The translations under genes and the position numbers were made by a program. Of a stretch of DNA of 64,000 nucleotides, positions 1 to 64,000 are shown one piece after another. Numbering within the stretch: position 1 is the first letter of the stretch; every line of letters starts with the position of its first letter. The stretch is from Caballeronia novacaledonica (GTDB lineage Bacteria; Pseudomonadota; Gammaproteobacteria; Burkholderiales; Burkholderiaceae), in the NCBI RefSeq assembly GCF_900258035.1, contig NZ_OGTP01000002.1:372001-436000 (forward strand), read 5' to 3'. A model generated the notes under the pieces. The model did not search any database. It was not told where the DNA came from and saw only the letters and a list, made by a program, of their open reading frames with translations.

Positions 1-1
1 C

Positions 2-145
2 TCGCGCAACCGGCAGACCGGCGGCACGGGTCTGGGGCTCGCCATCGCGCGGCAGCTCACGCTCGCGATGGACGCGTCGCTTACGCTGCATCATCGCGAA
101 GGCGGCGGGCTGGAAGCGCGTCTCGTCCTGAAAAAGGCGGCTTAA
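2..145 (+). CDS. Sensor histidine kinase, C-terminal end (partial)
   Basis: The frame is open from the window edge to a TAA and encodes the last 47 residues of a protein. It contains TGGTGLGLAIARQL, the G2-type box of the HATPase_c ATP-binding domain of two-component histidine kinases, followed by the usual glycine-rich final strand (REGGGLEARLVL). The sensor and dimerisation parts lie outside the window, so the stimulus cannot be guessed. No cognate response regulator follows it; it probably lies upstream. Kinase assignment is confident, identity unknown. Confidence 0.8.
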   Translation, partial: SRNRQTGGTGLGLAIARQLTLAMDASLTLHHREGGGLEARLVLKKAA

Positions 146-432
146 AATACGATGTCCTATATCGAACGAGGACTACACGTTAGTCCCGCTTGACGTTCGA
201 TGGCGATCTCCGCTAACGTTTGCTCCATGACGCGCGAACCTACGCGCGCACCGGACATTGCTGGAGACGCCATGCCCCGCCCCGCCGATGTTGTACGACA
301 TCGTTTGTTTTCTCCGCCGCAGCCGCCCGGCTGACGCCCGCTTCACGCTTCCCTTCGACATTCAAACCGGACGCCGCGCCGTGCGTCCGCGCGCCTGTGC
401 GCGCGCTCAAAATCCGCATCGAGGAGACTTTC
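146..432. other. Intergenic region upstream of the GH28 gene
   Basis: No convincing gene. A short hairpin, GGACTA-CACGT-TAGTCC (170-186), follows the kinase stop but has no T-run after it, so it is at best a weak terminator. Long open frames here on both strands are composition artefacts. The ribosome binding site GAGGAG of the next gene lies at 421-426. Confidence 0.4.
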
Positions 433-2445
433 ATGAAACAACCGAAACATGCATCGGCGGTGCGATCCGCCGCGCGCCGCACGTTCGTCAAATTCGCGGG
501 CATTTCGGCGGGCGCGCCGCTCATCGGGGCGATGGGCGCGCTCGGCACGCTCGCGGGCTGCGGCGGCCACGACGATTCGGATTCCGGCTCCGGCTCGACG
601 CCGCCGCCCGCCGCGCAAGACCCGATCTGGGGCCCGTCCGGTTCGGCGACGCAAATCGTGAACGCGCTGCAAAACGTATCGACGTCGATGTTTCCGGGCC
701 GCCAGTTCCTCGTCACCGATTACGGCGCGAAGCCCTGCGCGGTCGTCGCGGCGGCGAATCCGTACACCGATCCGGCCAAATCGCCCTTGAGCTCCGGCGC
801 CGACCAGACCCACGCGCCCAATTCCTTCGACTCGCGCCCGGCGTTTCTCGCCGCCATCGCGGCGTGCAACGCGGCGGGCGGCGGACATGTGGTCGTGCCG
901 GCGGGCGCATGGTATTGCGCCGGCCCGGTCGTGCTGCTGTCCAACGTCGATTTTCATCTGTCCGCGAACTGCACGATCTACTTCAGCCCGAATCCCGCCG
1001 ACTACGCGAAGGACGGCCCGATCGATTGCGGCCCGAACGGCAAGCTCTACTACAGCCGCTGGCAGGCGAACGACTGCCTCAACTACGGCCCGCCGGTCTA
1101 CGCGCGCAACCAGAACAACATCGCGGTCACGGGCGAAGGTAATACGTCCGTGCTCAACGGCCAGGCGATGACGCCCTTCGCCGGCAGCGGCAACACCGCG
1201 ACGTGCTGGTGGACGTGGAAAGGCAATAACGGCGTCTACGGCTGCGTGAGTTCGTCGACGCCTTCCCAGGCATCGGGCAATGCGAACAACGTCGATCTGA
1301 AAACCGCCGTGCCCGGCATCTCCGATGCGCTCTACGCCGAACTGACCAATCCCGCCACGCCCTGGCAGCAGGACCAGAACTATCTGCCGGCGCTGTCGGA
1401 GGCGGGCGTCGCGATCGAGAAACGCATCTTCGGCGTCGGCCATTACTTGCGGCCCTGCATGGTGGAGTTCATCGGCTGCACGAACGTGCTGATGGAGAGT
1501 TATCGCACGAACAACACGCCGTTCTGGCAGCACCATCCGACCGATTGCACGAATGTCGTGATGCGCGGCGTGACCGTGGACAGCATCGGCCCGAACAACG
1601 ACGGCTTCGATCCCGACGCCTGCGACAAGGTCCTGTGCGAGAACGTCACGTTCAACACCGGCGACGACTGCATCGCGATCAAGTCGGGCAAGGATCTCGA
1701 CACGCAATACGGCCCGGCGCAAAACCACGTCATCCAGAATTGCACGATGAACAGCGGCCACGGCGGCATCACGCTCGGCAGCGAAATGGGCGGCGGCGTG
1801 CAGCAGATCTACGCGCGCAATCTGCAGATGCTCAACACGTTCTGGGCGACGAATTCGCTGAACATCGCGATCCGCATCAAGACGAACATGAATCGCGGCG
1901 GCTTCGTGAAGGATTTCTACGTGGACAACGTCACGCTGCCCAACGGCGTGAGCCTCACGCCTTCCGGCTACGGCAGCAGCCTGCTCGCGGGCAGCCCGAT
2001 CAACGCGACGGTGCCGCTCGGCGTCGCGACGGCGACGGCGGCGAATCCGTCGGCGGCGCAGGGCGGGATCATCACGTTCGACTGCGACTATCAGCCCTCG
2101 AAAGACGCGATCCGCACGCGGCCCGCGCTCGTGCAGAACGTGAACATTTCGAACGTGAAGGCGAGCAATGTCTCGCTGAACGGCGTGAACGGTTCGTGTT
2201 TTCAGGCGATCGTCGCGCAAGGTCCGGTCGCGTTCGATTACAACGGCCCCGCGCCCACGCCCGCGATTCCCGCGATCACCGGCGTGACGATCACGGATTG
2301 CGATTTCGGCACGCCGGTCGCGGCCGGCCCCGCCAGCGCGACGACGCCCGGCCCGATCTACGCGTACAACGTGCACGACATCGTGTTGAAGAACACCGTG
2401 ATCGCGGGCGTAACGATGAACTCGACGGTCAGCGATCCGCGCTGA
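433..2445 (+). CDS. Exported GH28 polygalacturonase-like glycoside hydrolase
   Basis: A 670-residue protein of the right-handed beta-helix GH28 family, which hydrolyses pectic galacturonans. The four family motifs are visible in order: NNDGFD (388-393), GDDC (410-413), SGHGG (441-445) and RIK (481-483). The aspartates of the first two motifs are the expected acid/base residues. The N terminus has a twin-arginine motif (RRTFVK, 15-20), a hydrophobic stretch and a lipobox-like LAGC (40-43), then a Ser/Gly/Asp linker, suggesting Tat export and possibly a lipidated, anchored enzyme. The start at 433 is chosen because GAGGAG precedes it; an upstream open extension lacks such a site. It is longer than typical GH28 enzymes, with extra sequence before and after the helix motifs. 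It ends 17 bp inside the convergent glycosyltransferase gene. Pectin as substrate is family inference. Confidence 0.88.
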   Translation: MKQPKHASAVRSAARRTFVKFAGISAGAPLIGAMGALGTLAGCGGHDDSDSGSGSTPPPAAQDPIWGPSGSATQIVNALQNVSTSMFPGRQFLVTDYGAKPCAVVAAANPYTDPAKSPLSSGADQTHAPNSFDSRPAFLAAIAACNAAGGGHVVVPAGAWYCAGPVVLLSNVDFHLSANCTIYFSPNPADYAKDGPIDCGPNGKLYYSRWQANDCLNYGPPVYARNQNNIAVTGEGNTSVLNGQAMTPFAGSGNTATCWWTWKGNNGVYGCVSSSTPSQASGNANNVDLKTAVPGISDALYAELTNPATPWQQDQNYLPALSEAGVAIEKRIFGVGHYLRPCMVEFIGCTNVLMESYRTNNTPFWQHHPTDCTNVVMRGVTVDSIGPNNDGFDPDACDKVLCENVTFNTGDDCIAIKSGKDLDTQYGPAQNHVIQNCTMNSGHGGITLGSEMGGGVQQIYARNLQMLNTFWATNSLNIAIRIKTNMNRGGFVKDFYVDNVTLPNGVSLTPSGYGSSLLAGSPINATVPLGVATATAANPSAAQGGIITFDCDYQPSKDAIRTRPALVQNVNISNVKASNVSLNGVNGSCFQAIVAQGPVAFDYNGPAPTPAIPAITGVTITDCDFGTPVAAGPASATTPGPIYAYNVHDIVLKNTVIAGVTMNSTVSDPR

Positions 2446-3205
2446 AGCCGAGGCGGCGCCACGCGAGCATCGGCAGGCGCAGCAGAAAGCCGAGGAGGAG
2501 GCGCGCGTGCATCCACGTGAGCAGCGCATTGTCGCGGCCATAGCGGAAATGCGAGACGCCGCCCTCTTCCGGCTTGAAATAGCGCACGGGCGCGTCGAGG
2601 TTGATCGGGCGCACGCCGCGCCAGCACAGACGCACCACCGCTTCGGGATCGAAGTCGAAGCGGCGCATCCAGGTTTGCTTGCGCATCAGCGCGGCGAGCG
2701 GCGCGATCGGGTAGACGCGAAATCCGTACAACGAGTCGCCGATGCCCATCCACAGCGTTTCCAGATTCGCCCAGCCGTTCGAGATGCGCCGGCCCTGCAC
2801 GCGCAATTGCGGCGCGCTCGCGTCGAAGGTCGGGCGGCCGAGGATCATCGCGTCGGGGGCGCGCATCGACGTTTCCATGAACGCGCCGATCAGCGCGGCG
2901 GGATGCTGGCCGTCCGAGTCCATCGTCAGCGCGTGCGTGAAGCCGAGTTTCGCGGCTTCGTCGAGGCCCGCGAGGATCGCCGCGCCCTTGCCGCGATTCT
3001 CCGGCAGCACGATCACGCGCAGGCCCGGATCGGCCTGGGCCATTTTCGTGAGGCGTTCTGCGCTGCCGTCCGTGCTGCCATCGACGACGACCCACACCGG
3101 ATTCCATTGCTCACGCGCGCCGCGCACCGTTTCGTCGACTTTCTCGCCGGGGTTGTAGCTCGGAATGAGGACGAGATGCGTGGACGAAGCGCGTGTCGAA
3201 AGCAT
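2429..3205 (-). CDS. Family 2 glycosyltransferase of the APE locus
   Basis: A 258-residue GT-A fold glycosyltransferase. It shows the N-terminal strand LVLIPSYNPG (11-20), the nucleotide-binding VVVDGSTDGS region (39-48) and a DSD metal/nucleotide motif (96-98, within TMDSDGQHP). The C terminus is hydrophobic and basic, suggesting membrane association. Such GT2 proteins occur in aryl polyene clusters and are thought to help attach the polyene to a lipid or sugar anchor; here that role is inferred from position as last gene of the left arm. The gene lies 61 bp beyond the acyltransferase stop. The alternative is a dolichol-phosphate-mannose-synthase-like enzyme unrelated to pigment. Confidence 0.85.
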   Translation of the reverse strand: MLSTRASSTHLVLIPSYNPGEKVDETVRGAREQWNPVWVVVDGSTDGSAERLTKMAQADPGLRVIVLPENRGKGAAILAGLDEAAKLGFTHALTMDSDGQHPAALIGAFMETSMRAPDAMILGRPTFDASAPQLRVQGRRISNGWANLETLWMGIGDSLYGFRVYPIAPLAALMRKQTWMRRFDFDPEAVVRLCWRGVRPINLDAPVRYFKPEEGGVSHFRYGRDNALLTWMHARLLLGFLLRLPMLAWRRLGFSADR

Positions 3206-3266
3206 TGAGAAAAGCGGGGAGCGAAAGAGATACGGCGAATTTTAACGTCTGCCGGCGCGGCGGCTT

Positions 3267-4076
3267 TCAGTCGCGCGGACGATGCGTGTCGAGTTCGCCC
3301 GCATAGAAGCGCTGCAATTCGGCGATGAACGCCTGCAGCGCGGCGTGATCGCGTCCCGGCGGCGCGAAACGGCGGCCGAGCGTCACGCGGTAGGTGATGG
3401 GCAGCGCGGGCTTTCGGAAAATCTGCCAGCCCTTGCCGAGAAAGCCCGAATCCGTCTCGATGATGAGCGTCTGCACCGGCACCTGCGCGCGCCCCGCGAT
3501 CAGCGCAATGCCGCCCTTCAGCGGATTCACCGACGCCTGTTCCGTGCGCGTGCCTTCGGGAAAGAGCAGGAGCGGCGAGCCGCGCTGCAATTCGGCGACG
3601 GCGGCGCGGATCAACCCGACGGACGTGTCGTTGACGATATAACCCGCGAGCAGCGCGCCCGGCCCGAGAAACACGTTGCCGGCGACATCGCCTTTCATCA
3701 CGCAGCAGGTATCGGGGACGCGCGAGGCGATCAAGAGCGCGTCGAGCAGGCACGGATGATTCGGCGCGAGGATCATCGCGGGCTGGTGCGCGAGCGCGTC
3801 GAGTTCGGAGAGATCGAAGCGGCATGCGCCGAGCGTGCGCAACAGCACGAAGTAGCCATGCCACACGCGCTGCACGGCAATGCGTCCGACGCGCCGCCCG
3901 GCATCGGCGGACAGCACGCGCCGCAAGATCCACGCGAACGGACACCACGCGAGACACACGAGCGCGAGCACGACGAGCGCGAAATAGAACGCCACGCACT
4001 GCCGCGCGGATTCGAGCGCCCGGCCAGCCGACACCTTCCCGCCCGCGCCGCCGATTTTCCGATGGGCGTCACTCAT
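3267..4076 (-). CDS. Lysophospholipid acyltransferase (PlsC-like) of the APE locus
   Basis: A 269-residue 1-acyl-glycerol-phosphate-type acyltransferase. A hydrophobic segment spans about 28-52. The PlsC motifs are NHPCLLD (106-112, the NHx4D catalytic motif) and FPEGTR (172-177). APE clusters normally carry such an enzyme, probably to move the aryl-polyene acyl chain to its membrane anchor. The start is set at 4076, where ATG overlaps the OmpV-like gene stop by 8 bases (ATGAGTGA), indicating translational coupling. The longer frame upstream is an overlap artefact. Acyltransferase assignment is firm; the substrate is inferred. Confidence 0.86.
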   Translation of the reverse strand: MSDAHRKIGGAGGKVSAGRALESARQCVAFYFALVVLALVCLAWCPFAWILRRVLSADAGRRVGRIAVQRVWHGYFVLLRTLGACRFDLSELDALAHQPAMILAPNHPCLLDALLIASRVPDTCCVMKGDVAGNVFLGPGALLAGYIVNDTSVGLIRAAVAELQRGSPLLLFPEGTRTEQASVNPLKGGIALIAGRAQVPVQTLIIETDSGFLGKGWQIFRKPALPITYRVTLGRRFAPPGRDHAALQAFIAELQRFYAGELDTHRPRD

Positions 4077-4911
4077 CGCTCGCCACCATTTTCGACGACT
4101 GCCCGAACACCCACGCCACCGCCACGCCGCCGGACAGCGCGCTCTTTTGCCGGACGAGCGGGCTGTCGGCGAAGCTCGCGCCGGCGAGATTCGCGTAGCG
4201 CATGAACGCGCCGACCCAGTAACGGCTGAAGCGCCGCGACATCGACACGAGCGCCTGCGTGCCCGCGTAGCCGCCGTTCGCCTGGAACGCGGGACGGCCG
4301 GGCGTCGCGTATTGCGGCGCGACCGTGTAGTAGTGGTCGCTGTATTTGCCGTCGGCGAACATCGGACCGGCGAGCATGCCGACGCGCAGCCCCGGCACGC
4401 CCGCGACATCGACGAGATCGAGATTCAGGTTCGGCTCGAACTGCCAGCCGACCGTCTTCGGCGACGATTCCAGCGTGATGCCCATGCGCACCGGCAGGCG
4501 CAGATCGAGCAGCACGTCGCGCGACGGCGAGCGCCACAGATGCACTTCCACCGACGGGCCGATTTCGATGGTCGGCTTGAGATCGGGCATGCCGGCGCGC
4601 GCGTTGTCGTCGCGGCTGGAAACGGGCAGCGAACCGAGCACGCTGATGTTGAAGTTGACGCGGTCGGTATCGAGCAGTTGGCCGCGCACGCCGTCGCGAT
4701 CGGCGCGGAAGAACTTGCCGCGATAGATCACGTAGGGAAACGGAAAGGGCCACGCGCGCGTCTGGTCCGAGCCGGGATAATGCGGGAACGCCGCCACGCC
4801 CATGCCGATGCCCAGTTCCCACAACGGCTTGCTCGGCGGCGGTTCATCGGCGCATGCTGCCGCGCTCGCGACGAGCAGCATCAGAAACGCAAGACATGAT
4901 CGCATCGTCAT
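4069..4911 (-). CDS. MipA/OmpV family outer-membrane protein
   Basis: A 280-residue protein with an N-terminal signal peptide ending near ACADEPP. It continues with alternating beta-strand sequence and the family-style opening WELGIGMGVAAFPHYPGSDQ. MipA/OmpV proteins form outer-membrane beta-barrels; MipA was described as a scaffold for murein enzymes. The ATG at 4911 overlaps the upstream flavoprotein stop by one base (TGATG), and the 3' end overlaps the acyltransferase start, so it is translated within the pigment operon. A role in presenting or retaining the polyene at the outer membrane is plausible but only inferred from the operon. Confidence 0.82.
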   Translation of the reverse strand: MTMRSCLAFLMLLVASAAACADEPPPSKPLWELGIGMGVAAFPHYPGSDQTRAWPFPFPYVIYRGKFFRADRDGVRGQLLDTDRVNFNISVLGSLPVSSRDDNARAGMPDLKPTIEIGPSVEVHLWRSPSRDVLLDLRLPVRMGITLESSPKTVGWQFEPNLNLDLVDVAGVPGLRVGMLAGPMFADGKYSDHYYTVAPQYATPGRPAFQANGGYAGTQALVSMSRRFSRYWVGAFMRYANLAGASFADSPLVRQKSALSGGVAVAWVFGQSSKMVASDE

Positions 4912-6230
4912 CAATTGGCCGATGGCTCCGCGTCGCTCAGATTGCGCTTGCGCATTCGATACGCCTTCAGCGAATTGCGCCAGTCGAGCGCGGCCGAAAC
5001 GTAATAGACGCCCTTGAACGCGCGCAGCGAATGCCAGATCGGCGTGCTGCCGAAAATATCGCCCGCGAGCAGCGACAAGAGCGCTTCCTTCATGCGCAAC
5101 GGGTTGCGCGGGCCCATGAAGAGATTGCGCATGGTCGGCGAGGTCATGCGGTAGATGAACCAGGAAAACTCGCGCGGGCCGTGGCGCACGTCGCGGTCGA
5201 ACTTCGCGAGCGCGGCGGGCGCGTCGGCGGGATTGCAGAGCGCCGCGTCGATCGCTTCCGCGCCCGCGAACGCGCTTTGCATCGCGAGCATCACGCCGGA
5301 CGAGAACACCGGATCGATGAACGCGAACGCATCGCCGAGCAGCAGGAAGTTGCGCCCGTGCGTCATGTCGCCGGTGTACGAATAGTTGCCCGTCGCGTGG
5401 ACTTCGCTGATCAGTTCGGCCTCTTCGAGCCGCTCGGCGAGCGGCGCGCACAGCGCGATGGTGTCGCGAAAAAACGTTTCGACCGATGTGCCCTTCGGAC
5501 GCCGCTTCAGATACGCGGGCCACACGACCGCGCCGATGCTCGTCGCGCCGTCCGCGAGCGGAATGAACCAGAACCAGCCGTGCTCGAACCAGAACACGGT
5601 GATATTGCCTTCGTTCTGCCCGTCGTTGCGGCGGGCATTCCGGAAATGGCCGTAAAGCGCCGACGAATTGTGGCGCTCGTTGCGGCGCTTGGTCTTGAAA
5701 CGGTTCGCGAGCAGCGTATCGCGCCCGGAAGCATCGACGACGAAACGCGCGCGCACTGCCTCGATGCGGCCGTCGTCGTGCTCGGCGTCGATCGTCGCGC
5801 CCGAACCGTCCGGCGCAAACGCGACGTCGCGCGCGCAGCAGCCCTCGCTCACGTGCGCGCCGTGTTTCGCCGCGTTGCGCAGCAGGATTTCGTCGAGTTC
5901 GGAGCGGCGCACCTGATACGCGCTCGGCATCGACTTGTCCCAGGCGTCGGCGAAGAGAAAGCGCTGCATGCGATCGCCGTGCTGCGGCGACACGAACTCG
6001 GCCGCGAGCTTGACCATGCCGATGGCGCGCACTTCATCGGCGACGCCGAGGCGTTCGAAAAGCCGCAGATTCGCCGGCAGCAGCGATTCGCCGATATGAA
6101 AACGCGGATGCCGCGCCTTCTCCAGCACCCGCACGCGATAGCCGCGGTCCGCGAGCAGCGTCGCCGCGGTCGATCCGGCGGGCCCGCCGCCGATCACCGC
6201 CACGTCCCAGGTTTGCGTCGCTTCGCTCAT
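4911..6230 (-). CDS. Halogenase-like FAD-dependent oxidoreductase of the APE locus
   Basis: A 439-residue flavoprotein. The dinucleotide-binding GGGPAG (14-19) is followed by HIGESLLP (45-52), a lysine at 74 (GMVKLAAEF) and a WFWFIP segment that fits the WxWxIP fingerprint of flavin-dependent halogenases. LLGDAFAFIDPVFSSG is the second FAD motif. Related proteins occur in xanthomonadin and flexirubin loci. It could halogenate or oxidise the aryl head, or act as a reductase, since the same fold includes geranylgeranyl reductases. The start at 6230 is preceded by AAGGAG (6235-6240); 20 bp separate it from the ketoreductase gene. Flavoprotein family is sure, chemistry is not. Confidence 0.85.
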   Translation of the reverse strand: MSEATQTWDVAVIGGGPAGSTAATLLADRGYRVRVLEKARHPRFHIGESLLPANLRLFERLGVADEVRAIGMVKLAAEFVSPQHGDRMQRFLFADAWDKSMPSAYQVRRSELDEILLRNAAKHGAHVSEGCCARDVAFAPDGSGATIDAEHDDGRIEAVRARFVVDASGRDTLLANRFKTKRRNERHNSSALYGHFRNARRNDGQNEGNITVFWFEHGWFWFIPLADGATSIGAVVWPAYLKRRPKGTSVETFFRDTIALCAPLAERLEEAELISEVHATGNYSYTGDMTHGRNFLLLGDAFAFIDPVFSSGVMLAMQSAFAGAEAIDAALCNPADAPAALAKFDRDVRHGPREFSWFIYRMTSPTMRNLFMGPRNPLRMKEALLSLLAGDIFGSTPIWHSLRAFKGVYYVSAALDWRNSLKAYRMRKRNLSDAEPSAN

Positions 6231-6249
6231 TGCACTCCTTTGATTCGAT

Positions 6250-6966
6250 TCATGCGATTCCGCCATTGATCGACAGAACCTGTCCGGTGACATAGGCCGC
6301 CGCGTCCGACACCAGATACGCCACCATGCCCGCGACTTCCTCCGCCGAGCCCGCGCGCTGCGCCGGCACCCGTTGCCTGATGCGCTCGGGCGGAAAAGCG
6401 CTGCCGAGCATCGGCGAATCGATGATGCCGGGCGCCACCGCGTTCACCGTGATGCCCCGCGACGCGAGTTCCTGCGCGAGCGCGCGCGTCGCGCCGATCA
6501 GGCCCGCCTTCGCGGCCGCGTAATTCACCTGCCCGCGATTGCCCGCGACGCCCGACAGCGACGACATGTTGACGATGCGTCCCCAGCGCGTGCGGATCAT
6601 CGGCATCAGAAGCGGCTGCGTGACGTTGAAAAACCCGTCGAGCGTGACGTCGAGCACGCGTTTCCATTGCTGGCGCGTCATGCCGGCCATTGGCGCGTCG
6701 TCGTGGATGCCCGCGTTGTTCACGAGAATCTGCACCGGGCCATCGGCCAGGATGCGCGTAATCGCAACGTTCGTGGCGTCGGGATCGGTCACGTCGAAGG
6801 CGATTGCATGCGCCGTGCCGCCCGCCGCGCGGATGGCTTGCGCGCAGCTTTCAGCGCGTTCGATGCCGCCGTTCGCGTGAATCCAGACTTCGTGTCCGGA
6901 TGCGCCCAGCGCGCGGCCGATCGCCTGTCCGATCGCGCCGCTGCCGCCTGTCACGAGCGCGCGCAT
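6250..6966 (-). CDS. 3-oxoacyl-ACP reductase (FabG-like), APE locus
   Basis: A 238-residue short-chain dehydrogenase. It has the cofactor motif TGGSGAIG (6-13), NNAG (83-86), the catalytic serines in MSSLSG (134-139) and YxxxK as Y149/K153. Length and motifs match FabG-type NADPH ketoreductases. In APE synthesis this activity reduces the keto group after each malonyl extension on the ACP. It lies between the ACP and the flavoprotein genes on the same strand. The 154-bp gap between it and the ACP gene holds no recognisable gene. Confidence 0.9.
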   Translation of the reverse strand: MRALVTGGSGAIGQAIGRALGASGHEVWIHANGGIERAESCAQAIRAAGGTAHAIAFDVTDPDATNVAITRILADGPVQILVNNAGIHDDAPMAGMTRQQWKRVLDVTLDGFFNVTQPLLMPMIRTRWGRIVNMSSLSGVAGNRGQVNYAAAKAGLIGATRALAQELASRGITVNAVAPGIIDSPMLGSAFPPERIRQRVPAQRAGSAEEVAGMVAYLVSDAAAYVTGQVLSINGGIA

Positions 6967-7120
6967 CGCGTGGTTCCCGTCATCGATTGCATTGCGCCTG
7001 TCCGTTTCCCGTGTTGCGCGGCCGCATCGGCGAGCGCACGAGCGTGCGCGTCGTTAGTCTCGATGCGGCGGATTTCACTTGCATGACAGCGGCTGCCGGC
7101 GCGTGAAGCCGCGCCCCGCC

Positions 7121-7381
7121 TTATTTCGTGCGATGCGCGGCGACGTGCGCCGCGAGCGCGCCGAGGCTCGCGAAGATTTTCTGGTTGTCCGGATTGTCGG
7201 AGCGCAGCTCGAAGCCGTATTTCTTCGAGATCAGGAGCGCAATCTCCAGGATGTCGATGGAATCGAGCCCGAAACCTTCTTCATACAAGCGCGTATCGGC
7301 CGAGACGGCCTTGGGATCGACGTCTTCGAGATTTAGTTCGGCGACGATCAGCTCGGCGAGCTCTCTTTCCAGTTCGTTCAT
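7121..7381 (-). CDS. Acyl carrier protein, APE locus
   Basis: An 86-residue acidic acyl carrier protein. The phosphopantetheine attachment motif is GLDSID, with the serine at 41, followed by the usual helix III region and an amphipathic C terminus. It is the first gene of the left arm of the divergent pigment locus and would carry the growing polyene chain. Published APE loci often have two ACPs; only this one is seen here. The start at 7381 is chosen by the ACP length; an upstream open extension has no ACP-like sequence. Confidence 0.93.
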   Translation of the reverse strand: MNELERELAELIVAELNLEDVDPKAVSADTRLYEEGFGLDSIDILEIALLISKKYGFELRSDNPDNQKIFASLGALAAHVAAHRTK

Positions 7382-7802
7382 CGTGTGCGTGCGGGCCGGC
7401 GCAAAGACGTGCGCCCCGGGTTCTCCGCACGCCATCGGCTGCCTGTTTCGAGATAATTGCAGTGGCGAAATTCTAGACGATGCCCTCTGGCCCGCCTAGT
7501 AGGAAAGGTAACCGGCCGGAATGAATGCCGCACGGCGAAATTTCCGAGAAAAATCAGCGGTTTCGCCGCCGGGCGGGACCCCTGCGCCGGTAGGGTAAAA
7601 TCCGCCGCTCCGACGAATGTAAGATCATCGAACAATCGGTTACAGACCGGGCGCGCACCCGCGCGGGAAAATGATCGTCAGCCGGGCGACTGCCGGGTTT
7701 TTGTTCAACAACTAAGCGTTCCGTAACGAGCGCCGCAGCCGCATTCATGTTGCGTACCTTTTTCCTTCTTTCAGGCGCCCCGCGCGCAGCGGAATTACGC
7801 CG
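7382..7802. promoter_or_regulatory. Divergent promoter region of the APE locus
   Basis: A 421-bp gap separates the two arms of the pigment locus, so both promoters and any shared operator should lie here. It is visibly less GC-rich than the flanks. I can see no gene and no perfect long palindrome. A TAGAAT-like -10 (minus strand, 7475-7470) lacks a good -35. The placement is by gene orientation; individual promoter elements are not assigned. Confidence 0.5.
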
Positions 7803-8456
7803 ATGAACGCCGCCCGATTTCTGCGCGCGGCGGGCGTCGTCGGCGCGATCGCCGCGTACCAGCTTGCCGCGCATCACGCCGCTTCCACGCCGGGCGCGCA
7901 CGCGCTGGGGCTGGCGCTCGTCCTCGCGCCGATCCTGCTGATCGCGCTGAACGCCTCGACGCGCTCGCCGGCACGCGCCTGGCTGCTGCCGCTCTGGGCG
8001 CTCGCCTGCGCTGCGTTGTGGGTGGAGCGCGCGCCGCTCACCGCGCATTTCGGCTGGGGCCTGTGGCTCGAACACGCGTGCTTCAATCTCGCGCTCGCAT
8101 GGATGTTCGGCCGCACGCTCGTTCACGGCCGCGAGCCGCTGTGCACGCAGTTCGCGACGCTGGTCCACGGCAAGCTTGAACCGCGCGCCGCGCGCTACAC
8201 GCGGCGCGTCACGGCGGCGTGGACGCTTTTCTTCATCGCGACCGCGCTCGTGTCGACGGTGCTGTTCGCGTGCGCCTCCATCGTCGCGTGGTCCACCTTC
8301 GCCAACTATCTCGCGCTGCCGCTCGTCGGGCTGATGTTCGTCGCCGAATACGCGTGCCGCCGCTTCGCGCTGCCGGATATGAAGCCGTCGAGCATCATGG
8401 ACGCCGTTCGCGCCTACACGCATTCGATGCAAATGCGTCGCAGCGGAGCGCAGTGA
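7803..8456 (+). CDS. COG4648-type inner-membrane protein of the APE locus
   Basis: A 217-residue protein with about six hydrophobic segments, including LALVLAPILLIAL, a Trp-rich second pair and WTLFFIATALVSTVLFAC. It resembles the small membrane proteins that routinely sit beside the AMP-ligase in aryl polyene clusters. Its biochemical role is unknown to me. Its TGA overlaps the ATG of the AMP-ligase gene by one base, so the two are translationally coupled. It is the first gene of the right arm. Confidence 0.72.
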   Translation: MNAARFLRAAGVVGAIAAYQLAAHHAASTPGAHALGLALVLAPILLIALNASTRSPARAWLLPLWALACAALWVERAPLTAHFGWGLWLEHACFNLALAWMFGRTLVHGREPLCTQFATLVHGKLEPRAARYTRRVTAAWTLFFIATALVSTVLFACASIVAWSTFANYLALPLVGLMFVAEYACRRFALPDMKPSSIMDAVRAYTHSMQMRRSGAQ

Positions 8457-10138
8457 TGTCGTCGAATTCATCGCGCATGCAGAATTTTCCGCTCGTTTTT
8501 CACGCGTCGCCGGATCAGATGATCGCGTGGCGCAACGGCGCGCCCGTCTCCGTGCGCGCGTTTCTCGCCGACGTGCGCGCGCTCGCCGATGCGCTCCCCG
8601 AAGGCGGACACGTGTTCAACGTCTGCACGGATCGCTATCGATTCACGGTGAGCCTGTGCGCGACGCTCGTCGCGGGCAAGACGAGCCTGTTGCCGTCGAC
8701 GCATACGCCCGAAATGGTCCGCGCGCTCGCCTCGTTCGCGCCGGACGCGTTCTGCCTGCACGACAACGACGATTGCGCGATCGACCTGCCGCGCTTCCGC
8801 TATCCGGAGCTGGCCGCGTCGCGCGTGGAGAGCGAGGCGAAAGTCCCGCACATCGACGGCGCGCGCGTCGTGGCCTACGTGTTCACGTCGGGTTCGACGG
8901 GCGTGCCGGTGCCGCATCGCAAGACCTGGGGCTTTCTCGTGAAGAACGTTCGCGCGGCGGCGGCGCGTCTCGGGCTGCTCGGCCAGGCGGGCGCGACGCT
9001 CATCGGCACCGTGCCGCCGCAGCACATGTACGGCTTCGAATCGACGGTGCTGCTCGCGCTCATCGGCGGCCTCGCGTTCAGCAACCGCCAGCCGTTCTAT
9101 CCCGTCGATATCCGCGCGGAACTCGCGGCCGTGCCCGAGCCGCGCGTGCTCGTCAGTTCGCCGATTCATCTGCGCGCGCTGTTCGCGAACGAGGAAGCCT
9201 TGCCGCGCGCGTCGCTCGTGCTGTCGGCGACCGCGCCGCTCGCCGAAAAGCTCGCGCTCGACGCCGAAACGCGCCTCGAAGCGCCGCTGATGGAAATCTA
9301 CGGCAGCACCGAAACCGGCCAGATCGCGACGCGCCGCACCGCGCGCACCGCCGCGTGGGAACTGTTTCCGGACATCGTGCTGACGCCGCGCGCCGACGAT
9401 TCCGGCGAACAGACGATGTGGGCGTCCGGCGGCCACGTCGAAGTGCCGGTGCCCATGGGCGACGCGCTCGAACTCATCGACGGCACGCATTTTCTGCTGC
9501 ACGGGCGCAAGGCGGATCTGATCAACATCGCGGGCAAGCGCACGTCGCTCGCGTATCTGAATCATCAACTGAACGCGGTGCCCGGCGTGATCGACGGCGT
9601 GTTCTACATGCCCGACGAAAGCGACGCCGACACTGACACCGTGCGCCGCCTGATGGCGCTCGTGGTGGCCCCGGAACTCGCGGCGGCGGATTTGCAGCGT
9701 GCGTTGCGCGAGCGCATCGATGCCGCGTTCATGCCACGGCCGCTGCTGTTCGTCGATTCGCTGCCGCGCAACGCGACCGGCAAGCTGCCGCGCGAAGTGC
9801 TGACGCAATTGATCGAACAGGAACGTAACCGCAAGGCCGCGCTGACCTTCACCGTGCCGCCGGCGCATCCCGCGCTCGCCGGACATTTTCCCGGACGCCC
9901 GATCGTGCCGGGCGTCGTGCTGCTCGATCACGCGCTCGATGCAATCGGCTCTGCGCTCGGAACGAACTTCGGCGCCTGCCGGATCGAATCCGCGAAATTC
10001 CTGAGCCCGGCCGTTCCGGGCGAAGCGCTCGACATCACCTACGAAACGTCCGCGAGCGGCGCGATCCGCTTCACGATTCGCGCCGGCGTGCGCGCGGTGG
10101 CGAGCGGCGCGCTCGCCAGGGACATGCAAGCATCGTGA
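8456..10138 (+). CDS. AMP-dependent acyl ligase fused to a FabZ-like dehydratase domain
   Basis: A 560-residue two-domain protein. The N-terminal adenylating domain has the P-loop TSGSTG (144-149) and the EIYGSTETGQ motif, and ends in the PRNATGKLPRE hinge that carries the catalytic lysine. From about residue 467 a hotdog domain follows, with HPALAGHFPGRPIVPG, a FabA/FabZ-type 3-hydroxyacyl-ACP dehydratase signature. In APE synthesis the ligase loads an aryl acid (typically 4-hydroxybenzoate or a cinnamic acid) and the dehydratase makes the conjugated double bonds. Here both are one polypeptide. The start ATG overlaps the previous stop (TGATG), and its own stop overlaps the next start. Confidence 0.88.
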   Translation: MSSNSSRMQNFPLVFHASPDQMIAWRNGAPVSVRAFLADVRALADALPEGGHVFNVCTDRYRFTVSLCATLVAGKTSLLPSTHTPEMVRALASFAPDAFCLHDNDDCAIDLPRFRYPELAASRVESEAKVPHIDGARVVAYVFTSGSTGVPVPHRKTWGFLVKNVRAAAARLGLLGQAGATLIGTVPPQHMYGFESTVLLALIGGLAFSNRQPFYPVDIRAELAAVPEPRVLVSSPIHLRALFANEEALPRASLVLSATAPLAEKLALDAETRLEAPLMEIYGSTETGQIATRRTARTAAWELFPDIVLTPRADDSGEQTMWASGGHVEVPVPMGDALELIDGTHFLLHGRKADLINIAGKRTSLAYLNHQLNAVPGVIDGVFYMPDESDADTDTVRRLMALVVAPELAAADLQRALRERIDAAFMPRPLLFVDSLPRNATGKLPREVLTQLIEQERNRKAALTFTVPPAHPALAGHFPGRPIVPGVVLLDHALDAIGSALGTNFGACRIESAKFLSPAVPGEALDITYETSASGAIRFTIRAGVRAVASGALARDMQAS

Positions 10139-11109
10139 ACGAGCCGCGCAACCGCGACGACTGGGCCGACCGTCAGGAACGCAGCAACCTCGCGTTGCTG
10201 CGCTTCATGACGTGGGTGTCGCTGCGCTTCGGGCGGCGCGCCGGGCGCGTGTTGCTGCGGATCATCACCGCGTATTTCGTCGTGTTCGCGCCGCGCGCGC
10301 GGCGGGCGTCGCGTGCTTATCTGAATCGCGCGCTCGGGCGGCATGCGGGCTGGCGCGATGGTTATCGTCACGTGTTCTCGTTCGCGTCGACGATTCACGA
10401 CCGCATCTATCTGCTCAACGAACGCTTCGATCTGTTCGATATCCGCACGCATGGCGTCGATAATGTCGAGGCCGCGCTCGCCGATGGACACGGCGCGTTC
10501 CTGATGGGCGCGCATCTCGGCAGCTTCGAAGTGGTGCGCGCGATCGGGCGGGCGCAGCCGCATATCCGCATCGCGATCACGATGTACGAAGAAAACGCGC
10601 GCAAGATCAACGCGATTCTCGCCGCCGTGAATCCGGCCGCGCATCACGACGTGATCGGGCTCGGCAAGGTCGATGCGATGCTCAAGGTGCGCGAGCGGCT
10701 CGATGCGGGCGCGCTCGTCGGCATGCTCGCGGACCGCACGCTGCGCCAGGCCGGCGACGCGCTGAAGGAACGCGATTTCCTCGGCACGCCCGCCGCGTTT
10801 CCGCTCGGGCCGCTGCATATGGCGGCGGTGCTGCGGCGGCCGGTCGTGTTTATGACGGGGCTATATCTCGGCGGCAATCGCTACGATATCCACTTCGAAA
10901 CGCTCGCCGATTTTTCGAAAATCGGCCGCGCCGAACGCGCCGCCGCCGTCGATGCCGCGCTCACGCGTTACGTCGCCTTGCTGGAAAAATATTGCCGCGC
11001 GGCCCCGTACAACTGGTTCAACTATTTCGACTTCTGGCAGGCGAACGCCGCGCGGGAACCGGCGCAAGCGCGCGTCGCCCCGCTGCAGGAAGTCACGAGG
11101 GATTCCTGA
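10135..11109 (+). CDS. LpxL/HtrB-like acyltransferase of the APE locus
   Basis: A 324-residue protein of the lipid A lauroyl/myristoyl acyltransferase family. The HxxxxE active-site motif is visible as H127 to E132 in GAHLGSFE, preceded by a hydrophobic N-terminal segment (about 35-52). Homologues in APE loci are annotated as glycosyltransferase/acyltransferase fusions or stand-alone acyltransferases. This one appears to be the acyltransferase part only. It probably transfers the polyene or a fatty acyl chain. Translation starts at GTG 10135, overlapping the ligase stop by four bases. Confidence 0.83.
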   Translation: MNEPRNRDDWADRQERSNLALLRFMTWVSLRFGRRAGRVLLRIITAYFVVFAPRARRASRAYLNRALGRHAGWRDGYRHVFSFASTIHDRIYLLNERFDLFDIRTHGVDNVEAALADGHGAFLMGAHLGSFEVVRAIGRAQPHIRIAITMYEENARKINAILAAVNPAAHHDVIGLGKVDAMLKVRERLDAGALVGMLADRTLRQAGDALKERDFLGTPAAFPLGPLHMAAVLRRPVVFMTGLYLGGNRYDIHFETLADFSKIGRAERAAAVDAALTRYVALLEKYCRAAPYNWFNYFDFWQANAAREPAQARVAPLQEVTRDS

Positions 11110-11113
11110 TCTC

Positions 11114-11698
11114 ATGCGAGTTTTCTATGCGGCGCTGGCCGCCGCCGTTCTTTGCGTCACGTCGGCGCCGGCTTTCGCCGCCGATGCGCCCTGGACGCTC
11201 GATCGCCTGATGAACACGCTCGGCGCGAAGAAATCCGGCCGCGCGCATTTCACCGAGACGCGCTATCTGAAGATCGCGCAGGAACCGCTCGAATCGTCGG
11301 GCGAACTGGTGTTCGTCGCGCCCGATCATCTGGAAAAACACACGGTCAGCCCGAAGCCGGAGAATCTCGTCGTCGATGGCGACATGCTCACCGTCGATCG
11401 CAATGGCCGCAAAGTCACGATTGCGCTGCGCAACTATCCGGAACTGGGCGCGTTCATCGAAAGCATTCGCGCGACGCTCGCGGGCAACCGTTTCGCGCTG
11501 GAAAACGCGTACACCGTGTCGATCGACGGCCACGGCGACGACTGGACGATGACGCTCGTGCCGACCGATTCGCGCATGAAGCAGAAAGTCAGCTCGATCA
11601 CGCTCGCGGGCAGCGGCGCGGCGCTCGCGCGCGTCGAAATCAGACAGGCCGACGGCGACCGTTCGCTGATGCGCCTGCAAGACGCATCGGCGCACTGA
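11114..11698 (+). CDS. LolA-like periplasmic carrier of the APE locus
   Basis: A 194-residue secreted protein with a clear signal peptide (about 1-22, ending TSAPAFAAD). The rest resembles the LolA/LppX lipoprotein-carrier fold: FTETRYLKIAQEPLESSGEL, then paired beta strands. APE clusters carry a LolA-like protein together with an MMPL exporter. It is believed to shuttle the lipid-linked pigment through the periplasm, working with the exporter encoded 7 bp downstream. The true cargo here is inferred. Confidence 0.84.
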   Translation: MRVFYAALAAAVLCVTSAPAFAADAPWTLDRLMNTLGAKKSGRAHFTETRYLKIAQEPLESSGELVFVAPDHLEKHTVSPKPENLVVDGDMLTVDRNGRKVTIALRNYPELGAFIESIRATLAGNRFALENAYTVSIDGHGDDWTMTLVPTDSRMKQKVSSITLAGSGAALARVEIRQADGDRSLMRLQDASAH

Positions 11699-11705
11699 AC
11701 GCGGC

Positions 11706-14069
11706 ATGCGCACGGTTCTTCGTCAGCCTGCGGTCATCGTCTGGCTGTGCTTTCTCGCGGCGTGCGCCGCGATCATCGCGCGCGCGAGTTTTTCCGCCGA
11801 TCTCTCCGCGTTCCTGCCGCGATCGCCGAGCGAGCAGCAACGCGTGCTCGTCGAGCAATTGCGCGACGGGCTCGTTTCGCGGCTGATTCTCGTCGGCATC
11901 GACAGCGGCGACGCGAACGGCCGCGCCGATGTCTCGCGCAAAGTCGCGGCGAAGCTGCGCCAGGATCCGCGTTTCTCCGCGATCAACAACGGCGAGCCGG
12001 TGGGCGCGGCGCGCGACGAGCGTTTCGTGTTCGAGCATCGCTATCGCTTGAGTCCGGCGGTGACGCCGGAGCGCTTCAGCGTCGCCGGACTGACCGCCGC
12101 CCTCGCCGACAGCCTCGATCTGCTGAGCTCGTCCGCCGGCATGATGACGAAGGACTTGCTGCCGCACGACCCGACCGGCGAAGTCACGGCGCTCGTCAGT
12201 CAACTCGACAGCGGCGCGCAGCCCGCGATGAACGACGGCGTGTGGACTTCGCGCGACGGCCAGCGCGCCGTGCTGCTCGCGCAGACCGCGAGCGCCGGTT
12301 CCGACACCGATGCGCAAGCCCGCGCGATGGCCGCGATCCGCGCTGCGTTCGCGCAAGCCGCGCCGGGCGCATCGCCGTATCGGTTGCTGATGACGGGGCC
12401 GGGCGTATTCGCCGTGCAAACCCGCGACACGATCATGCACGACGTGCGCTGGCTGTCGGCGGCGAGCATCGTGCTCATCGTCGTGTTGCTGCTGGCGGTG
12501 TATCGCTCGGTGCCCACGTTGCTGCTCGGTCTGATGCCGGTGCTGTCCGGCGTCGCGGCGGGCGTCGCCGCCGTGAGCCTCGCGTTCGGCACCGTGCACG
12601 GTCTCACGCTCGGTTTCGGCACGACGCTGATCGGCGAAGCCGTCGATTATTCGATCTATCTCTTCGTGCAGTCGGCGGGCGTGCAGCGGCGCGAATCGCT
12701 CGCGGACTGGGTCGCGGGCTTCTGGCCGACGATCCGCCTCGGCGTGCTGACGTCGATCTGCGGCTTCGCGTCGATGCTCTTCTCGGGCTTTCCGGGCCTC
12801 GTGCAACTCGGGCTGTATTCGATCGTCGGTTTGTCGACGGCGGGCATCGTCACGCGCTTCGTGCTGCCGCATGCGTTGCCGCAAGGTTTTGCCATCCGCG
12901 ACGTCTCGCGTCTCGGCAACCGGCTCGCGCGTTTCGCCGCGCGCGCGCCGCGGCTGCGCGCGGCGCTCGCCGTGCTGCTGCTGGCGGCGGCGGCCACGTT
13001 ATTGATGCAGCGGCACGGACTCTGGAGTCAGGAGTTGTCGGCGCTGAGTCCCGTTCCGAAGGCGAGCCAGGATCTCGACGAACGCCTGCGCGCCGACGTC
13101 GGTGCGCCGGACGTGCGCTATCTCGTCGTGGTGTCGGCGGCGAGCGAGCAGGCGGCGCTCGAACGAGCGGAAGCGGTCGCGCATCGGCTGCAGCCGCTCG
13201 TCGATGCCCACGTGATCGCCGGCTATGAAAGTCCGGCGCGCTATCTGCCGAGCGACGCCGCGCAGCGCGCGCGGATCGCGAGCCTGCCTTCCGCCGAGGA
13301 TCTGCGCACGCGCCTCGCCGTCGCGCTGCGCGATCAGACGATTCGCGTAAAACCCGAAGTCTTCGAGCCGTTCATCGCCGATGTCGAAGCGGCTCGCGCG
13401 CAGCCGAACCTGCGCCGCGCCGATCTGCAAGGCACGTCGATGGCGCTTGCCGTCGATTCGCTCCTCACCGGACGCGACGGCCGCTGGACCGCGATGCTGC
13501 CCTTGCGCGCGGCCGAAGGCACCGATGTCGAGGCGCAAAAGATTCGCGCGGCGGTGGCGGCGTCGCAGGTGCCGGACGCGCTTTTCGTCGACATGAAAGC
13601 CGAAGCCGACCGCCTCTATCAGAACTACGTGCACGAGGACATTCGCCTGTCGCTGGGCGGATTCGCCGCGATCGTCGTGCTGCTCGTGGTCGCGCTGCGC
13701 TCGCCGGTGCGCGCGGCGCGCACGCTCGCGCCGCTCGTCGCGGCGGTGATCGTCGTGATCGCGGGGCTCGCGCTCGCGGGCAAGTCGCTGACAATTCTGC
13801 ATCTGATCGGCATGCTGCTGATCGTCGCGGTCGGCTCGAATTACGCGCTCTTTTTCAACTATCGCGCGCACGCCGAACGCAACCCGATTTCCCCGCAGAC
13901 GCTCGTGTCGCTCGTGATCGCGAATCTCGCGACCGTGCTCGGCTTCGGCCTGCTCGCGCTTTCCAACGTACCCATGCTCAAGACTTTCGGCCTGACGGTC
14001 GGCCCTGGCGCGATTCTCGCTCTCCTGTTCTCCGCGATCCTCGCGCCACGTTCGGAATTCCCGCGATGA
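11706..14069 (+). CDS. MMPL/RND-family exporter of the APE locus
   Basis: A 787-residue membrane protein with the RND layout. One N-terminal helix is followed by a periplasmic domain and a block of five helices (from about residue 245), then a second periplasmic domain and a second helix block near the C terminus. The conserved segment GFGTTLIGEAVDYSIYLF is the usual MMPL helix with polar residues for proton relay. It follows the LolA-like gene and overlaps the deacetylase gene (ATGA). The probable role is moving the finished aryl polyene lipid out of the inner membrane using the proton gradient. Confidence 0.88.
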   Translation: MRTVLRQPAVIVWLCFLAACAAIIARASFSADLSAFLPRSPSEQQRVLVEQLRDGLVSRLILVGIDSGDANGRADVSRKVAAKLRQDPRFSAINNGEPVGAARDERFVFEHRYRLSPAVTPERFSVAGLTAALADSLDLLSSSAGMMTKDLLPHDPTGEVTALVSQLDSGAQPAMNDGVWTSRDGQRAVLLAQTASAGSDTDAQARAMAAIRAAFAQAAPGASPYRLLMTGPGVFAVQTRDTIMHDVRWLSAASIVLIVVLLLAVYRSVPTLLLGLMPVLSGVAAGVAAVSLAFGTVHGLTLGFGTTLIGEAVDYSIYLFVQSAGVQRRESLADWVAGFWPTIRLGVLTSICGFASMLFSGFPGLVQLGLYSIVGLSTAGIVTRFVLPHALPQGFAIRDVSRLGNRLARFAARAPRLRAALAVLLLAAAATLLMQRHGLWSQELSALSPVPKASQDLDERLRADVGAPDVRYLVVVSAASEQAALERAEAVAHRLQPLVDAHVIAGYESPARYLPSDAAQRARIASLPSAEDLRTRLAVALRDQTIRVKPEVFEPFIADVEAARAQPNLRRADLQGTSMALAVDSLLTGRDGRWTAMLPLRAAEGTDVEAQKIRAAVAASQVPDALFVDMKAEADRLYQNYVHEDIRLSLGGFAAIVVLLVVALRSPVRAARTLAPLVAAVIVVIAGLALAGKSLTILHLIGMLLIVAVGSNYALFFNYRAHAERNPISPQTLVSLVIANLATVLGFGLLALSNVPMLKTFGLTVGPGAILALLFSAILAPRSEFPR

Positions 14070-14890
14070 ACGCAGCCGTCGCCGCACCCGGCCAGCCGCG
14101 CCGCTGGATTCCGACGCCCCTGATCGGCGGCGCGGCCGCCGTGCACGCGGGCGCGCTCGCGGCGCTCGCCGTATCGCCCGCGACGTGGCCGTGGGCGGCG
14201 GGCGGCGTGATCGCGTCGCACGGCGCGCTGGCGTGGGCGGGACTCTGGCCGCGCAGCGCGCTGCTGGGCCACAACTGGACGACGCTGCCGGAATCGGCGG
14301 GCGCAAGCATCGCGATCACGATCGACGACGGTCCCGATCCCGATGTCACGCCGCGCATGCTCGATCTGCTCGACGCGCATTCCGCGCGCGCGACGTTCTT
14401 CTGCATCGGCGAGCGTGCGCGGGAACATCCGCGCATCGTCGAGGCGATCGTCGCGCGCGGGCATGCGGTGGAGAATCACAGCCAGCGGCATCGGCATCAT
14501 TTTTCGCTGACGGGACCGGGCGCGATGCGGCGCGAAATCGACGCGGCGCAAACGACGCTCCGCGAGATTACGGGCGTGCGGCCGCTCTTCTTTCGCGCGC
14601 CGGCCGGGCTGCGCAATCCGTTTCTCGAACCGGTGCTGTGCGGTCTCGGGCTTCATCTCGCGAGCTGGACGCGGCGCGGCTTCGACACGTGCACCAGCGA
14701 CGCGGCGCTCGTCGCGCAACGTCTGCTGAACGGATTCGCCGCGCGCGACATTCTGCTCGTCCACGACGGCCACGCCGCGCGCGACGCGAACGGCGCGCCC
14801 GTCGCGCTGGCCGCGCTCGACACGGTGTTGCGCGAGGCGGCGCATCGCGGACTCGCGACCGTGACCTTGCGCGAGGCGATCGTAGGCTAG
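14066..14890 (+). CDS. Polysaccharide deacetylase (NodB domain) family protein, APE locus
   Basis: A 274-residue protein. Residues 20-62 contain two hydrophobic segments; the NodB homology domain follows, with TIDDGPD (85-91, the metal/catalytic DD pair) and H138xxxH142. The later motifs FRAPAGLRNP and LLVHDGH complete the active site, so it should be an active, metal-dependent carbohydrate esterase facing the periplasm. It could deacetylate a sugar of the pigment's anchor; that role is not shown in the sequence. It is coupled to the exporter gene by a four-base overlap. Confidence 0.82.
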   Translation: MNAAVAAPGQPRRWIPTPLIGGAAAVHAGALAALAVSPATWPWAAGGVIASHGALAWAGLWPRSALLGHNWTTLPESAGASIAITIDDGPDPDVTPRMLDLLDAHSARATFFCIGERAREHPRIVEAIVARGHAVENHSQRHRHHFSLTGPGAMRREIDAAQTTLREITGVRPLFFRAPAGLRNPFLEPVLCGLGLHLASWTRRGFDTCTSDAALVAQRLLNGFAARDILLVHDGHAARDANGAPVALAALDTVLREAAHRGLATVTLREAIVG

Positions 14891-14923
14891 ACTGCACGAG
14901 CCCTCCGTTCATCCGTCGCCCGC

Positions 14924-15646
14924 ATGGTGCCGAACGCGCTCGTCGAAACCGCCAGCCGTCCCTATCGCGCCGCAGGCCGCTTCGCGTGGCACTTCGCGTC
15001 GGCGAAACTGCGTCACGATCCGTTCTTCGCCCACGTTCTCGCGCACGGCCTGATTCCCGATGACGCGCGCATCCTCGATCTCGGCAGCGGCCAGGGTTTG
15101 CTCGCCGCGTGGCTGGTCGGCGCGCACGCGTGGCATCGCGACGAGGCGCAGCGCGCGTGGCCTGCGCGCTGGCCCGCGCCGCCCGCGCCGCGATCGATTC
15201 ACGGCATCGACCTGACGCCGCGCGACGTCGACCGGGCGCGCATCGCGTTGCGCGAGCACGCGGCGCGCATCCGCTTCGTCTGCGACGACATTCGCGTGGC
15301 ACCGTTTCCGCAGGCGGATGTCGTCGTCGCGTGCGATGTGCTGCATTACGTCGATTCGGACGCGCAGGAAGCCGTGCTGCGCCGCGTGCGCGCGAGTCTC
15401 GCGCCGGACGGCGTGCTTCTGCTGCGCGTCAGCGACGCCGGCGCGGGCTGGCGTGCGAGCGTCGATCGCGCCGTCGATTTCGGCATGCAGCTCGCCCGTT
15501 CGGGGCGCACGAACGGGCTGACGGTGCGCAGCGAGTCGCAATGGCTCGCGCTGCTCGCCGGCCTGCGCTTTCACGTGACCATTCGTCCGATGGGCAACGG
15601 CACGCACGCGGCGAATCGTCTGCTGATTGCGCGGGCCTCCGACTGA
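14924..15646 (+). CDS. Class I SAM-dependent methyltransferase of the APE locus
   Basis: A 240-residue Rossmann methyltransferase. Motif I is ILDLGSGQGL (about 51-60), the acidic residue ending strand 2 is in HGIDLT, and the post-I/II region reads VVVACDVLHYV. Aryl polyenes are often O- or C-methylated on the aromatic head, and APE loci carry such a gene, so head-group methylation is the likely role. It lies 33 bp after the deacetylase gene on the same strand. The substrate is not visible from sequence. Confidence 0.83.
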   Translation: MVPNALVETASRPYRAAGRFAWHFASAKLRHDPFFAHVLAHGLIPDDARILDLGSGQGLLAAWLVGAHAWHRDEAQRAWPARWPAPPAPRSIHGIDLTPRDVDRARIALREHAARIRFVCDDIRVAPFPQADVVVACDVLHYVDSDAQEAVLRRVRASLAPDGVLLLRVSDAGAGWRASVDRAVDFGMQLARSGRTNGLTVRSESQWLALLAGLRFHVTIRPMGNGTHAANRLLIARASD

Positions 15647-15726
15647 CGCGCGCCGGGTCCGAAAGGTCTCGTTTGTTACAATTCATCGGATTCGAACGCC
15701 ATCGGACTTTTAGGCTCCAGCCCGTA

Positions 15727-16932
15727 GTGAACCCTCTTCTGCTAACGCATTTCACCGCCACGAGCTGCGCGGGCCGCGGCCTCGACGCGACGCTCGCCGC
15801 CCTCTCGGAGGCACGCGGCGGACTCGCGCCGTGCGATTTCGAAGGCGCCGCGCTGCGCACGTTCACGGGCCGCGTCGCCGGCATCGAAGACGCGCCGGTA
15901 CGCGCGGATCTCGCCGAATTCGACTGCCGCAACAACCGCCTCGCGCAACTGGCGATGACGCAGGACGGCTTTCACGAGCGCATACGCGAAGCGATCGCGC
16001 GCTACGGCGCGCCACGCGTCGGCGTTTTCATGGGCACGAGCACGGCGGGCATTCTGGAGACGGAACTCGCCTACCGGCGGCGCGATGAAAAAACCGGCGC
16101 GCTGCCCGCCGACTTCAACTACGCGACCACGCACAATCCCTATTCGCTCGCCGGTTTCGTGCGCGCGTACTTCGGGCTGCGCGGGCCGGCGGTGTCGGTG
16201 TCGTCGGCGTGTTCGTCGGGCGCGAAGGTGTTCGGCTCGGCGCGGCGCATGCTGGAAACCGGTCTGATCGATGCAGCCGTGGTCGGCGGCGTCGATACGC
16301 TCTGTCTCACGACGCTCTACGGCTTCAACTCGCTCGAACTGCTCGCGCCGGGGCCGTGCAAACCGTTCGACGTGAAGCGCGACGGCATTTCCATCGGCGA
16401 GGCGGCGGCGTTCGGGCTGCTCGAACGCGACTCGGCCAGCCACGCCCATGACGACGCGATCCGCCTGCTCGGCATCGGCGAATCGAGCGATGCGTATCAC
16501 ATGTCGTCGCCGCATCCCGAAGGACTCGGCGCGCGCATGGCGATGGAACAGGCGCTCGCGAACGCCGGACTCGACGCGCGCGATATCGGCTACGTGAATC
16601 TGCACGGCACCGCCACGCCCAGCAACGACGCCGCCGAAAGCCGCGCGCTCACGAGCCTGTTCGACCGCGTGCCGTGCAGCTCGACCAAGGGCGCGACGGG
16701 TCATACGCTCGGTGCGGCGGGCGCGCTCGAAGCGGTGATCGCGGCGCTCGCGTTGCGGCACCAGATGATTCCGGCGGGCGCCAACACGAGCGAGCCGGAC
16801 CCCGCGCTCGGCCTCGACTACGTGCTCACGACACGCGACGCGCCGTTGCGCGCGGTGCTGTCCAACTCGTTCGGCTTCGGCGGGACGAACTGCAGTCTCG
16901 TGTTCGGACGCAAGGGAGCGGGCCCGGCATGA
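15727..16932 (+). CDS. Beta-ketoacyl-ACP synthase (FabF-type) of the APE locus
   Basis: A 401-residue thiolase-fold ketosynthase with an intact triad: C162 in SSACSSGA, H293 in NLHGTATPSND and H326 in KGATGHTLGAAG, plus K321. It would condense malonyl-ACP units onto the aryl starter. The start is GTG 15727; the longer upstream frame overlaps the methyltransferase and has no ketosynthase sequence. Its stop overlaps the next start. It is the only full-length ketosynthase seen here, whereas studied APE loci usually have more than one. Confidence 0.9.
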   Translation: MNPLLLTHFTATSCAGRGLDATLAALSEARGGLAPCDFEGAALRTFTGRVAGIEDAPVRADLAEFDCRNNRLAQLAMTQDGFHERIREAIARYGAPRVGVFMGTSTAGILETELAYRRRDEKTGALPADFNYATTHNPYSLAGFVRAYFGLRGPAVSVSSACSSGAKVFGSARRMLETGLIDAAVVGGVDTLCLTTLYGFNSLELLAPGPCKPFDVKRDGISIGEAAAFGLLERDSASHAHDDAIRLLGIGESSDAYHMSSPHPEGLGARMAMEQALANAGLDARDIGYVNLHGTATPSNDAAESRALTSLFDRVPCSSTKGATGHTLGAAGALEAVIAALALRHQMIPAGANTSEPDPALGLDYVLTTRDAPLRAVLSNSFGFGGTNCSLVFGRKGAGPA

Positions 16933-17726
16933 CTCCATTGCGTGCTTATATCGAAGGCGTCGGCGTGATCGGGCCGGGACTCGCCGACTGGCCTCGCACC
17001 GCCGATGTGCTGACGCATCGCGCGTTGCGGACCGTCGCGCCGACCGTATTGCCCGCGCCCGCCGCCTTGCCTTCCGCCGAACGGCGCCGCACCGGGCCGG
17101 TCGTGCGCGCGGCGCTCGCGGCGGCGCACGAAGCGGCCGCTCAGAGCGGGCGCGATGCCGCGACGCTCGCCGCCGTGTTCGCGGCATCCGGCGGCGACGG
17201 CGGGAATTTTCATGCGATCTGCGAAACCCTCGCGAGCGACGATCCGCAAATTTCGCCGACGCGCTTTCACAACTCCGTCCACAACGCGCCCGCGGGCTAC
17301 TGGAGCATCGCGACGCGCGCGATGGCCGCATCGAACGTGCTGTGCGCGTACGACGGCAGCTTCGCGGCGGGCTTGCTGGAAAGCCTCGCGCAAGTGAGCG
17401 TCGATGGCGCGGCGACGCTGCTCGTCGCGTATGACACGGACTATCCGGAGCCGTTGCGCCACGCGCGCCCGATCGCGGACGCGTTCGGCGTCGCGCTCGT
17501 GCTCGCGCCGCAAAAGAGCGAGTGCACGCTCGCGCGCATCGAGGCGCATCTCACCGACGCGCACGCGTTCACTTTCGCCGATGCCGGTCTCGAAGCGCTG
17601 CGTCTGTCGAATCCCGCCGCGCGCGCTTTGCCGTTGCTCGAAGCGCTGGCGTGCGGGAAGGCATCGGGCGTCGTGCTCGATTATCTCGACGACACGCGCC
17701 TCGCCGTGAATATCGATCCATCATGA
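16929..17726 (+). CDS. Ketosynthase-like partner lacking the active cysteine (APE)
   Basis: A 265-residue protein matching the short beta-ketoacyl-synthase-like N-terminal family of APE clusters. The characteristic stretch FHNSVHNAPAGYWSI is present. The nucleophile region reads AYDGSFAAG, so the catalytic cysteine is missing, and the protein is far shorter than the roughly 400 residues of a full ketosynthase. It probably forms a heterodimer with a full ketosynthase, like a chain-length factor. Its ATG overlaps the previous stop and its TGA overlaps the next ATG, so the three genes are tightly coupled. Confidence 0.83.
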   Translation: MTPLRAYIEGVGVIGPGLADWPRTADVLTHRALRTVAPTVLPAPAALPSAERRRTGPVVRAALAAAHEAAAQSGRDAATLAAVFAASGGDGGNFHAICETLASDDPQISPTRFHNSVHNAPAGYWSIATRAMAASNVLCAYDGSFAAGLLESLAQVSVDGAATLLVAYDTDYPEPLRHARPIADAFGVALVLAPQKSECTLARIEAHLTDAHAFTFADAGLEALRLSNPAARALPLLEALACGKASGVVLDYLDDTRLAVNIDPS

Positions 17727-18190
17727 CGGCCGCGCACATTTTCGATCGCGAGTGGATCGCCGCGCGCATTCCGCACAGCGGCGCGATGTGTCTGCTGGAT
17801 GGCGTCGTCGCGTGGGATGCGCAACACATCCGCTGCGCCGCGACGAGCCATCTTCGCGCGGACAATCCGCTGCGCTCGAAGGGGCGGCTCGCGTCGGTGT
17901 GTGGCATCGAATACGCCGCGCAGGCGATGGCGACGCACGGCGCGCTCGTCGGCGACGAAAGCAAGCGCCCGCGTGTCGGCATGCTGACGAGCGTGCGCGG
18001 CGTGCAAACGCACGTCGACAGGCTCGACACGCTCGACGGCCCGCTCGATATCGAAGCCGAGCGCCTGGGCGGCGACGAGAACACGGTGCTCTACCGCTTC
18101 ACCGTTCACTGCGCCGGACGATTGCTGTTGAACGGACGCGCCGCCGTGATTCTCGACGCTGCTCAGGCTGCCGGTTTCGTCGCGCAATAA
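17723..18190 (+). CDS. Hotdog-fold 3-hydroxyacyl-ACP dehydratase (APE)
   Basis: A 155-residue hotdog protein of the FabA/FabZ-like dehydratase group typical of APE loci. The motif IPHSGAMCLLD near the N terminus includes the expected histidine, and CGIEYAAQAMATHGAL is the central helix with the acidic partner. With the dehydratase domain of the ligase fusion, the locus has two dehydratases, as studied APE loci do. It is the last gene of the right arm; its 3' end overlaps the convergent methyltransferase by 28 bp. Confidence 0.84.
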   Translation: MTAAHIFDREWIAARIPHSGAMCLLDGVVAWDAQHIRCAATSHLRADNPLRSKGRLASVCGIEYAAQAMATHGALVGDESKRPRVGMLTSVRGVQTHVDRLDTLDGPLDIEAERLGGDENTVLYRFTVHCAGRLLLNGRAAVILDAAQAAGFVAQ

Positions 18191-18939
18191 GCGGAGAAAA
18201 TGCCGAGCTCGACGTCGCGGCGCACGTTCACGAAGCCCGCGCGCTCGATCGCCGAGATGACCGTGTCCGGCGGCACGCAAGCCTCGATCGTGTCCCAGTA
18301 ATAGCGCATCAGCTCGACGCTTTCCCCTTTCTTCCCGACGATGCGCGCGATCATCGGCACGACGCCGCGCATGTAGAACTTCAGTGCCGCGACGCCCATG
18401 CCATGCGCGGGCCGCGTGATTTCGAGCACGCAAAGGCGTCCGCCGGGCGCGAGCACGCGAAAATATTCATCGAAGGCTTTGGCGAGATCGCCGACGTGGC
18501 GCAGCGCGAAACCCATGCTGAGGAAGTCGTAGGCGGCGCTTTCGCACGGCAGATCCTCCGCGGTGCCGATGCGCGTCTCCACGCCAACCGGCAAATGCGC
18601 CTCGCCCACCATGCCCGGACTCGGATCGACGCCCGTGACGAGCGCCGGATCGCCCGTGATCGCGACTGCTTCCTTCGTGACGATCCCGGTGCCCATGCCG
18701 ACGTCGAGCACGCGCATGCCACGCGCGAGACCCGCCGAACGCAACGCCCGGTTGCGATACCACGGGCCGGAGCCGAAGGCCATCGCGCGTTCGATGGCGT
18801 CGTAGTCCGAGGCGGTGCGATCGAACATGCCGCGCAGCCAGAGACGCCTTCCGGATTCGTCGGCGTAGTAGGAAGTGAGCGGCTCGTGCGGGGCTTTATG
18901 GTCGATCGGGTCGATCTCTTCGCGCCGGGGTGAAGTCAT
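18163..18939 (-). CDS. UbiE/COQ5-like SAM-dependent methyltransferase
   Basis: A 258-residue methyltransferase with motif I VLDVGMGTGIV and the UbiE-style segment DFLSMGFALRHVGDLAKAF. Such enzymes C-methylate quinones or related aromatics. It is too divergent at the N terminus (SYYADESGRRLWLRGMFDRTA) for me to call it ubiE itself. It is convergent with, and overlaps, the last APE gene by 28 bp, so it could serve the pigment pathway from the opposite strand or be independent. CAGGAG precedes the ATG. Confidence 0.78.
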   Translation of the reverse strand: MTSPRREEIDPIDHKAPHEPLTSYYADESGRRLWLRGMFDRTASDYDAIERAMAFGSGPWYRNRALRSAGLARGMRVLDVGMGTGIVTKEAVAITGDPALVTGVDPSPGMVGEAHLPVGVETRIGTAEDLPCESAAYDFLSMGFALRHVGDLAKAFDEYFRVLAPGGRLCVLEITRPAHGMGVAALKFYMRGVVPMIARIVGKKGESVELMRYYWDTIEACVPPDTVISAIERAGFVNVRRDVELGIFSAYCATKPAA

Positions 18940-19002
18940 CGCGTCTCCTGTGACTGTTCGTGTGCCTGCAAGCCGCCGTGCACGTTTTTATCACAGGACA
19001 GT

Positions 19003-19698
19003 TCATTCGGCGATCGCGGCCAGCACTTCCGCCGTCGCACTCGCGACGACCGCTCGCGGCGCGGCGATATCGGGTGCGGGCAACGCCAGCGTCATCGCCT
19101 TGCGCGCGCGCATCAGCGAGTTGCGCACGCGGCGCTCCGGGCGGCTGAACATGCCGCCGCCGACCAACGCGACGAACGATGCGATGAGCGGCACCGCGAG
19201 CAGCATCGTCGCGAACTTGAAGAGACCGAGTTTCAGCGGACTTTGCGACGCCCACGCGGACCACGCGATCGCGAATCCCATGTAAGCGACGCCCGCCGGC
19301 GCACCCGCCAGTTCGGGCATGCCGATACGTTGCGCGAGCGGCATCGGAAAAATCAGAACCAGGAGGACGATGCTCGACATCGCGTGAACGAGCAGCGCGC
19401 GCCGCTGCTTCAGGAGCCCGGTGACCGACCAGAACGCGAGCACGAGCACGAAAGGCGGACACGCCGCCACCACGGCGGCGAGCGCGAGATAGACCACGAC
19501 GCCGCTCATCAGATTGCGCAAGTAACCTTCCGACGACGCGTAAAACACCATGTACCCCGCCGCCATCGCCGCCACGCACGCGACGAACGCGATGATGCCA
19601 CCCTCTCCCGCCGGCGAAACGGCGAGTCTCAGCATTAGAAGACTCGTGAAGCCGATCAGAAAAATCAGGAACCGCACAACCGAAAAACGCTGCTTCAT
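19003..19698 (-). CDS. Polytopic inner-membrane protein of unknown function
   Basis: A 231-residue protein with about six hydrophobic segments: FLIFLIGFTSLLMLRLAV, IIAFVACVAAMAAGYMVFYA, a segment around VVYLALAAVVAA, one around LVLVLIFPMP and others. It ends in an Ala-rich soluble tail. I do not recognise the family. A GGTGAGG purine stretch precedes the ATG. The gene runs toward the UbiE-like methyltransferase with a 63-bp gap, so the two may be co-transcribed. Confidence 0.65.
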   Translation of the reverse strand: MKQRFSVVRFLIFLIGFTSLLMLRLAVSPAGEGGIIAFVACVAAMAAGYMVFYASSEGYLRNLMSGVVVYLALAAVVAACPPFVLVLAFWSVTGLLKQRRALLVHAMSSIVLLVLIFPMPLAQRIGMPELAGAPAGVAYMGFAIAWSAWASQSPLKLGLFKFATMLLAVPLIASFVALVGGGMFSRPERRVRNSLMRARKAMTLALPAPDIAAPRAVVASATAEVLAAIAE

Positions 19699-19960
19699 AC
19701 CTCACCCCTTTCCCCGGATGGTGCGAGCGGTCGCCGGTACGGTCGCTCTGCCGCGCGCCGGTGGCGTGGCGCGCCGCTGCAGACCTTATGGCACCTGTCT
19801 TCGCCCATCTATCGCTCGCGTCCGCATTCGAATGACGGATCGCGCGCTCAAAAGCGCCGCCGCGAATAGCCTTTCGGTCTTTCGCGGTCGACGTCTCTTT
19901 ATCGACGGGAAAACGGGGAATCTTTAGCCCGTGTGCGTCGGGCTTCGGCGGGGATGAATG
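19699..19960. other. Intergenic region between membrane protein and flavin reductase genes
   Basis: No gene seen. On the minus strand, a short hairpin (AGCCCG at 19926-19931 with CGGGCT at 19939-19944) lies 17 bp after the flavin reductase stop and is followed by A-rich rather than T-rich sequence. It could be a weak terminator. Confidence 0.35.
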
Positions 19961-20542
19961 TCAGCGCGTGAGCGGCTTCGCGAATTCCATGGACGACGCG
20001 CGCACGAACTTGCCCGCGCCCAGATGGTGGATCGTGTGCAGCGGCTGATTGGTTTCGTCGATGTTCCAGTGCCCGTCGACGAACACGCGCGAATCGGCGG
20101 CGGCCGCGACGACTTCCGCGAAACAGGTGTCGTAGGCGTCTTCCGTATGCTTTTCGTCGATCAGTTTGCATTCGAGCCACGCCGCACAGCCGGTCTCGAT
20201 GAGCGGCAGGCCGAGCACCGGCCCTTCCATCGTTTCGATGCCGAAGGCTTCGAACTTGTCGATCTCGCGGCCGCTCGTCGAGCCGACCGCGTACGTGACG
20301 TCGATCATCGCCGCGCCCGGCACGATCACGCCGAACGTGCCGCTCGCCGCGGCCAGTTCGCGCGTGTAAGTGCGCTTGTCGATCACGACGGCGATACGCG
20401 GCGGCGTGAATTCCACCGGCATCGACCAGGCGGCGGCCATGACGTTGCGGCGTGAGCCGTGCGCGCTGGTGACGAGGACGGTCGGTCCGTGGTTGATGAG
20501 ACGGCTGGCGTGCTCCAGCTTGACGGGACGAAAGTGGCTCAT
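19961..20542 (-). CDS. Flavin reductase-like (FMN-binding split barrel) protein
   Basis: A 193-residue protein of the flavin reductase-like domain family. N-terminal PTVLVTSAHGSRRNVMAAAW and PPRIAVVIDKRTYTREL are the usual FMN-binding strands, and the C terminus has the dimer-arm type sequence HTIHHLGAGKFV. Members reduce flavin with NAD(P)H or act directly on small substrates; the partner here is unknown. No good ribosome binding site precedes 20542, and a second ATG (20554) lies within the GCATGCAAAG repeat unit. The 5' region therefore overlaps a dispersed repeat. Confidence 0.8.
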   Translation of the reverse strand: MSHFRPVKLEHASRLINHGPTVLVTSAHGSRRNVMAAAWSMPVEFTPPRIAVVIDKRTYTRELAAASGTFGVIVPGAAMIDVTYAVGSTSGREIDKFEAFGIETMEGPVLGLPLIETGCAAWLECKLIDEKHTEDAYDTCFAEVVAAAADSRVFVDGHWNIDETNQPLHTIHHLGAGKFVRASSMEFAKPLTR

Positions 20543-20550
20543 GGCTTTAT

Positions 20551-20595
20551 GCATGCAAAGGACAATTCGCGTGATTGTATGTGGCATTCAAAATG
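20551..20595. repeat. Dispersed GCATGCAAA repeat, site 1
   Basis: GCATGCAAAG at 20551 and GCATTCAAAATGC at 20584 are related units exactly 33 bp apart. The pair lies in the gap between the divergent flavin reductase and PadR genes, just upstream of the PadR promoter. Confidence 0.6.
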
Positions 20596-20634
20596 CGCGC
20601 GTCGGTGGGTGGTCGAATCCGGTTCGAGATTCGC

Positions 20635-20690
20635 TTGACAGACGCTCTTACGATATATATCTTTAGATATGTTTTACGACATATCTGGAG
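20635..20690 (+). promoter_or_regulatory. yqjI-like promoter with PadR-type operator
   Basis: A perfect -35 (TTGACA, 20635-20640) is followed after 17 bp by TATCTT (20658-20663). Three ATATCT/AGATAT half-sites overlap and follow the -10: ATATCT-TT-AGATAT (20657-20670) and AGATATGT-N6-ACATATCT (20665-20686). The ATGT/ACAT core is typical of PadR-family sites, so autorepression is likely. GGAG (20687-20690) is the ribosome binding site. Confidence 0.75.
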
Positions 20691-20697
20691 TGTTCCT

Positions 20698-21429
20698 ATG
20701 AAATCCCGTTGCTTTCAACGCGCGCGTGAAGCCGGTTTCCGCGCATTCGGATCGGCTTTTCCCTTCGATGCGCCCGAGTGGGCCGAGCGCTCGATTTTCG
20801 AACGCTGGGGCATGATCGGCCGTCATCGCCACGGTGGCGGCGGTCGTTTCGGCGGCGGCCCCGGTGGAATGGGCGGCATGGGTGGATTCGGCGGCGAAGA
20901 CGGCATGCCGCGCGGCCGCAAGTTCTCGTCCGACGATCTGCAACTGCTGCTGCTCGCGATGCTCGCCGAAGCGCCGCGTCATGGCTATGAACTCATCAAG
21001 GCGCTTGAAGACCGCTCGAACGGCTTCTACGCGCCGAGTCCCGGCATGGTCTATCCGGCGCTCACGTATCTGGAAGAACTGGGCTATGCGACCGTCGAAC
21101 TGGAAGGCAATCGCAAGCGCTACGCGCTCTCGGATGCGGGCCGCGACTATCTCGCGTCGAACCGCGAGCGCGTCGACATCATGCTCGCGAAGCTCACGCA
21201 TTTCGCACGCAAAATGGATCTCGTGCGCCGCGCCTACATGGGCGAGGAAGTCGACGACACGGCCAGCGACAGCGCCTGGGCGCCCGAGCTGATCGCCGCG
21301 CGCCGCGCGCTGAAAAAAGCGCTGCTGTTGCGTACCGATGCATCGCCGGACGAGCAACGCCGCATCGCCGCGATCCTTGCCCGTGCGACGGCCGAAATCG
21401 AACAGAATCCCGCGCCGAAGCAGGTATAA
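20698..21429 (+). CDS. yqjI: PadR-family metal-responsive regulator (YqjI-like)
   Basis: A 243-residue regulator. Residues 41-66 are His/Gly/Met-rich (GRHRHGGGG and GGMGGMGG), resembling the metal-binding N terminus of E. coli YqjI. From about 78 comes the PadR winged helix (LQLLLLAMLAEAPRHGYELI, SPGMVYPALTYLEELG), then a C-terminal dimerisation helix region. E. coli YqjI represses the neighbouring yqjH siderophore-reductase gene and responds to nickel and iron. The same neighbour follows here after 16 bp, which supports the assignment. This N-terminal region has far fewer His/Cys residues than E. coli YqjI, so its metal response may differ. Confidence 0.85.
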   Translation: MKSRCFQRAREAGFRAFGSAFPFDAPEWAERSIFERWGMIGRHRHGGGGRFGGGPGGMGGMGGFGGEDGMPRGRKFSSDDLQLLLLAMLAEAPRHGYELIKALEDRSNGFYAPSPGMVYPALTYLEELGYATVELEGNRKRYALSDAGRDYLASNRERVDIMLAKLTHFARKMDLVRRAYMGEEVDDTASDSAWAPELIAARRALKKALLLRTDASPDEQRRIAAILARATAEIEQNPAPKQV

Positions 21430-21445
21430 AAAGGAGCCATTCACG

Positions 21446-22276
21446 ATGACAGATTCCATCCTGCAAGACCGGCCCGATCTCGAAGTCACGCGCGTACGCC
21501 ACGCGCTCAAGTTCCGCCTGCTGCACGTTACGCGCGTGAAGCCGCTCACTCCGTCTCTCGTGCGCGTGACTTTCACGGGCGATTCGCTCGACGATTTCGT
21601 CAGCGCCTCCTTCGACGATCACGTGAAGCTGTTCTTCCCGCAACCCGGCGAGACGATGCCCGCAATCCCGCAAGCCGGCCCCGATGGCCCCACGTTCGAT
21701 CCCGCGAAGCCGCGTCCGATCGCGCGCGATTTCACACCGCGCCGCTTCGACCGCGAAGCGCGCGAGCTCGATATCGAATTCGCGCTGCACGAAGCCGGGC
21801 CCGCGACGGCATGGGCCGCGCAAGCCGCGCCGGGGCAGTGTCTCGGCATCGGCGGACCGCGCGGGTCGTTCGTGATTCCGACGCAGTTCGACTGGCATCT
21901 GATGATCGGCGATGAAACCGCGCTGCCCGCCATCGCGCGTCGTCTGGAAGAACTGCCTGAAGGCACGCGCGCCGCGACGCTGATCGAAGTTGCGGATCAA
22001 TCGGCGCGCATCGAATTCGATACGCGCGCCGATCTTTACGCGCAATGGCGCTATCGCAACGAGAGCGAGCATCCCGGCGGCGCGCTGCTGCTCGCCTTGC
22101 GCGAAACCTACGTGCCCGATGGCGAAGGCTACGTGTGGGCCGCGGGCGAAGCCACGCTGATGCGCGCGGTCCGCAAGCTGCTTTGCGATGAACGCGGCGT
22201 CGACAAAAAGCGCATTCGTGCTTCCGCTTACTGGAAGCGTGGCGAGCAAGGCGTGCACGAAACGATCGACGGATGA
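21446..22276 (+). CDS. yqjH: Siderophore-interacting FAD reductase (YqjH-like)
   Basis: A 276-residue member of the siderophore-interacting protein family, which uses FAD and NADPH to reduce ferric-siderophore complexes in the cytoplasm. Visible elements are VRVTFTGDSLDDF, the FAD-binding RDFTPRRFD segment, GPRGSFVIP and the C-terminal VWAAGEATLMRAVRKLL plus SAYWKRGEQG. Length and motifs fit YqjH/ViuB-type proteins. AAGGAG (21431-21436) precedes the ATG. The gene is co-transcribed with the PadR regulator, so iron/nickel-linked control is expected. Confidence 0.88.
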   Translation: MTDSILQDRPDLEVTRVRHALKFRLLHVTRVKPLTPSLVRVTFTGDSLDDFVSASFDDHVKLFFPQPGETMPAIPQAGPDGPTFDPAKPRPIARDFTPRRFDREARELDIEFALHEAGPATAWAAQAAPGQCLGIGGPRGSFVIPTQFDWHLMIGDETALPAIARRLEELPEGTRAATLIEVADQSARIEFDTRADLYAQWRYRNESEHPGGALLLALRETYVPDGEGYVWAAGEATLMRAVRKLLCDERGVDKKRIRASAYWKRGEQGVHETIDG

Positions 22277-22346
22277 TTCGCTGAGCGCAAAACCGCGATA
22301 ATGGCGGCACGGAGACATTCAACGCTCATCAAACGGTGGCGCAACC

Positions 22347-24092
22347 ATGACCGACACGTTCAAGAAAAAGCCCGCGCAATCAGGCGGCCTGCGCAAATCC
22401 CTGACGAGCTATGGAGACAACGGCTTCTCGCTGTTCTTGCGCAAGGCGTTCATCAAGGGTGCGGGTTATACCGACAGCGCGCTCGATCGTCCGGTGATCG
22501 GCATCGTCGATACGGGCAGCGCGTATAACCCGTGTCATGGCAATGCGCCGCAACTGATCGAAGCGGTGAAGCGCGGCGTGATGCTGGCGGGCGGCTTGCC
22601 GATGGACTTTCCGACGATATCGATCGCCGAATCGTTCTCGCAGCCGACGAGCATGTACTTGCGCAACCTGATGTCGATCGACACGGAAGAGATGATTCGC
22701 GCTCAACCGATGGACGCAGTCGTGTTGATCGGCGGATGCGACAAGACCGTACCGGCGCAACTCATGGGCGCGGCATCGGCGGGCATTCCCGCGATCCAGC
22801 TCATCACGGGCTCGATGCTCACGGGCGCGCATCGAGGCGAGCGCGTCGGCGCATGCACGGATTGCCGCCGCTACTGGGGCCGTTTTCGCGCGGAGGAAAT
22901 CGACGCGGAGGAAATCGCCGCCGTGAACAATCAACTCGTCGCGAGCGTGGGCACCTGTTCCGTGATGGGCACGGCAAGCACGATGGCCTGTATCGCCGAA
23001 GCGCTCGGCATGACGATGCCGGGCGGCGCATCGCCGCCCGCGGTCACGTCGGATCGCATGCGCATCGCCGAGCTTACCGGCACGCAAGCGGTGCGGATGG
23101 CGCACGATGACCTCAGCATCGACAAGATCCTCACCGCCGAGGCATTCGAGAACGCGATGCGCGTGCTGCTTGCGATCGGCGGCTCGACGAACGGCATCGT
23201 GCATCTCACCGCAATCGCGGGACGCATGGGTTATGACGTCGATCTAAAGGCGCTCGATCGCATGGGACGCGAAACGCCCGTGCTCGTCGATCTGAAGCCG
23301 TCCGGCTCGCATTACATGGAGGACTTCCACAAGGCGGGCGGCATGGCGACGCTCTTGCGCGAATTGAAACCGCTGCTCAACCTGAACACGTTGACCGTAA
23401 CCGGGCGCACGCTTGGCGAAGAGATCGAAGCCGCGGGGCCGGCATTCGAGCAGGATGTCGTGCGTCCCTTCGACAAGCCGATCTATCCGCAAGGCGGCAT
23501 CGCGGTGCTCGAAGGCAATCTTGCGCCGGGCGGCGCGATCATCAAGCAATCGGCGGCGGATGCGAAGTTGATGGAGCACGAAGGCCGCGCGGTCGTGTTC
23601 GAGAATGGCGCGGATCTCGCGGCGCGCATCGATTCCGACGATCTCGACGTCACGCCCGACGATATTCTCGTGCTGAAGAACATCGGACCGAAGGGTGCGC
23701 CGGGCATGCCGGAAGCCGGCTATATCCCGATTCCGCGCAAGCTCGCGGTGAAGGGCGTAAAGGATATCGTGCGCATCTCCGACGGACGCATGAGCGGCAC
23801 GGCCTTCGGCACCATCGTGCTGCATGTGACGCCGGAATCGGCGGTGGGCGGACCGCTCGCGCACGTTCGAAGCGGCGATCGCATTCGGCTCAGCGTGTCG
23901 AAGCGCGAGATCAGCCTGCTCATCAGCGATGAAGAACTCGCTGCGCGTGCGAAGGAAGCGCCCGTTGACGTGCCGGGTGCGGATCGTGGTTATCGGAAGT
24001 TGTTTTACGACACGGTGACGCAGGCGGACAAGGGCGTCGATTTCGATTTTCTGCGCGCAACGCAGACGCGAGGCGTGATTCCGCGCGGATGA
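22347..24092 (+). CDS. IlvD/Edd-family dehydratase (sugar-acid dehydratase-like)
   Basis: A 581-residue Fe-S dehydratase. Cysteines that could ligate the cluster lie in GGCDKTVPA, in ACTDCRRYWGRF and in GTCSVMGTAST. The family motifs SYGDNGFSLFLRKAFIKGAG and GRMSGTAFGTIVLHVTPE are also present. This pattern is that of the aldonate/xylonate/arabinonate dehydratase branch more than biosynthetic IlvD, so the likely substrate is a sugar acid. No other pentose-catabolism gene is adjacent, so a dihydroxy-acid dehydratase role cannot be excluded. It stands alone with a weak ribosome binding site. Confidence 0.82.
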   Translation: MTDTFKKKPAQSGGLRKSLTSYGDNGFSLFLRKAFIKGAGYTDSALDRPVIGIVDTGSAYNPCHGNAPQLIEAVKRGVMLAGGLPMDFPTISIAESFSQPTSMYLRNLMSIDTEEMIRAQPMDAVVLIGGCDKTVPAQLMGAASAGIPAIQLITGSMLTGAHRGERVGACTDCRRYWGRFRAEEIDAEEIAAVNNQLVASVGTCSVMGTASTMACIAEALGMTMPGGASPPAVTSDRMRIAELTGTQAVRMAHDDLSIDKILTAEAFENAMRVLLAIGGSTNGIVHLTAIAGRMGYDVDLKALDRMGRETPVLVDLKPSGSHYMEDFHKAGGMATLLRELKPLLNLNTLTVTGRTLGEEIEAAGPAFEQDVVRPFDKPIYPQGGIAVLEGNLAPGGAIIKQSAADAKLMEHEGRAVVFENGADLAARIDSDDLDVTPDDILVLKNIGPKGAPGMPEAGYIPIPRKLAVKGVKDIVRISDGRMSGTAFGTIVLHVTPESAVGGPLAHVRSGDRIRLSVSKREISLLISDEELAARAKEAPVDVPGADRGYRKLFYDTVTQADKGVDFDFLRATQTRGVIPRG

Positions 24093-24165
24093 TGGAGCGC
24101 GGCATCACGACGTCCGACAGGCACCTCGTCCAGCGATGCGACGAACGCGGCAGTATCGGCGATGA

Positions 24166-24210
24166 GCATGCGCGGACCATTTGCATTCAATATGTCGCAT
24201 GCAAGATGCC
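24166..24210. repeat. Dispersed GCATGCAAA repeat, site 2
   Basis: GCATGCGCGG (24166), GCATTCAATATG (24183) and GCATGCAAGATGC (24197) form a cluster of three related units, 17 and 14 bp apart. They lie upstream of the exported-protein gene at 24278. Confidence 0.55.
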
Positions 24211-24277
24211 GATCCGCGCGCTTCGTTTTAAGATAGCCACTTCTTCGCAACCGGCTCGATGCGCCAGGAGCGGCAGG

Positions 24278-25114
24278 GTGTTTCTATTCAAATGTGGACA
24301 TGGCGCGGCGCTGTGCCTGAGCTTCGCGTTGGCATGCGGAACCGTGTGCGCGCTTGCAGCCACACCGCGTGCTGGCCAGGCGGCGAGTGCCGTGGAAGCC
24401 GCGAGCGGCATATCGATGCAAGGCATCATGTCCGCCGATGCGCTTCCGCCCAACTTCACCGGCGACGATCCCGAGCACGTCCGCGACGCGCTCGCGGGGC
24501 ATCCTGCGCCGGGACAGCCGGCGTCGATCACGAACCGCGTGCGGGCGTTTCTCTCGCGTCCGTTTCGCAAGCCGCAAGGCGCGTCCGCGCCTGCGGGCGC
24601 CAGTCAGCCGCCCGGGCAGACCGATCGCACGTTCACGTTCGTGATTCCGGTTTCGTATGGCGTGCGCTATTTGTCGAAGAAGAAGGTGCTTTCGGTGAAC
24701 GTGTCACTGGCGGCGCCCGAAAATCCCGACGCCATTCTGCTCAAGCAGACGGTGAAGGGGCAAAGCGGCCGCAAGCTCGTCGTCGCGCCCGAGGCCAAGG
24801 AGAAGGGCTTCGTTCAGACCGTCGACGTCATCCAGTTGAAGCCGGAAAGCGGCCTCAAGACGACCGTCAGCGGCCGTGTCATGCTGCCGCGTTTCGATCA
24901 TGAACGCGGTAACGGCGACTTCGCAATCGTGCTCATCTGCTCGCTCGCGCCACCCTATCTGACCGACGACATCGAGCACAGCGCTCCCACCGACGAAGAG
25001 CCCACGGACATCACCCGCAGGACATCGACGTTGAATGGAAGGGTCGACGCGGCGTGGCTCATCGACAGCAAGGAAGGCACGATCATCACGAAGCGCTTGC
25101 ACCTCGTGAAATAG
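24278..25114 (+). CDS. Exported protein of unknown function
   Basis: A 278-residue protein starting at GTG 24278, chosen because AGGAG (24266-24270) sits 7 bases before it. A longer open frame upstream runs through a repeat cluster and looks non-coding. The N terminus is a signal peptide (hydrophobic ALCLSFALACGTVCALAA). A Pro/Ala/Gly-rich linker follows, then a probable beta-rich domain beginning at FTFVIPVSYGVRYLSKKKV. I do not recognise the family. Probably periplasmic. Confidence 0.65.
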   Translation: MFLFKCGHGAALCLSFALACGTVCALAATPRAGQAASAVEAASGISMQGIMSADALPPNFTGDDPEHVRDALAGHPAPGQPASITNRVRAFLSRPFRKPQGASAPAGASQPPGQTDRTFTFVIPVSYGVRYLSKKKVLSVNVSLAAPENPDAILLKQTVKGQSGRKLVVAPEAKEKGFVQTVDVIQLKPESGLKTTVSGRVMLPRFDHERGNGDFAIVLICSLAPPYLTDDIEHSAPTDEEPTDITRRTSTLNGRVDAAWLIDSKEGTIITKRLHLVK

Positions 25115-25328
25115 GTCGGAGTAGACGACTTTGTCTACCTGTCCGTCAGCATGCTCGCACCATCGCCAGGAACTTGACATCACGCGCGAACGCATGAGCG
25201 GACGTCCGTGCGAAACCATCGCGACCCGAACGACTACAATCGAGTGCGAACACGCTCAGCGCTATTCATCAGATGCACGTCATAGGCAAATGAGCCCTTG
25301 AATCACGATGTTTTCGATGCGAAGCGTC

Positions 25329-25362
25329 GCCATTGCCGCGCGCCAGATCGTGCGGCAATGGC
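25329..25362. promoter_or_regulatory. Perfect 11-bp inverted repeat before the diguanylate cyclase
   Basis: GCCATTGCCGC (25329-25339) and GCGGCAATGGC (25352-25362) are exact inverted copies separated by 12 bp. The repeat ends 7 bp before the GGAG ribosome binding site (25370-25373) of the next gene. It could be an operator or a leader-RNA hairpin controlling translation. Confidence 0.5.
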
Positions 25363-25380
25363 GTCACGCGGAGAACCTGA

Positions 25381-26961
25381 ATGCCCGCCAGATTGAACGC
25401 CGTTCGCAAGACCGGACGCATGGTCAGTCGCCGGCTGATGCGACGCAACAGCACCGCCGCGATGCGCTTCGCCGATGCGTTCTCGCGATTTCCGGCGCTC
25501 GCCGGGCTCATCGGCACGGCCATCGCCATTTCCATGGCCGTGTTGTCGTTTGCCGCGCTATGGCAAGGACGCGCGCAGGCGCTGCAGAACGCGCATCAGG
25601 CGGCGGCCAACCTGGTCGCCACCTTGAGCGCCGATATCGCGCGCAACGTCGAAGCGAGCGACCTCTCGCTGCGCACCATCGTCAGCGGCATGCAAAATCC
25701 CGCAGTGATGGCGCTTCCTCCCGACCTGCGCAAGCTCGTCCTGTTCGACGGCGCCACCGGCATGAACTATGTCGGCGGCGCGTTCGTGATGAATCGCGAA
25801 GGACGCATCGTCGTCGAACGCGATCCTTCCAAGCATGCGGACCTGCTCTTCAACGATCGCGAGTACTTCAAGGTTCACGCCGACCATCCCGACGCCGGCC
25901 TCTTCATTTCCGGGCCCTACGCGTCGCGTCTGCGCAACGGCGCGGACTCGCTCGCGTTGAGCAGGCGCATCGATGCGCCGGATGGTTCGTTCGCGGGCGT
26001 CGCCGTGATCGCGTTGAACGTCGCCTATTTCAAGAACCTGCTTTCGCGCGTGGACATAGGCCGGTCGGGCTCGGTATTCATTGTGCAGCAGGACGGCGTG
26101 ATGATCGCGCGCAAGCCTGCGCTGCCCTCGGACGGAGGCGGGTATGTCGCCAGGTCGCCGACCTTCGCCGTGATGCGGGACGCACCGTCCGGCTCGTATA
26201 TATCGAGATCGCCGCTCGACGGCGTGCGGCGGCTTTATACCTTCCAGCACGTGCCCGGCACGCAACTGATCGCGGCGGTCGCGCCCGCGGAGGATGAAGT
26301 GCTGGCCGCGTGGCACGAGCGCAGCATCGTCATTGGCGGCTTGACGATGATGTTCGGCGGCGGCTTCGTCGTCATCTCCTGGCTGCTCGCGATCTCGCTA
26401 AGGTCGCGCGCGATCGCGCAAGTGAAACTGCAACGGCTTGCCGGCACCGATTCGCTCACGGGCTTGAGCAACCGCCGCGCGCTGGACCGCCGGCTCGACG
26501 AAGAATGGCGGCGTGCCCGTCGCGCCGATCAACCGTTGTCCGCGTTGTTCGTCGACGTCGATTACTTCAAGCTCTACAACGACACCTACGGTCACGCGAT
26601 GGGCGACGATGCGCTGGTCGCTGTGGCCGATTGCATACAAAATTCCGCCAAACGGCCCGGCGACATCGTCGCGCGCTACGGCGGCGAGGAATTCGTGGTC
26701 GTGCTGCCGGGCGCCGACGCGAGCGGCGCGCTCACGTTCGCCGAACGCCTGCGCGTGAAGGTGGAAGATCTCGCCATCGCGAACAGCGCGGCGCCGAGGG
26801 GCGTGCTGACGATCAGCATCGGCATCGCGACCGGCTCGCCGCGTCAGGTGGAAGACGCGCTCAAGCTGCTCAATAATGCCGACGCGGCGCTCTATCTCGC
26901 CAAACGAACCGGACGCAATCGCTCGATCCATGAAGACAGTGTCGCGAGCGGCGGCGCGTAG
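25381..26961 (+). CDS. Membrane-bound diguanylate cyclase with periplasmic sensor
   Basis: A 526-residue protein that should make c-di-GMP from two GTP. A transmembrane helix (about 37-62) precedes a periplasmic region of about 250 residues that resembles a double-Cache sensor (DREYFKVH, ISGPYASR, DGSFAGVAVIALN). A second helix (about 316-338) leads to the GGDEF domain. The active site is intact as GGEEF (434-438), and the RPGD at 425-428 is a properly spaced inhibitory I-site, so product feedback is expected. The start at 25381 has GGAG 7 bases upstream. The ligand is unknown. Confidence 0.92.
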   Translation: MPARLNAVRKTGRMVSRRLMRRNSTAAMRFADAFSRFPALAGLIGTAIAISMAVLSFAALWQGRAQALQNAHQAAANLVATLSADIARNVEASDLSLRTIVSGMQNPAVMALPPDLRKLVLFDGATGMNYVGGAFVMNREGRIVVERDPSKHADLLFNDREYFKVHADHPDAGLFISGPYASRLRNGADSLALSRRIDAPDGSFAGVAVIALNVAYFKNLLSRVDIGRSGSVFIVQQDGVMIARKPALPSDGGGYVARSPTFAVMRDAPSGSYISRSPLDGVRRLYTFQHVPGTQLIAAVAPAEDEVLAAWHERSIVIGGLTMMFGGGFVVISWLLAISLRSRAIAQVKLQRLAGTDSLTGLSNRRALDRRLDEEWRRARRADQPLSALFVDVDYFKLYNDTYGHAMGDDALVAVADCIQNSAKRPGDIVARYGGEEFVVVLPGADASGALTFAERLRVKVEDLAIANSAAPRGVLTISIGIATGSPRQVEDALKLLNNADAALYLAKRTGRNRSIHEDSVASGGA

Positions 26962-26990
26962 AGCGAGGCACGCAACATCGCGCGTATCAT

Positions 26991-27045
26991 GCATCGTGAA
27001 TGCAATCGTGCATTTTGCATGCCGCATTCAAACTACATTCGAGCG
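26991..27045. repeat. Dispersed GCATGCAAA repeat, site 3
   Basis: ATGCAATCG (27000) and its degenerate copy CTACATTCG (27033) are 33 bp apart, as are GCATCGTGAA (26991) and GCATTCAAAC (27024). TGCATTTTGCATGC lies between them. The site is upstream of the LysE-family gene and aligns with site 9 (40619-40667). Confidence 0.62.
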
Positions 27046-27071
27046 TATTCAGCACAGAAGGAGACACTCCG

Positions 27072-27719
27072 ATGCCTGCATCCACCGCCGTATTCGCGAT
27101 ACTGTTCTCGCTGTTGCTTGGCGCGATGATTCCCGGCCCGAGTTTCGTGGTCGTGGCGCGCAATGCGATCGGCATATCGCGCGCCGATGGTCTCGCGACC
27201 GCGCTCGGCATGGGCGTCGGCGGCATCTTCTTCGGCGGAATTGCGCTCGCGGGACTCTATACGCTGCTCGTCGCCGTCGAGTGGCTCTACGTCGGGCTGA
27301 AGGTCGCGGGCGGCCTTTATCTGATCTACATCGCGTCGAAGATCTGGCGCGGCGCCGCGCAGCCGCTGCAAATGCCGACGACGCAAGACGATGCGCCCCC
27401 GCTCACGACGAGCGTGCGCAAGTCGTTCTGGCTCGGCCTGACGACACAGTTGAGCAATCCGAAGACCGCCATCTGGTATGGCAGCATCTTCGCAGCGCTC
27501 CTGCCGCAACATCCTCCGCTGTGGTGCTACTTCGTGCTCCCGCCGATGGTCTTCGCGATCGAGACGGGCTGGTACACGGTCGTCGCTCTGGGATTCTCCA
27601 GCAAGCGCCCGCGCGAGATGTATCTGCACGCGAGGAAATGGATCGACCGAATCGCCGCGAGCGTGATCGCGATGCTCGGGCTGCGGCTCGTGCTCACCGC
27701 AGGTAGAACCGGTTTGTGA
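27072..27719 (+). CDS. LysE/RhtB-family amino-acid exporter
   Basis: A 215-residue membrane protein with about six helices and the LysE/RhtB hallmarks: GAMIPGPSFVVVARNAIG near the N terminus, and FWLGLTTQLSNPKTAIWYGSIFA in the middle. The family exports amino acids or derivatives such as homoserine and threonine; the substrate here is unknown. AAGGAG (27058-27063) precedes the ATG. A strong hairpin downstream probably ends the transcript. The gene is flanked on both sides by copies of the dispersed repeat. Confidence 0.9.
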   Translation: MPASTAVFAILFSLLLGAMIPGPSFVVVARNAIGISRADGLATALGMGVGGIFFGGIALAGLYTLLVAVEWLYVGLKVAGGLYLIYIASKIWRGAAQPLQMPTTQDDAPPLTTSVRKSFWLGLTTQLSNPKTAIWYGSIFAALLPQHPPLWCYFVLPPMVFAIETGWYTVVALGFSSKRPREMYLHARKWIDRIAASVIAMLGLRLVLTAGRTGL

Positions 27720-27721
27720 TG

Positions 27722-27776
27722 TCGCATGCAAAAGACATAACGCAAACTGGTATCAAACATTTCGCATGCAAAAGAC
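27722..27776. repeat. Dispersed GCATGCAAA repeat, site 4
   Basis: The 15-bp sequence TCGCATGCAAAAGAC occurs twice without mismatch, at 27722-27736 and 27762-27776, 40 bp apart. It immediately follows the LysE-family stop codon. Confidence 0.65.
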
Positions 27777-27784
27777 GAAAGGCA

Positions 27785-27820
27785 GAAGGCCGGGCGCGCC
27801 GCGAGGCACGTCCGGCCTTC
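27785..27820. terminator. Convergent terminator hairpin
   Basis: GAAGGCCGG (27785-27793) pairs perfectly with CCGGCCTTC (27812-27820) across an 18-bp loop. It lies between the LysE-family gene (plus) and the small peptide gene (minus). On the minus strand T-rich sequence (CTTTCGTCTTTTG) follows, so it should work at least for the peptide gene. Confidence 0.7.
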
Positions 27821-27848
27821 GCTCACTGGCAGACTCGAAGCGTCCGCA

Positions 27849-28043
27849 TCACAGCGGATGCAGCTTGCCGTCGAGGTCCATCGTCCACTGTGAGCCGTCC
27901 TTGAACGTCAGCACGCCGCTTTGAGCGTCGATGTGAATGGGCTTGCCGGCCGGCTCCTTCTTGTCGCCTCCGACGATCCGGGACATCTCGGCAGAGGACA
28001 GTTTCTGGGCGTGTTGCAGATCGTCGAGCTTCAGGTTCGCCAT
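27849..28043 (-). CDS. Small peptide with a double-glycine leader (bacteriocin/RiPP-like)
   Basis: A 64-residue peptide starting at 28043, where AAGGAG (28051-28056) sits 7 bases upstream. Residues 15-26 read LSSAEMSRIVGG, an excellent fit to the double-glycine leader consensus LSxxELxxIxGG recognised by C39-peptidase ABC exporters. Cleavage after G26 would release a 38-residue, Cys-free, mildly charged core starting DKKEPAGKP and ending GKLHPL. No C39 transporter, immunity gene or modification enzyme is adjacent, so export would need a machine elsewhere. Alternatives are a non-secreted small protein that resembles a leader by chance. It ends at a clear terminator. Confidence 0.7.
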   Translation of the reverse strand: MANLKLDDLQHAQKLSSAEMSRIVGGDKKEPAGKPIHIDAQSGVLTFKDGSQWTMDLDGKLHPL

Positions 28044-28659
28044 GGCGTTTCTCCTTGCGGTGCGTAAGCGGGTGTTCGTTGGAATCGAATCGAGCGCGAA
28101 AGCACTCGCTGCAGTCTTTTGCATTCGTTATGCCAACGCGCGATGCACAAGGCTTTGAAGCCCGTAGCGCCTTACTCCGTGGGCCCCTGGGATGTAGAGA
28201 CGCACTGTTCATCGACGCGGCAAGTCAGACACGCACCAACACACTGTGCGCGGCAGTGTCGGCGTCACGACGACATCTCGCATCGTTTCGTTTCGCTTAC
28301 GGTCGTTGACGCCGGACTTGCCTTTTACCGGCGCTCAAGCATCCGGCGAGACGACCGGCACTTGCACAAGAAGCGATGATTCCCAAGACGCACGAACGGT
28401 CGGAGACATCTGCAACGGCCGTCTTCTCTCCGCCAATCGCATTGCGCGGTTTCAGTTCGGCTTGCCGCTCGATAACCGCATCAAACTCGATCGTTAGCAT
28501 CCGAAGCTCGTCAGCGCGGCAATCGGCCCGCATGGCCGGCATGCGTACCGCCTTCGTTCTTTTCACCCTTCTCCTCTTCCATCCCGCGCCGTACGCATTG
28601 GCATAATGCAGCAGCAAGTGCATGGCCGATCATTCCGCTTCATCACCGAACGAGACCGC
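28044..28659. other. 616-bp region without a convincing gene
   Basis: No coding region can be supported. Several short overlapping frames exist, the longest (28376-28606, plus) ending in a signal-peptide-like stretch, but none has a ribosome binding site or recognisable sequence. A divergent copy of the dispersed repeat (TTTTGCATTCGTTATGC, 28117-28133) lies upstream of the small peptide gene. Promoters for the peptide and for the FUSC-type gene should lie here. Confidence 0.45.
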
Positions 28660-29709
28660 ATGACAGCGATCATCCGCACGCGACAACGCGTACGCGCCTT
28701 TTTCGGCGCACCGGAAGCCAGACGCCTCCTTCGCACGCTGATGAGTTGCGCGATCAGCTACGCCGCCGCGCGTCTCGCGGCGCTGCCCGAAGGGTATTGG
28801 GCGCTCATCACGACGCTCGTCATCGTGACGCAACCGAGCCTCACGCAAGCCGTCGATATTGCCCGCGATCAGATCATCGGCGCATTCATCGGCGCGGTGA
28901 CGGGCGTGCTCGGTATCGTCGCGATGGAACGTGGCACGCCGCCGCTGGTGGTGTTCTCCGTCGCGCTCGTTCCGCTGGCCGCGTTGAGCGCCAAACGTCC
29001 CGCGTTCAGGCTTGCATGCGTGACGCTCGTGATCGTCGTGTTGATTCCGGCAGGACCCGGCTCGCCTTTCGAACGGCCGATGCATCGCGTGCTGGAGATC
29101 CTGATCGGCGCGGCATCGTCGTTCGTCGTGTCGGCGCTGTGGCCGAATCGCGCGCTCGCGGCCGCTCGTGCAAGCGTCGCCGATACGTTGAGAAGCCTCG
29201 GTCAGTTGATCGGACTGTATCTGTCGGGCGAACAGGACGAAGCGCGCGCGACGCGCCTCGAAACGCAGAGCACCGACGCGCAAAAAGCGTTCGACGATGC
29301 GTTGAAGGAAGCCGAGCGCGAACACATTATCGTGCTCGTGCAGAACCAGCGCTCGGATGCCATCGACAAGGCCGCGCCTTTTCTGCGTCGTCTGCATAGC
29401 GATGCGCTCTTTCTCGCGAAGGCGGTATCGCGCCTCGATAGCGAGACCTGCGCGGCGCGGCTCGGCACCACGGGCCGCGCGTTGCAGTCGTTGTTCGAGA
29501 CGCTCGCGAGCGTGCTTGCATCGAATCGTCGGGACGATGCGAGACTCGCGCGCGCACGCTCCTGCGTGGATGAACTCAAGAGCATGCTCGCGCAGCAGGA
29601 AGCGACGCATGGCGCGCAGGAAGCGGCGCAGTTCGTCGTCGGCCTGATCGTCGCGGATCTCGATGCGCTGATCGGCACGATCTATCCGCTCAAGGAGTCA
29701 TCGGCCTAG
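28660..29709 (+). CDS. FUSC-family inner-membrane protein (aromatic-acid exporter-like)
   Basis: A 349-residue protein. The N-terminal half has about six helices with LMSCAISYAAARLAALPEGYWALITTLVIVTQPS, an FUSC/AaeB-type opening, followed by the HRVLEILIGAASSFVVSALWP segment. The C-terminal half is a helical cytoplasmic domain. Full AaeB-like exporters are about twice as long, so this is the half-length form. Family members export aromatic acids or similar compounds. The start is taken at 28660; ATG 28606 is an in-frame alternative, and neither has a strong ribosome binding site. It overlaps the next minus-strand gene by 4 bp at the stop. Confidence 0.78.
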   Translation: MTAIIRTRQRVRAFFGAPEARRLLRTLMSCAISYAAARLAALPEGYWALITTLVIVTQPSLTQAVDIARDQIIGAFIGAVTGVLGIVAMERGTPPLVVFSVALVPLAALSAKRPAFRLACVTLVIVVLIPAGPGSPFERPMHRVLEILIGAASSFVVSALWPNRALAAARASVADTLRSLGQLIGLYLSGEQDEARATRLETQSTDAQKAFDDALKEAEREHIIVLVQNQRSDAIDKAAPFLRRLHSDALFLAKAVSRLDSETCAARLGTTGRALQSLFETLASVLASNRRDDARLARARSCVDELKSMLAQQEATHGAQEAAQFVVGLIVADLDALIGTIYPLKESSA

Positions 29710-30854
29710 CGTGAAAGGCCGCGCGCATCGATCGGCCATATATCCGTCACGCGGCCGTTTCGATGACACACGTATTCATCGTAGAGATTGACGGTCGGAT
29801 CGCAATGGCCGGGCGGCAATAGAACACGTTTGCCGACGCGTTCCGCGAAGTCGACTTCAGGCTCGCGCTGCGCCTTCAACATGCCGTGCTCGTCGTTCGC
29901 GCAGAGGTAGGTCAGCGCGGGCTCGCTGTTCGCATCGAGCCACTGCACGCTGCGCGGCAGGCCTGAATCCACTGCGAGCCCTTTCAGGCCGACATCGCAT
30001 ACGGCCATGCCGGGGCGCGTCGCGCTCATGATCATCGACAGCACGAAGAGGCTATGACGCCAGCGCAAGTCGCCACTCCAGCCGATGCCGCCGTAGTCGC
30101 CGTCCATGAACAGATACGAGCCGGGTTGCAACTCGGTGAAGACGCCGCTCGTTGCGTCGAACTCGACCGTGCCGGTGCCGCCTCCCGTCACGATAGCGCA
30201 AGCCACGCCGCGTGCATCGAGCGCGCGCACGTAGCGTGCGGCAACGTCGGCAGCGCGGCTTGCTTCGTCCTTGCGCGCGGTCCAGTCGATAACATGTTGT
30301 ATGCCGCCGTGATACGCCTGAATGCCGGCGAAGCGCAACGCGCTCTGCGATGCGATGCCATCGACGATTGCGAGCAACGCGTCCTCGTTCGTCACGCCGC
30401 AGCGATGCTGCCCGGCATCGACTTCCGGCAGCACGTCGATCGTCACGCCCGCGCGCGCCGCCGCATCGCCGAGCGCCTGCACCTGCGGCAACGCATCCAC
30501 GCAAACCGAAAGACGCACATGCGATGCCAGTTCGACCGCCATCGCGAGCTTGTCCACGCCAACGAATTCGTTGCTCACGTGAATGCTCTTCACGCCAGCC
30601 GCCGCGAACGGATAAGCCTCCGACAACTTCTGACAGCACACGCCGACCGCGCCCGCTTCGATCTGACGCCTCGCGATCTCGCTGGACTTGTGCGCCTTCG
30701 CATGTGGACGCAACGCGACGCCGTGGCGCATCGCGAACGCCGACATCGCCGCAAGATTGGCGTCGAAGGCATCGAGATCGATGGTCAAGGAAGGCGTGGC
30801 GACGGAGGCGAGTGAATCGCCCACGCGGGCGGCGGGTGGAGGTACGAGCGTCAT
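29706..30854 (-). CDS. DSD1-type PLP enzyme (D-threonine aldolase / D-serine dehydratase-like)
   Basis: A 382-residue fold-type III PLP enzyme. The PLP lysine is in RPHAKAHKSS near the N terminus, QAYHGGIQH and TGGGTGTVEF bind the cofactor phosphate, and the C-terminal GHCDPTVNLYDEYVC carries the His/Asp metal ligands of the DSD1 family. Members cleave D-threonine or 3-hydroxy-D-aspartate, or dehydrate D-serine. It is the last gene of a minus-strand set with a CoA-transferase, crotonase, MFS transporter, dehydrogenase and aminotransferase. A beta-hydroxy amino acid substrate is therefore plausible. The start at 30854 is uncertain; ATG 30887 is an alternative. Confidence 0.84.
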   Translation of the reverse strand: MTLVPPPAARVGDSLASVATPSLTIDLDAFDANLAAMSAFAMRHGVALRPHAKAHKSSEIARRQIEAGAVGVCCQKLSEAYPFAAAGVKSIHVSNEFVGVDKLAMAVELASHVRLSVCVDALPQVQALGDAAARAGVTIDVLPEVDAGQHRCGVTNEDALLAIVDGIASQSALRFAGIQAYHGGIQHVIDWTARKDEASRAADVAARYVRALDARGVACAIVTGGGTGTVEFDATSGVFTELQPGSYLFMDGDYGGIGWSGDLRWRHSLFVLSMIMSATRPGMAVCDVGLKGLAVDSGLPRSVQWLDANSEPALTYLCANDEHGMLKAQREPEVDFAERVGKRVLLPPGHCDPTVNLYDEYVCHRNGRVTDIWPIDARGLSR

Positions 30855-30899
30855 GGCGGGTCGTGTCGATGGAATGCGATCAGGCATCGATCATAGCGC

Positions 30900-30928
30900 T
30901 GAATTTTGCATGTCGAATGCATAAAACC
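30900..30928. repeat. Dispersed GCATGCAAA repeat, site 5
   Basis: GAATTTTGCATG followed by TCGAATGCATAAAAC. It lies in the 93-bp gap between the DSD1-type and CoA-transferase genes. Confidence 0.5.
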
Positions 30929-30947
30929 AGTTGCCCTGAAGTCGGCT

Positions 30948-32186
30948 TCATGCCGGGATTTCCGTTTCCAGGATCGCGCCTTCGTCCTTGAGCGCCTGAA
31001 TGCGTGCGTCGTCGAAACCGTATTCGTTTAGCACTTCGCCGGTGTGCTGCCCGAGCAACGGCGCGGGCCGCGAAGCGTTCGTCGTTCCCTCGGAGAAATG
31101 GATCGGCAAGCCGATGCCGCGCATCGGCCCCGCGAGCGGATGCTCCGTCTCGACGATCATCCCGCGCGCGATCGCCTGTTCGTGCGACGACGCCTGCGGC
31201 ACACCGAGCACCGCGCCGCTCGGCAAGCCGATTTCGTCGAACGTGACGAGCCACTCGTCGGTGGTCCGTTCGGCGAGGCGCGCGGTGATGATCTCGACGA
31301 GCGCCTCACGATGCCTCAGGCGTCCCGCGTTGCTCTGGAAACGCTCGTCGTCGGCGAGGCCGGGAATGTCGAGCACGCCGACGAGCCGCTCGTAGTTGCT
31401 CTGATTCGCCGCGCCGATGTTGATCCAGCCGTCGCGCGTGCGAAACGCCTGATACGGCGCGCTCGTCGGATTGGCGGAGCCTGCTTTCGGCAGCACCGTG
31501 CCGTCCGCGAAATAGTTGGCGAAGGCCCAGTACATCTGTTGCAGGCCGGCTTCGAAGAGCGACGTATCGACCATCTGGCCGAGGCCCGTCGTCTGCTTTC
31601 TGGCATAGGCCGCGCTGATGCCGAGCGCCGCGAGAATCCCCGCGTTGATATCGGTGACGGGCGAGCCCGCCTTGATCGGCGCCTGTCCCGGCTCGCCGGT
31701 CATGCTCATCAGGCCGCTCATGCCCTGCGCGATGAGATCGAAGCCGCCCTTGTCAGCCATCGGCCCGCTGCGGCCATAACCCGAAATCGCGCAATAAATG
31801 AGGCCGGGGTTCATCGACTTGAGCGTTTCGTAGCCCATGCCCAGCTTTTCCATCGTGCCGCGCCGGTAGTTCTCGGTCACCACATCCGCGCTTGCGAGCA
31901 TCTTGCCGAGCACTTCCTTGCCGCCGTCCGTCTTCAGATTGAGGGCGATGCCGCGCTTGTTGCGGTTCACGATCATGAACGACGCGGACTCGCCGCTCGG
32001 AAGAATCGGCGCGAAACGCCGGCAATCGTCGCCATTTGGTATTTTTTCGACCTTGATGACATCGGCGCCCATGTCCGCGAGCATCATCCCGCAGATCGGC
32101 CCGGACATGATGTGCGCGAGCTCGATCACGCGCATGCCTGCAAGCGGCCCCGCGCCCGGTGCAACCGCCGGTTTCGTGTCTGTCAT
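30948..32186 (-). CDS. CaiB/BaiF-family CoA-transferase
   Basis: A 412-residue class III CoA-transferase. The N terminus GMRVIELAHIMSGPICGMMLADMGADVIKVE is the family signature. The catalytic aspartate is in GQMVDTSLFEAGLQ, and GGFDLIAQGMSGLMSMTG is the typical middle segment. Such enzymes move CoA between carboxylic acids (formyl, succinyl, carnitine, itaconate type). The ATG is one base after the crotonase stop, so the two are co-translated, suggesting CoA activation of a carboxylate followed by a crotonase step. The acid involved is not evident. Confidence 0.9.
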   Translation of the reverse strand: MTDTKPAVAPGAGPLAGMRVIELAHIMSGPICGMMLADMGADVIKVEKIPNGDDCRRFAPILPSGESASFMIVNRNKRGIALNLKTDGGKEVLGKMLASADVVTENYRRGTMEKLGMGYETLKSMNPGLIYCAISGYGRSGPMADKGGFDLIAQGMSGLMSMTGEPGQAPIKAGSPVTDINAGILAALGISAAYARKQTTGLGQMVDTSLFEAGLQQMYWAFANYFADGTVLPKAGSANPTSAPYQAFRTRDGWINIGAANQSNYERLVGVLDIPGLADDERFQSNAGRLRHREALVEIITARLAERTTDEWLVTFDEIGLPSGAVLGVPQASSHEQAIARGMIVETEHPLAGPMRGIGLPIHFSEGTTNASRPAPLLGQHTGEVLNEYGFDDARIQALKDEGAILETEIPA

Positions 32187-32187
32187 G

Positions 32188-32970
32188 TCAACGTCCTTCG
32201 AATTGGGGTTTGACCTTGTCGAGGAAGGCCTGATAGCCCGTGCGGAAATCCTCCGTGCCGAAGCATGCGAAGCCTTCGTCGCGCTCTTCGTCCGTGAGCG
32301 GCGCGGGGTCCATCACTCGGCGCACGAACTGCTTGTGCCAGCGCGCGACGAGCGGCGCGCCATCCGCGATGCGCCGCGCGGTTTCACGAGCGTGCGCGGT
32401 GACTTCATCATCCGCGACGACCCGCGTGACGAGTCCCTTCGCAAGCGCTTCTTTTGCATCAAAAATACGTCCTTCGAGCAGAATCTCGAGCGCGACGGAG
32501 GGCCCCGCGAGACGCACGAGCCCTTCCATTTCCGCATGCGCCATCACGAGGCCGAGATTCTTGATGGGCACGCCGAAGCGGCTCGATTCGCCGCAAATGC
32601 GCAGATCGCACATCGCCGCGATCTCGAGGCCGCCACCGACGCAGATGCCATGAATCATCGCGACAATCGGATGCCGGCACTCGCGCAATGCATGCAAAGT
32701 GCGATGCATGATCGCGCCGTACTCGCGCGCCTGCCCGACATTCGAGCGATCCGTGCGGAACTCGCCGATGTCGTTGCCGGGCGAAAACGCCTTCTCGCCC
32801 GCGCCACACAGCACGATGCAGCGCAGGGAATCGTCGCCGGAAAGCGTTTCGATGGTCTCGCCGAGCGCGCGCCACAACGGCTTCGTCATCGCGTTGAGTT
32901 TCTCGGGCCGGTCGATCACGACCGTCGCGATGTCGCCATCGCGCTCGATCAGGATGGATGGTTCAGCCAC
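32188..32970 (-). CDS. Enoyl-CoA hydratase/isomerase (crotonase) family protein
   Basis: A 260-residue crotonase. The oxyanion-hole parts are FSPGNDIGEF and ICVGGGLEIAAMCD. The glutamate in GGGLE corresponds to the first catalytic Glu of enoyl-CoA hydratase. The position of the second (QPE in classical enzymes) reads VPIKN, so the usual two-glutamate hydratase site is incomplete. It may be an isomerase, hydrolase or lyase of the superfamily instead. Translation starts at GTG 32970, with AAGGAGG (32975-32981) upstream. Confidence 0.87.
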   Translation of the reverse strand: MAEPSILIERDGDIATVVIDRPEKLNAMTKPLWRALGETIETLSGDDSLRCIVLCGAGEKAFSPGNDIGEFRTDRSNVGQAREYGAIMHRTLHALRECRHPIVAMIHGICVGGGLEIAAMCDLRICGESSRFGVPIKNLGLVMAHAEMEGLVRLAGPSVALEILLEGRIFDAKEALAKGLVTRVVADDEVTAHARETARRIADGAPLVARWHKQFVRRVMDPAPLTDEERDEGFACFGTEDFRTGYQAFLDKVKPQFEGR

Positions 32971-32985
32971 GTCGCCTCCTTGGAT

Positions 32986-33047
32986 TGAATGCTGAATGCT
33001 AAATGCGTCATTCGATCCGGTTCAACGCATGCAAAATGCATTGAACC
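32986..33047. repeat. Dispersed GCATGCAAA repeat, site 6, with hairpin
   Basis: Three tandem heptamers TGAATGC/TGAATGC/TAAATGC (32986-33006) are followed by an inverted repeat, GGTTCAACGCAT (33019-33030) with ATGCATTGAACC (33036-33047), one mismatch, loop GCAAA. AAATGC occurs at 33001 and again at 33034, 33 bp apart. It lies between the MFS and crotonase genes and could act as an RNA hairpin or a protein site. Confidence 0.65.
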
Positions 33048-33062
33048 GCCGCGCCCGCCCGC

Positions 33063-34352
33063 TCACACGAATTTGCGCGCGTCCGCCGCGTCTTTCTTTT
33101 CCTCATCGACTTCGAGCGCGCGGTCCGGCCGCATCGTGAACGAGAGGATGATGCCGACGGCCATCAGGATCATCGATACGGTGAACGGCAGGTTCCAGTT
33201 GCCCGTTCGATCGATCAGCCAGCCGCCCACGACCGGGCTGATGATGGCCGCCAGCGCCGATCCGGAATTCATGATGCCGGACGCGGTGCCCGAGTGTTTC
33301 GGCGCGATGTCCATCGGCACGGACCACATCGGGCCGATCGTCATTTCGTTGAAGAAGAAGCCGGCCGAGAGACACACCGCCGCGAGCGTGATGGAGATGT
33401 CGGAGACCAGCATGATCGGCGCGAGCGACAGCAGCGTCAGCAGCATGCACACGCCCACCATCACGTTGCGCGCGAGGCGCACGTTGCCGCTCTTTCTCAG
33501 GATGCGGTCGGTGAGCGAGCCGCCGAGCCAGTCGCCGAGCACGCCGGCGAAGAACACCCCCGACGCGAACAGCGCCGACTTGCCGAGCTGCATGTGATAG
33601 CTATGCAGGAAGTATTGCGGAATCCAGCCAAGGAAGAGCCAAAGCACCCAGCCATAGCAGAAGTACACCGCCGTGACGGGCGCCATGCGGCCGAGCAGCG
33701 TGCGCCACGGCACCGGCGCGCGTTGTTTCACGCCCGAGTAGGACGCAAGCGTCGCGCATTCGGATTCCGTGATGCGCGGATGATCGCGCGGGTTGTCGCG
33801 GAAGTAGAAGACCCACGCCAGCGCCCACAGGAAACTGATGATCCCGGTGATGATGAACGCGCCGCGCCAGCTCGTCGCGACCATCAACCAGACGATGAGC
33901 GGCGGCGCGACGGCATTTCCGATGCGTGATGCTGCATGCGTAATACCTTGTGCAAAGCCGCGCTGGTCAGAGGGCATCCAGTTGGACATCGCGCGCGTCG
34001 CAGTCGGAAACGTCGCGCCTTCGCCGAGGCCGAGCAGCACGCGCGCCACGATCAGCGACGCGAAGCCGCCGGCGAGACCGGTCAGCACGGTGGCGCCAGC
34101 CCAGATGATCGCGCACAGCGTGAGCGTGCGGCGCGGCCCGAAGCGGTCGCCCACCCATCCGCCGATAATCTGGAATACAAGATACGGATACGCGAAGGCG
34201 GAAAACACAAAGCCCACCTGCGTGTGCGAGAGACCAAGCTCCGCGCCGAACTGGGCCGCCGCGGTGCTGACATTGACCCGGTCGATATAGGTGATGAAAT
34301 ACATCGCGCATAGCAGCAGCAAAACGCGCGTCGTGGCTCGACGGAACATCAT
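33063..34352 (-). CDS. MFS transporter (anion:cation symporter type)
   Basis: A 429-residue major facilitator protein with about 12 helices. The first helix ends YFITYIDRVNVSTAAAQFG, and GGWVGDRFGPRRTL is the family's loop 2-3 motif. The sequence style matches the ACS (tartrate/hexuronate/phthalate-type) subfamily, which takes up organic anions with protons. It is within a catabolic regulon and probably imports that pathway's substrate. Two ATGs lie in tandem (34352 and 34349) after AAGGAG; the second has the better spacing. Confidence 0.9.
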   Translation of the reverse strand: MMFRRATTRVLLLLCAMYFITYIDRVNVSTAAAQFGAELGLSHTQVGFVFSAFAYPYLVFQIIGGWVGDRFGPRRTLTLCAIIWAGATVLTGLAGGFASLIVARVLLGLGEGATFPTATRAMSNWMPSDQRGFAQGITHAASRIGNAVAPPLIVWLMVATSWRGAFIITGIISFLWALAWVFYFRDNPRDHPRITESECATLASYSGVKQRAPVPWRTLLGRMAPVTAVYFCYGWVLWLFLGWIPQYFLHSYHMQLGKSALFASGVFFAGVLGDWLGGSLTDRILRKSGNVRLARNVMVGVCMLLTLLSLAPIMLVSDISITLAAVCLSAGFFFNEMTIGPMWSVPMDIAPKHSGTASGIMNSGSALAAIISPVVGGWLIDRTGNWNLPFTVSMILMAVGIILSFTMRPDRALEVDEEKKDAADARKFV

Positions 34353-34602
34353 CGTCTCCTTGTTGGCCGCGTGCGTGCGCGACGCCTTCGGATCCCGAAA
34401 GGCGCCCTATGTCACGGCATGCGGAACTTCGCGTGGGTACGTCGGATGAGGAATGCGGCTCGAGATGAGGCCGCTTATTGCGTTCTGCGGTGCAGCTTGC
34501 GAATGCGTGGCTTACGCGGTGATGTCATCGCTCGTCTCCTGATCGCGGCTCGTCGCTGTCCGCTGTTTTGCTTCGGTGAATGAAACTTTCGTCCAGCCGT
34601 CG

Positions 34603-37600
34603 TCAATCGTTTGCATCGAGTGCCATCGCGAGCACGCGCGCGACATGCAGCGCTTCTCGTTGCGCGCCATCCGCGATCTGATGACGGCAACTCGTGCCGT
34701 CCGCCACGATCAGCGCATCGAGGGCCGCACGCACCGTCGGCAGCAGCGACAGCTCCGCCATCGCCTGCGATGCGGCGTAATGTTCCGCTTCATAACCGAA
34801 GCTGCCCGCCATGCCGCAGCACGACGACTCGATCGTCTTTACGTCGAGGCCTGGAATCCAGCCGAGCACTTTTTCGATGGGGCGCACGGCATCGAATGCC
34901 TTCTGATGACAATGGCCATGCAGCAAAGCCTTCTGTCGATCCAGCGCATTCAGCTTCAGTCGCAGGCGCCCTGCCGCCTCTTCGCGCACGAGAAACTCCT
35001 CGAATAGAAACGAAGCACGTGCGAGGTCGCGAGCGCTGTCGCCGTAACCGTAGCCGAGAAACTCGTCGCGCAACGACAGCAGGCATGACGGCTCCAGTCC
35101 GACGATCGCCACGCCACGCTCGACGTAAGGCATGAGCGCATCGAGCGCGCGGCGCGCTTCGGCCTTCGCTTCATCGACGAGACCGGCCGAGAGGAACGTG
35201 CGTCCGCAACACAAGGGCCGCTCGCCCGCCTTGACGTTCAGATGAACCGTATAGCCGGCCGCTTCGAGCACGCGCTTTGCGGCGCGCGCGTTCTCGGGCT
35301 CCATGTAGTTGTTGAAGGTATCGACGAAGAGCAGGACTTCATTAGTTGCGGATGCAACTTGTTTGCGGGCGGCATCGGCGAGAAAGGGTTTCGCGAAGCG
35401 CGGAAACGTCCGCTGCGGCGCGAGGCCGAGCTTCGACTTGAGCCAGCGTGCAATGCCCGGCATGTTCGCTTCGAGCGCGTTCGACAGCGCCGGCACGCGG
35501 CTCGCATAAGGCGCATAGCGCGGCAGGAACGCGATCAATCGTTCGCGCAACGGCACGCCATGTCGCTCGGTCCAGGCGGCGCGCGCCTCGATCTTGATGC
35601 GCGCCATGTCCACGCCCGTCGGGCAATCGCGCTTGCAACCCTTGCATGAAACGCACAGGTCGAGCACATCCTTCACGTCCTGACTCGCGAGACCGTCATC
35701 GCCCAACTGTCCCGACAGCGCGAGCCGCAACGTGTTGGCGCGGCCGCGTGTGAGATGCTGCTCGTCCTTCGTGATGCGATAACTCGGACACATCGTGCCC
35801 GCATCGAACTTGCGGCAATGGCCGTTGTTGTTGCACATCTCGACCGCCTTCGCGAGTCCGCCCGACAGATCGCCGCCCGATCCCGCCGCACCCTCTTCTC
35901 CTGTCGACGGATCGCGCGTCACGTTCCATGCGGACCAGTCGAGCCGCGGCGTCATCGCGCGCTCACGATAAGACGGTGGAAAGCGGAAGTTGCGCGCATC
36001 GTCCATCTTCGGCGGAGCGACGATGCGATCCGGACTCAAACGATTCTCCGGATCGAAGAGCTGCTTGATGTCGCGAAAGGCCGTGTTGATGCGCGGGCCA
36101 TACTGCCATGCGACCCATTCGCCACGGCACAAGCCATCGCCGTGTTCGCCCGAGAAGGCGCCCTTGTATTCGCGCACCATCGCCGCCGCTTCTTCCGCGA
36201 TCGCCCGCATCTTGATGGCTCCGTCACGGCGCATGTCGAGAATCGGCCGCACATGCAGCGTGCCGACGCTCGCGTGCGCGTACCACGTACCCTCGGTTCC
36301 GTGCTGCCTGAAGACTTCGGTCAGCCGGCTCGTGTACTCCGCGAGATGTTCGAGCGGCACCGCACAATCCTCGATGAAGGACACCGGCTTGCCATCGCCC
36401 TTCATGCTCATCATGATGTTCAGGCCCGCCTTGCGCACCTCCCACAGCGCCTTTTGCGGACCGGCATCGGGCATCTGAACGACGGAGCCGAGCAAGCCGA
36501 GATCGCTCATCAACTCGACGAGTTGCGCGAGCTTCGCGACTTGCACATCGCGATCCGCGCCCGCGAACTCGACGAGCAGGATCGCTTGCGGTTCGCCGGC
36601 CAACGCCTGTTCGATGACAGGGCGGAACGCGGGATTCGACATCGCGAGATCGATCATCGTGCGATCGACGAGTTCCACCGCGACCGGTCCGAGCTTGACG
36701 ATGTGCTGCGTCATCTCCATCGCATCGTAGAAGCTCGGGAAGTTCACCACGCCGAGCGTCTTGTGCGCAGGCAGCGGCGCAAGCTTCAACGTCAACTGGC
36801 GGCTGAACGCAAGCGTGCCTTCCGAGCCCACCAGCAGATTCGCGAGATTCGGCTCGCCGTCATTGCTGAAAGCGAGCGGGCTCTGGCAATCGAAGAGATC
36901 GAGGTTGTAACCCGCCACGCGTCGCAGCACCTTGGGGATGCGCTCGCGCATTTCGTGCTGCTCGCGCAACGCGATGCCACGCACACCATCGACGAGCGCG
37001 CGCGTACGTGCATCGTTCGTCATGGTCGAGAGCTTGCCGAAGCGCGCTTCGTGACCGTCGGCGAGGATCGTATCGATCGCGTCGACGTTATGCACCATGA
37101 TCCCGTATTCCATCGAGCGCGAGCCGCACGAATTGTTGCCCGCCATGCCGCCGATCGTGCATTGCGCGCTCGTCGATACATCCACCGGAAACCACAGGCC
37201 GTGCGGCTTGAGCCACGCATTCAGATGATCGAGCACGACGCCCGGTTCGACCGTGACCGTGCGCGCATCTTTATCGAAATGAACGATGTTGTTGAGCCAC
37301 TTCGTTGTATCGATGACGAGCGCCTCGCCAACCGTCTGCCCGCATTGGCTCGTGCCGGCGCCGCGTGCGAGCACGCTCGCGTGGCTCTCGCGAGCGATCT
37401 GCAATGCGAGGCGCAAATCCTCCTGATCCTTCGGCACGACGACGCCGAGGGGCATGATCTGATAGATCGACGCATCGGTGGCGTAGCGCCCGCGCGACGC
37501 GCGATCGAACAGCACATCGCCTTTCAGTTCGCGTTGCAGTCGCGCCTGCAGCGGCGTCGGCGTGGACCCGGGCCGCGCACGCGCGGAAGCGGGCATCAGA

Positions 37601-37641
37601 TGGATCGGCTTGACGAGACGGTCTGTGGGGGAATTGAGCAT
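34603..37641 (-). CDS. FAD/Fe-S D-2-hydroxyacid dehydrogenase, YdiJ-like
   Basis: A 1012-residue fusion. FAD-linked oxidase domains come first (LARGAGTSQCGQTVGEALVID and GGMAGNNSCGSRSMEYG bind FAD), with the oxidase C-terminal domain ending near residue 560. A ferredoxin-type region follows, with cysteines in CNNNGHCRKFDAGTMCPS and CVSCKGCKRDCP. The last part has two CCG cysteine motifs (PLCCGRTF, SSCCGMAGS). Order and length match E. coli YdiJ (about 1018 residues) and resemble a GlcD-GlcF fusion. It should oxidise a D-2-hydroxyacid (2-hydroxyglutarate, lactate or glycolate type) and pass electrons to the quinone pool. It lies between the aminotransferase and the MFS genes. Confidence 0.88.
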   Translation of the reverse strand: MLNSPTDRLVKPIHLMPASARARPGSTPTPLQARLQRELKGDVLFDRASRGRYATDASIYQIMPLGVVVPKDQEDLRLALQIARESHASVLARGAGTSQCGQTVGEALVIDTTKWLNNIVHFDKDARTVTVEPGVVLDHLNAWLKPHGLWFPVDVSTSAQCTIGGMAGNNSCGSRSMEYGIMVHNVDAIDTILADGHEARFGKLSTMTNDARTRALVDGVRGIALREQHEMRERIPKVLRRVAGYNLDLFDCQSPLAFSNDGEPNLANLLVGSEGTLAFSRQLTLKLAPLPAHKTLGVVNFPSFYDAMEMTQHIVKLGPVAVELVDRTMIDLAMSNPAFRPVIEQALAGEPQAILLVEFAGADRDVQVAKLAQLVELMSDLGLLGSVVQMPDAGPQKALWEVRKAGLNIMMSMKGDGKPVSFIEDCAVPLEHLAEYTSRLTEVFRQHGTEGTWYAHASVGTLHVRPILDMRRDGAIKMRAIAEEAAAMVREYKGAFSGEHGDGLCRGEWVAWQYGPRINTAFRDIKQLFDPENRLSPDRIVAPPKMDDARNFRFPPSYRERAMTPRLDWSAWNVTRDPSTGEEGAAGSGGDLSGGLAKAVEMCNNNGHCRKFDAGTMCPSYRITKDEQHLTRGRANTLRLALSGQLGDDGLASQDVKDVLDLCVSCKGCKRDCPTGVDMARIKIEARAAWTERHGVPLRERLIAFLPRYAPYASRVPALSNALEANMPGIARWLKSKLGLAPQRTFPRFAKPFLADAARKQVASATNEVLLFVDTFNNYMEPENARAAKRVLEAAGYTVHLNVKAGERPLCCGRTFLSAGLVDEAKAEARRALDALMPYVERGVAIVGLEPSCLLSLRDEFLGYGYGDSARDLARASFLFEEFLVREEAAGRLRLKLNALDRQKALLHGHCHQKAFDAVRPIEKVLGWIPGLDVKTIESSCCGMAGSFGYEAEHYAASQAMAELSLLPTVRAALDALIVADGTSCRHQIADGAQREALHVARVLAMALDAND

Positions 37642-37685
37642 CGTCGCTGTCGGTGAGTGCCAGAGCGCTGTGCGGTTCGTGGCCT

Positions 37686-37713
37686 TATGAATGCGTTATG
37701 CGAAATGCAATTC
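37686..37713. repeat. Dispersed GCATGCAAA repeat, site 7
   Basis: GAATGCGTTATGC followed by GAAATGCAATTC forms a loose palindrome. It lies in the 98-bp gap between the aminotransferase and the FAD/Fe-S dehydrogenase genes. Confidence 0.45.
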
Positions 37714-37739
37714 GACGGGAGGCAAACCCTCGATGCGGC

Positions 37740-38939
37740 CTATAGCCGCGCCGGGCGCGTCAAATAGTCCATCGCCGCCGCGACACCGCTGCCCTTCAGT
37801 TCGATGCCCGCGAGCCTCAATCCCATCTCGCAGCCGCTGAGCGCGGCCATCAGCGTGAGATCGTTGCAATCGCCAAGATGGCCGATGCGGAACATGCGCC
37901 CCTTCAACTTGCCCAGGCCCGTGCCGAGCGACATATCGAAGTGCTCGTAGATGAGCTTGCGCACCGCATCGGCATCGACGCCTTCGGGCGTCATCACGCC
38001 CGTGAGCACCGGCGAATACACGGCTGGATCGGCACATTGAATCTCGAGCCCCCATGCCGTGACGGCCGCGCGGCATGCGGCCGCGAGCCGTTGATGGCGA
38101 ATGAACACGTTGTCGAGCCCTTCGCCGAGAATCATGTCGAGCGCTTCCGAGAGCCCGTACAGCAGGTTCGTGTTCGGCGTGTACGGCCAATAGCCCTGCT
38201 TGTTCATCTCGATGATCTCGTTCCACTCCCAGAACGCGCGCGGCAGCGTGGCGCGTTTCGACACCTCGCGCGCCTTCTCCGACACCGCGTTGAAGCTGAT
38301 TCCCGGCGGCAGCATCAAGCCTTTTTGCGAGCCGGAGACCGTCACGTCCACGCCCCATTCGTCGTGGCGGTAATCCGCCGATGCAAGACCCGAGATCGTG
38401 TCGACCAGCAGCAGCGCGGGATGCTTCGCGGCATCGATGGCGCGTCGCACCGCGGCGATATCGGATGTCACGCCCGTCGACGTTTCGTTATGCACGACAC
38501 AAACGGCCTTGATTGCATTTTGCATGTCGTCGCGCAAACGCTTTTCGATCATGTCGGCCTGCACGCCGCGCCGCCAGCCTTCGATACCTGGCAAACCCAG
38601 AAATTCCGGTTTGAGCCCGAGGTTCTCGGCCATCTTCTTCCATAACGTTGCGAAGTGGCCCGTCTCGTACATCAGCACCGTGTCGCCGGGACTCAGCGTA
38701 TTGCACAACGCCGCTTCCCACGCGCCCGTGCCGGATGCCGGATAGATCACCACCGGCTGGTTCGTCTTGAAGATCTTCTTGATGCCGTCGAGCACTTTCA
38801 GCCCCAGCGCGCCGAACTCCGGGCCGCGATGATCGATCGTCGGATAGCTCATTGCACGCAGAATGCGATCCGGTACCGGACTCGGCCCCGGAATCTGCAG
38901 GAAGTGACGACCAGCAGGATGGAAATCGAGCTTTGGCAT
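37740..38939 (-). CDS. Class V aminotransferase (serine/alanine-glyoxylate type)
   Basis: A 399-residue fold-type I PLP enzyme. IPGPSPVPDRILRAMSYPTIDHRG at the N terminus (24 residues, family opening) is the alanine/serine-glyoxylate aminotransferase signature region, and the PLP lysine is in SGSQKGLMLPPG. The family moves amino groups between serine, alanine or aspartate and glyoxylate. It is the first gene of the minus-strand catabolic set and divergent from the GntR regulator. A longer in-frame ORF start upstream reads through a repeat; ATG 38939, preceded by GAGGA, is preferred. Confidence 0.88.
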   Translation of the reverse strand: MPKLDFHPAGRHFLQIPGPSPVPDRILRAMSYPTIDHRGPEFGALGLKVLDGIKKIFKTNQPVVIYPASGTGAWEAALCNTLSPGDTVLMYETGHFATLWKKMAENLGLKPEFLGLPGIEGWRRGVQADMIEKRLRDDMQNAIKAVCVVHNETSTGVTSDIAAVRRAIDAAKHPALLLVDTISGLASADYRHDEWGVDVTVSGSQKGLMLPPGISFNAVSEKAREVSKRATLPRAFWEWNEIIEMNKQGYWPYTPNTNLLYGLSEALDMILGEGLDNVFIRHQRLAAACRAAVTAWGLEIQCADPAVYSPVLTGVMTPEGVDADAVRKLIYEHFDMSLGTGLGKLKGRMFRIGHLGDCNDLTLMAALSGCEMGLRLAGIELKGSGVAAAMDYLTRPARL

Positions 38940-38953
38940 GAGTCCGCGTCCTC

Positions 38954-38985
38954 TTAAATGTAATTTTGCATGCAAAATACAATAA
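38954..38985. repeat. Dispersed GCATGCAAA repeat, site 8 (perfect palindrome)
   Basis: ATTTTGCATGCAAAAT (38963-38978) is a perfect 16-bp palindrome, the cleanest copy of the repeat core. It lies 24 bp upstream of the aminotransferase start, inside the divergent promoter region, so it could also be an operator. Confidence 0.65.
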
Positions 38986-39015
38986 CGCGGCGATCGACGC
39001 ACGTAAAGGAATTCA

Positions 39016-39072
39016 TAGGCCGAACGGCCTAGGGATAACCCGCTGGCGGTTTTTTCCGCTAGCGCCGGGTTA
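39016..39072. promoter_or_regulatory. Palindromes in the aminotransferase/GntR divergent promoter
   Basis: TAGGCC-GAAC-GGCCTA (39016-39031) is a perfect inverted repeat. A second, imperfect one pairs AACCCGCTGGCGG (from 39038) with CCGCTAGCGCCGGGTT (to 39072) across a T-run. Either may be bound by the adjacent GntR regulator; the T-run version also looks like a leader hairpin. Confidence 0.45.
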
Positions 39073-39103
39073 AAATTGCCGCAAATGAAATTAGAGGTAT
39101 TGA

Positions 39104-39859
39104 ATGCAAAATCCCGATTTACCTGAGATGCACATGTCCTCCTCGCTACCGAAGGTCGAGCGGCTGCGTCTGCACGACACCGTGGTCGATCATTTGCGCG
39201 GCTTCATCGTCGAGGGCTTGCTGGCGCCGGGCGTGAAGCTCAACGAACGCAAGCTATGCGAGACGCTGGGCATTTCCCGCACGCCGCTTCGCGAAGCGTT
39301 GAAAGTGCTGGCCGCCGAGGGCCTGATCGAGATTTCGCCGAATCGGGGCGCGTCGGTTTCGCAGATGAGCGAGTTCGAGATACGCGAGATGTTCGAGTTG
39401 ATGAGCGGGCTTGAAGCGTTTTCGGGCGAACTGGCGTGCGAGCGGATCACACCGCTCGAGATCGCGGAGATCAAGGCGCTGCATTACGCGATGCTCGCGT
39501 GCCGCGCGCAAAACGATCTCTCCGGCTACTACAGCCGTAACCAGGCCATTCACGACAAGATCAACGAAGCCGCGCGCAACACGGCCTTGCGCCAGACCTA
39601 TGTGTCGATCAACCGGCGTTTGATGGCGCTGCGTTTTCGCTCGAATTTCCAGACGCCGAAATGGGATAGCGCCATTCGCGATCACGAGGAGATGATCGAG
39701 GCGCTCGAGACGCGCGACGGGAGGCGCATGGGCGATATCCTGCGCAAGCATTTGCTGTCGAAGCGCGATGCGGTGCTCGCGGAGCGCACGTTGACGACAG
39801 TGAAGCCCGCAACGCAGAAAAAGCGCGCGACGGACAAGTCGACGTCGGATGAGCGCTAG
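39104..39859 (+). CDS. GntR-family (FadR/FCD type) transcriptional regulator
   Basis: A 251-residue regulator. The winged-helix domain includes VDHLRGFIVEGLLAPGVKLNE and LCETLGISRTPLREALKVLAAEGLIE. It is followed by an all-helical FCD ligand-binding domain containing YSRNQAIHDKINEAARN and DHEEMIEALETRD, with the histidines that usually bind a metal ion. It is divergent from the six-gene catabolic set and probably controls it, with a carboxylate of that pathway as inducer. The start at 39104 follows AGAGG at a good distance; the first codons come from a repeat-like GAATGCAAAAT. Confidence 0.9.
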   Translation: MQNPDLPEMHMSSSLPKVERLRLHDTVVDHLRGFIVEGLLAPGVKLNERKLCETLGISRTPLREALKVLAAEGLIEISPNRGASVSQMSEFEIREMFELMSGLEAFSGELACERITPLEIAEIKALHYAMLACRAQNDLSGYYSRNQAIHDKINEAARNTALRQTYVSINRRLMALRFRSNFQTPKWDSAIRDHEEMIEALETRDGRRMGDILRKHLLSKRDAVLAERTLTTVKPATQKKRATDKSTSDER

Positions 39860-39942
39860 CGAATAGAACGGCCGCGCGATTCCTCGGAAGGTAGGGCACG
39901 GTGCCGGCCAACGGCCGTCCGAGCCTTCAGGCGGGGGAGACA

Positions 39943-40305
39943 ATGACCAGAACTCGAGGAGCAGGCATCGCGCTCGGCGCGGTGCTCGTCGTCACGGGCT
40001 TTACCTTCTATCACTCATCGGACTTCGACACCGCGCAGGCCGCAATGGACCGCGAGACCGTCGACTGCCTCACACGCGGACTCACGCGCGACGAGAAAGT
40101 CCGCATCGCCCAACTCACCGCGGGGCACGACCGCGAAGGGCTCCGCCCCATTTACAGCGATGTTCTCGCGCGTTGCGTGGTGCGTTCCGATCAATGGGAT
40201 CGTCGTCCGCAACTCGTCACGAGCGCGCAACAGGCTCTTTCCCAGGATCCCGAATTCAGGCAGTTGCTCAACGCGAGCACGATAGAGCTGGCGCAGCGCC
40301 CCTGA
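39943..40305 (+). CDS. Small exported/anchored protein of unknown function
   Basis: A 120-residue protein with GGGGGAG upstream of its ATG. Residues 6-22 (GAGIALGAVLVVTGFTF) form a signal anchor; the rest is a soluble domain with two cysteines (C42 and C77). I do not recognise it. It runs convergently toward the next small gene. Confidence 0.6.
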   Translation: MTRTRGAGIALGAVLVVTGFTFYHSSDFDTAQAAMDRETVDCLTRGLTRDEKVRIAQLTAGHDREGLRPIYSDVLARCVVRSDQWDRRPQLVTSAQQALSQDPEFRQLLNASTIELAQRP

Positions 40306-40320
40306 TCCGGCGCGCATCGA

Positions 40321-40488
40321 TCACGCCGTCAGTCCGCTGCCTGCGCCGATTCGAACCTCGGCGCGCGTGCTCGCCGCATGCGCGCTCAGCACGGCGATTT
40401 CATGCTGCGTGTAACGCTTGACCGGCGCGATGGCCGCGAGCGCGGCGGTGATGACGATGGCGGCGATGCTGATCGAGAAGGCGTTCAT
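40321..40488 (-). CDS. Small single-pass membrane protein
   Basis: A 55-residue protein starting at 40488, with AAGGAG (40495-40500) 6 bases upstream. Residues 3-24 (AFSISIAAIVITAALAAIAP) form one transmembrane helix or an uncleaved signal; the remainder is short and polar. The ribosome binding site is the main reason to accept it. Unknown function. Confidence 0.55.
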   Translation of the reverse strand: MNAFSISIAAIVITAALAAIAPVKRYTQHEIAVLSAHAASTRAEVRIGAGSGLTA

Positions 40489-40618
40489 GTTCGGCTCCTT
40501 TGAGTGGCTGATTTCGATGAATCGTTGCTGTCGATGTGAGGCATTGTCTTCGTCCAAAGTTAGCGAGGAATGAGCATCGCCACGGGGCGATCATTCAGGC
40601 CGCCGGGGTAAGATCGGC

Positions 40619-40667
40619 ATGCAATCGACCATCGCGCAAACGGCATTCAATATGCATTCGACCATCG
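40619..40667. repeat. Dispersed GCATGCAAA repeat, site 9
   Basis: ATGCAATCGACCATCG (40619) and ATGCATTCGACCATCG (40652) differ at one base and lie exactly 33 bp apart, with GCATTCAATATGC (40643) just before the second. The unit overlaps the start of the glycosylase gene and aligns with site 3. Confidence 0.68.
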
Positions 40668-41575
40668 ACATATCCACCGCCACGCTCGAGCTGGCGTTCA
40701 AGCGGCCGTTCGACTGGACGCGCATGCTGAAATTCATCGCCGGGCGCGCGTCCGCAGGCGTCGAGTCGGTCGAGGATGGCGTGTACCGGCGCGCGATCGA
40801 ATGGCAAGGCGATGACGGCACCGTCGAAGTCAGGCGGCACGAGAGCAGGCATCGGCTCGTCGTGAATGTCGAGGGCGCGGTCGCGCGCCACGCCGACGCG
40901 CTCGCCGCGCCGCTCGCGCGCATGTTCGATCTGCATGCCGATCCACGCGAAATCGCCCGTTGTCTCGGCGATGACCCGGTGCTTGCGCCGCTTGTCGCGG
41001 CCGCGCCCGGCCTGCGCGTGCCCGGCGCGTGGTCAGGCTTCGAACTCGTGGTTCGGACGATCGTCGGACAGCAGGTGAGCGTGAAAGGCGCGTCGACGAT
41101 CACGAACCGCATCGTGCAGCGCGCGGGAAAGAGAATCGCGGGCCATCCGCACGAAGGCACCGCGTGGCGCTTTCCCACGCCCGCCGAGCTCGCCGCCGCC
41201 GATCTGGACAAGATCGGCATGCCTACGAAGCGCATCGAGACCGTGCAACGCTTCGCCGAGGCGGTGGCGACGGGCGCGCTGCCGCTCGACGAACCGGGCG
41301 CCGACATCGAACTCCTGAAACGGGACATGCTTGCGATGCCGGGCATCGGGCCGTGGACCGTCGGCTATGTCGCGATGCGTGCGCTACGCGATCCCGACGC
41401 ATGGCCGGACGCCGATCTCGTTCTCATGCAGGCGATCGCGCGGCGCGATCCGTCGCTTGCGAAGCCCGCCCAGCAGCGGGCGCGCACCGAACGCTGGCGT
41501 CCGTGGCGCGCCTATGCGGCGATGCACCTGTGGAACGGCGTGGCGATGGAAACGGGACTTGCGCGCGGCGGCTGA
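40619..41575 (+). CDS. DNA-3-methyladenine glycosylase II (AlkA-like)
   Basis: A 318-residue base-excision repair glycosylase. The AlkA N-terminal domain is followed by the helix-hairpin-helix core, MLAMPGIGPWTVGYVAMRAL, then the catalytic aspartate in DAWPDADL. The segment WSGFELVVRTIVGQQVSVKGA is the family's signature helix. It removes alkylated purines. It lacks an Ada-type regulatory domain. The first codons (40619 or 40652) are both formed by the dispersed repeat, giving an N-terminal 11-residue near-repeat (MQSTIA.., MHSTID..). ATG 40652 may be the older start. Confidence 0.88.
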   Translation: MQSTIAQTAFNMHSTIDISTATLELAFKRPFDWTRMLKFIAGRASAGVESVEDGVYRRAIEWQGDDGTVEVRRHESRHRLVVNVEGAVARHADALAAPLARMFDLHADPREIARCLGDDPVLAPLVAAAPGLRVPGAWSGFELVVRTIVGQQVSVKGASTITNRIVQRAGKRIAGHPHEGTAWRFPTPAELAAADLDKIGMPTKRIETVQRFAEAVATGALPLDEPGADIELLKRDMLAMPGIGPWTVGYVAMRALRDPDAWPDADLVLMQAIARRDPSLAKPAQQRARTERWRPWRAYAAMHLWNGVAMETGLARGG

Positions 41576-41577
41576 TC

Positions 41578-41633
41578 TTGCATGCAGTTGGCCGCGATTG
41601 CATCTTGCGTGCGAAACGCTGCATGCAAAATCC
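41578..41633. repeat. Dispersed GCATGCAAA repeat, site 10
   Basis: TTGCATGCAG (41578), TTGCATCTTGCGTGCG (41598) and TGCATGCAAAATCCC (41620) form a cluster of three units about 20 bp apart. It directly follows the glycosylase stop codon. Confidence 0.55.
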
Positions 41634-41710
41634 CATCTTCTCTCGTCTGAAAAATAGACTAAGCTGCTTCGAGATACCCCGCGCCGACGAAACGCCATCG
41701 GGAGACGCTC

Positions 41711-43678
41711 ATGAACGCATCGCCGGCGACGCCCGCGTCCGATATGCCCATCGCGCCGCGCGTGCAGAAGATCGTCGTCGCGATACACGGCATCGGCAAT
41801 CAGTTGCACAGCGACACGGTGCGTTCCGTGGCAAGCCAGTTCGGCGCGCGCTATGACCCACCGCTGCCCGTCATGCCGCTCGGCTATTTCGACATCGCGG
41901 GCGTCGGTGAAGTGGATGTTCGTCAACTCGATCTTCCGCCAGGCGGTCCCTATACGGCGGAACAGCGCGACTTCTATTCCGCGCTCGGCTTCGCGGAAGT
42001 CTATTGGGCCGACATTCCGCGCGAAGTCGTGAAGCAGGACGACACGCTCGAGGAAAGCAAGGCGTGGGGACTTTCAATCGTGAGTCGCGCGCAAGCGGCC
42101 TACATGCTCAACGTCGACGAACGCAAGCTGGAGCCCGCCGATTTCTCGCTGGCGTCGGGTGTCGTCGAGGAGATCGTCGAGACGGTGGCCGTGATGCAGA
42201 GCCTGCTCGCCGTCACGGAAAAAGCCGGCATCTTCAAGTTCGATCTCGCGCCCATGCTGCGCGATTATGTCGGCGATGTTCAGCTCGTCGCGGATTTCAG
42301 GAAGCATCGCGAGACGATCGTCTTCCGGTTTCATCGCGTGATGGAGCGGCTCGTCGCGCTCGCCACCGCGCGCTGCCAATGCGCGCCCGAGGTGTACATC
42401 GTCGCGCATAGCGAAGGGACCGTCATCAGCTTTCTCGGCATCCTGCAGGCGCTGTCCGCATCGACCGTGTCGGACCCGAAGGACGGCAAGCAGATCATCA
42501 GCACGGAATGGGTGCAAAGTCTGCGCGGCTTCATGACCATCGGCTCGCCGATCGACAAGCACATTCTGCTATGGCCGAAGCTCTGGGAAGGCATGGCGCT
42601 GCGAAGCGACATGCAGGGCGATGCATTGACGCAAGTGGAACGTTCGGGCGGCCCGATCACGCTGCCCTCGCGTATCGAATGGCGCAACTATTACGACTTC
42701 GGCGATCCCGTCGGCTTCGCGCTCGATACGGCGCGCGCCTATCTCGATCATCATGGCTGTCGTGCATTCGAGTTCGAACCGGAGCACGACATCGGCTTCT
42801 CGCGCTATTGGCTGCCGGGCAAGGCGCATACGGACTACTGGACCGACGGCGATGTCTTCGGCCACTTCATCGAAAACGTGGTGCTCGACAGAAACACCGC
42901 AAAAGTCCCGCAAAACAGGCGTTTTCGCGGCATCGTGAGCACGGCGATTCCTTATCTGCTGAGCTTCGCGCTGCATCTTCTCGCGGTGTTCTTCATCTAT
43001 AAAGCCGTCACGGCTTCGTCCGATTCGGGCGCCGGCGGCACGAGCACGGCGCCCGAGTTCATCTATCTCACACGCTCGGTGTTCGCGCTCGCATGCCTCT
43101 TGATGGGGACGACAGTCGCCGCGCGCCTTCCGCGTCTCGTCAAGGCGCGCGGCGCGAGACGCACGGAAGCGTGGCTGCGCTGGCGCATCGTCGCGCTGCT
43201 GGCGTTCATCGCGGGCGCGCTGTTGTTCTGGCTCGTGCTCGTGAGTGGCGTGGCCGCCTTTCTCGCGAGTCCGTTCGCGGACATCCTGCATCGCGATAAC
43301 GCCGATCCTGTCGTCGGCAAGGCGGTCTTCGTGCTCGCGGGATTCGTGTGCGCGATCAGCGGCTGGCTCGCGCCGCGAAAACCCCATTGGGGACGGCGTA
43401 TTCTCGTTGCGCTCGGCACGCTGATGATGGTGTTGATCGTCGGCGTGAGGCTATGGGGCGATCTGGCGGGCAAGCCTATATGGCCCGTCGTGCTCGGCGG
43501 TGCATTCTTCCTCTATGCATGGTGGCTCGCGATACTGATCTTCGATCTCGCGTTCGTGTGGCATCGCTATGTGCGCAATTCCGTCGCGCTCGATACGCTG
43601 CGCGCATGGCGCGAAAATCGATGCGATGCGCAGCCCAAGCCGATCATGTCGATGCGTGCGAAGGCCGCGAAAAAATGA
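41711..43678 (+). CDS. Membrane-anchored alpha/beta hydrolase-like protein
   Basis: A 655-residue protein. The N-terminal half looks like an alpha/beta hydrolase: VAIHGIGNQLH gives the oxyanion-type HG motif, and IVAHSEGTVIS has the nucleophile serine in an HSEGT elbow. The C-terminal third holds about four to five transmembrane helices (IPYLLSFALHLLAVFFIY, a helix near SVFALACLLMG, IVALLAFIAGALLFWLVLV and others). It may be a lipase or esterase tethered to the membrane. I do not know a characterised homologue. GGGAGA precedes the ATG. Confidence 0.7.
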   Translation: MNASPATPASDMPIAPRVQKIVVAIHGIGNQLHSDTVRSVASQFGARYDPPLPVMPLGYFDIAGVGEVDVRQLDLPPGGPYTAEQRDFYSALGFAEVYWADIPREVVKQDDTLEESKAWGLSIVSRAQAAYMLNVDERKLEPADFSLASGVVEEIVETVAVMQSLLAVTEKAGIFKFDLAPMLRDYVGDVQLVADFRKHRETIVFRFHRVMERLVALATARCQCAPEVYIVAHSEGTVISFLGILQALSASTVSDPKDGKQIISTEWVQSLRGFMTIGSPIDKHILLWPKLWEGMALRSDMQGDALTQVERSGGPITLPSRIEWRNYYDFGDPVGFALDTARAYLDHHGCRAFEFEPEHDIGFSRYWLPGKAHTDYWTDGDVFGHFIENVVLDRNTAKVPQNRRFRGIVSTAIPYLLSFALHLLAVFFIYKAVTASSDSGAGGTSTAPEFIYLTRSVFALACLLMGTTVAARLPRLVKARGARRTEAWLRWRIVALLAFIAGALLFWLVLVSGVAAFLASPFADILHRDNADPVVGKAVFVLAGFVCAISGWLAPRKPHWGRRILVALGTLMMVLIVGVRLWGDLAGKPIWPVVLGGAFFLYAWWLAILIFDLAFVWHRYVRNSVALDTLRAWRENRCDAQPKPIMSMRAKAAKK

Positions 43679-43686
43679 CGATCGCT

Positions 43687-44835
43687 TCATCCATGCAGAA
43701 CGAGCTTCTGCACGCGCCAGTTCAGCAACTCCGCGACATACAGCGTATTCTCCGCCGGACACGCCATCTCGTGAATCCATCCGAACTGCTTCAGTTGCTT
43801 GCCCGATCGCCCGAGCACGCCGAGCAGTTTTCCATCGAGCGATAACTTGTAGATCCTGCCGGGAAACGCATCGGCGCAATACAACACCTGATTCGGCCCA
43901 GGCGAAATGCAAATGGCCCACGGCGATCCCGGCGCGAACGTGCCCGCCGCGATCGCCGCTTCATCGGGCATGTTGCCGATAGCCGGACGCGCATCGGAAG
44001 GCACGGGCACGTCGATCGTGAATTGCCGCTGAAAATTCCCTTCTCCGTCGAAGACCTGAATGCGGCGATTGCTGCGATCCGCGACATAGACCAGTCCGCT
44101 TCTATCGACGGCAATGCTATGAGGCGTATGAAACTGCCCCGGCTCCTTGCCGCGCTCGCCCCACGACTTAAGCCAGTTGCCGTCCTTATCGACCTTCGCT
44201 ACGCGCGAATTGATATAGCCGTCGCTGATGTAGGTATTGCCGGCGGCATCCCACGCGACATCGGTCACCTGCCTGAAGCGGCCCGGCTCCGAAGGCAAAG
44301 GCGGATTCGGATGCTTGAGCGGCGCGGTTTCTTCATCCGACGCCTCCTGCTTGCGTCCGAACACCATCGCGACGCGGCTTTCGGGCGTGAACTTGATGAT
44401 CATGTCCGAGCCTTTGTCCGTGACCCACACGTTGTCCTGCCGATCCACCTTGACCGTATGCGCGAACGACCAGGCATAAAGGTTATGGCCGATCTCGCGA
44501 ACGAAACGTCCGTTGCGGTCGAACTCGAGCAATTGCGCCGCCGCCGCGCCGTATGCGGGCCCAATGCTGTTACCGCGCGAGAGCACGAAGATATGTCCCG
44601 CGGAATTGAGTGCAACGCCGGAGCATTCGCCCAAATAGATGTCGCGCGGCAAACGCACCGGATCGGGAACGGAGTCGTAGGCTATGGCCGGCACGTCGTC
44701 GGCGGCGAACGCGAGATGCGGAAAGAGCGCGAGCGCTGCGGCGCTTTGACCCGCGAGTGCGAGAAAGCGGCGACGGCTTGCAACGCCGGGCGTCATGTCG
44801 CAACATGGGCAGTACATCGAGTGTCGAAGACTCAT
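43687..44835 (-). CDS. Tat-exported NHL-repeat beta-propeller protein
   Basis: A 382-residue protein with SRRRFLALAGQSAAALAL, a twin-arginine signal, near the N terminus, so it should be folded before export to the periplasm. The rest is a beta-propeller of NHL repeats, each with a pattern like GQFHTPHSIAVDRSGLVYVADRSNRRIQVF. It resembles the peptidyl-alpha-hydroxyglycine lyase/SMP-30-like group, but enzyme activity is not established. Start 44835 is chosen over upstream ATGs because GAGGAGGG precedes it. An N-terminal MYCPCCDM cysteine cluster before the signal is unusual. Confidence 0.78.
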   Translation of the reverse strand: MSLRHSMYCPCCDMTPGVASRRRFLALAGQSAAALALFPHLAFAADDVPAIAYDSVPDPVRLPRDIYLGECSGVALNSAGHIFVLSRGNSIGPAYGAAAAQLLEFDRNGRFVREIGHNLYAWSFAHTVKVDRQDNVWVTDKGSDMIIKFTPESRVAMVFGRKQEASDEETAPLKHPNPPLPSEPGRFRQVTDVAWDAAGNTYISDGYINSRVAKVDKDGNWLKSWGERGKEPGQFHTPHSIAVDRSGLVYVADRSNRRIQVFDGEGNFQRQFTIDVPVPSDARPAIGNMPDEAAIAAGTFAPGSPWAICISPGPNQVLYCADAFPGRIYKLSLDGKLLGVLGRSGKQLKQFGWIHEMACPAENTLYVAELLNWRVQKLVLHG

Positions 44836-44975
44836 TGTTACCCTCCTCTTGTTCGTCGCCTGCAATGATGAACATCGATGGTCGGCTTGCTTCGCGATGC
44901 GAGAGGAAGTGTAGTGCATGAACTGCACTCTTCACATGCGCGTGCTTTTATCGCTTTCAATGCTGAAAGGACATC

Positions 44976-45407
44976 ATGACCGAATCCTGGCAATACCAAG
45001 TTCGAATCCGGCTCGCGCCCGATTACGCGCACCTCGCGCGTCAAGATCCGGCGCACGAAAAGCTCGCGCCGCTCAACGCGCTGCTCATCAGGCACGATAC
45101 CCAAATGAAATGCCAGTACGACGCCTTCGCCGACTACGTGGCGCAAGCGGAACGCGATGGCATCGAGCACTATCCGCTTTATCGATGGACGCGTGAGACC
45201 ATCGAAAATCCCGCTAAAAAAGCGAAATATCTCGAAGCGTTCACGCTCCATGTGCACGGCGACGAAGTCTACGACGAGGCGCTCGCCAACGCGCTGGAAG
45301 CCGATCTTCGTTCACTCGCAAGCGATGCGATCATCGATATCCGCAAGCTCGACACGAATCCCGCGAACAATCCGCAACCACCTTCGTATAAGGATTCACG
45401 AGGTTGA
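44976..45407 (+). CDS. Conserved-looking cytosolic protein of unknown function
   Basis: A 143-residue soluble protein with AAAGGA upstream of its ATG. It opens WQYQVRIRLAPDYAHLAR and has a mix of charged helices and strands without membrane or signal segments. I do not recognise the family. Its stop precedes the TetR promoter region by only a few bases. Confidence 0.6.
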   Translation: MTESWQYQVRIRLAPDYAHLARQDPAHEKLAPLNALLIRHDTQMKCQYDAFADYVAQAERDGIEHYPLYRWTRETIENPAKKAKYLEAFTLHVHGDEVYDEALANALEADLRSLASDAIIDIRKLDTNPANNPQPPSYKDSRG

Positions 45408-45430
45408 CGCCGTGCATCGCTCACGCTAAG

Positions 45431-45450
45431 GTTTGGTAAATCAACCAAAC
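45431..45450. promoter_or_regulatory. TetR-type operator palindrome
   Basis: GTTTGGT (45431-45437) and ACCAAAC (45444-45450) are perfect inverted copies around AAATCA. The site ends 13 bp before the TetR GTG start. A possible promoter, TTGACG (45404-45409) and TAAGGT (45427-45432) with 17-bp spacing, would be blocked by a protein bound here, as in TetR autorepression. Confidence 0.7.
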
Positions 45451-45463
45451 CGGATCGCGCCCC

Positions 45464-46018
45464 GTGCAGGATCGTCGACAAACCATACTCGAAGCCGCCC
45501 TCGCCACGTTGCGCGAAGAAGGCTATTCGGGCTTCACGCAACCGCGCGTCGCTGCGCGCGCGGGCTTGCGTCAGAGTCATCTCACGTATTATTTTCCGAC
45601 GCGTCTCGCATTGATCGAAGCCGTCGCGCGCACCGCGATCGAAGGCCAGCTCGCCGCCGTCGATGCCTTTGCGGGCGAAACATCGCGCAAAGTCACGGCT
45701 GCGTCGATCGCCAATGTCGCGATACGCCACGAGAACACGCGCGTATTGATGGCGCTCGCGCAGGCCGCCGACGAAGAGCCGACCATACGCAGCCTCTTTC
45801 GCGAGCTTGCGGAAGGCGTCGCGGTGCGCATCACGCGCATGCTCGAATCGATGGGCCTCGCCGTGACGAAAGAGCATGTGGCCATGGTGCATGCGCTCGT
45901 CGTCGGGCTTGCGGTCATCGACCTCGCGATGGGCCGCGCGGACGGCAAGCGCCGCGCGAGCAGCGCAATCGAAACCTTGTTCTCGCTGCTGCCGCCCGAC
46001 GAATCGAAACAGTCATAG
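45464..46018 (+). CDS. TetR-family transcriptional regulator
   Basis: A 184-residue repressor beginning at GTG. The N-terminal helix-turn-helix reads ILEAALATLREEGYSGFTQ then VAARAGLRQSHLTYYFPTR, a textbook TetR domain. The C-terminal ligand domain is all-helical and has no recognisable specificity. A perfect palindrome lies just upstream and is the likely autoregulatory site. Its stop overlaps the convergent dehydrogenase remnant by 6 bp. Confidence 0.88.
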   Translation: MQDRRQTILEAALATLREEGYSGFTQPRVAARAGLRQSHLTYYFPTRLALIEAVARTAIEGQLAAVDAFAGETSRKVTAASIANVAIRHENTRVLMALAQAADEEPTIRSLFRELAEGVAVRITRMLESMGLAVTKEHVAMVHALVVGLAVIDLAMGRADGKRRASSAIETLFSLLPPDESKQS

Positions 46019-46404
46019 CGCGTCGAGCCATTCGACGATATTGCGCACCGTATCGCCATAAAACGTGCGATACAGCTCCTCCGATACATAGCCGATATGC
46101 GGCGTCGCGAGCACGTTCGGCAGCGCGCGCAGCGGGTCGTTGGCAGCGAGCGGCTCTTCGTCGTAGACATCGATGGCCGCGCCCGCGAGCGTGCCGGATT
46201 TCAGCGCATCGACGAGCGCCGCACGATCGACGATCGGCCCGCGCGACGTGTTCACGATACGGCTCGTCGGCTTCATCCGCGCCATTTCCTTCGCGCCGAC
46301 GAGATGATGCGTGCGCTCGCTCAGGCGCACGTGAACCGAGAGCACATCGGAAGTCGTGAAGAGCGTGTCCTTGTCGACGAGTTGCTTCGTCGATTTGTTA
46401 TGAC
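46013..46404 (-). pseudogene. 5'-truncated D-2-hydroxyacid dehydrogenase
   Basis: The frame encodes the C-terminal part of a D-isomer-specific 2-hydroxyacid dehydrogenase: VDKDTLFTTSDVLSVHVRL, then NTSRGPIVDRAALVDAL, the DVYDEEP motif and LATPHIGY with the catalytic histidine. The substrate-binding N-terminal domain and the NAD GxGxxG motif are absent. Upstream the same frame stays open but reads unrelated sequence (PFRFIRHNKST), so the gene was cut near 46385-46404. Only about 120 of roughly 315 residues remain, so activity is not expected. Internal GTG 46345 could start a fragment. Confidence 0.75.
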
Positions 46405-46643
46405 GAATGAATCGGAAGGGAACCGCCAGTGTGACGCAATGCGCGGATTCATGTCGCGCGCATCCCTCGGCGAGCGCCGATGAAATCCCGCAGAGCCTTG
46501 CTACGTAAGCCCGAACACGATCTCCAAATGCATGACATCGCGTGAAATAAGTTGCCGCGGGACTTCACGCACGGCCTTCTCTATAGTCACTTCCGTCGCC
46601 ACACGAAACGCAACGTGGCCTAAAGAACCGAGAAGGACATCCC

Positions 46644-47678
46644 GTGAAAAACAGATCGACTTTCGCTTCAGACGACCGCGTTGCGTTCGCTTCCGGCACG
46701 GCTTCCAACAAGCGCCGCGTGCGCCCGTTGCTCGTCGTCGCGGCGGCCGCCGCCCTCACGCTGTGCAGCAGTTCCGCCTTCGCGGGCTGGGCGCGCGGCG
46801 GCACGGCCTACACCGGCCGCGGCGAATATCAGGGCGCGCACGTCGGCTCCTGCGGCGGCGGCAGTTGCTCGCATGCGGGCGGCGTCGAGAATCCGTGGGG
46901 CCGCGTCGCCACCAACTCGGGCACCGTGACGCGCACCGCGCAGGGCCAGTTCTCCAACTCCGGCACCGCCTACGGCCCGAACGGCCGCCCGGTGCAGCAC
47001 GCGGGCGACACGAGCTGCGCGGGCGGCAGTTGCACGCACACCGGCAGCGCGACCGGTCCGAACGGCAAGACCGCGACCGGCAGCGATACCGTGACGCGCA
47101 ATGCGCCCGGACAATACTCGTCGTCGGGTTCGGTGACGGGACCGAACGGCAACACGTCGACGCACTCGGCATCGACGAACTGCGCGGGCTACACGTGCAA
47201 CCGCTCCGGCACCGTCGACACGGCGAACGGCGGCACGGTGACGCATTCGGGCAGCGCGACGAGCGTCGCGCCGGGCGTGGTCACCACGTCGGGCACCGCG
47301 ACGGTCACGAGCGGCTCGCATAGCACGACGGTCGTCGGTGGCGGCAGCACGGTCACGTCGGGCACGACGGTCGTCGCCACGGCGCCGGTCGTCACCGGAA
47401 CGACGGTCGTCGCCGCGCCCGTGATCGTGCCGCCGCCCCCGGTGCCTTCGACGACCGTGGTGGTCGCACCGCCCCCGGCTTCATCGACGGTCGTAGTCAC
47501 GCCGCCCCCGCCGCCGCCCGTCAAAGCCGTGGTCGTCGCGCCGGCTCCCGCTCCGGTCAAGACGGTGTATGTCGCACCGCCGCCGCCCGCGAAGGTGGTC
47601 TATGTCGTGCCGCACCGCGCGGTCCTGATTCCGGGACATTGGGTCGGCCGGTTCTGGATTCCTGCACACTGGGCTTGA
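46644..47678 (+). CDS. Secreted Gly/Ser/Thr-rich repetitive surface protein
   Basis: A 344-residue protein starting at GTG, with AAGGA upstream. After a signal peptide (about 27-47, ending SSSAFAGWAR) come three to four degenerate repeats of about 40 residues, built on TGPNGKTATGSDTVTRNAPG and CAGGSCTHTGS, with pairs of cysteines. A long Val/Thr/Pro-rich low-complexity stretch follows (PVIVPPPPVPSTTVVVAP). The end GHWVGRFWIPAHW is a YXWXPGHW-type motif seen in small exported proteins. It probably lies in the envelope or outside the cell. Function unknown. Confidence 0.75.
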   Translation: MKNRSTFASDDRVAFASGTASNKRRVRPLLVVAAAAALTLCSSSAFAGWARGGTAYTGRGEYQGAHVGSCGGGSCSHAGGVENPWGRVATNSGTVTRTAQGQFSNSGTAYGPNGRPVQHAGDTSCAGGSCTHTGSATGPNGKTATGSDTVTRNAPGQYSSSGSVTGPNGNTSTHSASTNCAGYTCNRSGTVDTANGGTVTHSGSATSVAPGVVTTSGTATVTSGSHSTTVVGGGSTVTSGTTVVATAPVVTGTTVVAAPVIVPPPPVPSTTVVVAPPPASSTVVVTPPPPPPVKAVVVAPAPAPVKTVYVAPPPPAKVVYVVPHRAVLIPGHWVGRFWIPAHWA

Positions 47679-47698
47679 CCAGGCATCGATGAGAAACA

Positions 47699-47733
47699 AA
47701 GGCCGGCCGCATGCGCGCCGGCCTTCTCGTTTT
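47699..47733 (+). terminator. Rho-independent terminator
   Basis: AAGGCCGGC (47699-47707) pairs perfectly with GCCGGCCTT (47717-47725) across a 9-bp loop, followed by CTCGTTTT. It ends the transcript of the repetitive surface protein. Confidence 0.85.
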
Positions 47734-47847
47734 ATGCGCGCATCGCGTTACACTGCGAATCAACGCCGCTTCCAACACACACGACATGCTCCATGTCTTT
47801 CCCGGCACGCACGCGGTCACGAACGCACGCTCATGACGAGGCATCGC

Positions 47848-49203
47848 ATGAAACGCCCGCATCTGCCTAGCGATCATGCGAAAGGGGTCCTGCACGACAT
47901 CACGTGGACCGCCGGTCCCGTCGCGCTGGTCATTGCGATCGTCGTCGGGCTCGTCTACTGGCTCGTCGATCCCGCGCCGCCCAAAACCATCACGATGAGC
48001 GCGGGGCAGCCCGACAGCTCGTTCTACGTCATCTCTCAGGAATACGCGAAGCTCCTCGCGCGCAACGGCATCACGCTGAAAGTGCTGCCGTCTGATGGCT
48101 CGGTGCAGAACCTCGAACGTCTGCTCGATCCGAAACAGCATGTCGATCTCGCGCTCGTGCAAGGCGGCATCGCGACGAAGGAACAAGCGTCGAGTCTGAT
48201 GTCGCTCGGCAGCGTGTCGTATGTGCCGCTCGTGGTGTTCTATCGTGGCAAGGGGCTCACGCTGCTTTCGCAACTGGAAGGCAAGCGCATTGCGATCGGG
48301 CGCGAGGGAAGCGGCACGCGCACGCTTTCGCTGAAGCTGCTGGAAGCCAACGGCATCTATCCGGGCGGCGACACGCCGCTTCTGCCGACGGACGGACTGC
48401 AAGCCGCCACGCAACTCGTCAGCAATGAAGCCGACGCGGTCTTTCTCTCCGGCGACTCCGCGACGCGCGCCCTCATGCTGCGTCTCTTGCGCGTGCCCGG
48501 CATCTCCGTGATGGACTTCAAGGAAGCCCGCGCATACACGCGTCTTTTCCCTTATCTCGACGAGATCGAGTTGCCGCCCGGCGTGCTCGACCTCGGCCGG
48601 CGCATCCCGCCCGAGACCGTGCACCTGATCAGTCCGACAGTCGAGTTGATCGCGCGGCCGACGCTGCATCCGGCGCTATCCGACTTGCTCATCGAAGCGG
48701 CGCAGGAAGTACACGGCGCGGCGGGTCTGCTGCAGCGTTCGGGGCAGTTTCCGAGTGCTGTCGCGCACGAGTTTCCCATCAGCGAAGATGCGAGCCGCTA
48801 TTACCGTTCGGGCAAGAGCTTCCTGTATCGGATGCTGCCGTTCTGGCTCGCGAACATCGCGGACCGCGCGCTCGTGCTGCTGCTGCCCGTGGCGGTGCTG
48901 ATCTTTCCCGCGCTGCGTCTCGTGCCCGCGTTATATCGATGGCGCGTGCGTTCGCGCATCTATCGCTATTACGGCGCGCTGATCGCGGTGGAGCGCAGCG
49001 CGATGCGCGTCGCCAACGAAGACGAGCGGCGCGCGTTGCTCGTCGAACTCGATTACATCGAGGAATCGCTCGATACGCTCAAGCTGCCGCTTGCTCATGC
49101 CGATGCGCTCTACGTGCTGCGCGAGCACGTCAGCTTCGTGCGCGCGCGTTTGACCGAAGCGCCGCGGCGCGACAAGAGCATGGCCTGGACGAGCACGACA
49201 TAG
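47848..49203 (+). CDS. TAXI-family solute-receptor-like protein with membrane anchor
   Basis: A 451-residue protein. After one N-terminal transmembrane helix (VALVIAIVVGLVYWLV) comes a TAXI/TRAP-type periplasmic binding domain: ITMSAGQPDSSFYVISQEYAK, LALVQGGIATKEQ, IAIGREGSGTRTL. Unlike classical TRAP receptors it continues with a second helix (ALVLLLPVAVLIFPAL) and a cytoplasmic helical tail, and no TRAP permease is adjacent. It may be a sensor or scaffold rather than a transport protein. Start 47848 has GAGG 6 bases upstream; 47833 is an alternative. Confidence 0.8.
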   Translation: MKRPHLPSDHAKGVLHDITWTAGPVALVIAIVVGLVYWLVDPAPPKTITMSAGQPDSSFYVISQEYAKLLARNGITLKVLPSDGSVQNLERLLDPKQHVDLALVQGGIATKEQASSLMSLGSVSYVPLVVFYRGKGLTLLSQLEGKRIAIGREGSGTRTLSLKLLEANGIYPGGDTPLLPTDGLQAATQLVSNEADAVFLSGDSATRALMLRLLRVPGISVMDFKEARAYTRLFPYLDEIELPPGVLDLGRRIPPETVHLISPTVELIARPTLHPALSDLLIEAAQEVHGAAGLLQRSGQFPSAVAHEFPISEDASRYYRSGKSFLYRMLPFWLANIADRALVLLLPVAVLIFPALRLVPALYRWRVRSRIYRYYGALIAVERSAMRVANEDERRALLVELDYIEESLDTLKLPLAHADALYVLREHVSFVRARLTEAPRRDKSMAWTSTT

Positions 49204-49217
49204 CCCAAGGATGCGCG

Positions 49218-50774
49218 ATGAAACTTCGTACATGGTTTGCCGTTGCGTCGATGCTGCTGATGACGGCCTGCGCGAGCCTGCCGCCGCAAACCGGACGCGA
49301 GGAAACACACGCACTCGCCGACACGACGAACACACGCCTCGGCACGACCTTCGCGCCGAGCGAGGCCGCGCATCCCGGCGACAACGCGTTTCACTTGCTA
49401 TCGGATGGCACGGACGCGCTCGGCGCGCGCGTGATCCTGAGCGAGACCGCCGATCGCACGCTCGATCTCCAGTACTACATCTGGCACGACGATCTGACGG
49501 GCCGCGAAATGGCCGCATCGGTCATGCGTGCGGCGGATCGAGGCGTGCGCGTGCGCCTTCTGCTCGACGACCTCGGCACCAACGCCGACGATCAGTTCCT
49601 GCTCGCGCTCGCGTCGCATCCGAACGTACAGGTGCGGCTTTTCAATCCGGTGGCGAATCGCACGTTCAAGAAGCTCGGCTCCGCGGCCGAGTTCTTTCGC
49701 GTGAATCGTCGCATGCATAACAAGGCGCTCATTGCCGATAACCAGGCCGCGATTCTCGGTGGCCGCAATATTGGCGATGAATATTTCGGCGCATCGAGCA
49801 CGGTCGCGTTCGGCGATCTCGACGTGCTCGTGCACGGGCCTGTCGTGCGCGAAGTGTCGAGCGCATTCGATCTGTACTGGAACTCCGATGCGGCCTATCC
49901 GATCGATAACCTGATGCGACGTCACGCCGATCCCGACGCGCTTGCGGCTTATCGCCAGAAGCTCGATGCCTATCTCTTGTCGGAGACGCATTCGCCTTAT
50001 GTGGCGCAAGTGCGCGAGCGTCTCGCGAGCGTGATTCATCAGCGCGACACCGAATTCTCATGGGGCAAGGCAACGCTGCTCTACGACGATCCCGCGAAGA
50101 TCACGCGCGCGCCGGGCGACAAGGAAGGCCATCTGATGTCGCAGATCAAGGCATTGAAGCTCGATCCCGACGAGGACATGCTGATCGTTTCGCCCTACTT
50201 CGTCCCGCGCGATGAAGGCGTGCGCTGGCTTCGATCGATGACAGCGCGCGGCGTGCACGTGACCGTGCTGACGAACTCGCTCGCGGCCACCGATGTCGCC
50301 GCCGTGCATGCGGGCTATCAACGCTATCGCAAGGACATGCTCGAAGCGGGCGTGCGGTTGTATGAGCTGAAGCCGGTCGCATCGACGGATGAAGGCAAGA
50401 GCACGAAGAAGTCGACGTTCGGATCGTCGAAGGCGTCGCTGCATGCGAAGACGTATGTGTTCGACCGCAAGCGCATTTTCATCGGCTCGATGAACCTCGA
50501 TCCGCGTTCCGTGGAGTTGAATACGGAGATCGGCGTCTATTGCGAAAGCGCGGCGGCGGCCGAGCAAGTGGCGAATACCATCGGCACGAATATCGATCGC
50601 ATCGCGTGGCGTGTCGAGTTGCAGGACGACGGAAACGGCGGCACGCGCATGGTGTGGATCGACACCGATGCCAATGGCAACACGACCCGCCTCGACAGCG
50701 AGCCGGACGTGTCTGCGTTCAGGCGCGCGAGCATCTGGATGCTGAGCATCCTGCCGATCGAATCGCAATTGTGA
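49218..50774 (+). CDS. Phospholipase D-family lipoprotein (cardiolipin synthase-like)
   Basis: A 518-residue protein with a lipoprotein signal (LLMTACAS, cysteine at 18). Both HKD motifs are intact: HNKALIADNQAAILGGRNIG and HAKTYVFDRKRIFIGSMNLD. The layout resembles E. coli ClsC-type cardiolipin synthases, which condense phospholipids; a phosphodiesterase role is the alternative. It starts 14 bp after the TAXI-like gene, with AAGGA upstream, so the two are probably co-transcribed. Confidence 0.87.
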   Translation: MKLRTWFAVASMLLMTACASLPPQTGREETHALADTTNTRLGTTFAPSEAAHPGDNAFHLLSDGTDALGARVILSETADRTLDLQYYIWHDDLTGREMAASVMRAADRGVRVRLLLDDLGTNADDQFLLALASHPNVQVRLFNPVANRTFKKLGSAAEFFRVNRRMHNKALIADNQAAILGGRNIGDEYFGASSTVAFGDLDVLVHGPVVREVSSAFDLYWNSDAAYPIDNLMRRHADPDALAAYRQKLDAYLLSETHSPYVAQVRERLASVIHQRDTEFSWGKATLLYDDPAKITRAPGDKEGHLMSQIKALKLDPDEDMLIVSPYFVPRDEGVRWLRSMTARGVHVTVLTNSLAATDVAAVHAGYQRYRKDMLEAGVRLYELKPVASTDEGKSTKKSTFGSSKASLHAKTYVFDRKRIFIGSMNLDPRSVELNTEIGVYCESAAAAEQVANTIGTNIDRIAWRVELQDDGNGGTRMVWIDTDANGNTTRLDSEPDVSAFRRASIWMLSILPIESQL

Positions 50775-50780
50775 GGCGTT

Positions 50781-51758
50781 TTATTTGAAACCCGCAACCG
50801 CATGCGGAACGTATGGCGCTTCGAGTTGCGCGATCTCGTCCGCCGTGAGATTCAGCGTCAACGCAGCGACGGCATCGCTCACATGATTCGGCTTCGATGC
50901 ACCGATGATCGGCGCGGTCACCGGCGCCTTCTGCGCGACCCAGGCGAGCGCCACTTGCGCACGCGGCACGCCACGGGCCTTCGCCACCGCGGCCACGGCT
51001 TCGACGACCGCGCGATCGGCATCGTCCGTGCGATAAAGCGTGCTGCCGAATGCATCCGATTCCTGACGTGCGCTCGTCGCGTCCCAATCGCGCGTGAGAC
51101 GTCCGCGCGCGAGCGGGCTCCACGGCAACATGCCGATGCCCTGGTCCTTGCACAACGGCATCATCTCGCGCTCTTCCTCGCGATACAGCAGATTCAAATG
51201 ATTCTGCATCGTCTTGAACTCGACCCACCCGTTCGCCCGCGACGTGTAGAGCGCCTTGCTGAACTGCCACGCATACATCGACGACGCGCCGATATAACGC
51301 GCCTTGCCCGCCTTCACCACATCGTTCAGCGCTTCGAGCGTTTCTTCGATCGGCGTCGTGTAATCCCATCGATGGATCTGATAAAGATCGACGTAGTCGG
51401 TGCCGAGGCGCGTCAGACTGTTATCGATTTCGTTGAAGATCGCCTTGCGTGACAGCCCCGCGCCATTCGGGCCGGGACGCATGCGATTGAAGACTTTCGT
51501 CGCGATCACGATGTCGTCGCGTTTCGTGAAATCGCGCAGCGCGCGTCCGACGATTTCTTCGGAAGTGCCGTCCGAATACGTGTTGGCCGTATCGAAGAAA
51601 TTGATCCCCGCTTCGAGCGCCTGCTTGATGAGCGGGCGGCTCTTTTCCTCGTCGAGCGTCCACGGATGCGTGCCGCGATCGGCCACGCCGTAAGTCATGC
51701 AACCGAGACAAAGCCGCGAGATGTCGAGGCCGGTCGAACCCAGTTTCACGTAGTCCAT
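50781..51758 (-). CDS. Aldo/keto reductase
   Basis: A 325-residue NADPH-dependent reductase with a TIM barrel. LGLCLG-type opening CLGCMTYG, the FDTANTYSDG motif (aspartate and tyrosine of the catalytic tetrad), ATKVFN (lysine) and YQIHRWD (histidine) are all visible, as is the cofactor segment IIGASKPNHV. The length is typical. It resembles the YajO/YghZ-like branch; the natural substrate is unknown. It is convergent with the phospholipase D gene, separated by 6 bp. Confidence 0.9.
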   Translation of the reverse strand: MDYVKLGSTGLDISRLCLGCMTYGVADRGTHPWTLDEEKSRPLIKQALEAGINFFDTANTYSDGTSEEIVGRALRDFTKRDDIVIATKVFNRMRPGPNGAGLSRKAIFNEIDNSLTRLGTDYVDLYQIHRWDYTTPIEETLEALNDVVKAGKARYIGASSMYAWQFSKALYTSRANGWVEFKTMQNHLNLLYREEEREMMPLCKDQGIGMLPWSPLARGRLTRDWDATSARQESDAFGSTLYRTDDADRAVVEAVAAVAKARGVPRAQVALAWVAQKAPVTAPIIGASKPNHVSDAVAALTLNLTADEIAQLEAPYVPHAVAGFK

Positions 51759-51878
51759 CGTGCGAATCTCCTTGCAAAGCGAAAGGGATGTGCGAATGCT
51801 TGCGCATGGCGGCGAACGCCAGACATTAACTCACGTTGGCATGGCGTGCATTAATCAGTGGCGGCGAGCCGCTCGCCC

Positions 51879-52775
51879 TCACAGTGCCAGCACATTCACC
51901 GCCACATCCACATGATGCGCACCGCCGCCAAGAATCATCCCGCGCAATAGCGACACGTCGCTGTAATCGCGCCCCGTTGCAAGCGTGACATGATCGAGGT
52001 CCGCGAGCACATCGTTGGTCGGATCGAGATCGATCCATCCGCTTTGCGGACAATGCACCGACACCCACGCATGCGATGCATCCGCGCCGATCAACCGCGC
52101 ATGCCCCGGCGGCGGATCGTTGCGCAAATAGCCGCTCACATAGCGCGCCGGCAGCCCGAGCGAACGCAGACAACCGATCATCACCTGCGAGAAGTCCTGG
52201 CATACGCCCTGACGCAATTCGAATGCGCGCAATGCCGGCGTATCGAACGCGGTGGCCGAGGGCTTGTAGTCGAAATCCTCGTGTATGCGATGCATCAGAT
52301 CGATGGCGCCCGCGACGAGCGGCGTGCCCTCATCGAAACTCGCCTGCGCGTAGGCGCGCAATGCGTGATCGAGCGCGATATTGGGCGACGCATAACAAAA
52401 CTCGCTCTCCGGAAAAAACGATTCGCCCGCGCGATAGCGCATCCGTTGCGCGACGGTTTCCCACGGCGGCGTGGCTTCTGCATCGAGCGCATTCCAGCGC
52501 GGCGTGAGCCGCACCGTGGTTTCGCTGGTCATCGAAAGACGTTCGTGCGGTGCGTCGAGCGAGAAATACAGCACGTCATTGCCGAATGCATCGACACGGC
52601 TATGCACATACGACGGCACGGGTTCGATGCGTTCCGTATGCGATATCACCTGCTGCCACGGACAATGCAACGGTCGAATGGTAGCGAGATGCTGCGCGAT
52701 TTCGACGGGCGTCGAATAGCGATAGGTCGTGCGATGCGTCACCGCGAGCACGGTATCGTTCACACCGAGATTCAT
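51879..52775 (-). CDS. Transglutaminase-like cysteine protease/ligase
   Basis: A 298-residue protein of the bacterial transglutaminase-like family. The N-terminal beta domain (THRTTYRYSTPVEIAQHL) is followed by the papain-like core with cysteine in GVCQDFSQ, histidine in DASHAWVSV and aspartate in DLDPTND. Members act as peptidases or form isopeptide bonds. Its ATG overlaps the upstream ATP-grasp/alpha-E fusion gene by four bases, tying it to that system. Confidence 0.86.
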   Translation of the reverse strand: MNLGVNDTVLAVTHRTTYRYSTPVEIAQHLATIRPLHCPWQQVISHTERIEPVPSYVHSRVDAFGNDVLYFSLDAPHERLSMTSETTVRLTPRWNALDAEATPPWETVAQRMRYRAGESFFPESEFCYASPNIALDHALRAYAQASFDEGTPLVAGAIDLMHRIHEDFDYKPSATAFDTPALRAFELRQGVCQDFSQVMIGCLRSLGLPARYVSGYLRNDPPPGHARLIGADASHAWVSVHCPQSGWIDLDPTNDVLADLDHVTLATGRDYSDVSLLRGMILGGGAHHVDVAVNVLAL

Positions 52776-55396
52776 GACGACACCTGCGCGGAAAGGGTAT
52801 TCGCGTGACTGAAGTAGCGCGCGCTCACTTCATTCGATGCCGCGAACACCGATGTCACGAGTCTTTCGCATAGCGCGATCAACGCATCATGCCGGCCGTT
52901 CTCGTGCGTATCGCACAGCGCGGCGAGATCCGGCAATGCATCGTCGTGAACGAGCAGGTCCGCGAAACGCGTCGCTTGTGCGCGGCGCGCGCCGCCCGCA
53001 GCGGCCGCGATCTCATCGAGCTTCGTGCGCAGACGCGCATACACGCCATAGAGTCCGCGCGGATTGGTTTGATCGACGACGATCAGGTCGATCAGCGCGG
53101 GCACTTCGAGCCTGCCTGGATAGAGCGAACGATAGGTGAGCGTGCTGTCGAAGAGTTGCAGAAGCAGATCGAAGCCCGCGGGCGATGCGAGCGTGCCGCG
53201 CTCGGCGACCACGCGCAGAATCGTCGCCATCGTCGAGACGCGTTCGATATGCCGCCCGATGAAGAGGAGCCGCCATGCTTCGTCGCGCGTCATGCGATCG
53301 CCCTGCGCGCCGCTGATTGCGGACAGTTGCGTCGCAAGTTGTTCGAGCGCGCTAGCAAGCATCAGGCGATCATAGTCGCGACCGATGCGCGCGGTGCTTT
53401 CGTCATCCGTATCGGTGAACACGAGGCGTGCGAGCGCATCGCGAAAGTCGTTGCGCGACGCGAGAATCGCGCGCCAGTGGTCCGTGGAAAGCCGGTCGCG
53501 TATCTCGCCGCATACACGCGCCTGATCCGCGAGATTGCTGCCGATGCCCGTCGCCCTGCCCGATTCCGGCAGGCCCGCAACGAGCACGCGCTCGAAGGCC
53601 TGTGGCGTGCTGCGCGCAAGCGTATCGGCCGATGGAATCAGTCCGCATTCCGATGCGAGTTCCGTGAGCGTCGGAAAGAGTTCTTCGGCGACGCTGCCGT
53701 CGAGCATTCCGAGCAAGAGACGGCACAAGCGCACATTGTTTTCCGCGCGCTCGCCATAGCGGCCCGCCCAAAAGAGATTCTCGGCAGCGCGGCTCGACAC
53801 GATGCGATGCTTGCGCAAATCTCCCGGCTTCATCGGCGTGGGATGCAACGAAACCGCGCCGCCCGGCTGGCTCGACATCACCCAGGTATCGACACTGCTG
53901 CCGCCGAATTGCATGGATACCGTCGCGCGCTTGCCGGCCGCGAGCCGAGTGAAGCCGCCGGGCATCACGCTCCAGCTTCCGTCGATGTTCGCGATCGCGT
54001 AAGCGCGCAACACGCAAGGACGCGAACCGAGCGCGCCATCGTGAAAGCGTGGCGCGGTGGAAAATGGCAGATTCTGCTGTATCGTGAAAATATCCGGCGC
54101 ACGTTCGATGCGTTCCTTCCACGCCGCGATGTCCTGCACGCCCGCATCGATTCCCGGCGCCTGGTCGGACTGCGAACCCGGCCATGTCGGCGCAATGAGC
54201 GCGCTTTCCACGTGCTCGAAGACTTCGCGGCGCGCGGCTTCCTCGCCGCACCACCATGTCGGCACGGTCGGCAATTCGAGTCCTTCGCCCAGCAACGCTT
54301 GTGCGATGCCCGGCAAAAATGCATTGAGCGCGGGTGATTCCGTGAAGCCCGCGCCCGGCATGTTCGACACCATCACGTTGCCCGCGCGCATCACCTGCAA
54401 CAGGCCGGGCACGCCGATTGTCGAGTCGGCGCGCAATTCGACGGGATCGCAGAAGGCATCGTCGAGCCGCCGCACGACCGCGTGCACGCGCGACAAGCCG
54501 GCGAGCGTCTTGAGATAGAGCTTGTCGTGACGAACCGTGAGGTCCTTGCCTTCGACGAGCGTGACGCCGAGATAGCGCGCGAGAAACACATGCTCGAAAT
54601 AAGTCTCGCTGAAAGGCCCCGGACTCAGCAATGCGATATGCGGCGCTTCGTTCGATGCATCGCTGCGGCCGTCTTCGTCATCGCGCATCGTCGCGCGCGC
54701 GGCCTGCGCGATGGTCGAAATGAGTTGCGAATAAGTCGCCGCGAGACGGCTCACGCGCATCGCACGAAACGGATCGGCGAACAGGCTCGCGACGATCAAT
54801 CGATTTTCCAGCGCATAGCCGAGTCCCGAAGGCACTTCCGTCCGATGCGCGATGACCGTCCACGCACCCGATGGCGCACGCGCGAGATCCACCGCGACGA
54901 TCTGCAGAAAGCGGCCAAGCGGCGGCACGAAGCCCTTCACCGCGCGCAGATAGCCGGGATGTCCGAACACGAGCGCACTCGGCAAGAGCCCGCGTTGCAG
55001 CAGTGCCTGCGGGCCATAGACATCGGCGACGATCGCTTCCATCAGCCGTGCGCGTTGCGCGACGCCGCGTTCGATCACCGCCCACTCTTGCTCGTCGATG
55101 ATGAGCGGCAAGAGATCGAGCGACCACGCGCGCGGCTTGCCGTTATCGGCATAAACGTTGTACGTGATGTCGTTGTCGCGCACTTGCTGCGCAACGGCGC
55201 CGACACCGTCGTCGAGCCGCGCGATGCCCTGCTCGCCGAGCAACTCGAAGAAGTGTCGCCACGGCTCGCGCAACTGACCCGCGGCATCGCGCAATTCGTC
55301 CCAATGCCCTTCGCGCGCGGGCAGCGTACGCAGCAGCGCGAGCGCATCGATACGTGCCGCGGCGATATCGAAGGGCAAGGTCGATTGATAAGCCAA
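52772..55396 (-). CDS. Circularly permuted ATP-grasp fused to an alpha-E domain
   Basis: An 874-residue fusion. Residues 1 to about 500 form a circularly permuted ATP-grasp ligase (DITYNVYADNGKPRAWSLDLLP, PSGLGYALENRLIVASLF, and GGFTRLAAGKRATVSMQFGG near its end). The rest is the alpha-helical alpha-E domain (SRAAENLFWAGRYGERAENNVRLC, LLFIGRHIERVSTMATIL). In other genomes, as at 60147-62704 here, these are two proteins. Such ligases are predicted to make amide or peptide bonds with ATP. The only initiation codon before the conserved start is TTG 55396. It is 38 bp after the transglutaminase/DUF2126 gene. Confidence 0.88.
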   Translation of the reverse strand: MAYQSTLPFDIAAARIDALALLRTLPAREGHWDELRDAAGQLREPWRHFFELLGEQGIARLDDGVGAVAQQVRDNDITYNVYADNGKPRAWSLDLLPLIIDEQEWAVIERGVAQRARLMEAIVADVYGPQALLQRGLLPSALVFGHPGYLRAVKGFVPPLGRFLQIVAVDLARAPSGAWTVIAHRTEVPSGLGYALENRLIVASLFADPFRAMRVSRLAATYSQLISTIAQAARATMRDDEDGRSDASNEAPHIALLSPGPFSETYFEHVFLARYLGVTLVEGKDLTVRHDKLYLKTLAGLSRVHAVVRRLDDAFCDPVELRADSTIGVPGLLQVMRAGNVMVSNMPGAGFTESPALNAFLPGIAQALLGEGLELPTVPTWWCGEEAARREVFEHVESALIAPTWPGSQSDQAPGIDAGVQDIAAWKERIERAPDIFTIQQNLPFSTAPRFHDGALGSRPCVLRAYAIANIDGSWSVMPGGFTRLAAGKRATVSMQFGGSSVDTWVMSSQPGGAVSLHPTPMKPGDLRKHRIVSSRAAENLFWAGRYGERAENNVRLCRLLLGMLDGSVAEELFPTLTELASECGLIPSADTLARSTPQAFERVLVAGLPESGRATGIGSNLADQARVCGEIRDRLSTDHWRAILASRNDFRDALARLVFTDTDDESTARIGRDYDRLMLASALEQLATQLSAISGAQGDRMTRDEAWRLLFIGRHIERVSTMATILRVVAERGTLASPAGFDLLLQLFDSTLTYRSLYPGRLEVPALIDLIVVDQTNPRGLYGVYARLRTKLDEIAAAAGGARRAQATRFADLLVHDDALPDLAALCDTHENGRHDALIALCERLVTSVFAASNEVSARYFSHANTLSAQVSS

Positions 55397-55433
55397 TGTC
55401 GTCTCTGTTCTTTATTCGAATGATGATTGCACT

Positions 55434-58400
55434 TCAACGATAACGCAGGTCGAGCGTGAACGGAAATTCGAGGCTGCGTTTGCGGGCTTCGACATGCATG
55501 GCGCCGGGCGTATGGCCCGTTGCGAAGAAACGTGAGCGCCGGCGGCTCTCCGCCTCATATGCGTTGACGGGGAAGGTCTGATAGTTGCGTCCGCCCGGAT
55601 GCGCGACGTGATACTGGCAGCCGCCGATCGCGCGTCCCGTCCATGTATCGACGATATCGAAAGTGAGCGGCGCATGCGCGTCGATCGTCGGATGCAGCGA
55701 GGCCGCTTGCGACCATGCGCGAAAGCGCACGCCCGCGACATATTCGCTGACGCGTCCCGTAGGTTGCAACGGCAAGGTCTCGCCGTTCACGGTCACGACA
55801 TGCCGATTGCCATTCAGACCGAGCACGCGCACTTCGAGACGTTCGACGGACGAATCCACGAAACGCACCGTGCCGCCGATCGCGCCCTCTTCGCCCATCA
55901 CATGCCACGGTTCGAGCGCATTGCGGATTGTGAGCGCGATGCCGTTCGTATCGTATGAACCAGCGAGCGGGAAGCGGAACTCGAAGTGCGGTGCGAACCA
56001 GCTCTGCTCGAATGCAAAGCCCGCTTCGCGCAGATCGGCGATCACATCGTCGAAGTCCATTTGCACGAAAGTGCCGAGCATGAAGCGGTCATGCAGTTCG
56101 GTGCCCCAGCGCGTGAGGCGCGCGGTATAAGGCGTGTTCCAGAAGCGCGCGACGAGCGCACGCAACAGCAGTTGCTGCACGAGACTCATGCGTGCGTGCG
56201 GGGGCATCTCGAAGCCGCGCAATTCCAGCAAGCCGAGCCGGCCAGTCGGACCATCGGGCGAATACAGCTTGTCGATGCAGAACTCCGCGCGATGCGTATT
56301 GCCCGTCACATCGATCAGAATGTTGCGCAATATGCGGTCGATGAGCCACGGCGGCACGGTCGCACTGTCGCGGCCGCCGAGCAGGTCGAGTTGACGCTGC
56401 AATTCGGCGAACGCGATTTCCAGTTCATACACCTGATCGTTGCGCGCTTCGTCGACGCGAGGCGCCTGACTCGTCGGACCGATGAACAGGCCGGAGAACA
56501 GCGTCGACAAGGAAGGATGGTTGTGCCAATAGCGGATCAGGCTCGCGGGCAGATCGGGACGGCGCAGGAAAGGACTGTCGGCGGGCGTCGCGCCGCCGAG
56601 CACGAAGTGATTGCCGCCGCCGGTGCCGGTATGACGACCGTCGAGCATGAACTTCTCCGGGCTCAGATAGGACTCGTGCGCCGCGTTGTAGAGAAACTCC
56701 GTGTGCTCGACGAGATCGTTCCAGTTCGCCGCAGGATGAATATTCACTTCGATCACGCCAGGATCGGGCGTCACCTGCAACATCTTGAGGCGCGCATCGC
56801 GCGGCGGCGGATAACCTTCGACGATGACCGGAATCCTCAGATCGGCGGCGGTCGCTTCGACGGCGGTCAGAAGATCGAGATAGTCATCCAGCGAGGTGAG
56901 CGGGGGCATGAAGACATGCATGAGCTTGTTGCCGTTGCCGAGTTTCTCCAAGGCATCGGCTTCCGCTTTGGGACCGGCCGCACGCGACGGATCGCGCGCT
57001 TCCACGCACAGCGCAATGCGCGCGATCCAGCCCGCCGACTCCCCTCGTTGCGGCTTGCGATCGCGTGCGTCACCCGATGCGCCCGGTTCACCCGGTTCGC
57101 CGGATGCTCCGGTGCGCCCCGTCACGCGCGCATCGGCATTTTGCATGCGTGATTCATTGTCCAAATCCGCATATTGCATGCGTAATTCAGTCGCCGTGCG
57201 CAACGGCGTCGACGGCGCGAACGGGTCGTGTGCGTGCTGCCACGGATAGTCGGCTTCCGACACCCACGGCAGGGAGTCGAGCGGCACGCGGTATCCCATC
57301 GGCGAATCGCCCGGAACCAGGTACATGCGCTCGTCGCGGAAGAACCACGGGCCGCTCACCCAGCGGCTCGGCTGCGCCTCTTTGCCATCTTCACGCGCGA
57401 TGGGCAATGCGTAACCGGTGACGGACGGCAAACCCGCATCGAACACGCGGCGCAGGCGGGCGCGTTCCAGTTCGTCGCCGAGGCGCGAATCGAACGGATC
57501 GACATTCACCGGCAAGCGGCGCTCGCGCCACAGGTAGTACCACGTATCCTCGTATCCCGGTTGAATGTATTTTGCATCCAAGGAGAGCTTGCCTGCGAGA
57601 TGTCGAATGAAGCGCGCGGCGTCATCCGACGTGTACGACGCCGGTTGCCGTTCATCCGCGAAGAGCGCCGGATCGTGCCAGCACGGTTCGTCGTCCGCGC
57701 GCCAGAACAGCGACAGCGCCCAGCGCGGCAACTGCTCGCCCGGATACCACTTGCCCTGTCCGATGTGCAGGAAGCCACGCGCACCGTACTGCGCGCGCAG
57801 CTTGTCCATCAGCGAAACAGCGTAGGCGCGCTTCGTCGGTCCGAGCGCGTCGGTGTTCCATTCCGGCTCGTCGCGGTCGCGCACGGCAACATAAGTCGGC
57901 TCGCCGCCCATCGTGAGGCGCACGTCCGATGCATTCAATTGCGCATCGACGTGCCCGCCCATGCGCAGCACCGCGTTCCAGTCGTCGTCGCTATACGGCT
58001 TCGTGACGCGCGGCGTTTCGAGTACGCGCTCGATCGACATCGCGTGATCGAATTCGACTTCGCATTCGTCCACTGCGCCGGAGACCGGCGCCGCGCTGTC
58101 CGGCTCCGGCGTGCATGCGACGGGAATATGTCCTTCACCCGCGAGCAAGCCGGAGGTCGGATCGAAACCGATCCAGCCCGCGCCCGGCAGAAACACTTCG
58201 CACCATGCATGCAGATCGGTGAAATCCACCTCTGTTCCGCTCGGGCCATCGAGCGATTTCGTATCGGGTGCGAGTTGCAGCAGATAACCCGACACGAAGC
58301 GCGCGGCGAGGCCGAGATGGCGCAGCGTTTCGACGAGCAGCCAGCCCGAATCGCGGCACGAGCCGGCCGCGCTTTCGAGCGTTTCCTCGGGCGTCTGCAC

Positions 58401-58895
58401 ACCCGGCTCCATGCGGATCAGATAACGAATCTCATGCGAAAGCCGTTGATTCAGCTCGACGAGAAAATCGATTGTGACGCGCGGCGAGAGATCGATACTT
58501 TCGACGAATGCGGAAAAGCGCGGCGTCGGCTCGCGCTTGACCATGTAGGGCGCGAGATCGTGCAGCAGCTCGGGCGCATACGCGAAAGGAAACTTTTCCG
58601 CGGCCGGTTCGAGAAAGAAATCGAACGGGTTATACACGGCCATTTCGGCGACGAGATCGACCGTCACCTTGAATTCGCGCGTTTTCTCGGGGAAAACGAG
58701 GCGCGCCTGATAGTTCGCGAACGCGTCCTGCTGCCAGTTGATGAAGTGATCCTCGGGCTCGACGCGCATCGAATACGACACGATCGGCGTACGGCAATGC
58801 GGCGCGGGCCGCAAACGAACGACCTGCGGCGAAAGTCCGACGAGCCGGTCATAACGATAGTGCGTGACATGATTCAATGCGACACGAATGGACAC
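55434..58895 (-). CDS. Transglutaminase-like protein with DUF2126 domain
   Basis: An 1153-residue protein. An N-terminal beta domain and transglutaminase core carry C180 (GSCRDSG), H229 (DLHAWCEV) and D245 (GFDPTSG). The long C-terminal DUF2126 region includes FMPPLTSLDDYLDLLTAVE and FMLDGRHTGTGGGNHFVLGG and has features of an ATP-grasp/glutamine-synthetase-like ligase. Between them a linker (about 580-640) contains an 11-residue duplication and Gly/Glu-Pro repeats. It starts at GTG 58895, with AAAGGAG upstream; the longer frame is not needed. It is part of the ATP-grasp/alpha-E block. Confidence 0.87.
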   Translation of the reverse strand: MSIRVALNHVTHYRYDRLVGLSPQVVRLRPAPHCRTPIVSYSMRVEPEDHFINWQQDAFANYQARLVFPEKTREFKVTVDLVAEMAVYNPFDFFLEPAAEKFPFAYAPELLHDLAPYMVKREPTPRFSAFVESIDLSPRVTIDFLVELNQRLSHEIRYLIRMEPGVQTPEETLESAAGSCRDSGWLLVETLRHLGLAARFVSGYLLQLAPDTKSLDGPSGTEVDFTDLHAWCEVFLPGAGWIGFDPTSGLLAGEGHIPVACTPEPDSAAPVSGAVDECEVEFDHAMSIERVLETPRVTKPYSDDDWNAVLRMGGHVDAQLNASDVRLTMGGEPTYVAVRDRDEPEWNTDALGPTKRAYAVSLMDKLRAQYGARGFLHIGQGKWYPGEQLPRWALSLFWRADDEPCWHDPALFADERQPASYTSDDAARFIRHLAGKLSLDAKYIQPGYEDTWYYLWRERRLPVNVDPFDSRLGDELERARLRRVFDAGLPSVTGYALPIAREDGKEAQPSRWVSGPWFFRDERMYLVPGDSPMGYRVPLDSLPWVSEADYPWQHAHDPFAPSTPLRTATELRMQYADLDNESRMQNADARVTGRTGASGEPGEPGASGDARDRKPQRGESAGWIARIALCVEARDPSRAAGPKAEADALEKLGNGNKLMHVFMPPLTSLDDYLDLLTAVEATAADLRIPVIVEGYPPPRDARLKMLQVTPDPGVIEVNIHPAANWNDLVEHTEFLYNAAHESYLSPEKFMLDGRHTGTGGGNHFVLGGATPADSPFLRRPDLPASLIRYWHNHPSLSTLFSGLFIGPTSQAPRVDEARNDQVYELEIAFAELQRQLDLLGGRDSATVPPWLIDRILRNILIDVTGNTHRAEFCIDKLYSPDGPTGRLGLLELRGFEMPPHARMSLVQQLLLRALVARFWNTPYTARLTRWGTELHDRFMLGTFVQMDFDDVIADLREAGFAFEQSWFAPHFEFRFPLAGSYDTNGIALTIRNALEPWHVMGEEGAIGGTVRFVDSSVERLEVRVLGLNGNRHVVTVNGETLPLQPTGRVSEYVAGVRFRAWSQAASLHPTIDAHAPLTFDIVDTWTGRAIGGCQYHVAHPGGRNYQTFPVNAYEAESRRRSRFFATGHTPGAMHVEARKRSLEFPFTLDLRYR
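57141..57189. repeat. Dispersed GCATGCAAA repeat, site 11, inside a coding region
   Basis: TTGCATGCGTGATTCA (57141) and TTGCATGCGTAATTCA (57174) differ at one base and are 33 bp apart. They encode an 11-residue near-duplication (ELRMQYADLDN, ESRMQNADARV) in the linker of the DUF2126 protein. Confidence 0.7.
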
Positions 58896-59056
58896 ACCGG
58901 ACTCCTTTGTTCGATTGACGCCCTGCACGCAAGGCGCGCTGCAACGCAATTTCTGTTTGTCATGGAAAAACGGCCTTTTCGCGGCATGATGTTTGCGACG
59001 ACTTTGCCGACAACGCGCACGGCACTTCGCGCGATAACACTTCCACCGACCACACG

Positions 59057-60136
59057 ATGAAGACCTTTCACTGCAATCGTTGCAATCAACTCGTGTTCTT
59101 CGAAAACACGTATTGCGAAAACTGCGGCGCGCAGCTCGGCTACGTGCCCGAGATCAATCAGATCAGCGCCTTCGAGCAAACCGATGACGGCCGCTGGCGC
59201 AGCCTGCATCCCCTCGCCAATGATCTTCTCTACCGGCCGTGCCATAACTACGCGGTCGAAAACGTCTGCAACTGGGTCGTCCCCGCGCCCGCCGTCGATA
59301 CGCCCGATATGTCCGATGCGCTCTGCTGTTCGTGCGAGCTGACGAGCACCATTCCCAACCTCTCGAATCCGGAGAATCGCCTCTACTGGTATCGCATCGA
59401 AGCCGCGAAGCGCCGCCTGCTGTACACCTTCGCGGAACTGGGCCTGCCCGTTAAGTCGCGTCAGGAAGATCCGGAGCGCGGCCTCGAATTTCAGTTCCTC
59501 GAAGGCGATGCGCAAGGCCACGGCGTGATGACGGGTCATAACAACGGCATCATCACGCTGAACATCGCCGAAGCCGACGATGCGCATCGCGAGAAGATAC
59601 GCTCTTCGCTTCACGAGCCGTATCGCACGTTGCTCGGTCACTTCCGTCATGAATCCGGGCACTATTTCTTCGATCGCCTGATTGCCGACACCGCGCGCAT
59701 CGCGCCGTTTCGCACCGCATTCGGCGACGAACAAGCCGACTACGCCGCCGCGCTCGATCGCCACTACAAGGAAGGCCCGCCCGTTCGATGGGAGGACAAC
59801 TTCATCAGCGCCTATGCCACGATGCATCCGTGGGAAGACTGGGCGGAAACGTGGGCGCATTACCTGCATATCGTCGATACGCTCGACACCGCCGTATCGT
59901 GCGGCCTCGTGCTCGTGCCCGATAGCCCGCACGAGCCCACGCTCACCGACCAGACGCCGGTCGAGGAAACGACCTTCGATAACCTGATGAAACGCTGGTT
60001 TCCGCTCACTTATGTCCTGAACAGTTTGAATCGCAGCCTCGGCATGCCGGACGGATATCCGTTCACGCTTGCGCCGGCCGTCATCGACAAGCTGCGCTTC
60101 GTGCATCGCGTCGTCGCGGCGGCGGCCAAGCGCTGA
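59057..60136 (+). CDS. Zinc-ribbon metallopeptidase-like protein
   Basis: A 359-residue cytosolic protein. An N-terminal zinc ribbon has CxxC pairs at C6/C9 and C20/C23. The middle contains HESGH (198-202), an HExxH zinc-protease motif, with a probable third ligand in the WEDWAETWAHYLH helix (about 255-268). It matches a family annotated as putative zinc-binding metallopeptidase that often accompanies transglutaminase/ATP-grasp clusters. It lies on the opposite strand inside that cluster, its start 161 bp from the DUF2126 gene start. Target unknown. Confidence 0.82.
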   Translation: MKTFHCNRCNQLVFFENTYCENCGAQLGYVPEINQISAFEQTDDGRWRSLHPLANDLLYRPCHNYAVENVCNWVVPAPAVDTPDMSDALCCSCELTSTIPNLSNPENRLYWYRIEAAKRRLLYTFAELGLPVKSRQEDPERGLEFQFLEGDAQGHGVMTGHNNGIITLNIAEADDAHREKIRSSLHEPYRTLLGHFRHESGHYFFDRLIADTARIAPFRTAFGDEQADYAAALDRHYKEGPPVRWEDNFISAYATMHPWEDWAETWAHYLHIVDTLDTAVSCGLVLVPDSPHEPTLTDQTPVEETTFDNLMKRWFPLTYVLNSLNRSLGMPDGYPFTLAPAVIDKLRFVHRVVAAAAKR

Positions 60137-60146
60137 TGACATGCGC

Positions 60147-61172
60147 TCAGCCGTTGCCTTGCGACTGCGTTTGAGTCTGCGTTTGCGTTTGTGACTGCGA
60201 TTGCGTCTGTGTTTGCGCGGGCGGCTCCGGCGCAATCGGCAACAGGAACTCGCGGCTCACGCGGCCCGCGAGATCATTCACGCGTGCGAGAAAGTCCACG
60301 AGATAGGCATGCAATCCGCCTCTGAGAATGTCGCGGATGCGCCCGTTCTTCAGTTCCGCGCTCAGTTGCGCGGCGAGTCGCGTCGCTTCCGTATCGCGCC
60401 CTTTCGTCACCTGGCCGATCAGTTGTTCGACTTCGGCGATGCTTGCCGCAAGCGAACGCGGCCAGTCGCCATAAAGGATCAGAAGGCCCGCGACGCGTTC
60501 CGGCGTAATGACATCGCGATAAACCCGGCGATACACCTCGAAGCCAGACACCGAACCGAGCACAGCCACCCAATGGTGATAATCGAACGGTTGTGCGGAA
60601 GTATCGGCGCGCTGTTCCATCATTTCGAATTTGACGTCAAGAATGCGCGCCGTATTGTCCGCTCGTTCGATGAAAGTCCCGAGACGCATGAAATAAAACG
60701 CGTCGTCCTTGACGAGCGTGCCGAGCTGAACGCCACGCGAAAGATGCGAGCGGAATTTCACCCATTCGAAGAACGTATAGGGCTCGCGCTCCAGAATGCT
60801 GTCGGCGAGCATGCGCTGACAGTCGAGCCACGTCGTGTTGAGCGATTCCCATAACTCGCTATTCGTCGAACTGCGCACGGCTCGCGCATTCTCGCGCGCG
60901 GCCCGCAAACAACTGACGATCGATGAGGGATTCGACAGATCACGCGCCATGAAGTCGATCACGTCGCGGCTTTCCATGCCGTGGTGCGCGGCTGAGTAGA
61001 TGCCGCTCAATTCCGATATCGACAACATTGCGCGCCAGCCGAGTTCCGCGTATTCGTCGGACTGAGGCAAGAGCGAAAGCTGATAGTTCGCATCGAGCAT
61101 CCGGGCAGTGTTTTCAGCGCGCTCGGTATAGCGCGCCATCCAGAAGAGATGATCCGCGGTACGGCTCAGCAT
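60147..61172 (-). CDS. Alpha-E domain protein with Gln/Thr repeat tail
   Basis: A 341-residue all-helical protein of the alpha-E family, opening MLSRTADHLFWMARYTERAE, the family signature, with a second copy-like helix FMRLGTFIERADNTARIL. It normally pairs with a circularly permuted ATP-grasp protein, encoded here 60 bp upstream, and is thought to form part of the ligase complex. The C terminus is a low-complexity Gln/Thr/Ser tail (QTQTQSQSQTQTQTQTQ) encoded by a hexanucleotide repeat. The start at 61172 is set by the family opening. Confidence 0.87.
   Translation of the reverse strand: MLSRTADHLFWMARYTERAENTARMLDANYQLSLLPQSDEYAELGWRAMLSISELSGIYSAAHHGMESRDVIDFMARDLSNPSSIVSCLRAARENARAVRSSTNSELWESLNTTWLDCQRMLADSILEREPYTFFEWVKFRSHLSRGVQLGTLVKDDAFYFMRLGTFIERADNTARILDVKFEMMEQRADTSAQPFDYHHWVAVLGSVSGFEVYRRVYRDVITPERVAGLLILYGDWPRSLAASIAEVEQLIGQVTKGRDTEATRLAAQLSAELKNGRIRDILRGGLHAYLVDFLARVNDLAGRVSREFLLPIAPEPPAQTQTQSQSQTQTQTQTQSQGNG
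60153..60217. repeat. Hexanucleotide microsatellite (GTTTGC-type)
   Basis: About ten degenerate units of a GTTTGC/GACTGC/GTCTGC hexamer run through the 3' end of the alpha-E gene and encode the Gln-Thr/Gln-Ser tail. The 6-bp unit keeps the frame, so unit number can vary without breaking the protein. Confidence 0.75.
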
Positions 61173-61231
61173 GGGTATTCCCGGTTGATTGTCGTTGTCT
61201 TTAGTCGCAGTGCTTTCTTCAGGACGTTTCC

Positions 61232-62704
61232 TCAGCGTTCGAGTACCCACGTATCCTTCGTGCCGCCGCCTTGCGATGAATTCACGACGAGCGAGCCTTC
61301 CCGCAACGCGACTCGCGTCAGGCCGCCCGGAACCATCCGCACTTCAGTGCCCGACAACACGAAGGGACGCAAGTCGATATGACGCGGTGCGATGCCCGCC
61401 TCGACATACGTCGGACATGTGGAAAGCGCGAGCGTCGGCTGCGCAATGTACTTCTCAGGATGAGCTTCGAGTACCGCCCGAAACTCCGCGATTTGCGCCG
61501 CCGTCGACGCAGGGCCGACCAGCATTCCATAACCGCCCGCGCCATGCGTTTCCTTGACGACGAGTTCAGGCAAATGATCGAGCACGTATGCGAGATCGTC
61601 GGGCTTGCGGCACATCCATGTCGGGACGTTGTTCAGAATCGGCTCTTCGCCGAGATAGAAGCGCACCATATCCGGTACGTAGGGATAGATCGATTTATCG
61701 TCTGCGATACCGGTGCCCACCGCATTGCACAACGACACATTGCCCGCGCGATACGCGCTGATCAGTCCCGGCACGCCGAGCGCGGAGTCCGGGCGAAACA
61801 CGAGCGGATCGAGGAAATCATCGTCGACGCGGCGATAGATCACATCGACACGCTGCGGTCCCTGTGTCGTGCGCATATAAACACAGTCGTTCTCGACGAA
61901 AAGATCCTGCCCTTCGACGAGCTCGACGCCCATCTGCTGCGCGAGAAACGCGTGTTCGAAATAGGCCGAGTTATACATGCCCGGCGTCATGACGACGATG
62001 GTCGGATTCTCGGCGCCGGCCGGCGCGGCCGCACGCAAGGTATCGAGCAGCAAGTCCGGATAATGCGCGACGGGCGCAACGCGATTGCGCGCGAAGAGAT
62101 CGGGGAAAAGCCGCATCATCATCTTGCGGTTTTCCAGCATGTACGACACGCCCGACGGAACGCGCAGGTTATCCTCGAGCACATAGAACTCGCCTTGCCC
62201 GGCTCGCACGATATCGATACCGGCGATATGCGCATAGATATCGCGCGCGACATCGACGCCACGCATCTCCGGACGATATTGCGAGTTTCCGACTATCTGC
62301 GCCTCGGGAATGATGCCCGCGCGAATGATGTCCTGCTCGTGGTAAATGTCGTGGATGAAGCGGTTGAGCGCATTCACGCGCTGTCGCAAGCCGCGCTCCA
62401 GTGCGCGCCATTCGTCTGCGGGAAAGATGCGCGGAATGACATCGAAAGGAATCGTGCGCTCCGGAATGATGCCCGGCAGATCGCTCGTTCCATAGACCGC
62501 GAAGGTAATGCCCACACGTCTGAAGTTGAGATCCGCTTCCGCGCGCTTGATATCGATCTGCTGCTCGCTTTGCGCAGAGAGCCAGGCCATGAAGTCACGG
62601 TAGTGCGTGCGTGGATTGGCCACGCCGCGAAACGCCACCGCCGTCACGCCGCGCGCCTCCAGATCGCTGCGCTCGAACATCTCGTTGAAGAATGCTTGCG
62701 TCAT
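61232..62704 (-). CDS. Circularly permuted ATP-grasp ligase
   Basis: A 490-residue protein. The opening includes GITFAVYGTSDLPGIIPERTIPFD and the RVPSGVSYMLENRKMMMRLFP segment of the permuted ATP-grasp family. ETHGAGGYGMLVGP is the nucleotide-binding loop with its lysine, and PGGLTRVALREGSLVVNSSQGGGTKDTW closes the fold. It likely activates a carboxylate with ATP for amide-bond formation; substrate unknown. It is the first gene of the minus-strand block, followed at 60 bp by its alpha-E partner. Start 62704 is chosen because the longer upstream frame is not family-like. Confidence 0.88.
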   Translation of the reverse strand: MTQAFFNEMFERSDLEARGVTAVAFRGVANPRTHYRDFMAWLSAQSEQQIDIKRAEADLNFRRVGITFAVYGTSDLPGIIPERTIPFDVIPRIFPADEWRALERGLRQRVNALNRFIHDIYHEQDIIRAGIIPEAQIVGNSQYRPEMRGVDVARDIYAHIAGIDIVRAGQGEFYVLEDNLRVPSGVSYMLENRKMMMRLFPDLFARNRVAPVAHYPDLLLDTLRAAAPAGAENPTIVVMTPGMYNSAYFEHAFLAQQMGVELVEGQDLFVENDCVYMRTTQGPQRVDVIYRRVDDDFLDPLVFRPDSALGVPGLISAYRAGNVSLCNAVGTGIADDKSIYPYVPDMVRFYLGEEPILNNVPTWMCRKPDDLAYVLDHLPELVVKETHGAGGYGMLVGPASTAAQIAEFRAVLEAHPEKYIAQPTLALSTCPTYVEAGIAPRHIDLRPFVLSGTEVRMVPGGLTRVALREGSLVVNSSQGGGTKDTWVLER

Positions 62705-63115
62705 AGCCGGTCTTCCAAATGAAGTGCATGCCGGGGTGGCGGTTCCCGTCGCTCGTATTACTGGTTGCACTCGCGAAACGCTTGAAGAGCCCGAAAGACG
62801 CGGCGTATCCGAGTTCTGGATACGCCGATAGGCGACCTTGTAGCGCGATGCTCTTTTTGTCCTGCATCGATTGCGCGGGCAGCCCAGTGCCAAATGAGAA
62901 AAAGCAACTTCAATGCCAATGATATGAGCGCTTCACCTCCTCAAATAGAGCACGTCTAAATCGCGATTTGTTAATTATTTGCACCAAAACAGCGCACTTA
63001 CAACATGCGTTGCACAGTCGAAGGTTGAATTTCATGCTGCATGACGGTGCGCAACATACGGCAACCTCGCGTGGCGCCGGTATCATAGGCGTCTCATTGC
63101 ACGTCAATCACCCCT
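62705..63115. promoter_or_regulatory. Divergent intergenic region before yceH
   Basis: A 411-bp gap with no supported gene. It contains the most AT-rich stretch of this end of the window (about 62920-63010, with TTGTTAATTATTTGC), a likely place for promoters of the ATP-grasp block (minus) and yceH (plus). No clear palindrome or -35/-10 pair was found. Confidence 0.45.
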
Positions 63116-63823
63116 ATGAACACGTCTTCCGAAGCCGCACCCCGTCCCACTCTGCGCGAACTGACGCCGCTCGAAGCGCGCGTGCTTGGCGTGCTTGTCG
63201 AGAAACAGCATACCGTGCCGGACACTTATCCTCTTTCGTTGAATTCCCTAACCTCGGGGTGCAATCAGAAGACCGCGCGCTCGCCCGTCATGAACGTGAG
63301 CGAGGACGAAGTGCTGACAACCATCGATGGCCTGAAGCGTTTGAGCCTCGTCTTTGAAGGTAGCAGCAGCCGGGTGCCGCGCTTCGAACATAACGTGAAC
63401 CGCGTGCTGGGCGTGCCGAGCCAGTCGGTTGCGCTTCTTGCAACCTTGTTTCTGCGTGGGCCGCAGACGGCAGCGGAATTGCGCGCAAATAGCGCGAGGC
63501 TGCATTCGTTTGCGGACATATCATCGGTCGAAAGCTTTCTCGACGAACTCGCCGCAAACGATCCGCCACGCGTCGTCAAACTGTCACGCACGCCCGGAGA
63601 GCGCGAGAGCCGCTGGATGCATTTGCTATGCGGCGAAGTGAGTGTCAGCGACATGCCCCTGCGCGAGACGCAAGGCGCAGAGTCCTACTCGCTTTCCGAA
63701 TTCGAAGCACTGAAGTCCGAGCAAAAGCGCCTTACGCATGAAGTCGCGCAATTGCGCGCCATGGTCCAGCAAATGGCGAGCGAATTGGGTATCACGCTGG
63801 ATTCGCCATCGTCCGATGCCTGA
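63116..63823 (+). CDS. yceH: YceH-family (DUF480) protein
   Basis: A 235-residue protein. LTPLEARVLGVLVEKQHTVPDTYPLSLNSL and GCNQKTARSPVMNVSEDEV are the unmistakable opening of the YceH/DUF480 family, which folds as two winged helices. The C-terminal helix is coiled-coil-like (LKSEQKRLTHEVAQLRAMV). Length is standard. The biochemical function of the family is not well established. It is followed 3 bp later by mnmC, suggesting co-transcription. Confidence 0.92.
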   Translation: MNTSSEAAPRPTLRELTPLEARVLGVLVEKQHTVPDTYPLSLNSLTSGCNQKTARSPVMNVSEDEVLTTIDGLKRLSLVFEGSSSRVPRFEHNVNRVLGVPSQSVALLATLFLRGPQTAAELRANSARLHSFADISSVESFLDELAANDPPRVVKLSRTPGERESRWMHLLCGEVSVSDMPLRETQGAESYSLSEFEALKSEQKRLTHEVAQLRAMVQQMASELGITLDSPSSDA

Positions 63824-63826
63824 ACG

Positions 63827-64000
63827 ATGGATGCGCCGCTGATTCGCGCGCCGCTCGTGTTTCGCGACGACGGAACACCGTATTCACCTCGTCACGACGA
63901 CATCTATCACAGCGCGGCGGGCGCACTGGCGCAGGCGCGCCACGTCTTTCTCGATGGCAACGGCTTGCCCGCGCGTTGGCGCGAAAAGCCGCGCTTCACC
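63827..64000 (+). CDS. mnmC: tRNA 5-methylaminomethyl-2-thiouridine enzyme MnmC, N-terminal part (partial)
   Basis: The first 58 residues of a protein running off the window. [20 protein letters not shown] and DGNGLPARW match the start of the methyltransferase domain of MnmC, which finishes the wobble-uridine modification mnm5s2U34. The ATG at 63827 is 3 bp after the yceH stop. The rest of the methyltransferase and the FAD oxidase half lie outside the window. Confidence 0.85.

What the first reader, a model, noticed from the sequence alone, without database searches (positions are those of the whole stretch)
20551..57189. Family of short AT-biased repeats (GCATGCAAAATGC / GCATTCAA), many with 33-bp phasing
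At least eleven sites share a core related to GCATGCAAAATGC or GCATTCAA. Ten lie wholly or mainly in gaps between genes from 20.5 to 41.6 kb, and one is inside a gene at 57.1 kb. In five sites (20551/20584, 27000/27033, 33001/33034, 40619/40652, 57141/57174) related units are exactly 33 bp apart, about three DNA turns. None was seen in the first 20 kb. Constant phasing and sequence conservation beyond any gene argue for a mobile short repeat, a chromosome-organising site, or an operator for a global DNA-binding protein.
Basis: seen in the sequence. Interest (0 to 1): 0.82.

Follow-up and report, generated by a model that had tools for sequence, protein, structure and literature searches.

The report
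Seven-base repeat arrays around GntR gene
In one group of Caballeronia bacteria, arrays built from a repeated seven-base DNA word sit in many gaps between genes around one regulator gene; they are likely clustered docking sites for that regulator, or for another protein with the same DNA preference, and would show how one ancestral switch can multiply across a neighbourhood of genes.

Summary
The repeats are real and far above chance. They are degenerate arrays of a 7-bp half-site (GMATNNN, M = A or C) with dyads GMAT-N3-GMATKC-N3-ATKC. The genome is Caballeronia-like. Sites concentrate on contig C59 and are densest within about 20 kb of a GntR/FCD regulator gene (39104-39859). Its divergent promoter holds the perfect dyad ATTTTGCATGCAAAAT (38963-38978). 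Array-less relatives (Caballeronia SBC1, Burkholderia arboris) keep this one dyad and no other, so it is ancestral and the arrays are an addition in one Caballeronia clade. Arrays hold orthologous gaps (upstream of the FAD oxidoreductase and DSD1 genes in 8 of 8 array-bearing replicons) while their sequence turns over, and half-site bases diverge less than spacers and flanks. Best reading: cooperative operator arrays for this GntR or a regulator of the same specificity. The binder is inferred, not shown: one array-bearing genome has no detectable gntR and contig C55 has arrays without a GntR neighbour, so a separate clade-specific DNA-binding protein is a serious rival. A mobile repeat, RNA hairpins and a centromere fit worse.

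The parts
39104..39859 (+). GntR/FCD regulator gene (251 aa), centre of the array domain and best candidate binder
   Evidence: Pfam GntR 3.5e-17 and FCD 1.9e-22; density falls away from it
38963..38978 (.). perfect dyad ATTTTGCATGCAAAAT in the aminotransferase/gntR divergent promoter; ancestral GntR operator (inferred)
   Evidence: conserved in 4 relatives, in array-less SBC1 and B. arboris, and in altered form in Cupriavidus
20544..20596 (.). array, pair 33 bp apart, between flavin reductase (-) and PadR (+)
24180..24209 (.). array just after the IlvD/Edd gene; gene context not resolved
   Evidence: 26 bits
26990..27036 (.). array upstream of the LysE transporter gene
   Evidence: 31 bits; upstream of lysE in 4 of 7 array-bearing replicons
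27719..27776 (.). array, dyads 27727/27760, downstream of lysE
30900..30926 (.). array upstream of the DSD1-type (PF14031) gene
   Evidence: 28 bits; 8 of 8 array-bearing replicons
32980..33050 (.). array, dyads 33 bp apart, upstream of the enoyl-CoA hydratase gene, inside a strong hairpin
37685..37720 (.). array upstream of the FAD/Fe-S oxidoreductase gene, inside the operon
   Evidence: 25 bits; 8 of 8 array-bearing, 0 of 3 array-less
40610..40665 (.). weaker array at the start of the alkA gene
   Evidence: above 17 bits at alkA in 5 of 8 array-bearing replicons, not in this genome
41600..41633 (.). array between alkA and the next gene
   Evidence: 24 bits
57136..57188 (.). two dyads 33 bp apart (an 11-codon tandem) inside the DUF2126 gene 55434-58949 (-)
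   Evidence: kept in NK8, zhejiangensis and insecticola

Best explanation
The repeats are arrays of a 7-bp half-site that likely act as operators for the GntR/FCD regulator encoded in their midst (39104-39859), or for another regulator with the same DNA preference. Shown: half-sites lie on a 7-bp lattice, head-to-tail or as dyads, with a second block mostly 26, 33 or 40 bp away. Shown: the dyad matches the ancestral site in the regulator's own promoter; the arrays belong to one Caballeronia clade, lie mostly between genes and are densest near gntR. Inferred: GntR dimers sit on the dyads and bind cooperatively along head-to-tail half-sites, as NanR does on its GGTATA repeats, and two blocks may be bridged as proposed for the tetrameric Atu1419. 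Inferred: binding just upstream of start codons represses genes of the catabolic cluster and its neighbours until an inducer releases it. Inferred: in this clade operators multiplied outward from the ancestral one.
For: Lattice and spacing. Dyad in the gntR promoter of array-bearing and array-less species, alone in the latter. Gaps with an array: 14 of 24 within 5 kb of gntR, 8 of 31, 3 of 19, 7 of 22, then 0 of 16 at 20-30 kb and 1 of 3 at 30-40 kb, in four annotated stretches. Sites lie nearer to GntR-family genes than rotated ones: p 0.003-0.009 on insecticola p1, 0.04-0.08 on C59; not independent. Arrays before the FAD oxidoreductase gene 8 of 8 and DSD1 8 of 8 array-bearing replicons, 0 of 3 array-less at the FAD gene. 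Half-site bases differ at 91 of 782, spacers 50 of 330, flanks 986 of 5381 (sums mine). GntR relatives bind direct repeats cooperatively (NanR) and VanR-group members bind a 10-bp palindrome. GntR tails tend to be longer and more basic in the 16 array-bearing than in the 7 array-less proteins, with arationis intermediate and grimmiae weak; this follows phylogeny.
Against: Ca. P. calva has arrays but no gntR match at E 1e-60 and no close HTH relative (best 48%); its assembly completeness is unknown. C55 has 8 array loci and no GntR gene found near them. Eleven C59 loci lie 160-320 kb from gntR. Array-less species carry gntR too, so gntR is not sufficient. In tandem gaps the sites show no preference for the downstream start (mean fraction 0.49, 15 sites). 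Divergent gaps are favoured over tandem ones only modestly. Tandem 7-bp half-sites are not the usual FadR-subfamily operator, TKGT/ACMA.
Confidence: 0.42

Rival explanations
1. The arrays bind a different, still unidentified DNA-binding protein of this clade, for example a ribbon-helix-helix or nucleoid protein that assembles on 7-bp repeats and organises or silences a domain; the likeness to the GntR site is coincidence or shared ancestry.
For: Arrays without gntR in Ca. P. calva; C55 cluster without a GntR neighbour; sites in most kinds of gap and in some genes; the omega protein of pSM19035 assembles on 7-bp repeats.
Against: No candidate protein found; the array dyad matches the gntR promoter site and the densest cluster is centred on gntR.
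Confidence: 0.33
2. The arrays are a selfish or mutational repeat family of this clade that grows by slippage of 7-bp units and has no bound protein.
For: Some arrays look like expanded 7-bp tandems, for example in grimmiae and Sq4a; clade-limited.
Against: Half-site bases diverge less than spacers and flanks; the same gene starts are occupied with different sequences; no fixed unit length or ends, and gap length does not require insertion.
Confidence: 0.14
3. The arrays mark or organise the replication-terminus half of the third replicon, in the manner of matS.
For: Sites on both sides of the skew maximum and dif-like site on C59 and insecticola p1; 92% of 39 insecticola sites lie in the terminus half.
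Against: Rotation p = 0.17; the two bands are linked by an inversion about the terminus; the clustering follows gntR.
Confidence: 0.07
4. The arrays work as RNA hairpins that tune transcript ends or stability.
For: The 32980-33050 array folds far better than shuffles (z -5.95).
Against: The other 7 of 8 stretches folded give z from -1.64 to 1.37; divergent gaps are well represented.
Confidence: 0.04

Closest known systems
NanR of E. coli (GntR/FCD family) on (GGTATA)3 repeats (PMC8012715, passages)
   Same: GntR/FCD-type regulator proposed here; short direct repeats bound cooperatively by several dimers.
   Different: NanR repeats are GGTATA direct repeats in one operator; here 7-bp half-sites in both directions with dyads, in dozens of gaps. 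Binding not tested here.
Atu1419 and the VanR group of GntR/FCD regulators (PMC7797058, passages)
   Same: 10-bp palindrome ATGTATACAT resembles the core TTGCATGCAA; a tetramer can hold two palindromes.
   Different: Atu1419 palindromes are 109-190 bp apart and few; no head-to-tail half-sites.
Omega (ParB) of pSM19035 and its parS heptads (PMC9499535, passages)
   Same: 7-bp repeats in direct and inverted order overlapping promoters, one protein dimer per repeat.
   Different: Sequence WATCACW, 7-10 contiguous repeats, six sites at partition and copy-control genes, ribbon-helix-helix protein; no 33-bp block spacing reported in the passages seen.
matS/MatP terminus sites (recalled; listing only)
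   Same: Many dispersed short palindromes in the terminus half of a replicon.
   Different: Different sequence; here multi-half-site arrays, clustered on one locus; enrichment about the terminus not significant.

Membership tests
GntR/FCD (VanR-group) operator | short palindrome with a central AT, in the promoter of an FCD-type GntR gene | tested here: met
   38963-38978, conserved across array-bearing and array-less species; holds for this dyad, not for every array
GntR/FCD (VanR-group) operator | binding by the cognate regulator | not testable with these tools
   needs EMSA or ChIP
GntR/FCD (VanR-group) operator | arrays occur only where the regulator gene is present | tested here: not met
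   Ca. P. calva has arrays but no gntR match; completeness of that assembly unknown
NanR-type direct-repeat operator | tandem repeats at constant short spacing | tested here: met
   7, 14 and 21 bp peaks
omega/parS heptads of pSM19035 | WATCACW heptads at partition genes | tested here: not met
   different sequence; ParB genes of the relatives' replicons lie far from the arrays and none was found on C59 or C55
ParABS centromere (parS) | sites near the replication origin and parAB | tested here: not met
   insecticola p1: ParB at 1.5 kb, 36 of 39 sites in the terminus half
matS/MatP | sites significantly confined to the terminus region | tested here: inconclusive
   92% in the terminus half, rotation p = 0.17
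REP/MITE-like mobile repeat | copies of constant length and ends inserted into gaps | tested here: not met
   varied anatomy; arrays in gaps of 111-132 bp where array-less gaps are 99-122 bp, although other array gaps are about 180 bp

The most novel reading that the evidence does not exclude
A regional DNA code: in one Caballeronia clade a protein, GntR or an unknown polymerising partner, reads a 7-bp lattice that was seeded at one ancestral operator and spread into many gaps within about 20 kb, turning a single-promoter switch into a domain-wide one, with secondary domains elsewhere on the replicon and on another contig.
Probability: 0.35. Interest if true: 0.82.

Novelty: new variant of a known kind. 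Interest (0 to 1): 0.62.

Why it matters
Array-bearing and array-less sister species share the regulator, its operator and much of the gene cluster. That is a natural before-and-after comparison of how binding sites multiply around a regulator gene, and it makes directly testable whether regulators gain targets preferentially near their own gene. The 7-bp lattice with a fixed block offset also predicts a specific cooperative protein-DNA geometry.

Tried and rejected
Chance: rejected. Mobile element: disfavoured on varied ends and gap lengths. RNA hairpin: 1 of 8 stretches folds unusually well. Partition centromere: ParB genes lie elsewhere. Terminus band: seen, not significant by rotation. Close GntR paralog as binder: in five genomes no HTH above 52% identity apart from gntR itself. 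A small gene beside a strong C59 site as binder: it reads as a glycine-rich secreted peptide (judged by eye). A first, looser profile (threshold 11, 433 sites) picked up many coding-sequence hits and was replaced by a 30-bp profile at threshold 17. That profile is trained on sequences that it scans, so its 7-bp spacing and symmetry are partly built in; one search is the profile-free check. Its controls: reversed sequence 0 and order-2 Markov sequence 0 on C59, but Markov gave 3 on SL2Y3 against 31 real. The backwards-pattern control of the genome search is lenient for these words; contig C30 (160 kb sampled) and other genera are the fairer background. Notebook entry and earlier planning counted 6 places on C55; the listing shows 5. 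In one search one of the 10 sites counted as genic lies before the first annotated gene of its stretch and is really unassigned. Literature: searches listed 0 papers; one search listed 10 and one search listed 8 of 13, of which I saw titles and abstract openings only; none concerns these arrays.

Full report
What is there. The window is bases 372001-436000 of contig C59 (497,390 bp) of a 6.78-Mb genome in 72 contigs. Similarity to Caballeronia replicons (NK8 pNK81, zhejiangensis p1, insecticola p1; best places 81-88% identity) places it in or near that genus. GCATGCAAAATGC with up to 2 mismatches is found 26 times in the window against 2.83 expected. The palindrome ATTTTGCATGCAAAAT with up to 3 mismatches has 30 places in the genome: 17 on C59 (13 of them in this window), 5 on C55 and 8 elsewhere; backwards control 4. 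TGMATNNNGMATKCNNNATKCA with up to 2 mismatches has 67 places, 29 on C59 and 10 on C55, contigs that make up 8.5% of the genome.

Anatomy. A symmetric 30-bp profile learned from C59, C55 and four relatives gives G[CA]AT-N3-G[CA]AT[GT]C-N3-AT[GT]C. Hits above 17 bits: 55 on C59 (0 on the reversed and 0 on Markov sequence) and 2 in 160 kb of C30 (1 reversed). Dyad centres up to 120 bp apart were only 7, 14, 21, 28, 35 or 19, 26, 33, 40, 47 bp apart. Around 92 loci, half-sites in the same direction peak at 7, 14, 21 and at 19, 26, 33, 40, 47; a left-pointing half-site followed by a right-pointing one peaks at 17, 24, 31, 38, 45, apart from short distances within one unit. My reading: 7-bp half-sites abut head-to-tail or head-to-head, and back-to-back half-sites are held apart by a fixed gap, so 33 bp is one member of a series. 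Without the profile, GCAT words in the domain peak at the same distances and control stretches do not.

Place. In 250 kb of annotated relatives (SL2Y3 twice, M1242, grimmiae, Sq4a) 38 of 48 sites are intergenic, although gaps are 30 of 250 kb; of gaps of 50 bp or more, 17 of 35 divergent, 18 of 96 tandem and 2 of 6 convergent ones hold a site. In four of these stretches the share of gaps with a site is 14 of 24 within 5 kb of gntR, then 8 of 31, 3 of 19, 7 of 22, 0 of 16 at 20-30 kb and 1 of 3 at 30-40 kb. Arrays recur at the same gene starts: FAD oxidoreductase 8 of 8, DSD1 8 of 8, alkA 5 of 8, ECH 4 of 7 and lysE 4 of 7 array-bearing replicons that have the gene in the stretch; 27 of these 29 lie 12-51 bp upstream of the start codon as placed by homology. 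Array-less relatives have none at the FAD gene (0 of 3). Half-site number and spacer letters differ freely at these shared places. Against a simple promoter rule, tandem-gap sites overall show no preference for the downstream start.

Constraint. Of 34 C59 sites, 28 had an aligned ortholog. Half-site positions differ at 91 of 782 bases, spacers at 50 of 330, flanks at 986 of 5381 (my sums over four relatives). The two central bases differ in 2-4% of about 54 comparisons, the tolerant C/A position in about 20%. These comparisons are not phylogenetically independent.

History. In 120 genomes of the family the pattern count is 36-89 in 9 of 11 members of the genus and 19 and 21 in the other two; of 109 genomes of other genera 3 reach 36. 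At the DUF938 locus of C55 (80 best loci kept of 578), 10 of 14 loci titled Caballeronia, B. peredens or Ca. P. calva hold a site; arationis, terrestris, sordidicola and mineralivorans do not; 1 of the 66 other loci does. That Ca. P. calva belongs with Caballeronia is recalled. The gntR stretches of array-less SBC1 (44.7 kb), B. arboris (14 kb) and Cupriavidus (15 kb) hold one site each, in the gntR promoter. So the dyad at 38963-38978 is old and the arrays are new.

Who binds. The array dyad matches the conserved site of the gntR promoter, whose core TTGCATGCAA resembles the VanR-group palindrome ATGTATACAT (PMC7797058, passages). GntR-family members can bind direct repeats, cooperatively in NanR (PMC8012715; PMC4494728; passages). 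GntR C-terminal tails tend to be longer and more basic in 16 array-bearing than in 7 array-less proteins, with exceptions. Against this, Ca. P. calva has arrays but no gntR match, C55 has arrays without a GntR gene among the proteins examined, array-less species have gntR, and no close HTH paralog was found. I give the GntR reading 0.42 and an unidentified clade-specific binder 0.33.

Other readings. Arrays flank the terminus on both sides (skew maximum 276,346 and dif-like site 276,738 on C59; 642,505 and 643,460 on insecticola p1), but rotation gives p = 0.17 and the bands are related by an inversion. A mobile element is unlikely. RNA folding is unusual for one stretch of eight.

Limits. The binder and any effect on transcription are inference. 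The profile was trained on sequences that it scans. Annotated relatives are close kin, so k-of-n counts are not independent trials. Gene context in the window rests on ORF lists, Pfam and homology, not on a gene caller.

Noticed in passing
window 32980-33050: Two stable predicted hairpins (z -5.95) contain the array in the gap upstream of the enoyl-CoA hydratase gene; the array-bearing kin zhejiangensis, NK8 and insecticola keep much of the sequence.
   Followed up: partly
window 39030-39080: A stretch between the aminotransferase gene and gntR, with an inverted repeat, is nearly invariant in NK8, zhejiangensis and insecticola; function unknown.
   Followed up: no
window 57136-57188: The DUF2126 gene carries an 11-codon tandem whose two copies each hold a dyad; kept in three relatives, while SL2Y3, whose homologous genes lie at 411-421 kb, shows no palindrome match there.
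   Followed up: partly
G000:C55:42000-76117 (L034, L035): A second array cluster (8 loci) without homology to insecticola p1 or the first 400 kb of SL2Y3 p1, near LysR, AsnC, porin and DUF938 genes; its replicon is not identified.
   Followed up: partly
G000:C59:276346-276761: GC-skew maximum and a weak dif-like sequence (7 mismatches to a recalled pattern) mark a likely terminus; the same pair is at 642,505 and 643,460 of insecticola p1.
   Followed up: partly
G000:C42:91548-91563: ATTTTGGATCCAAAAT, a related but distinct palindrome, occurs once here and once each in NK8, zhejiangensis and insecticola replicons; possibly a VanR-type operator (recalled).
   Followed up: no
G000:C43:9179-9233: An isolated array pair outside C59 and C55, two dyads 26-33 bp apart.
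   Followed up: no
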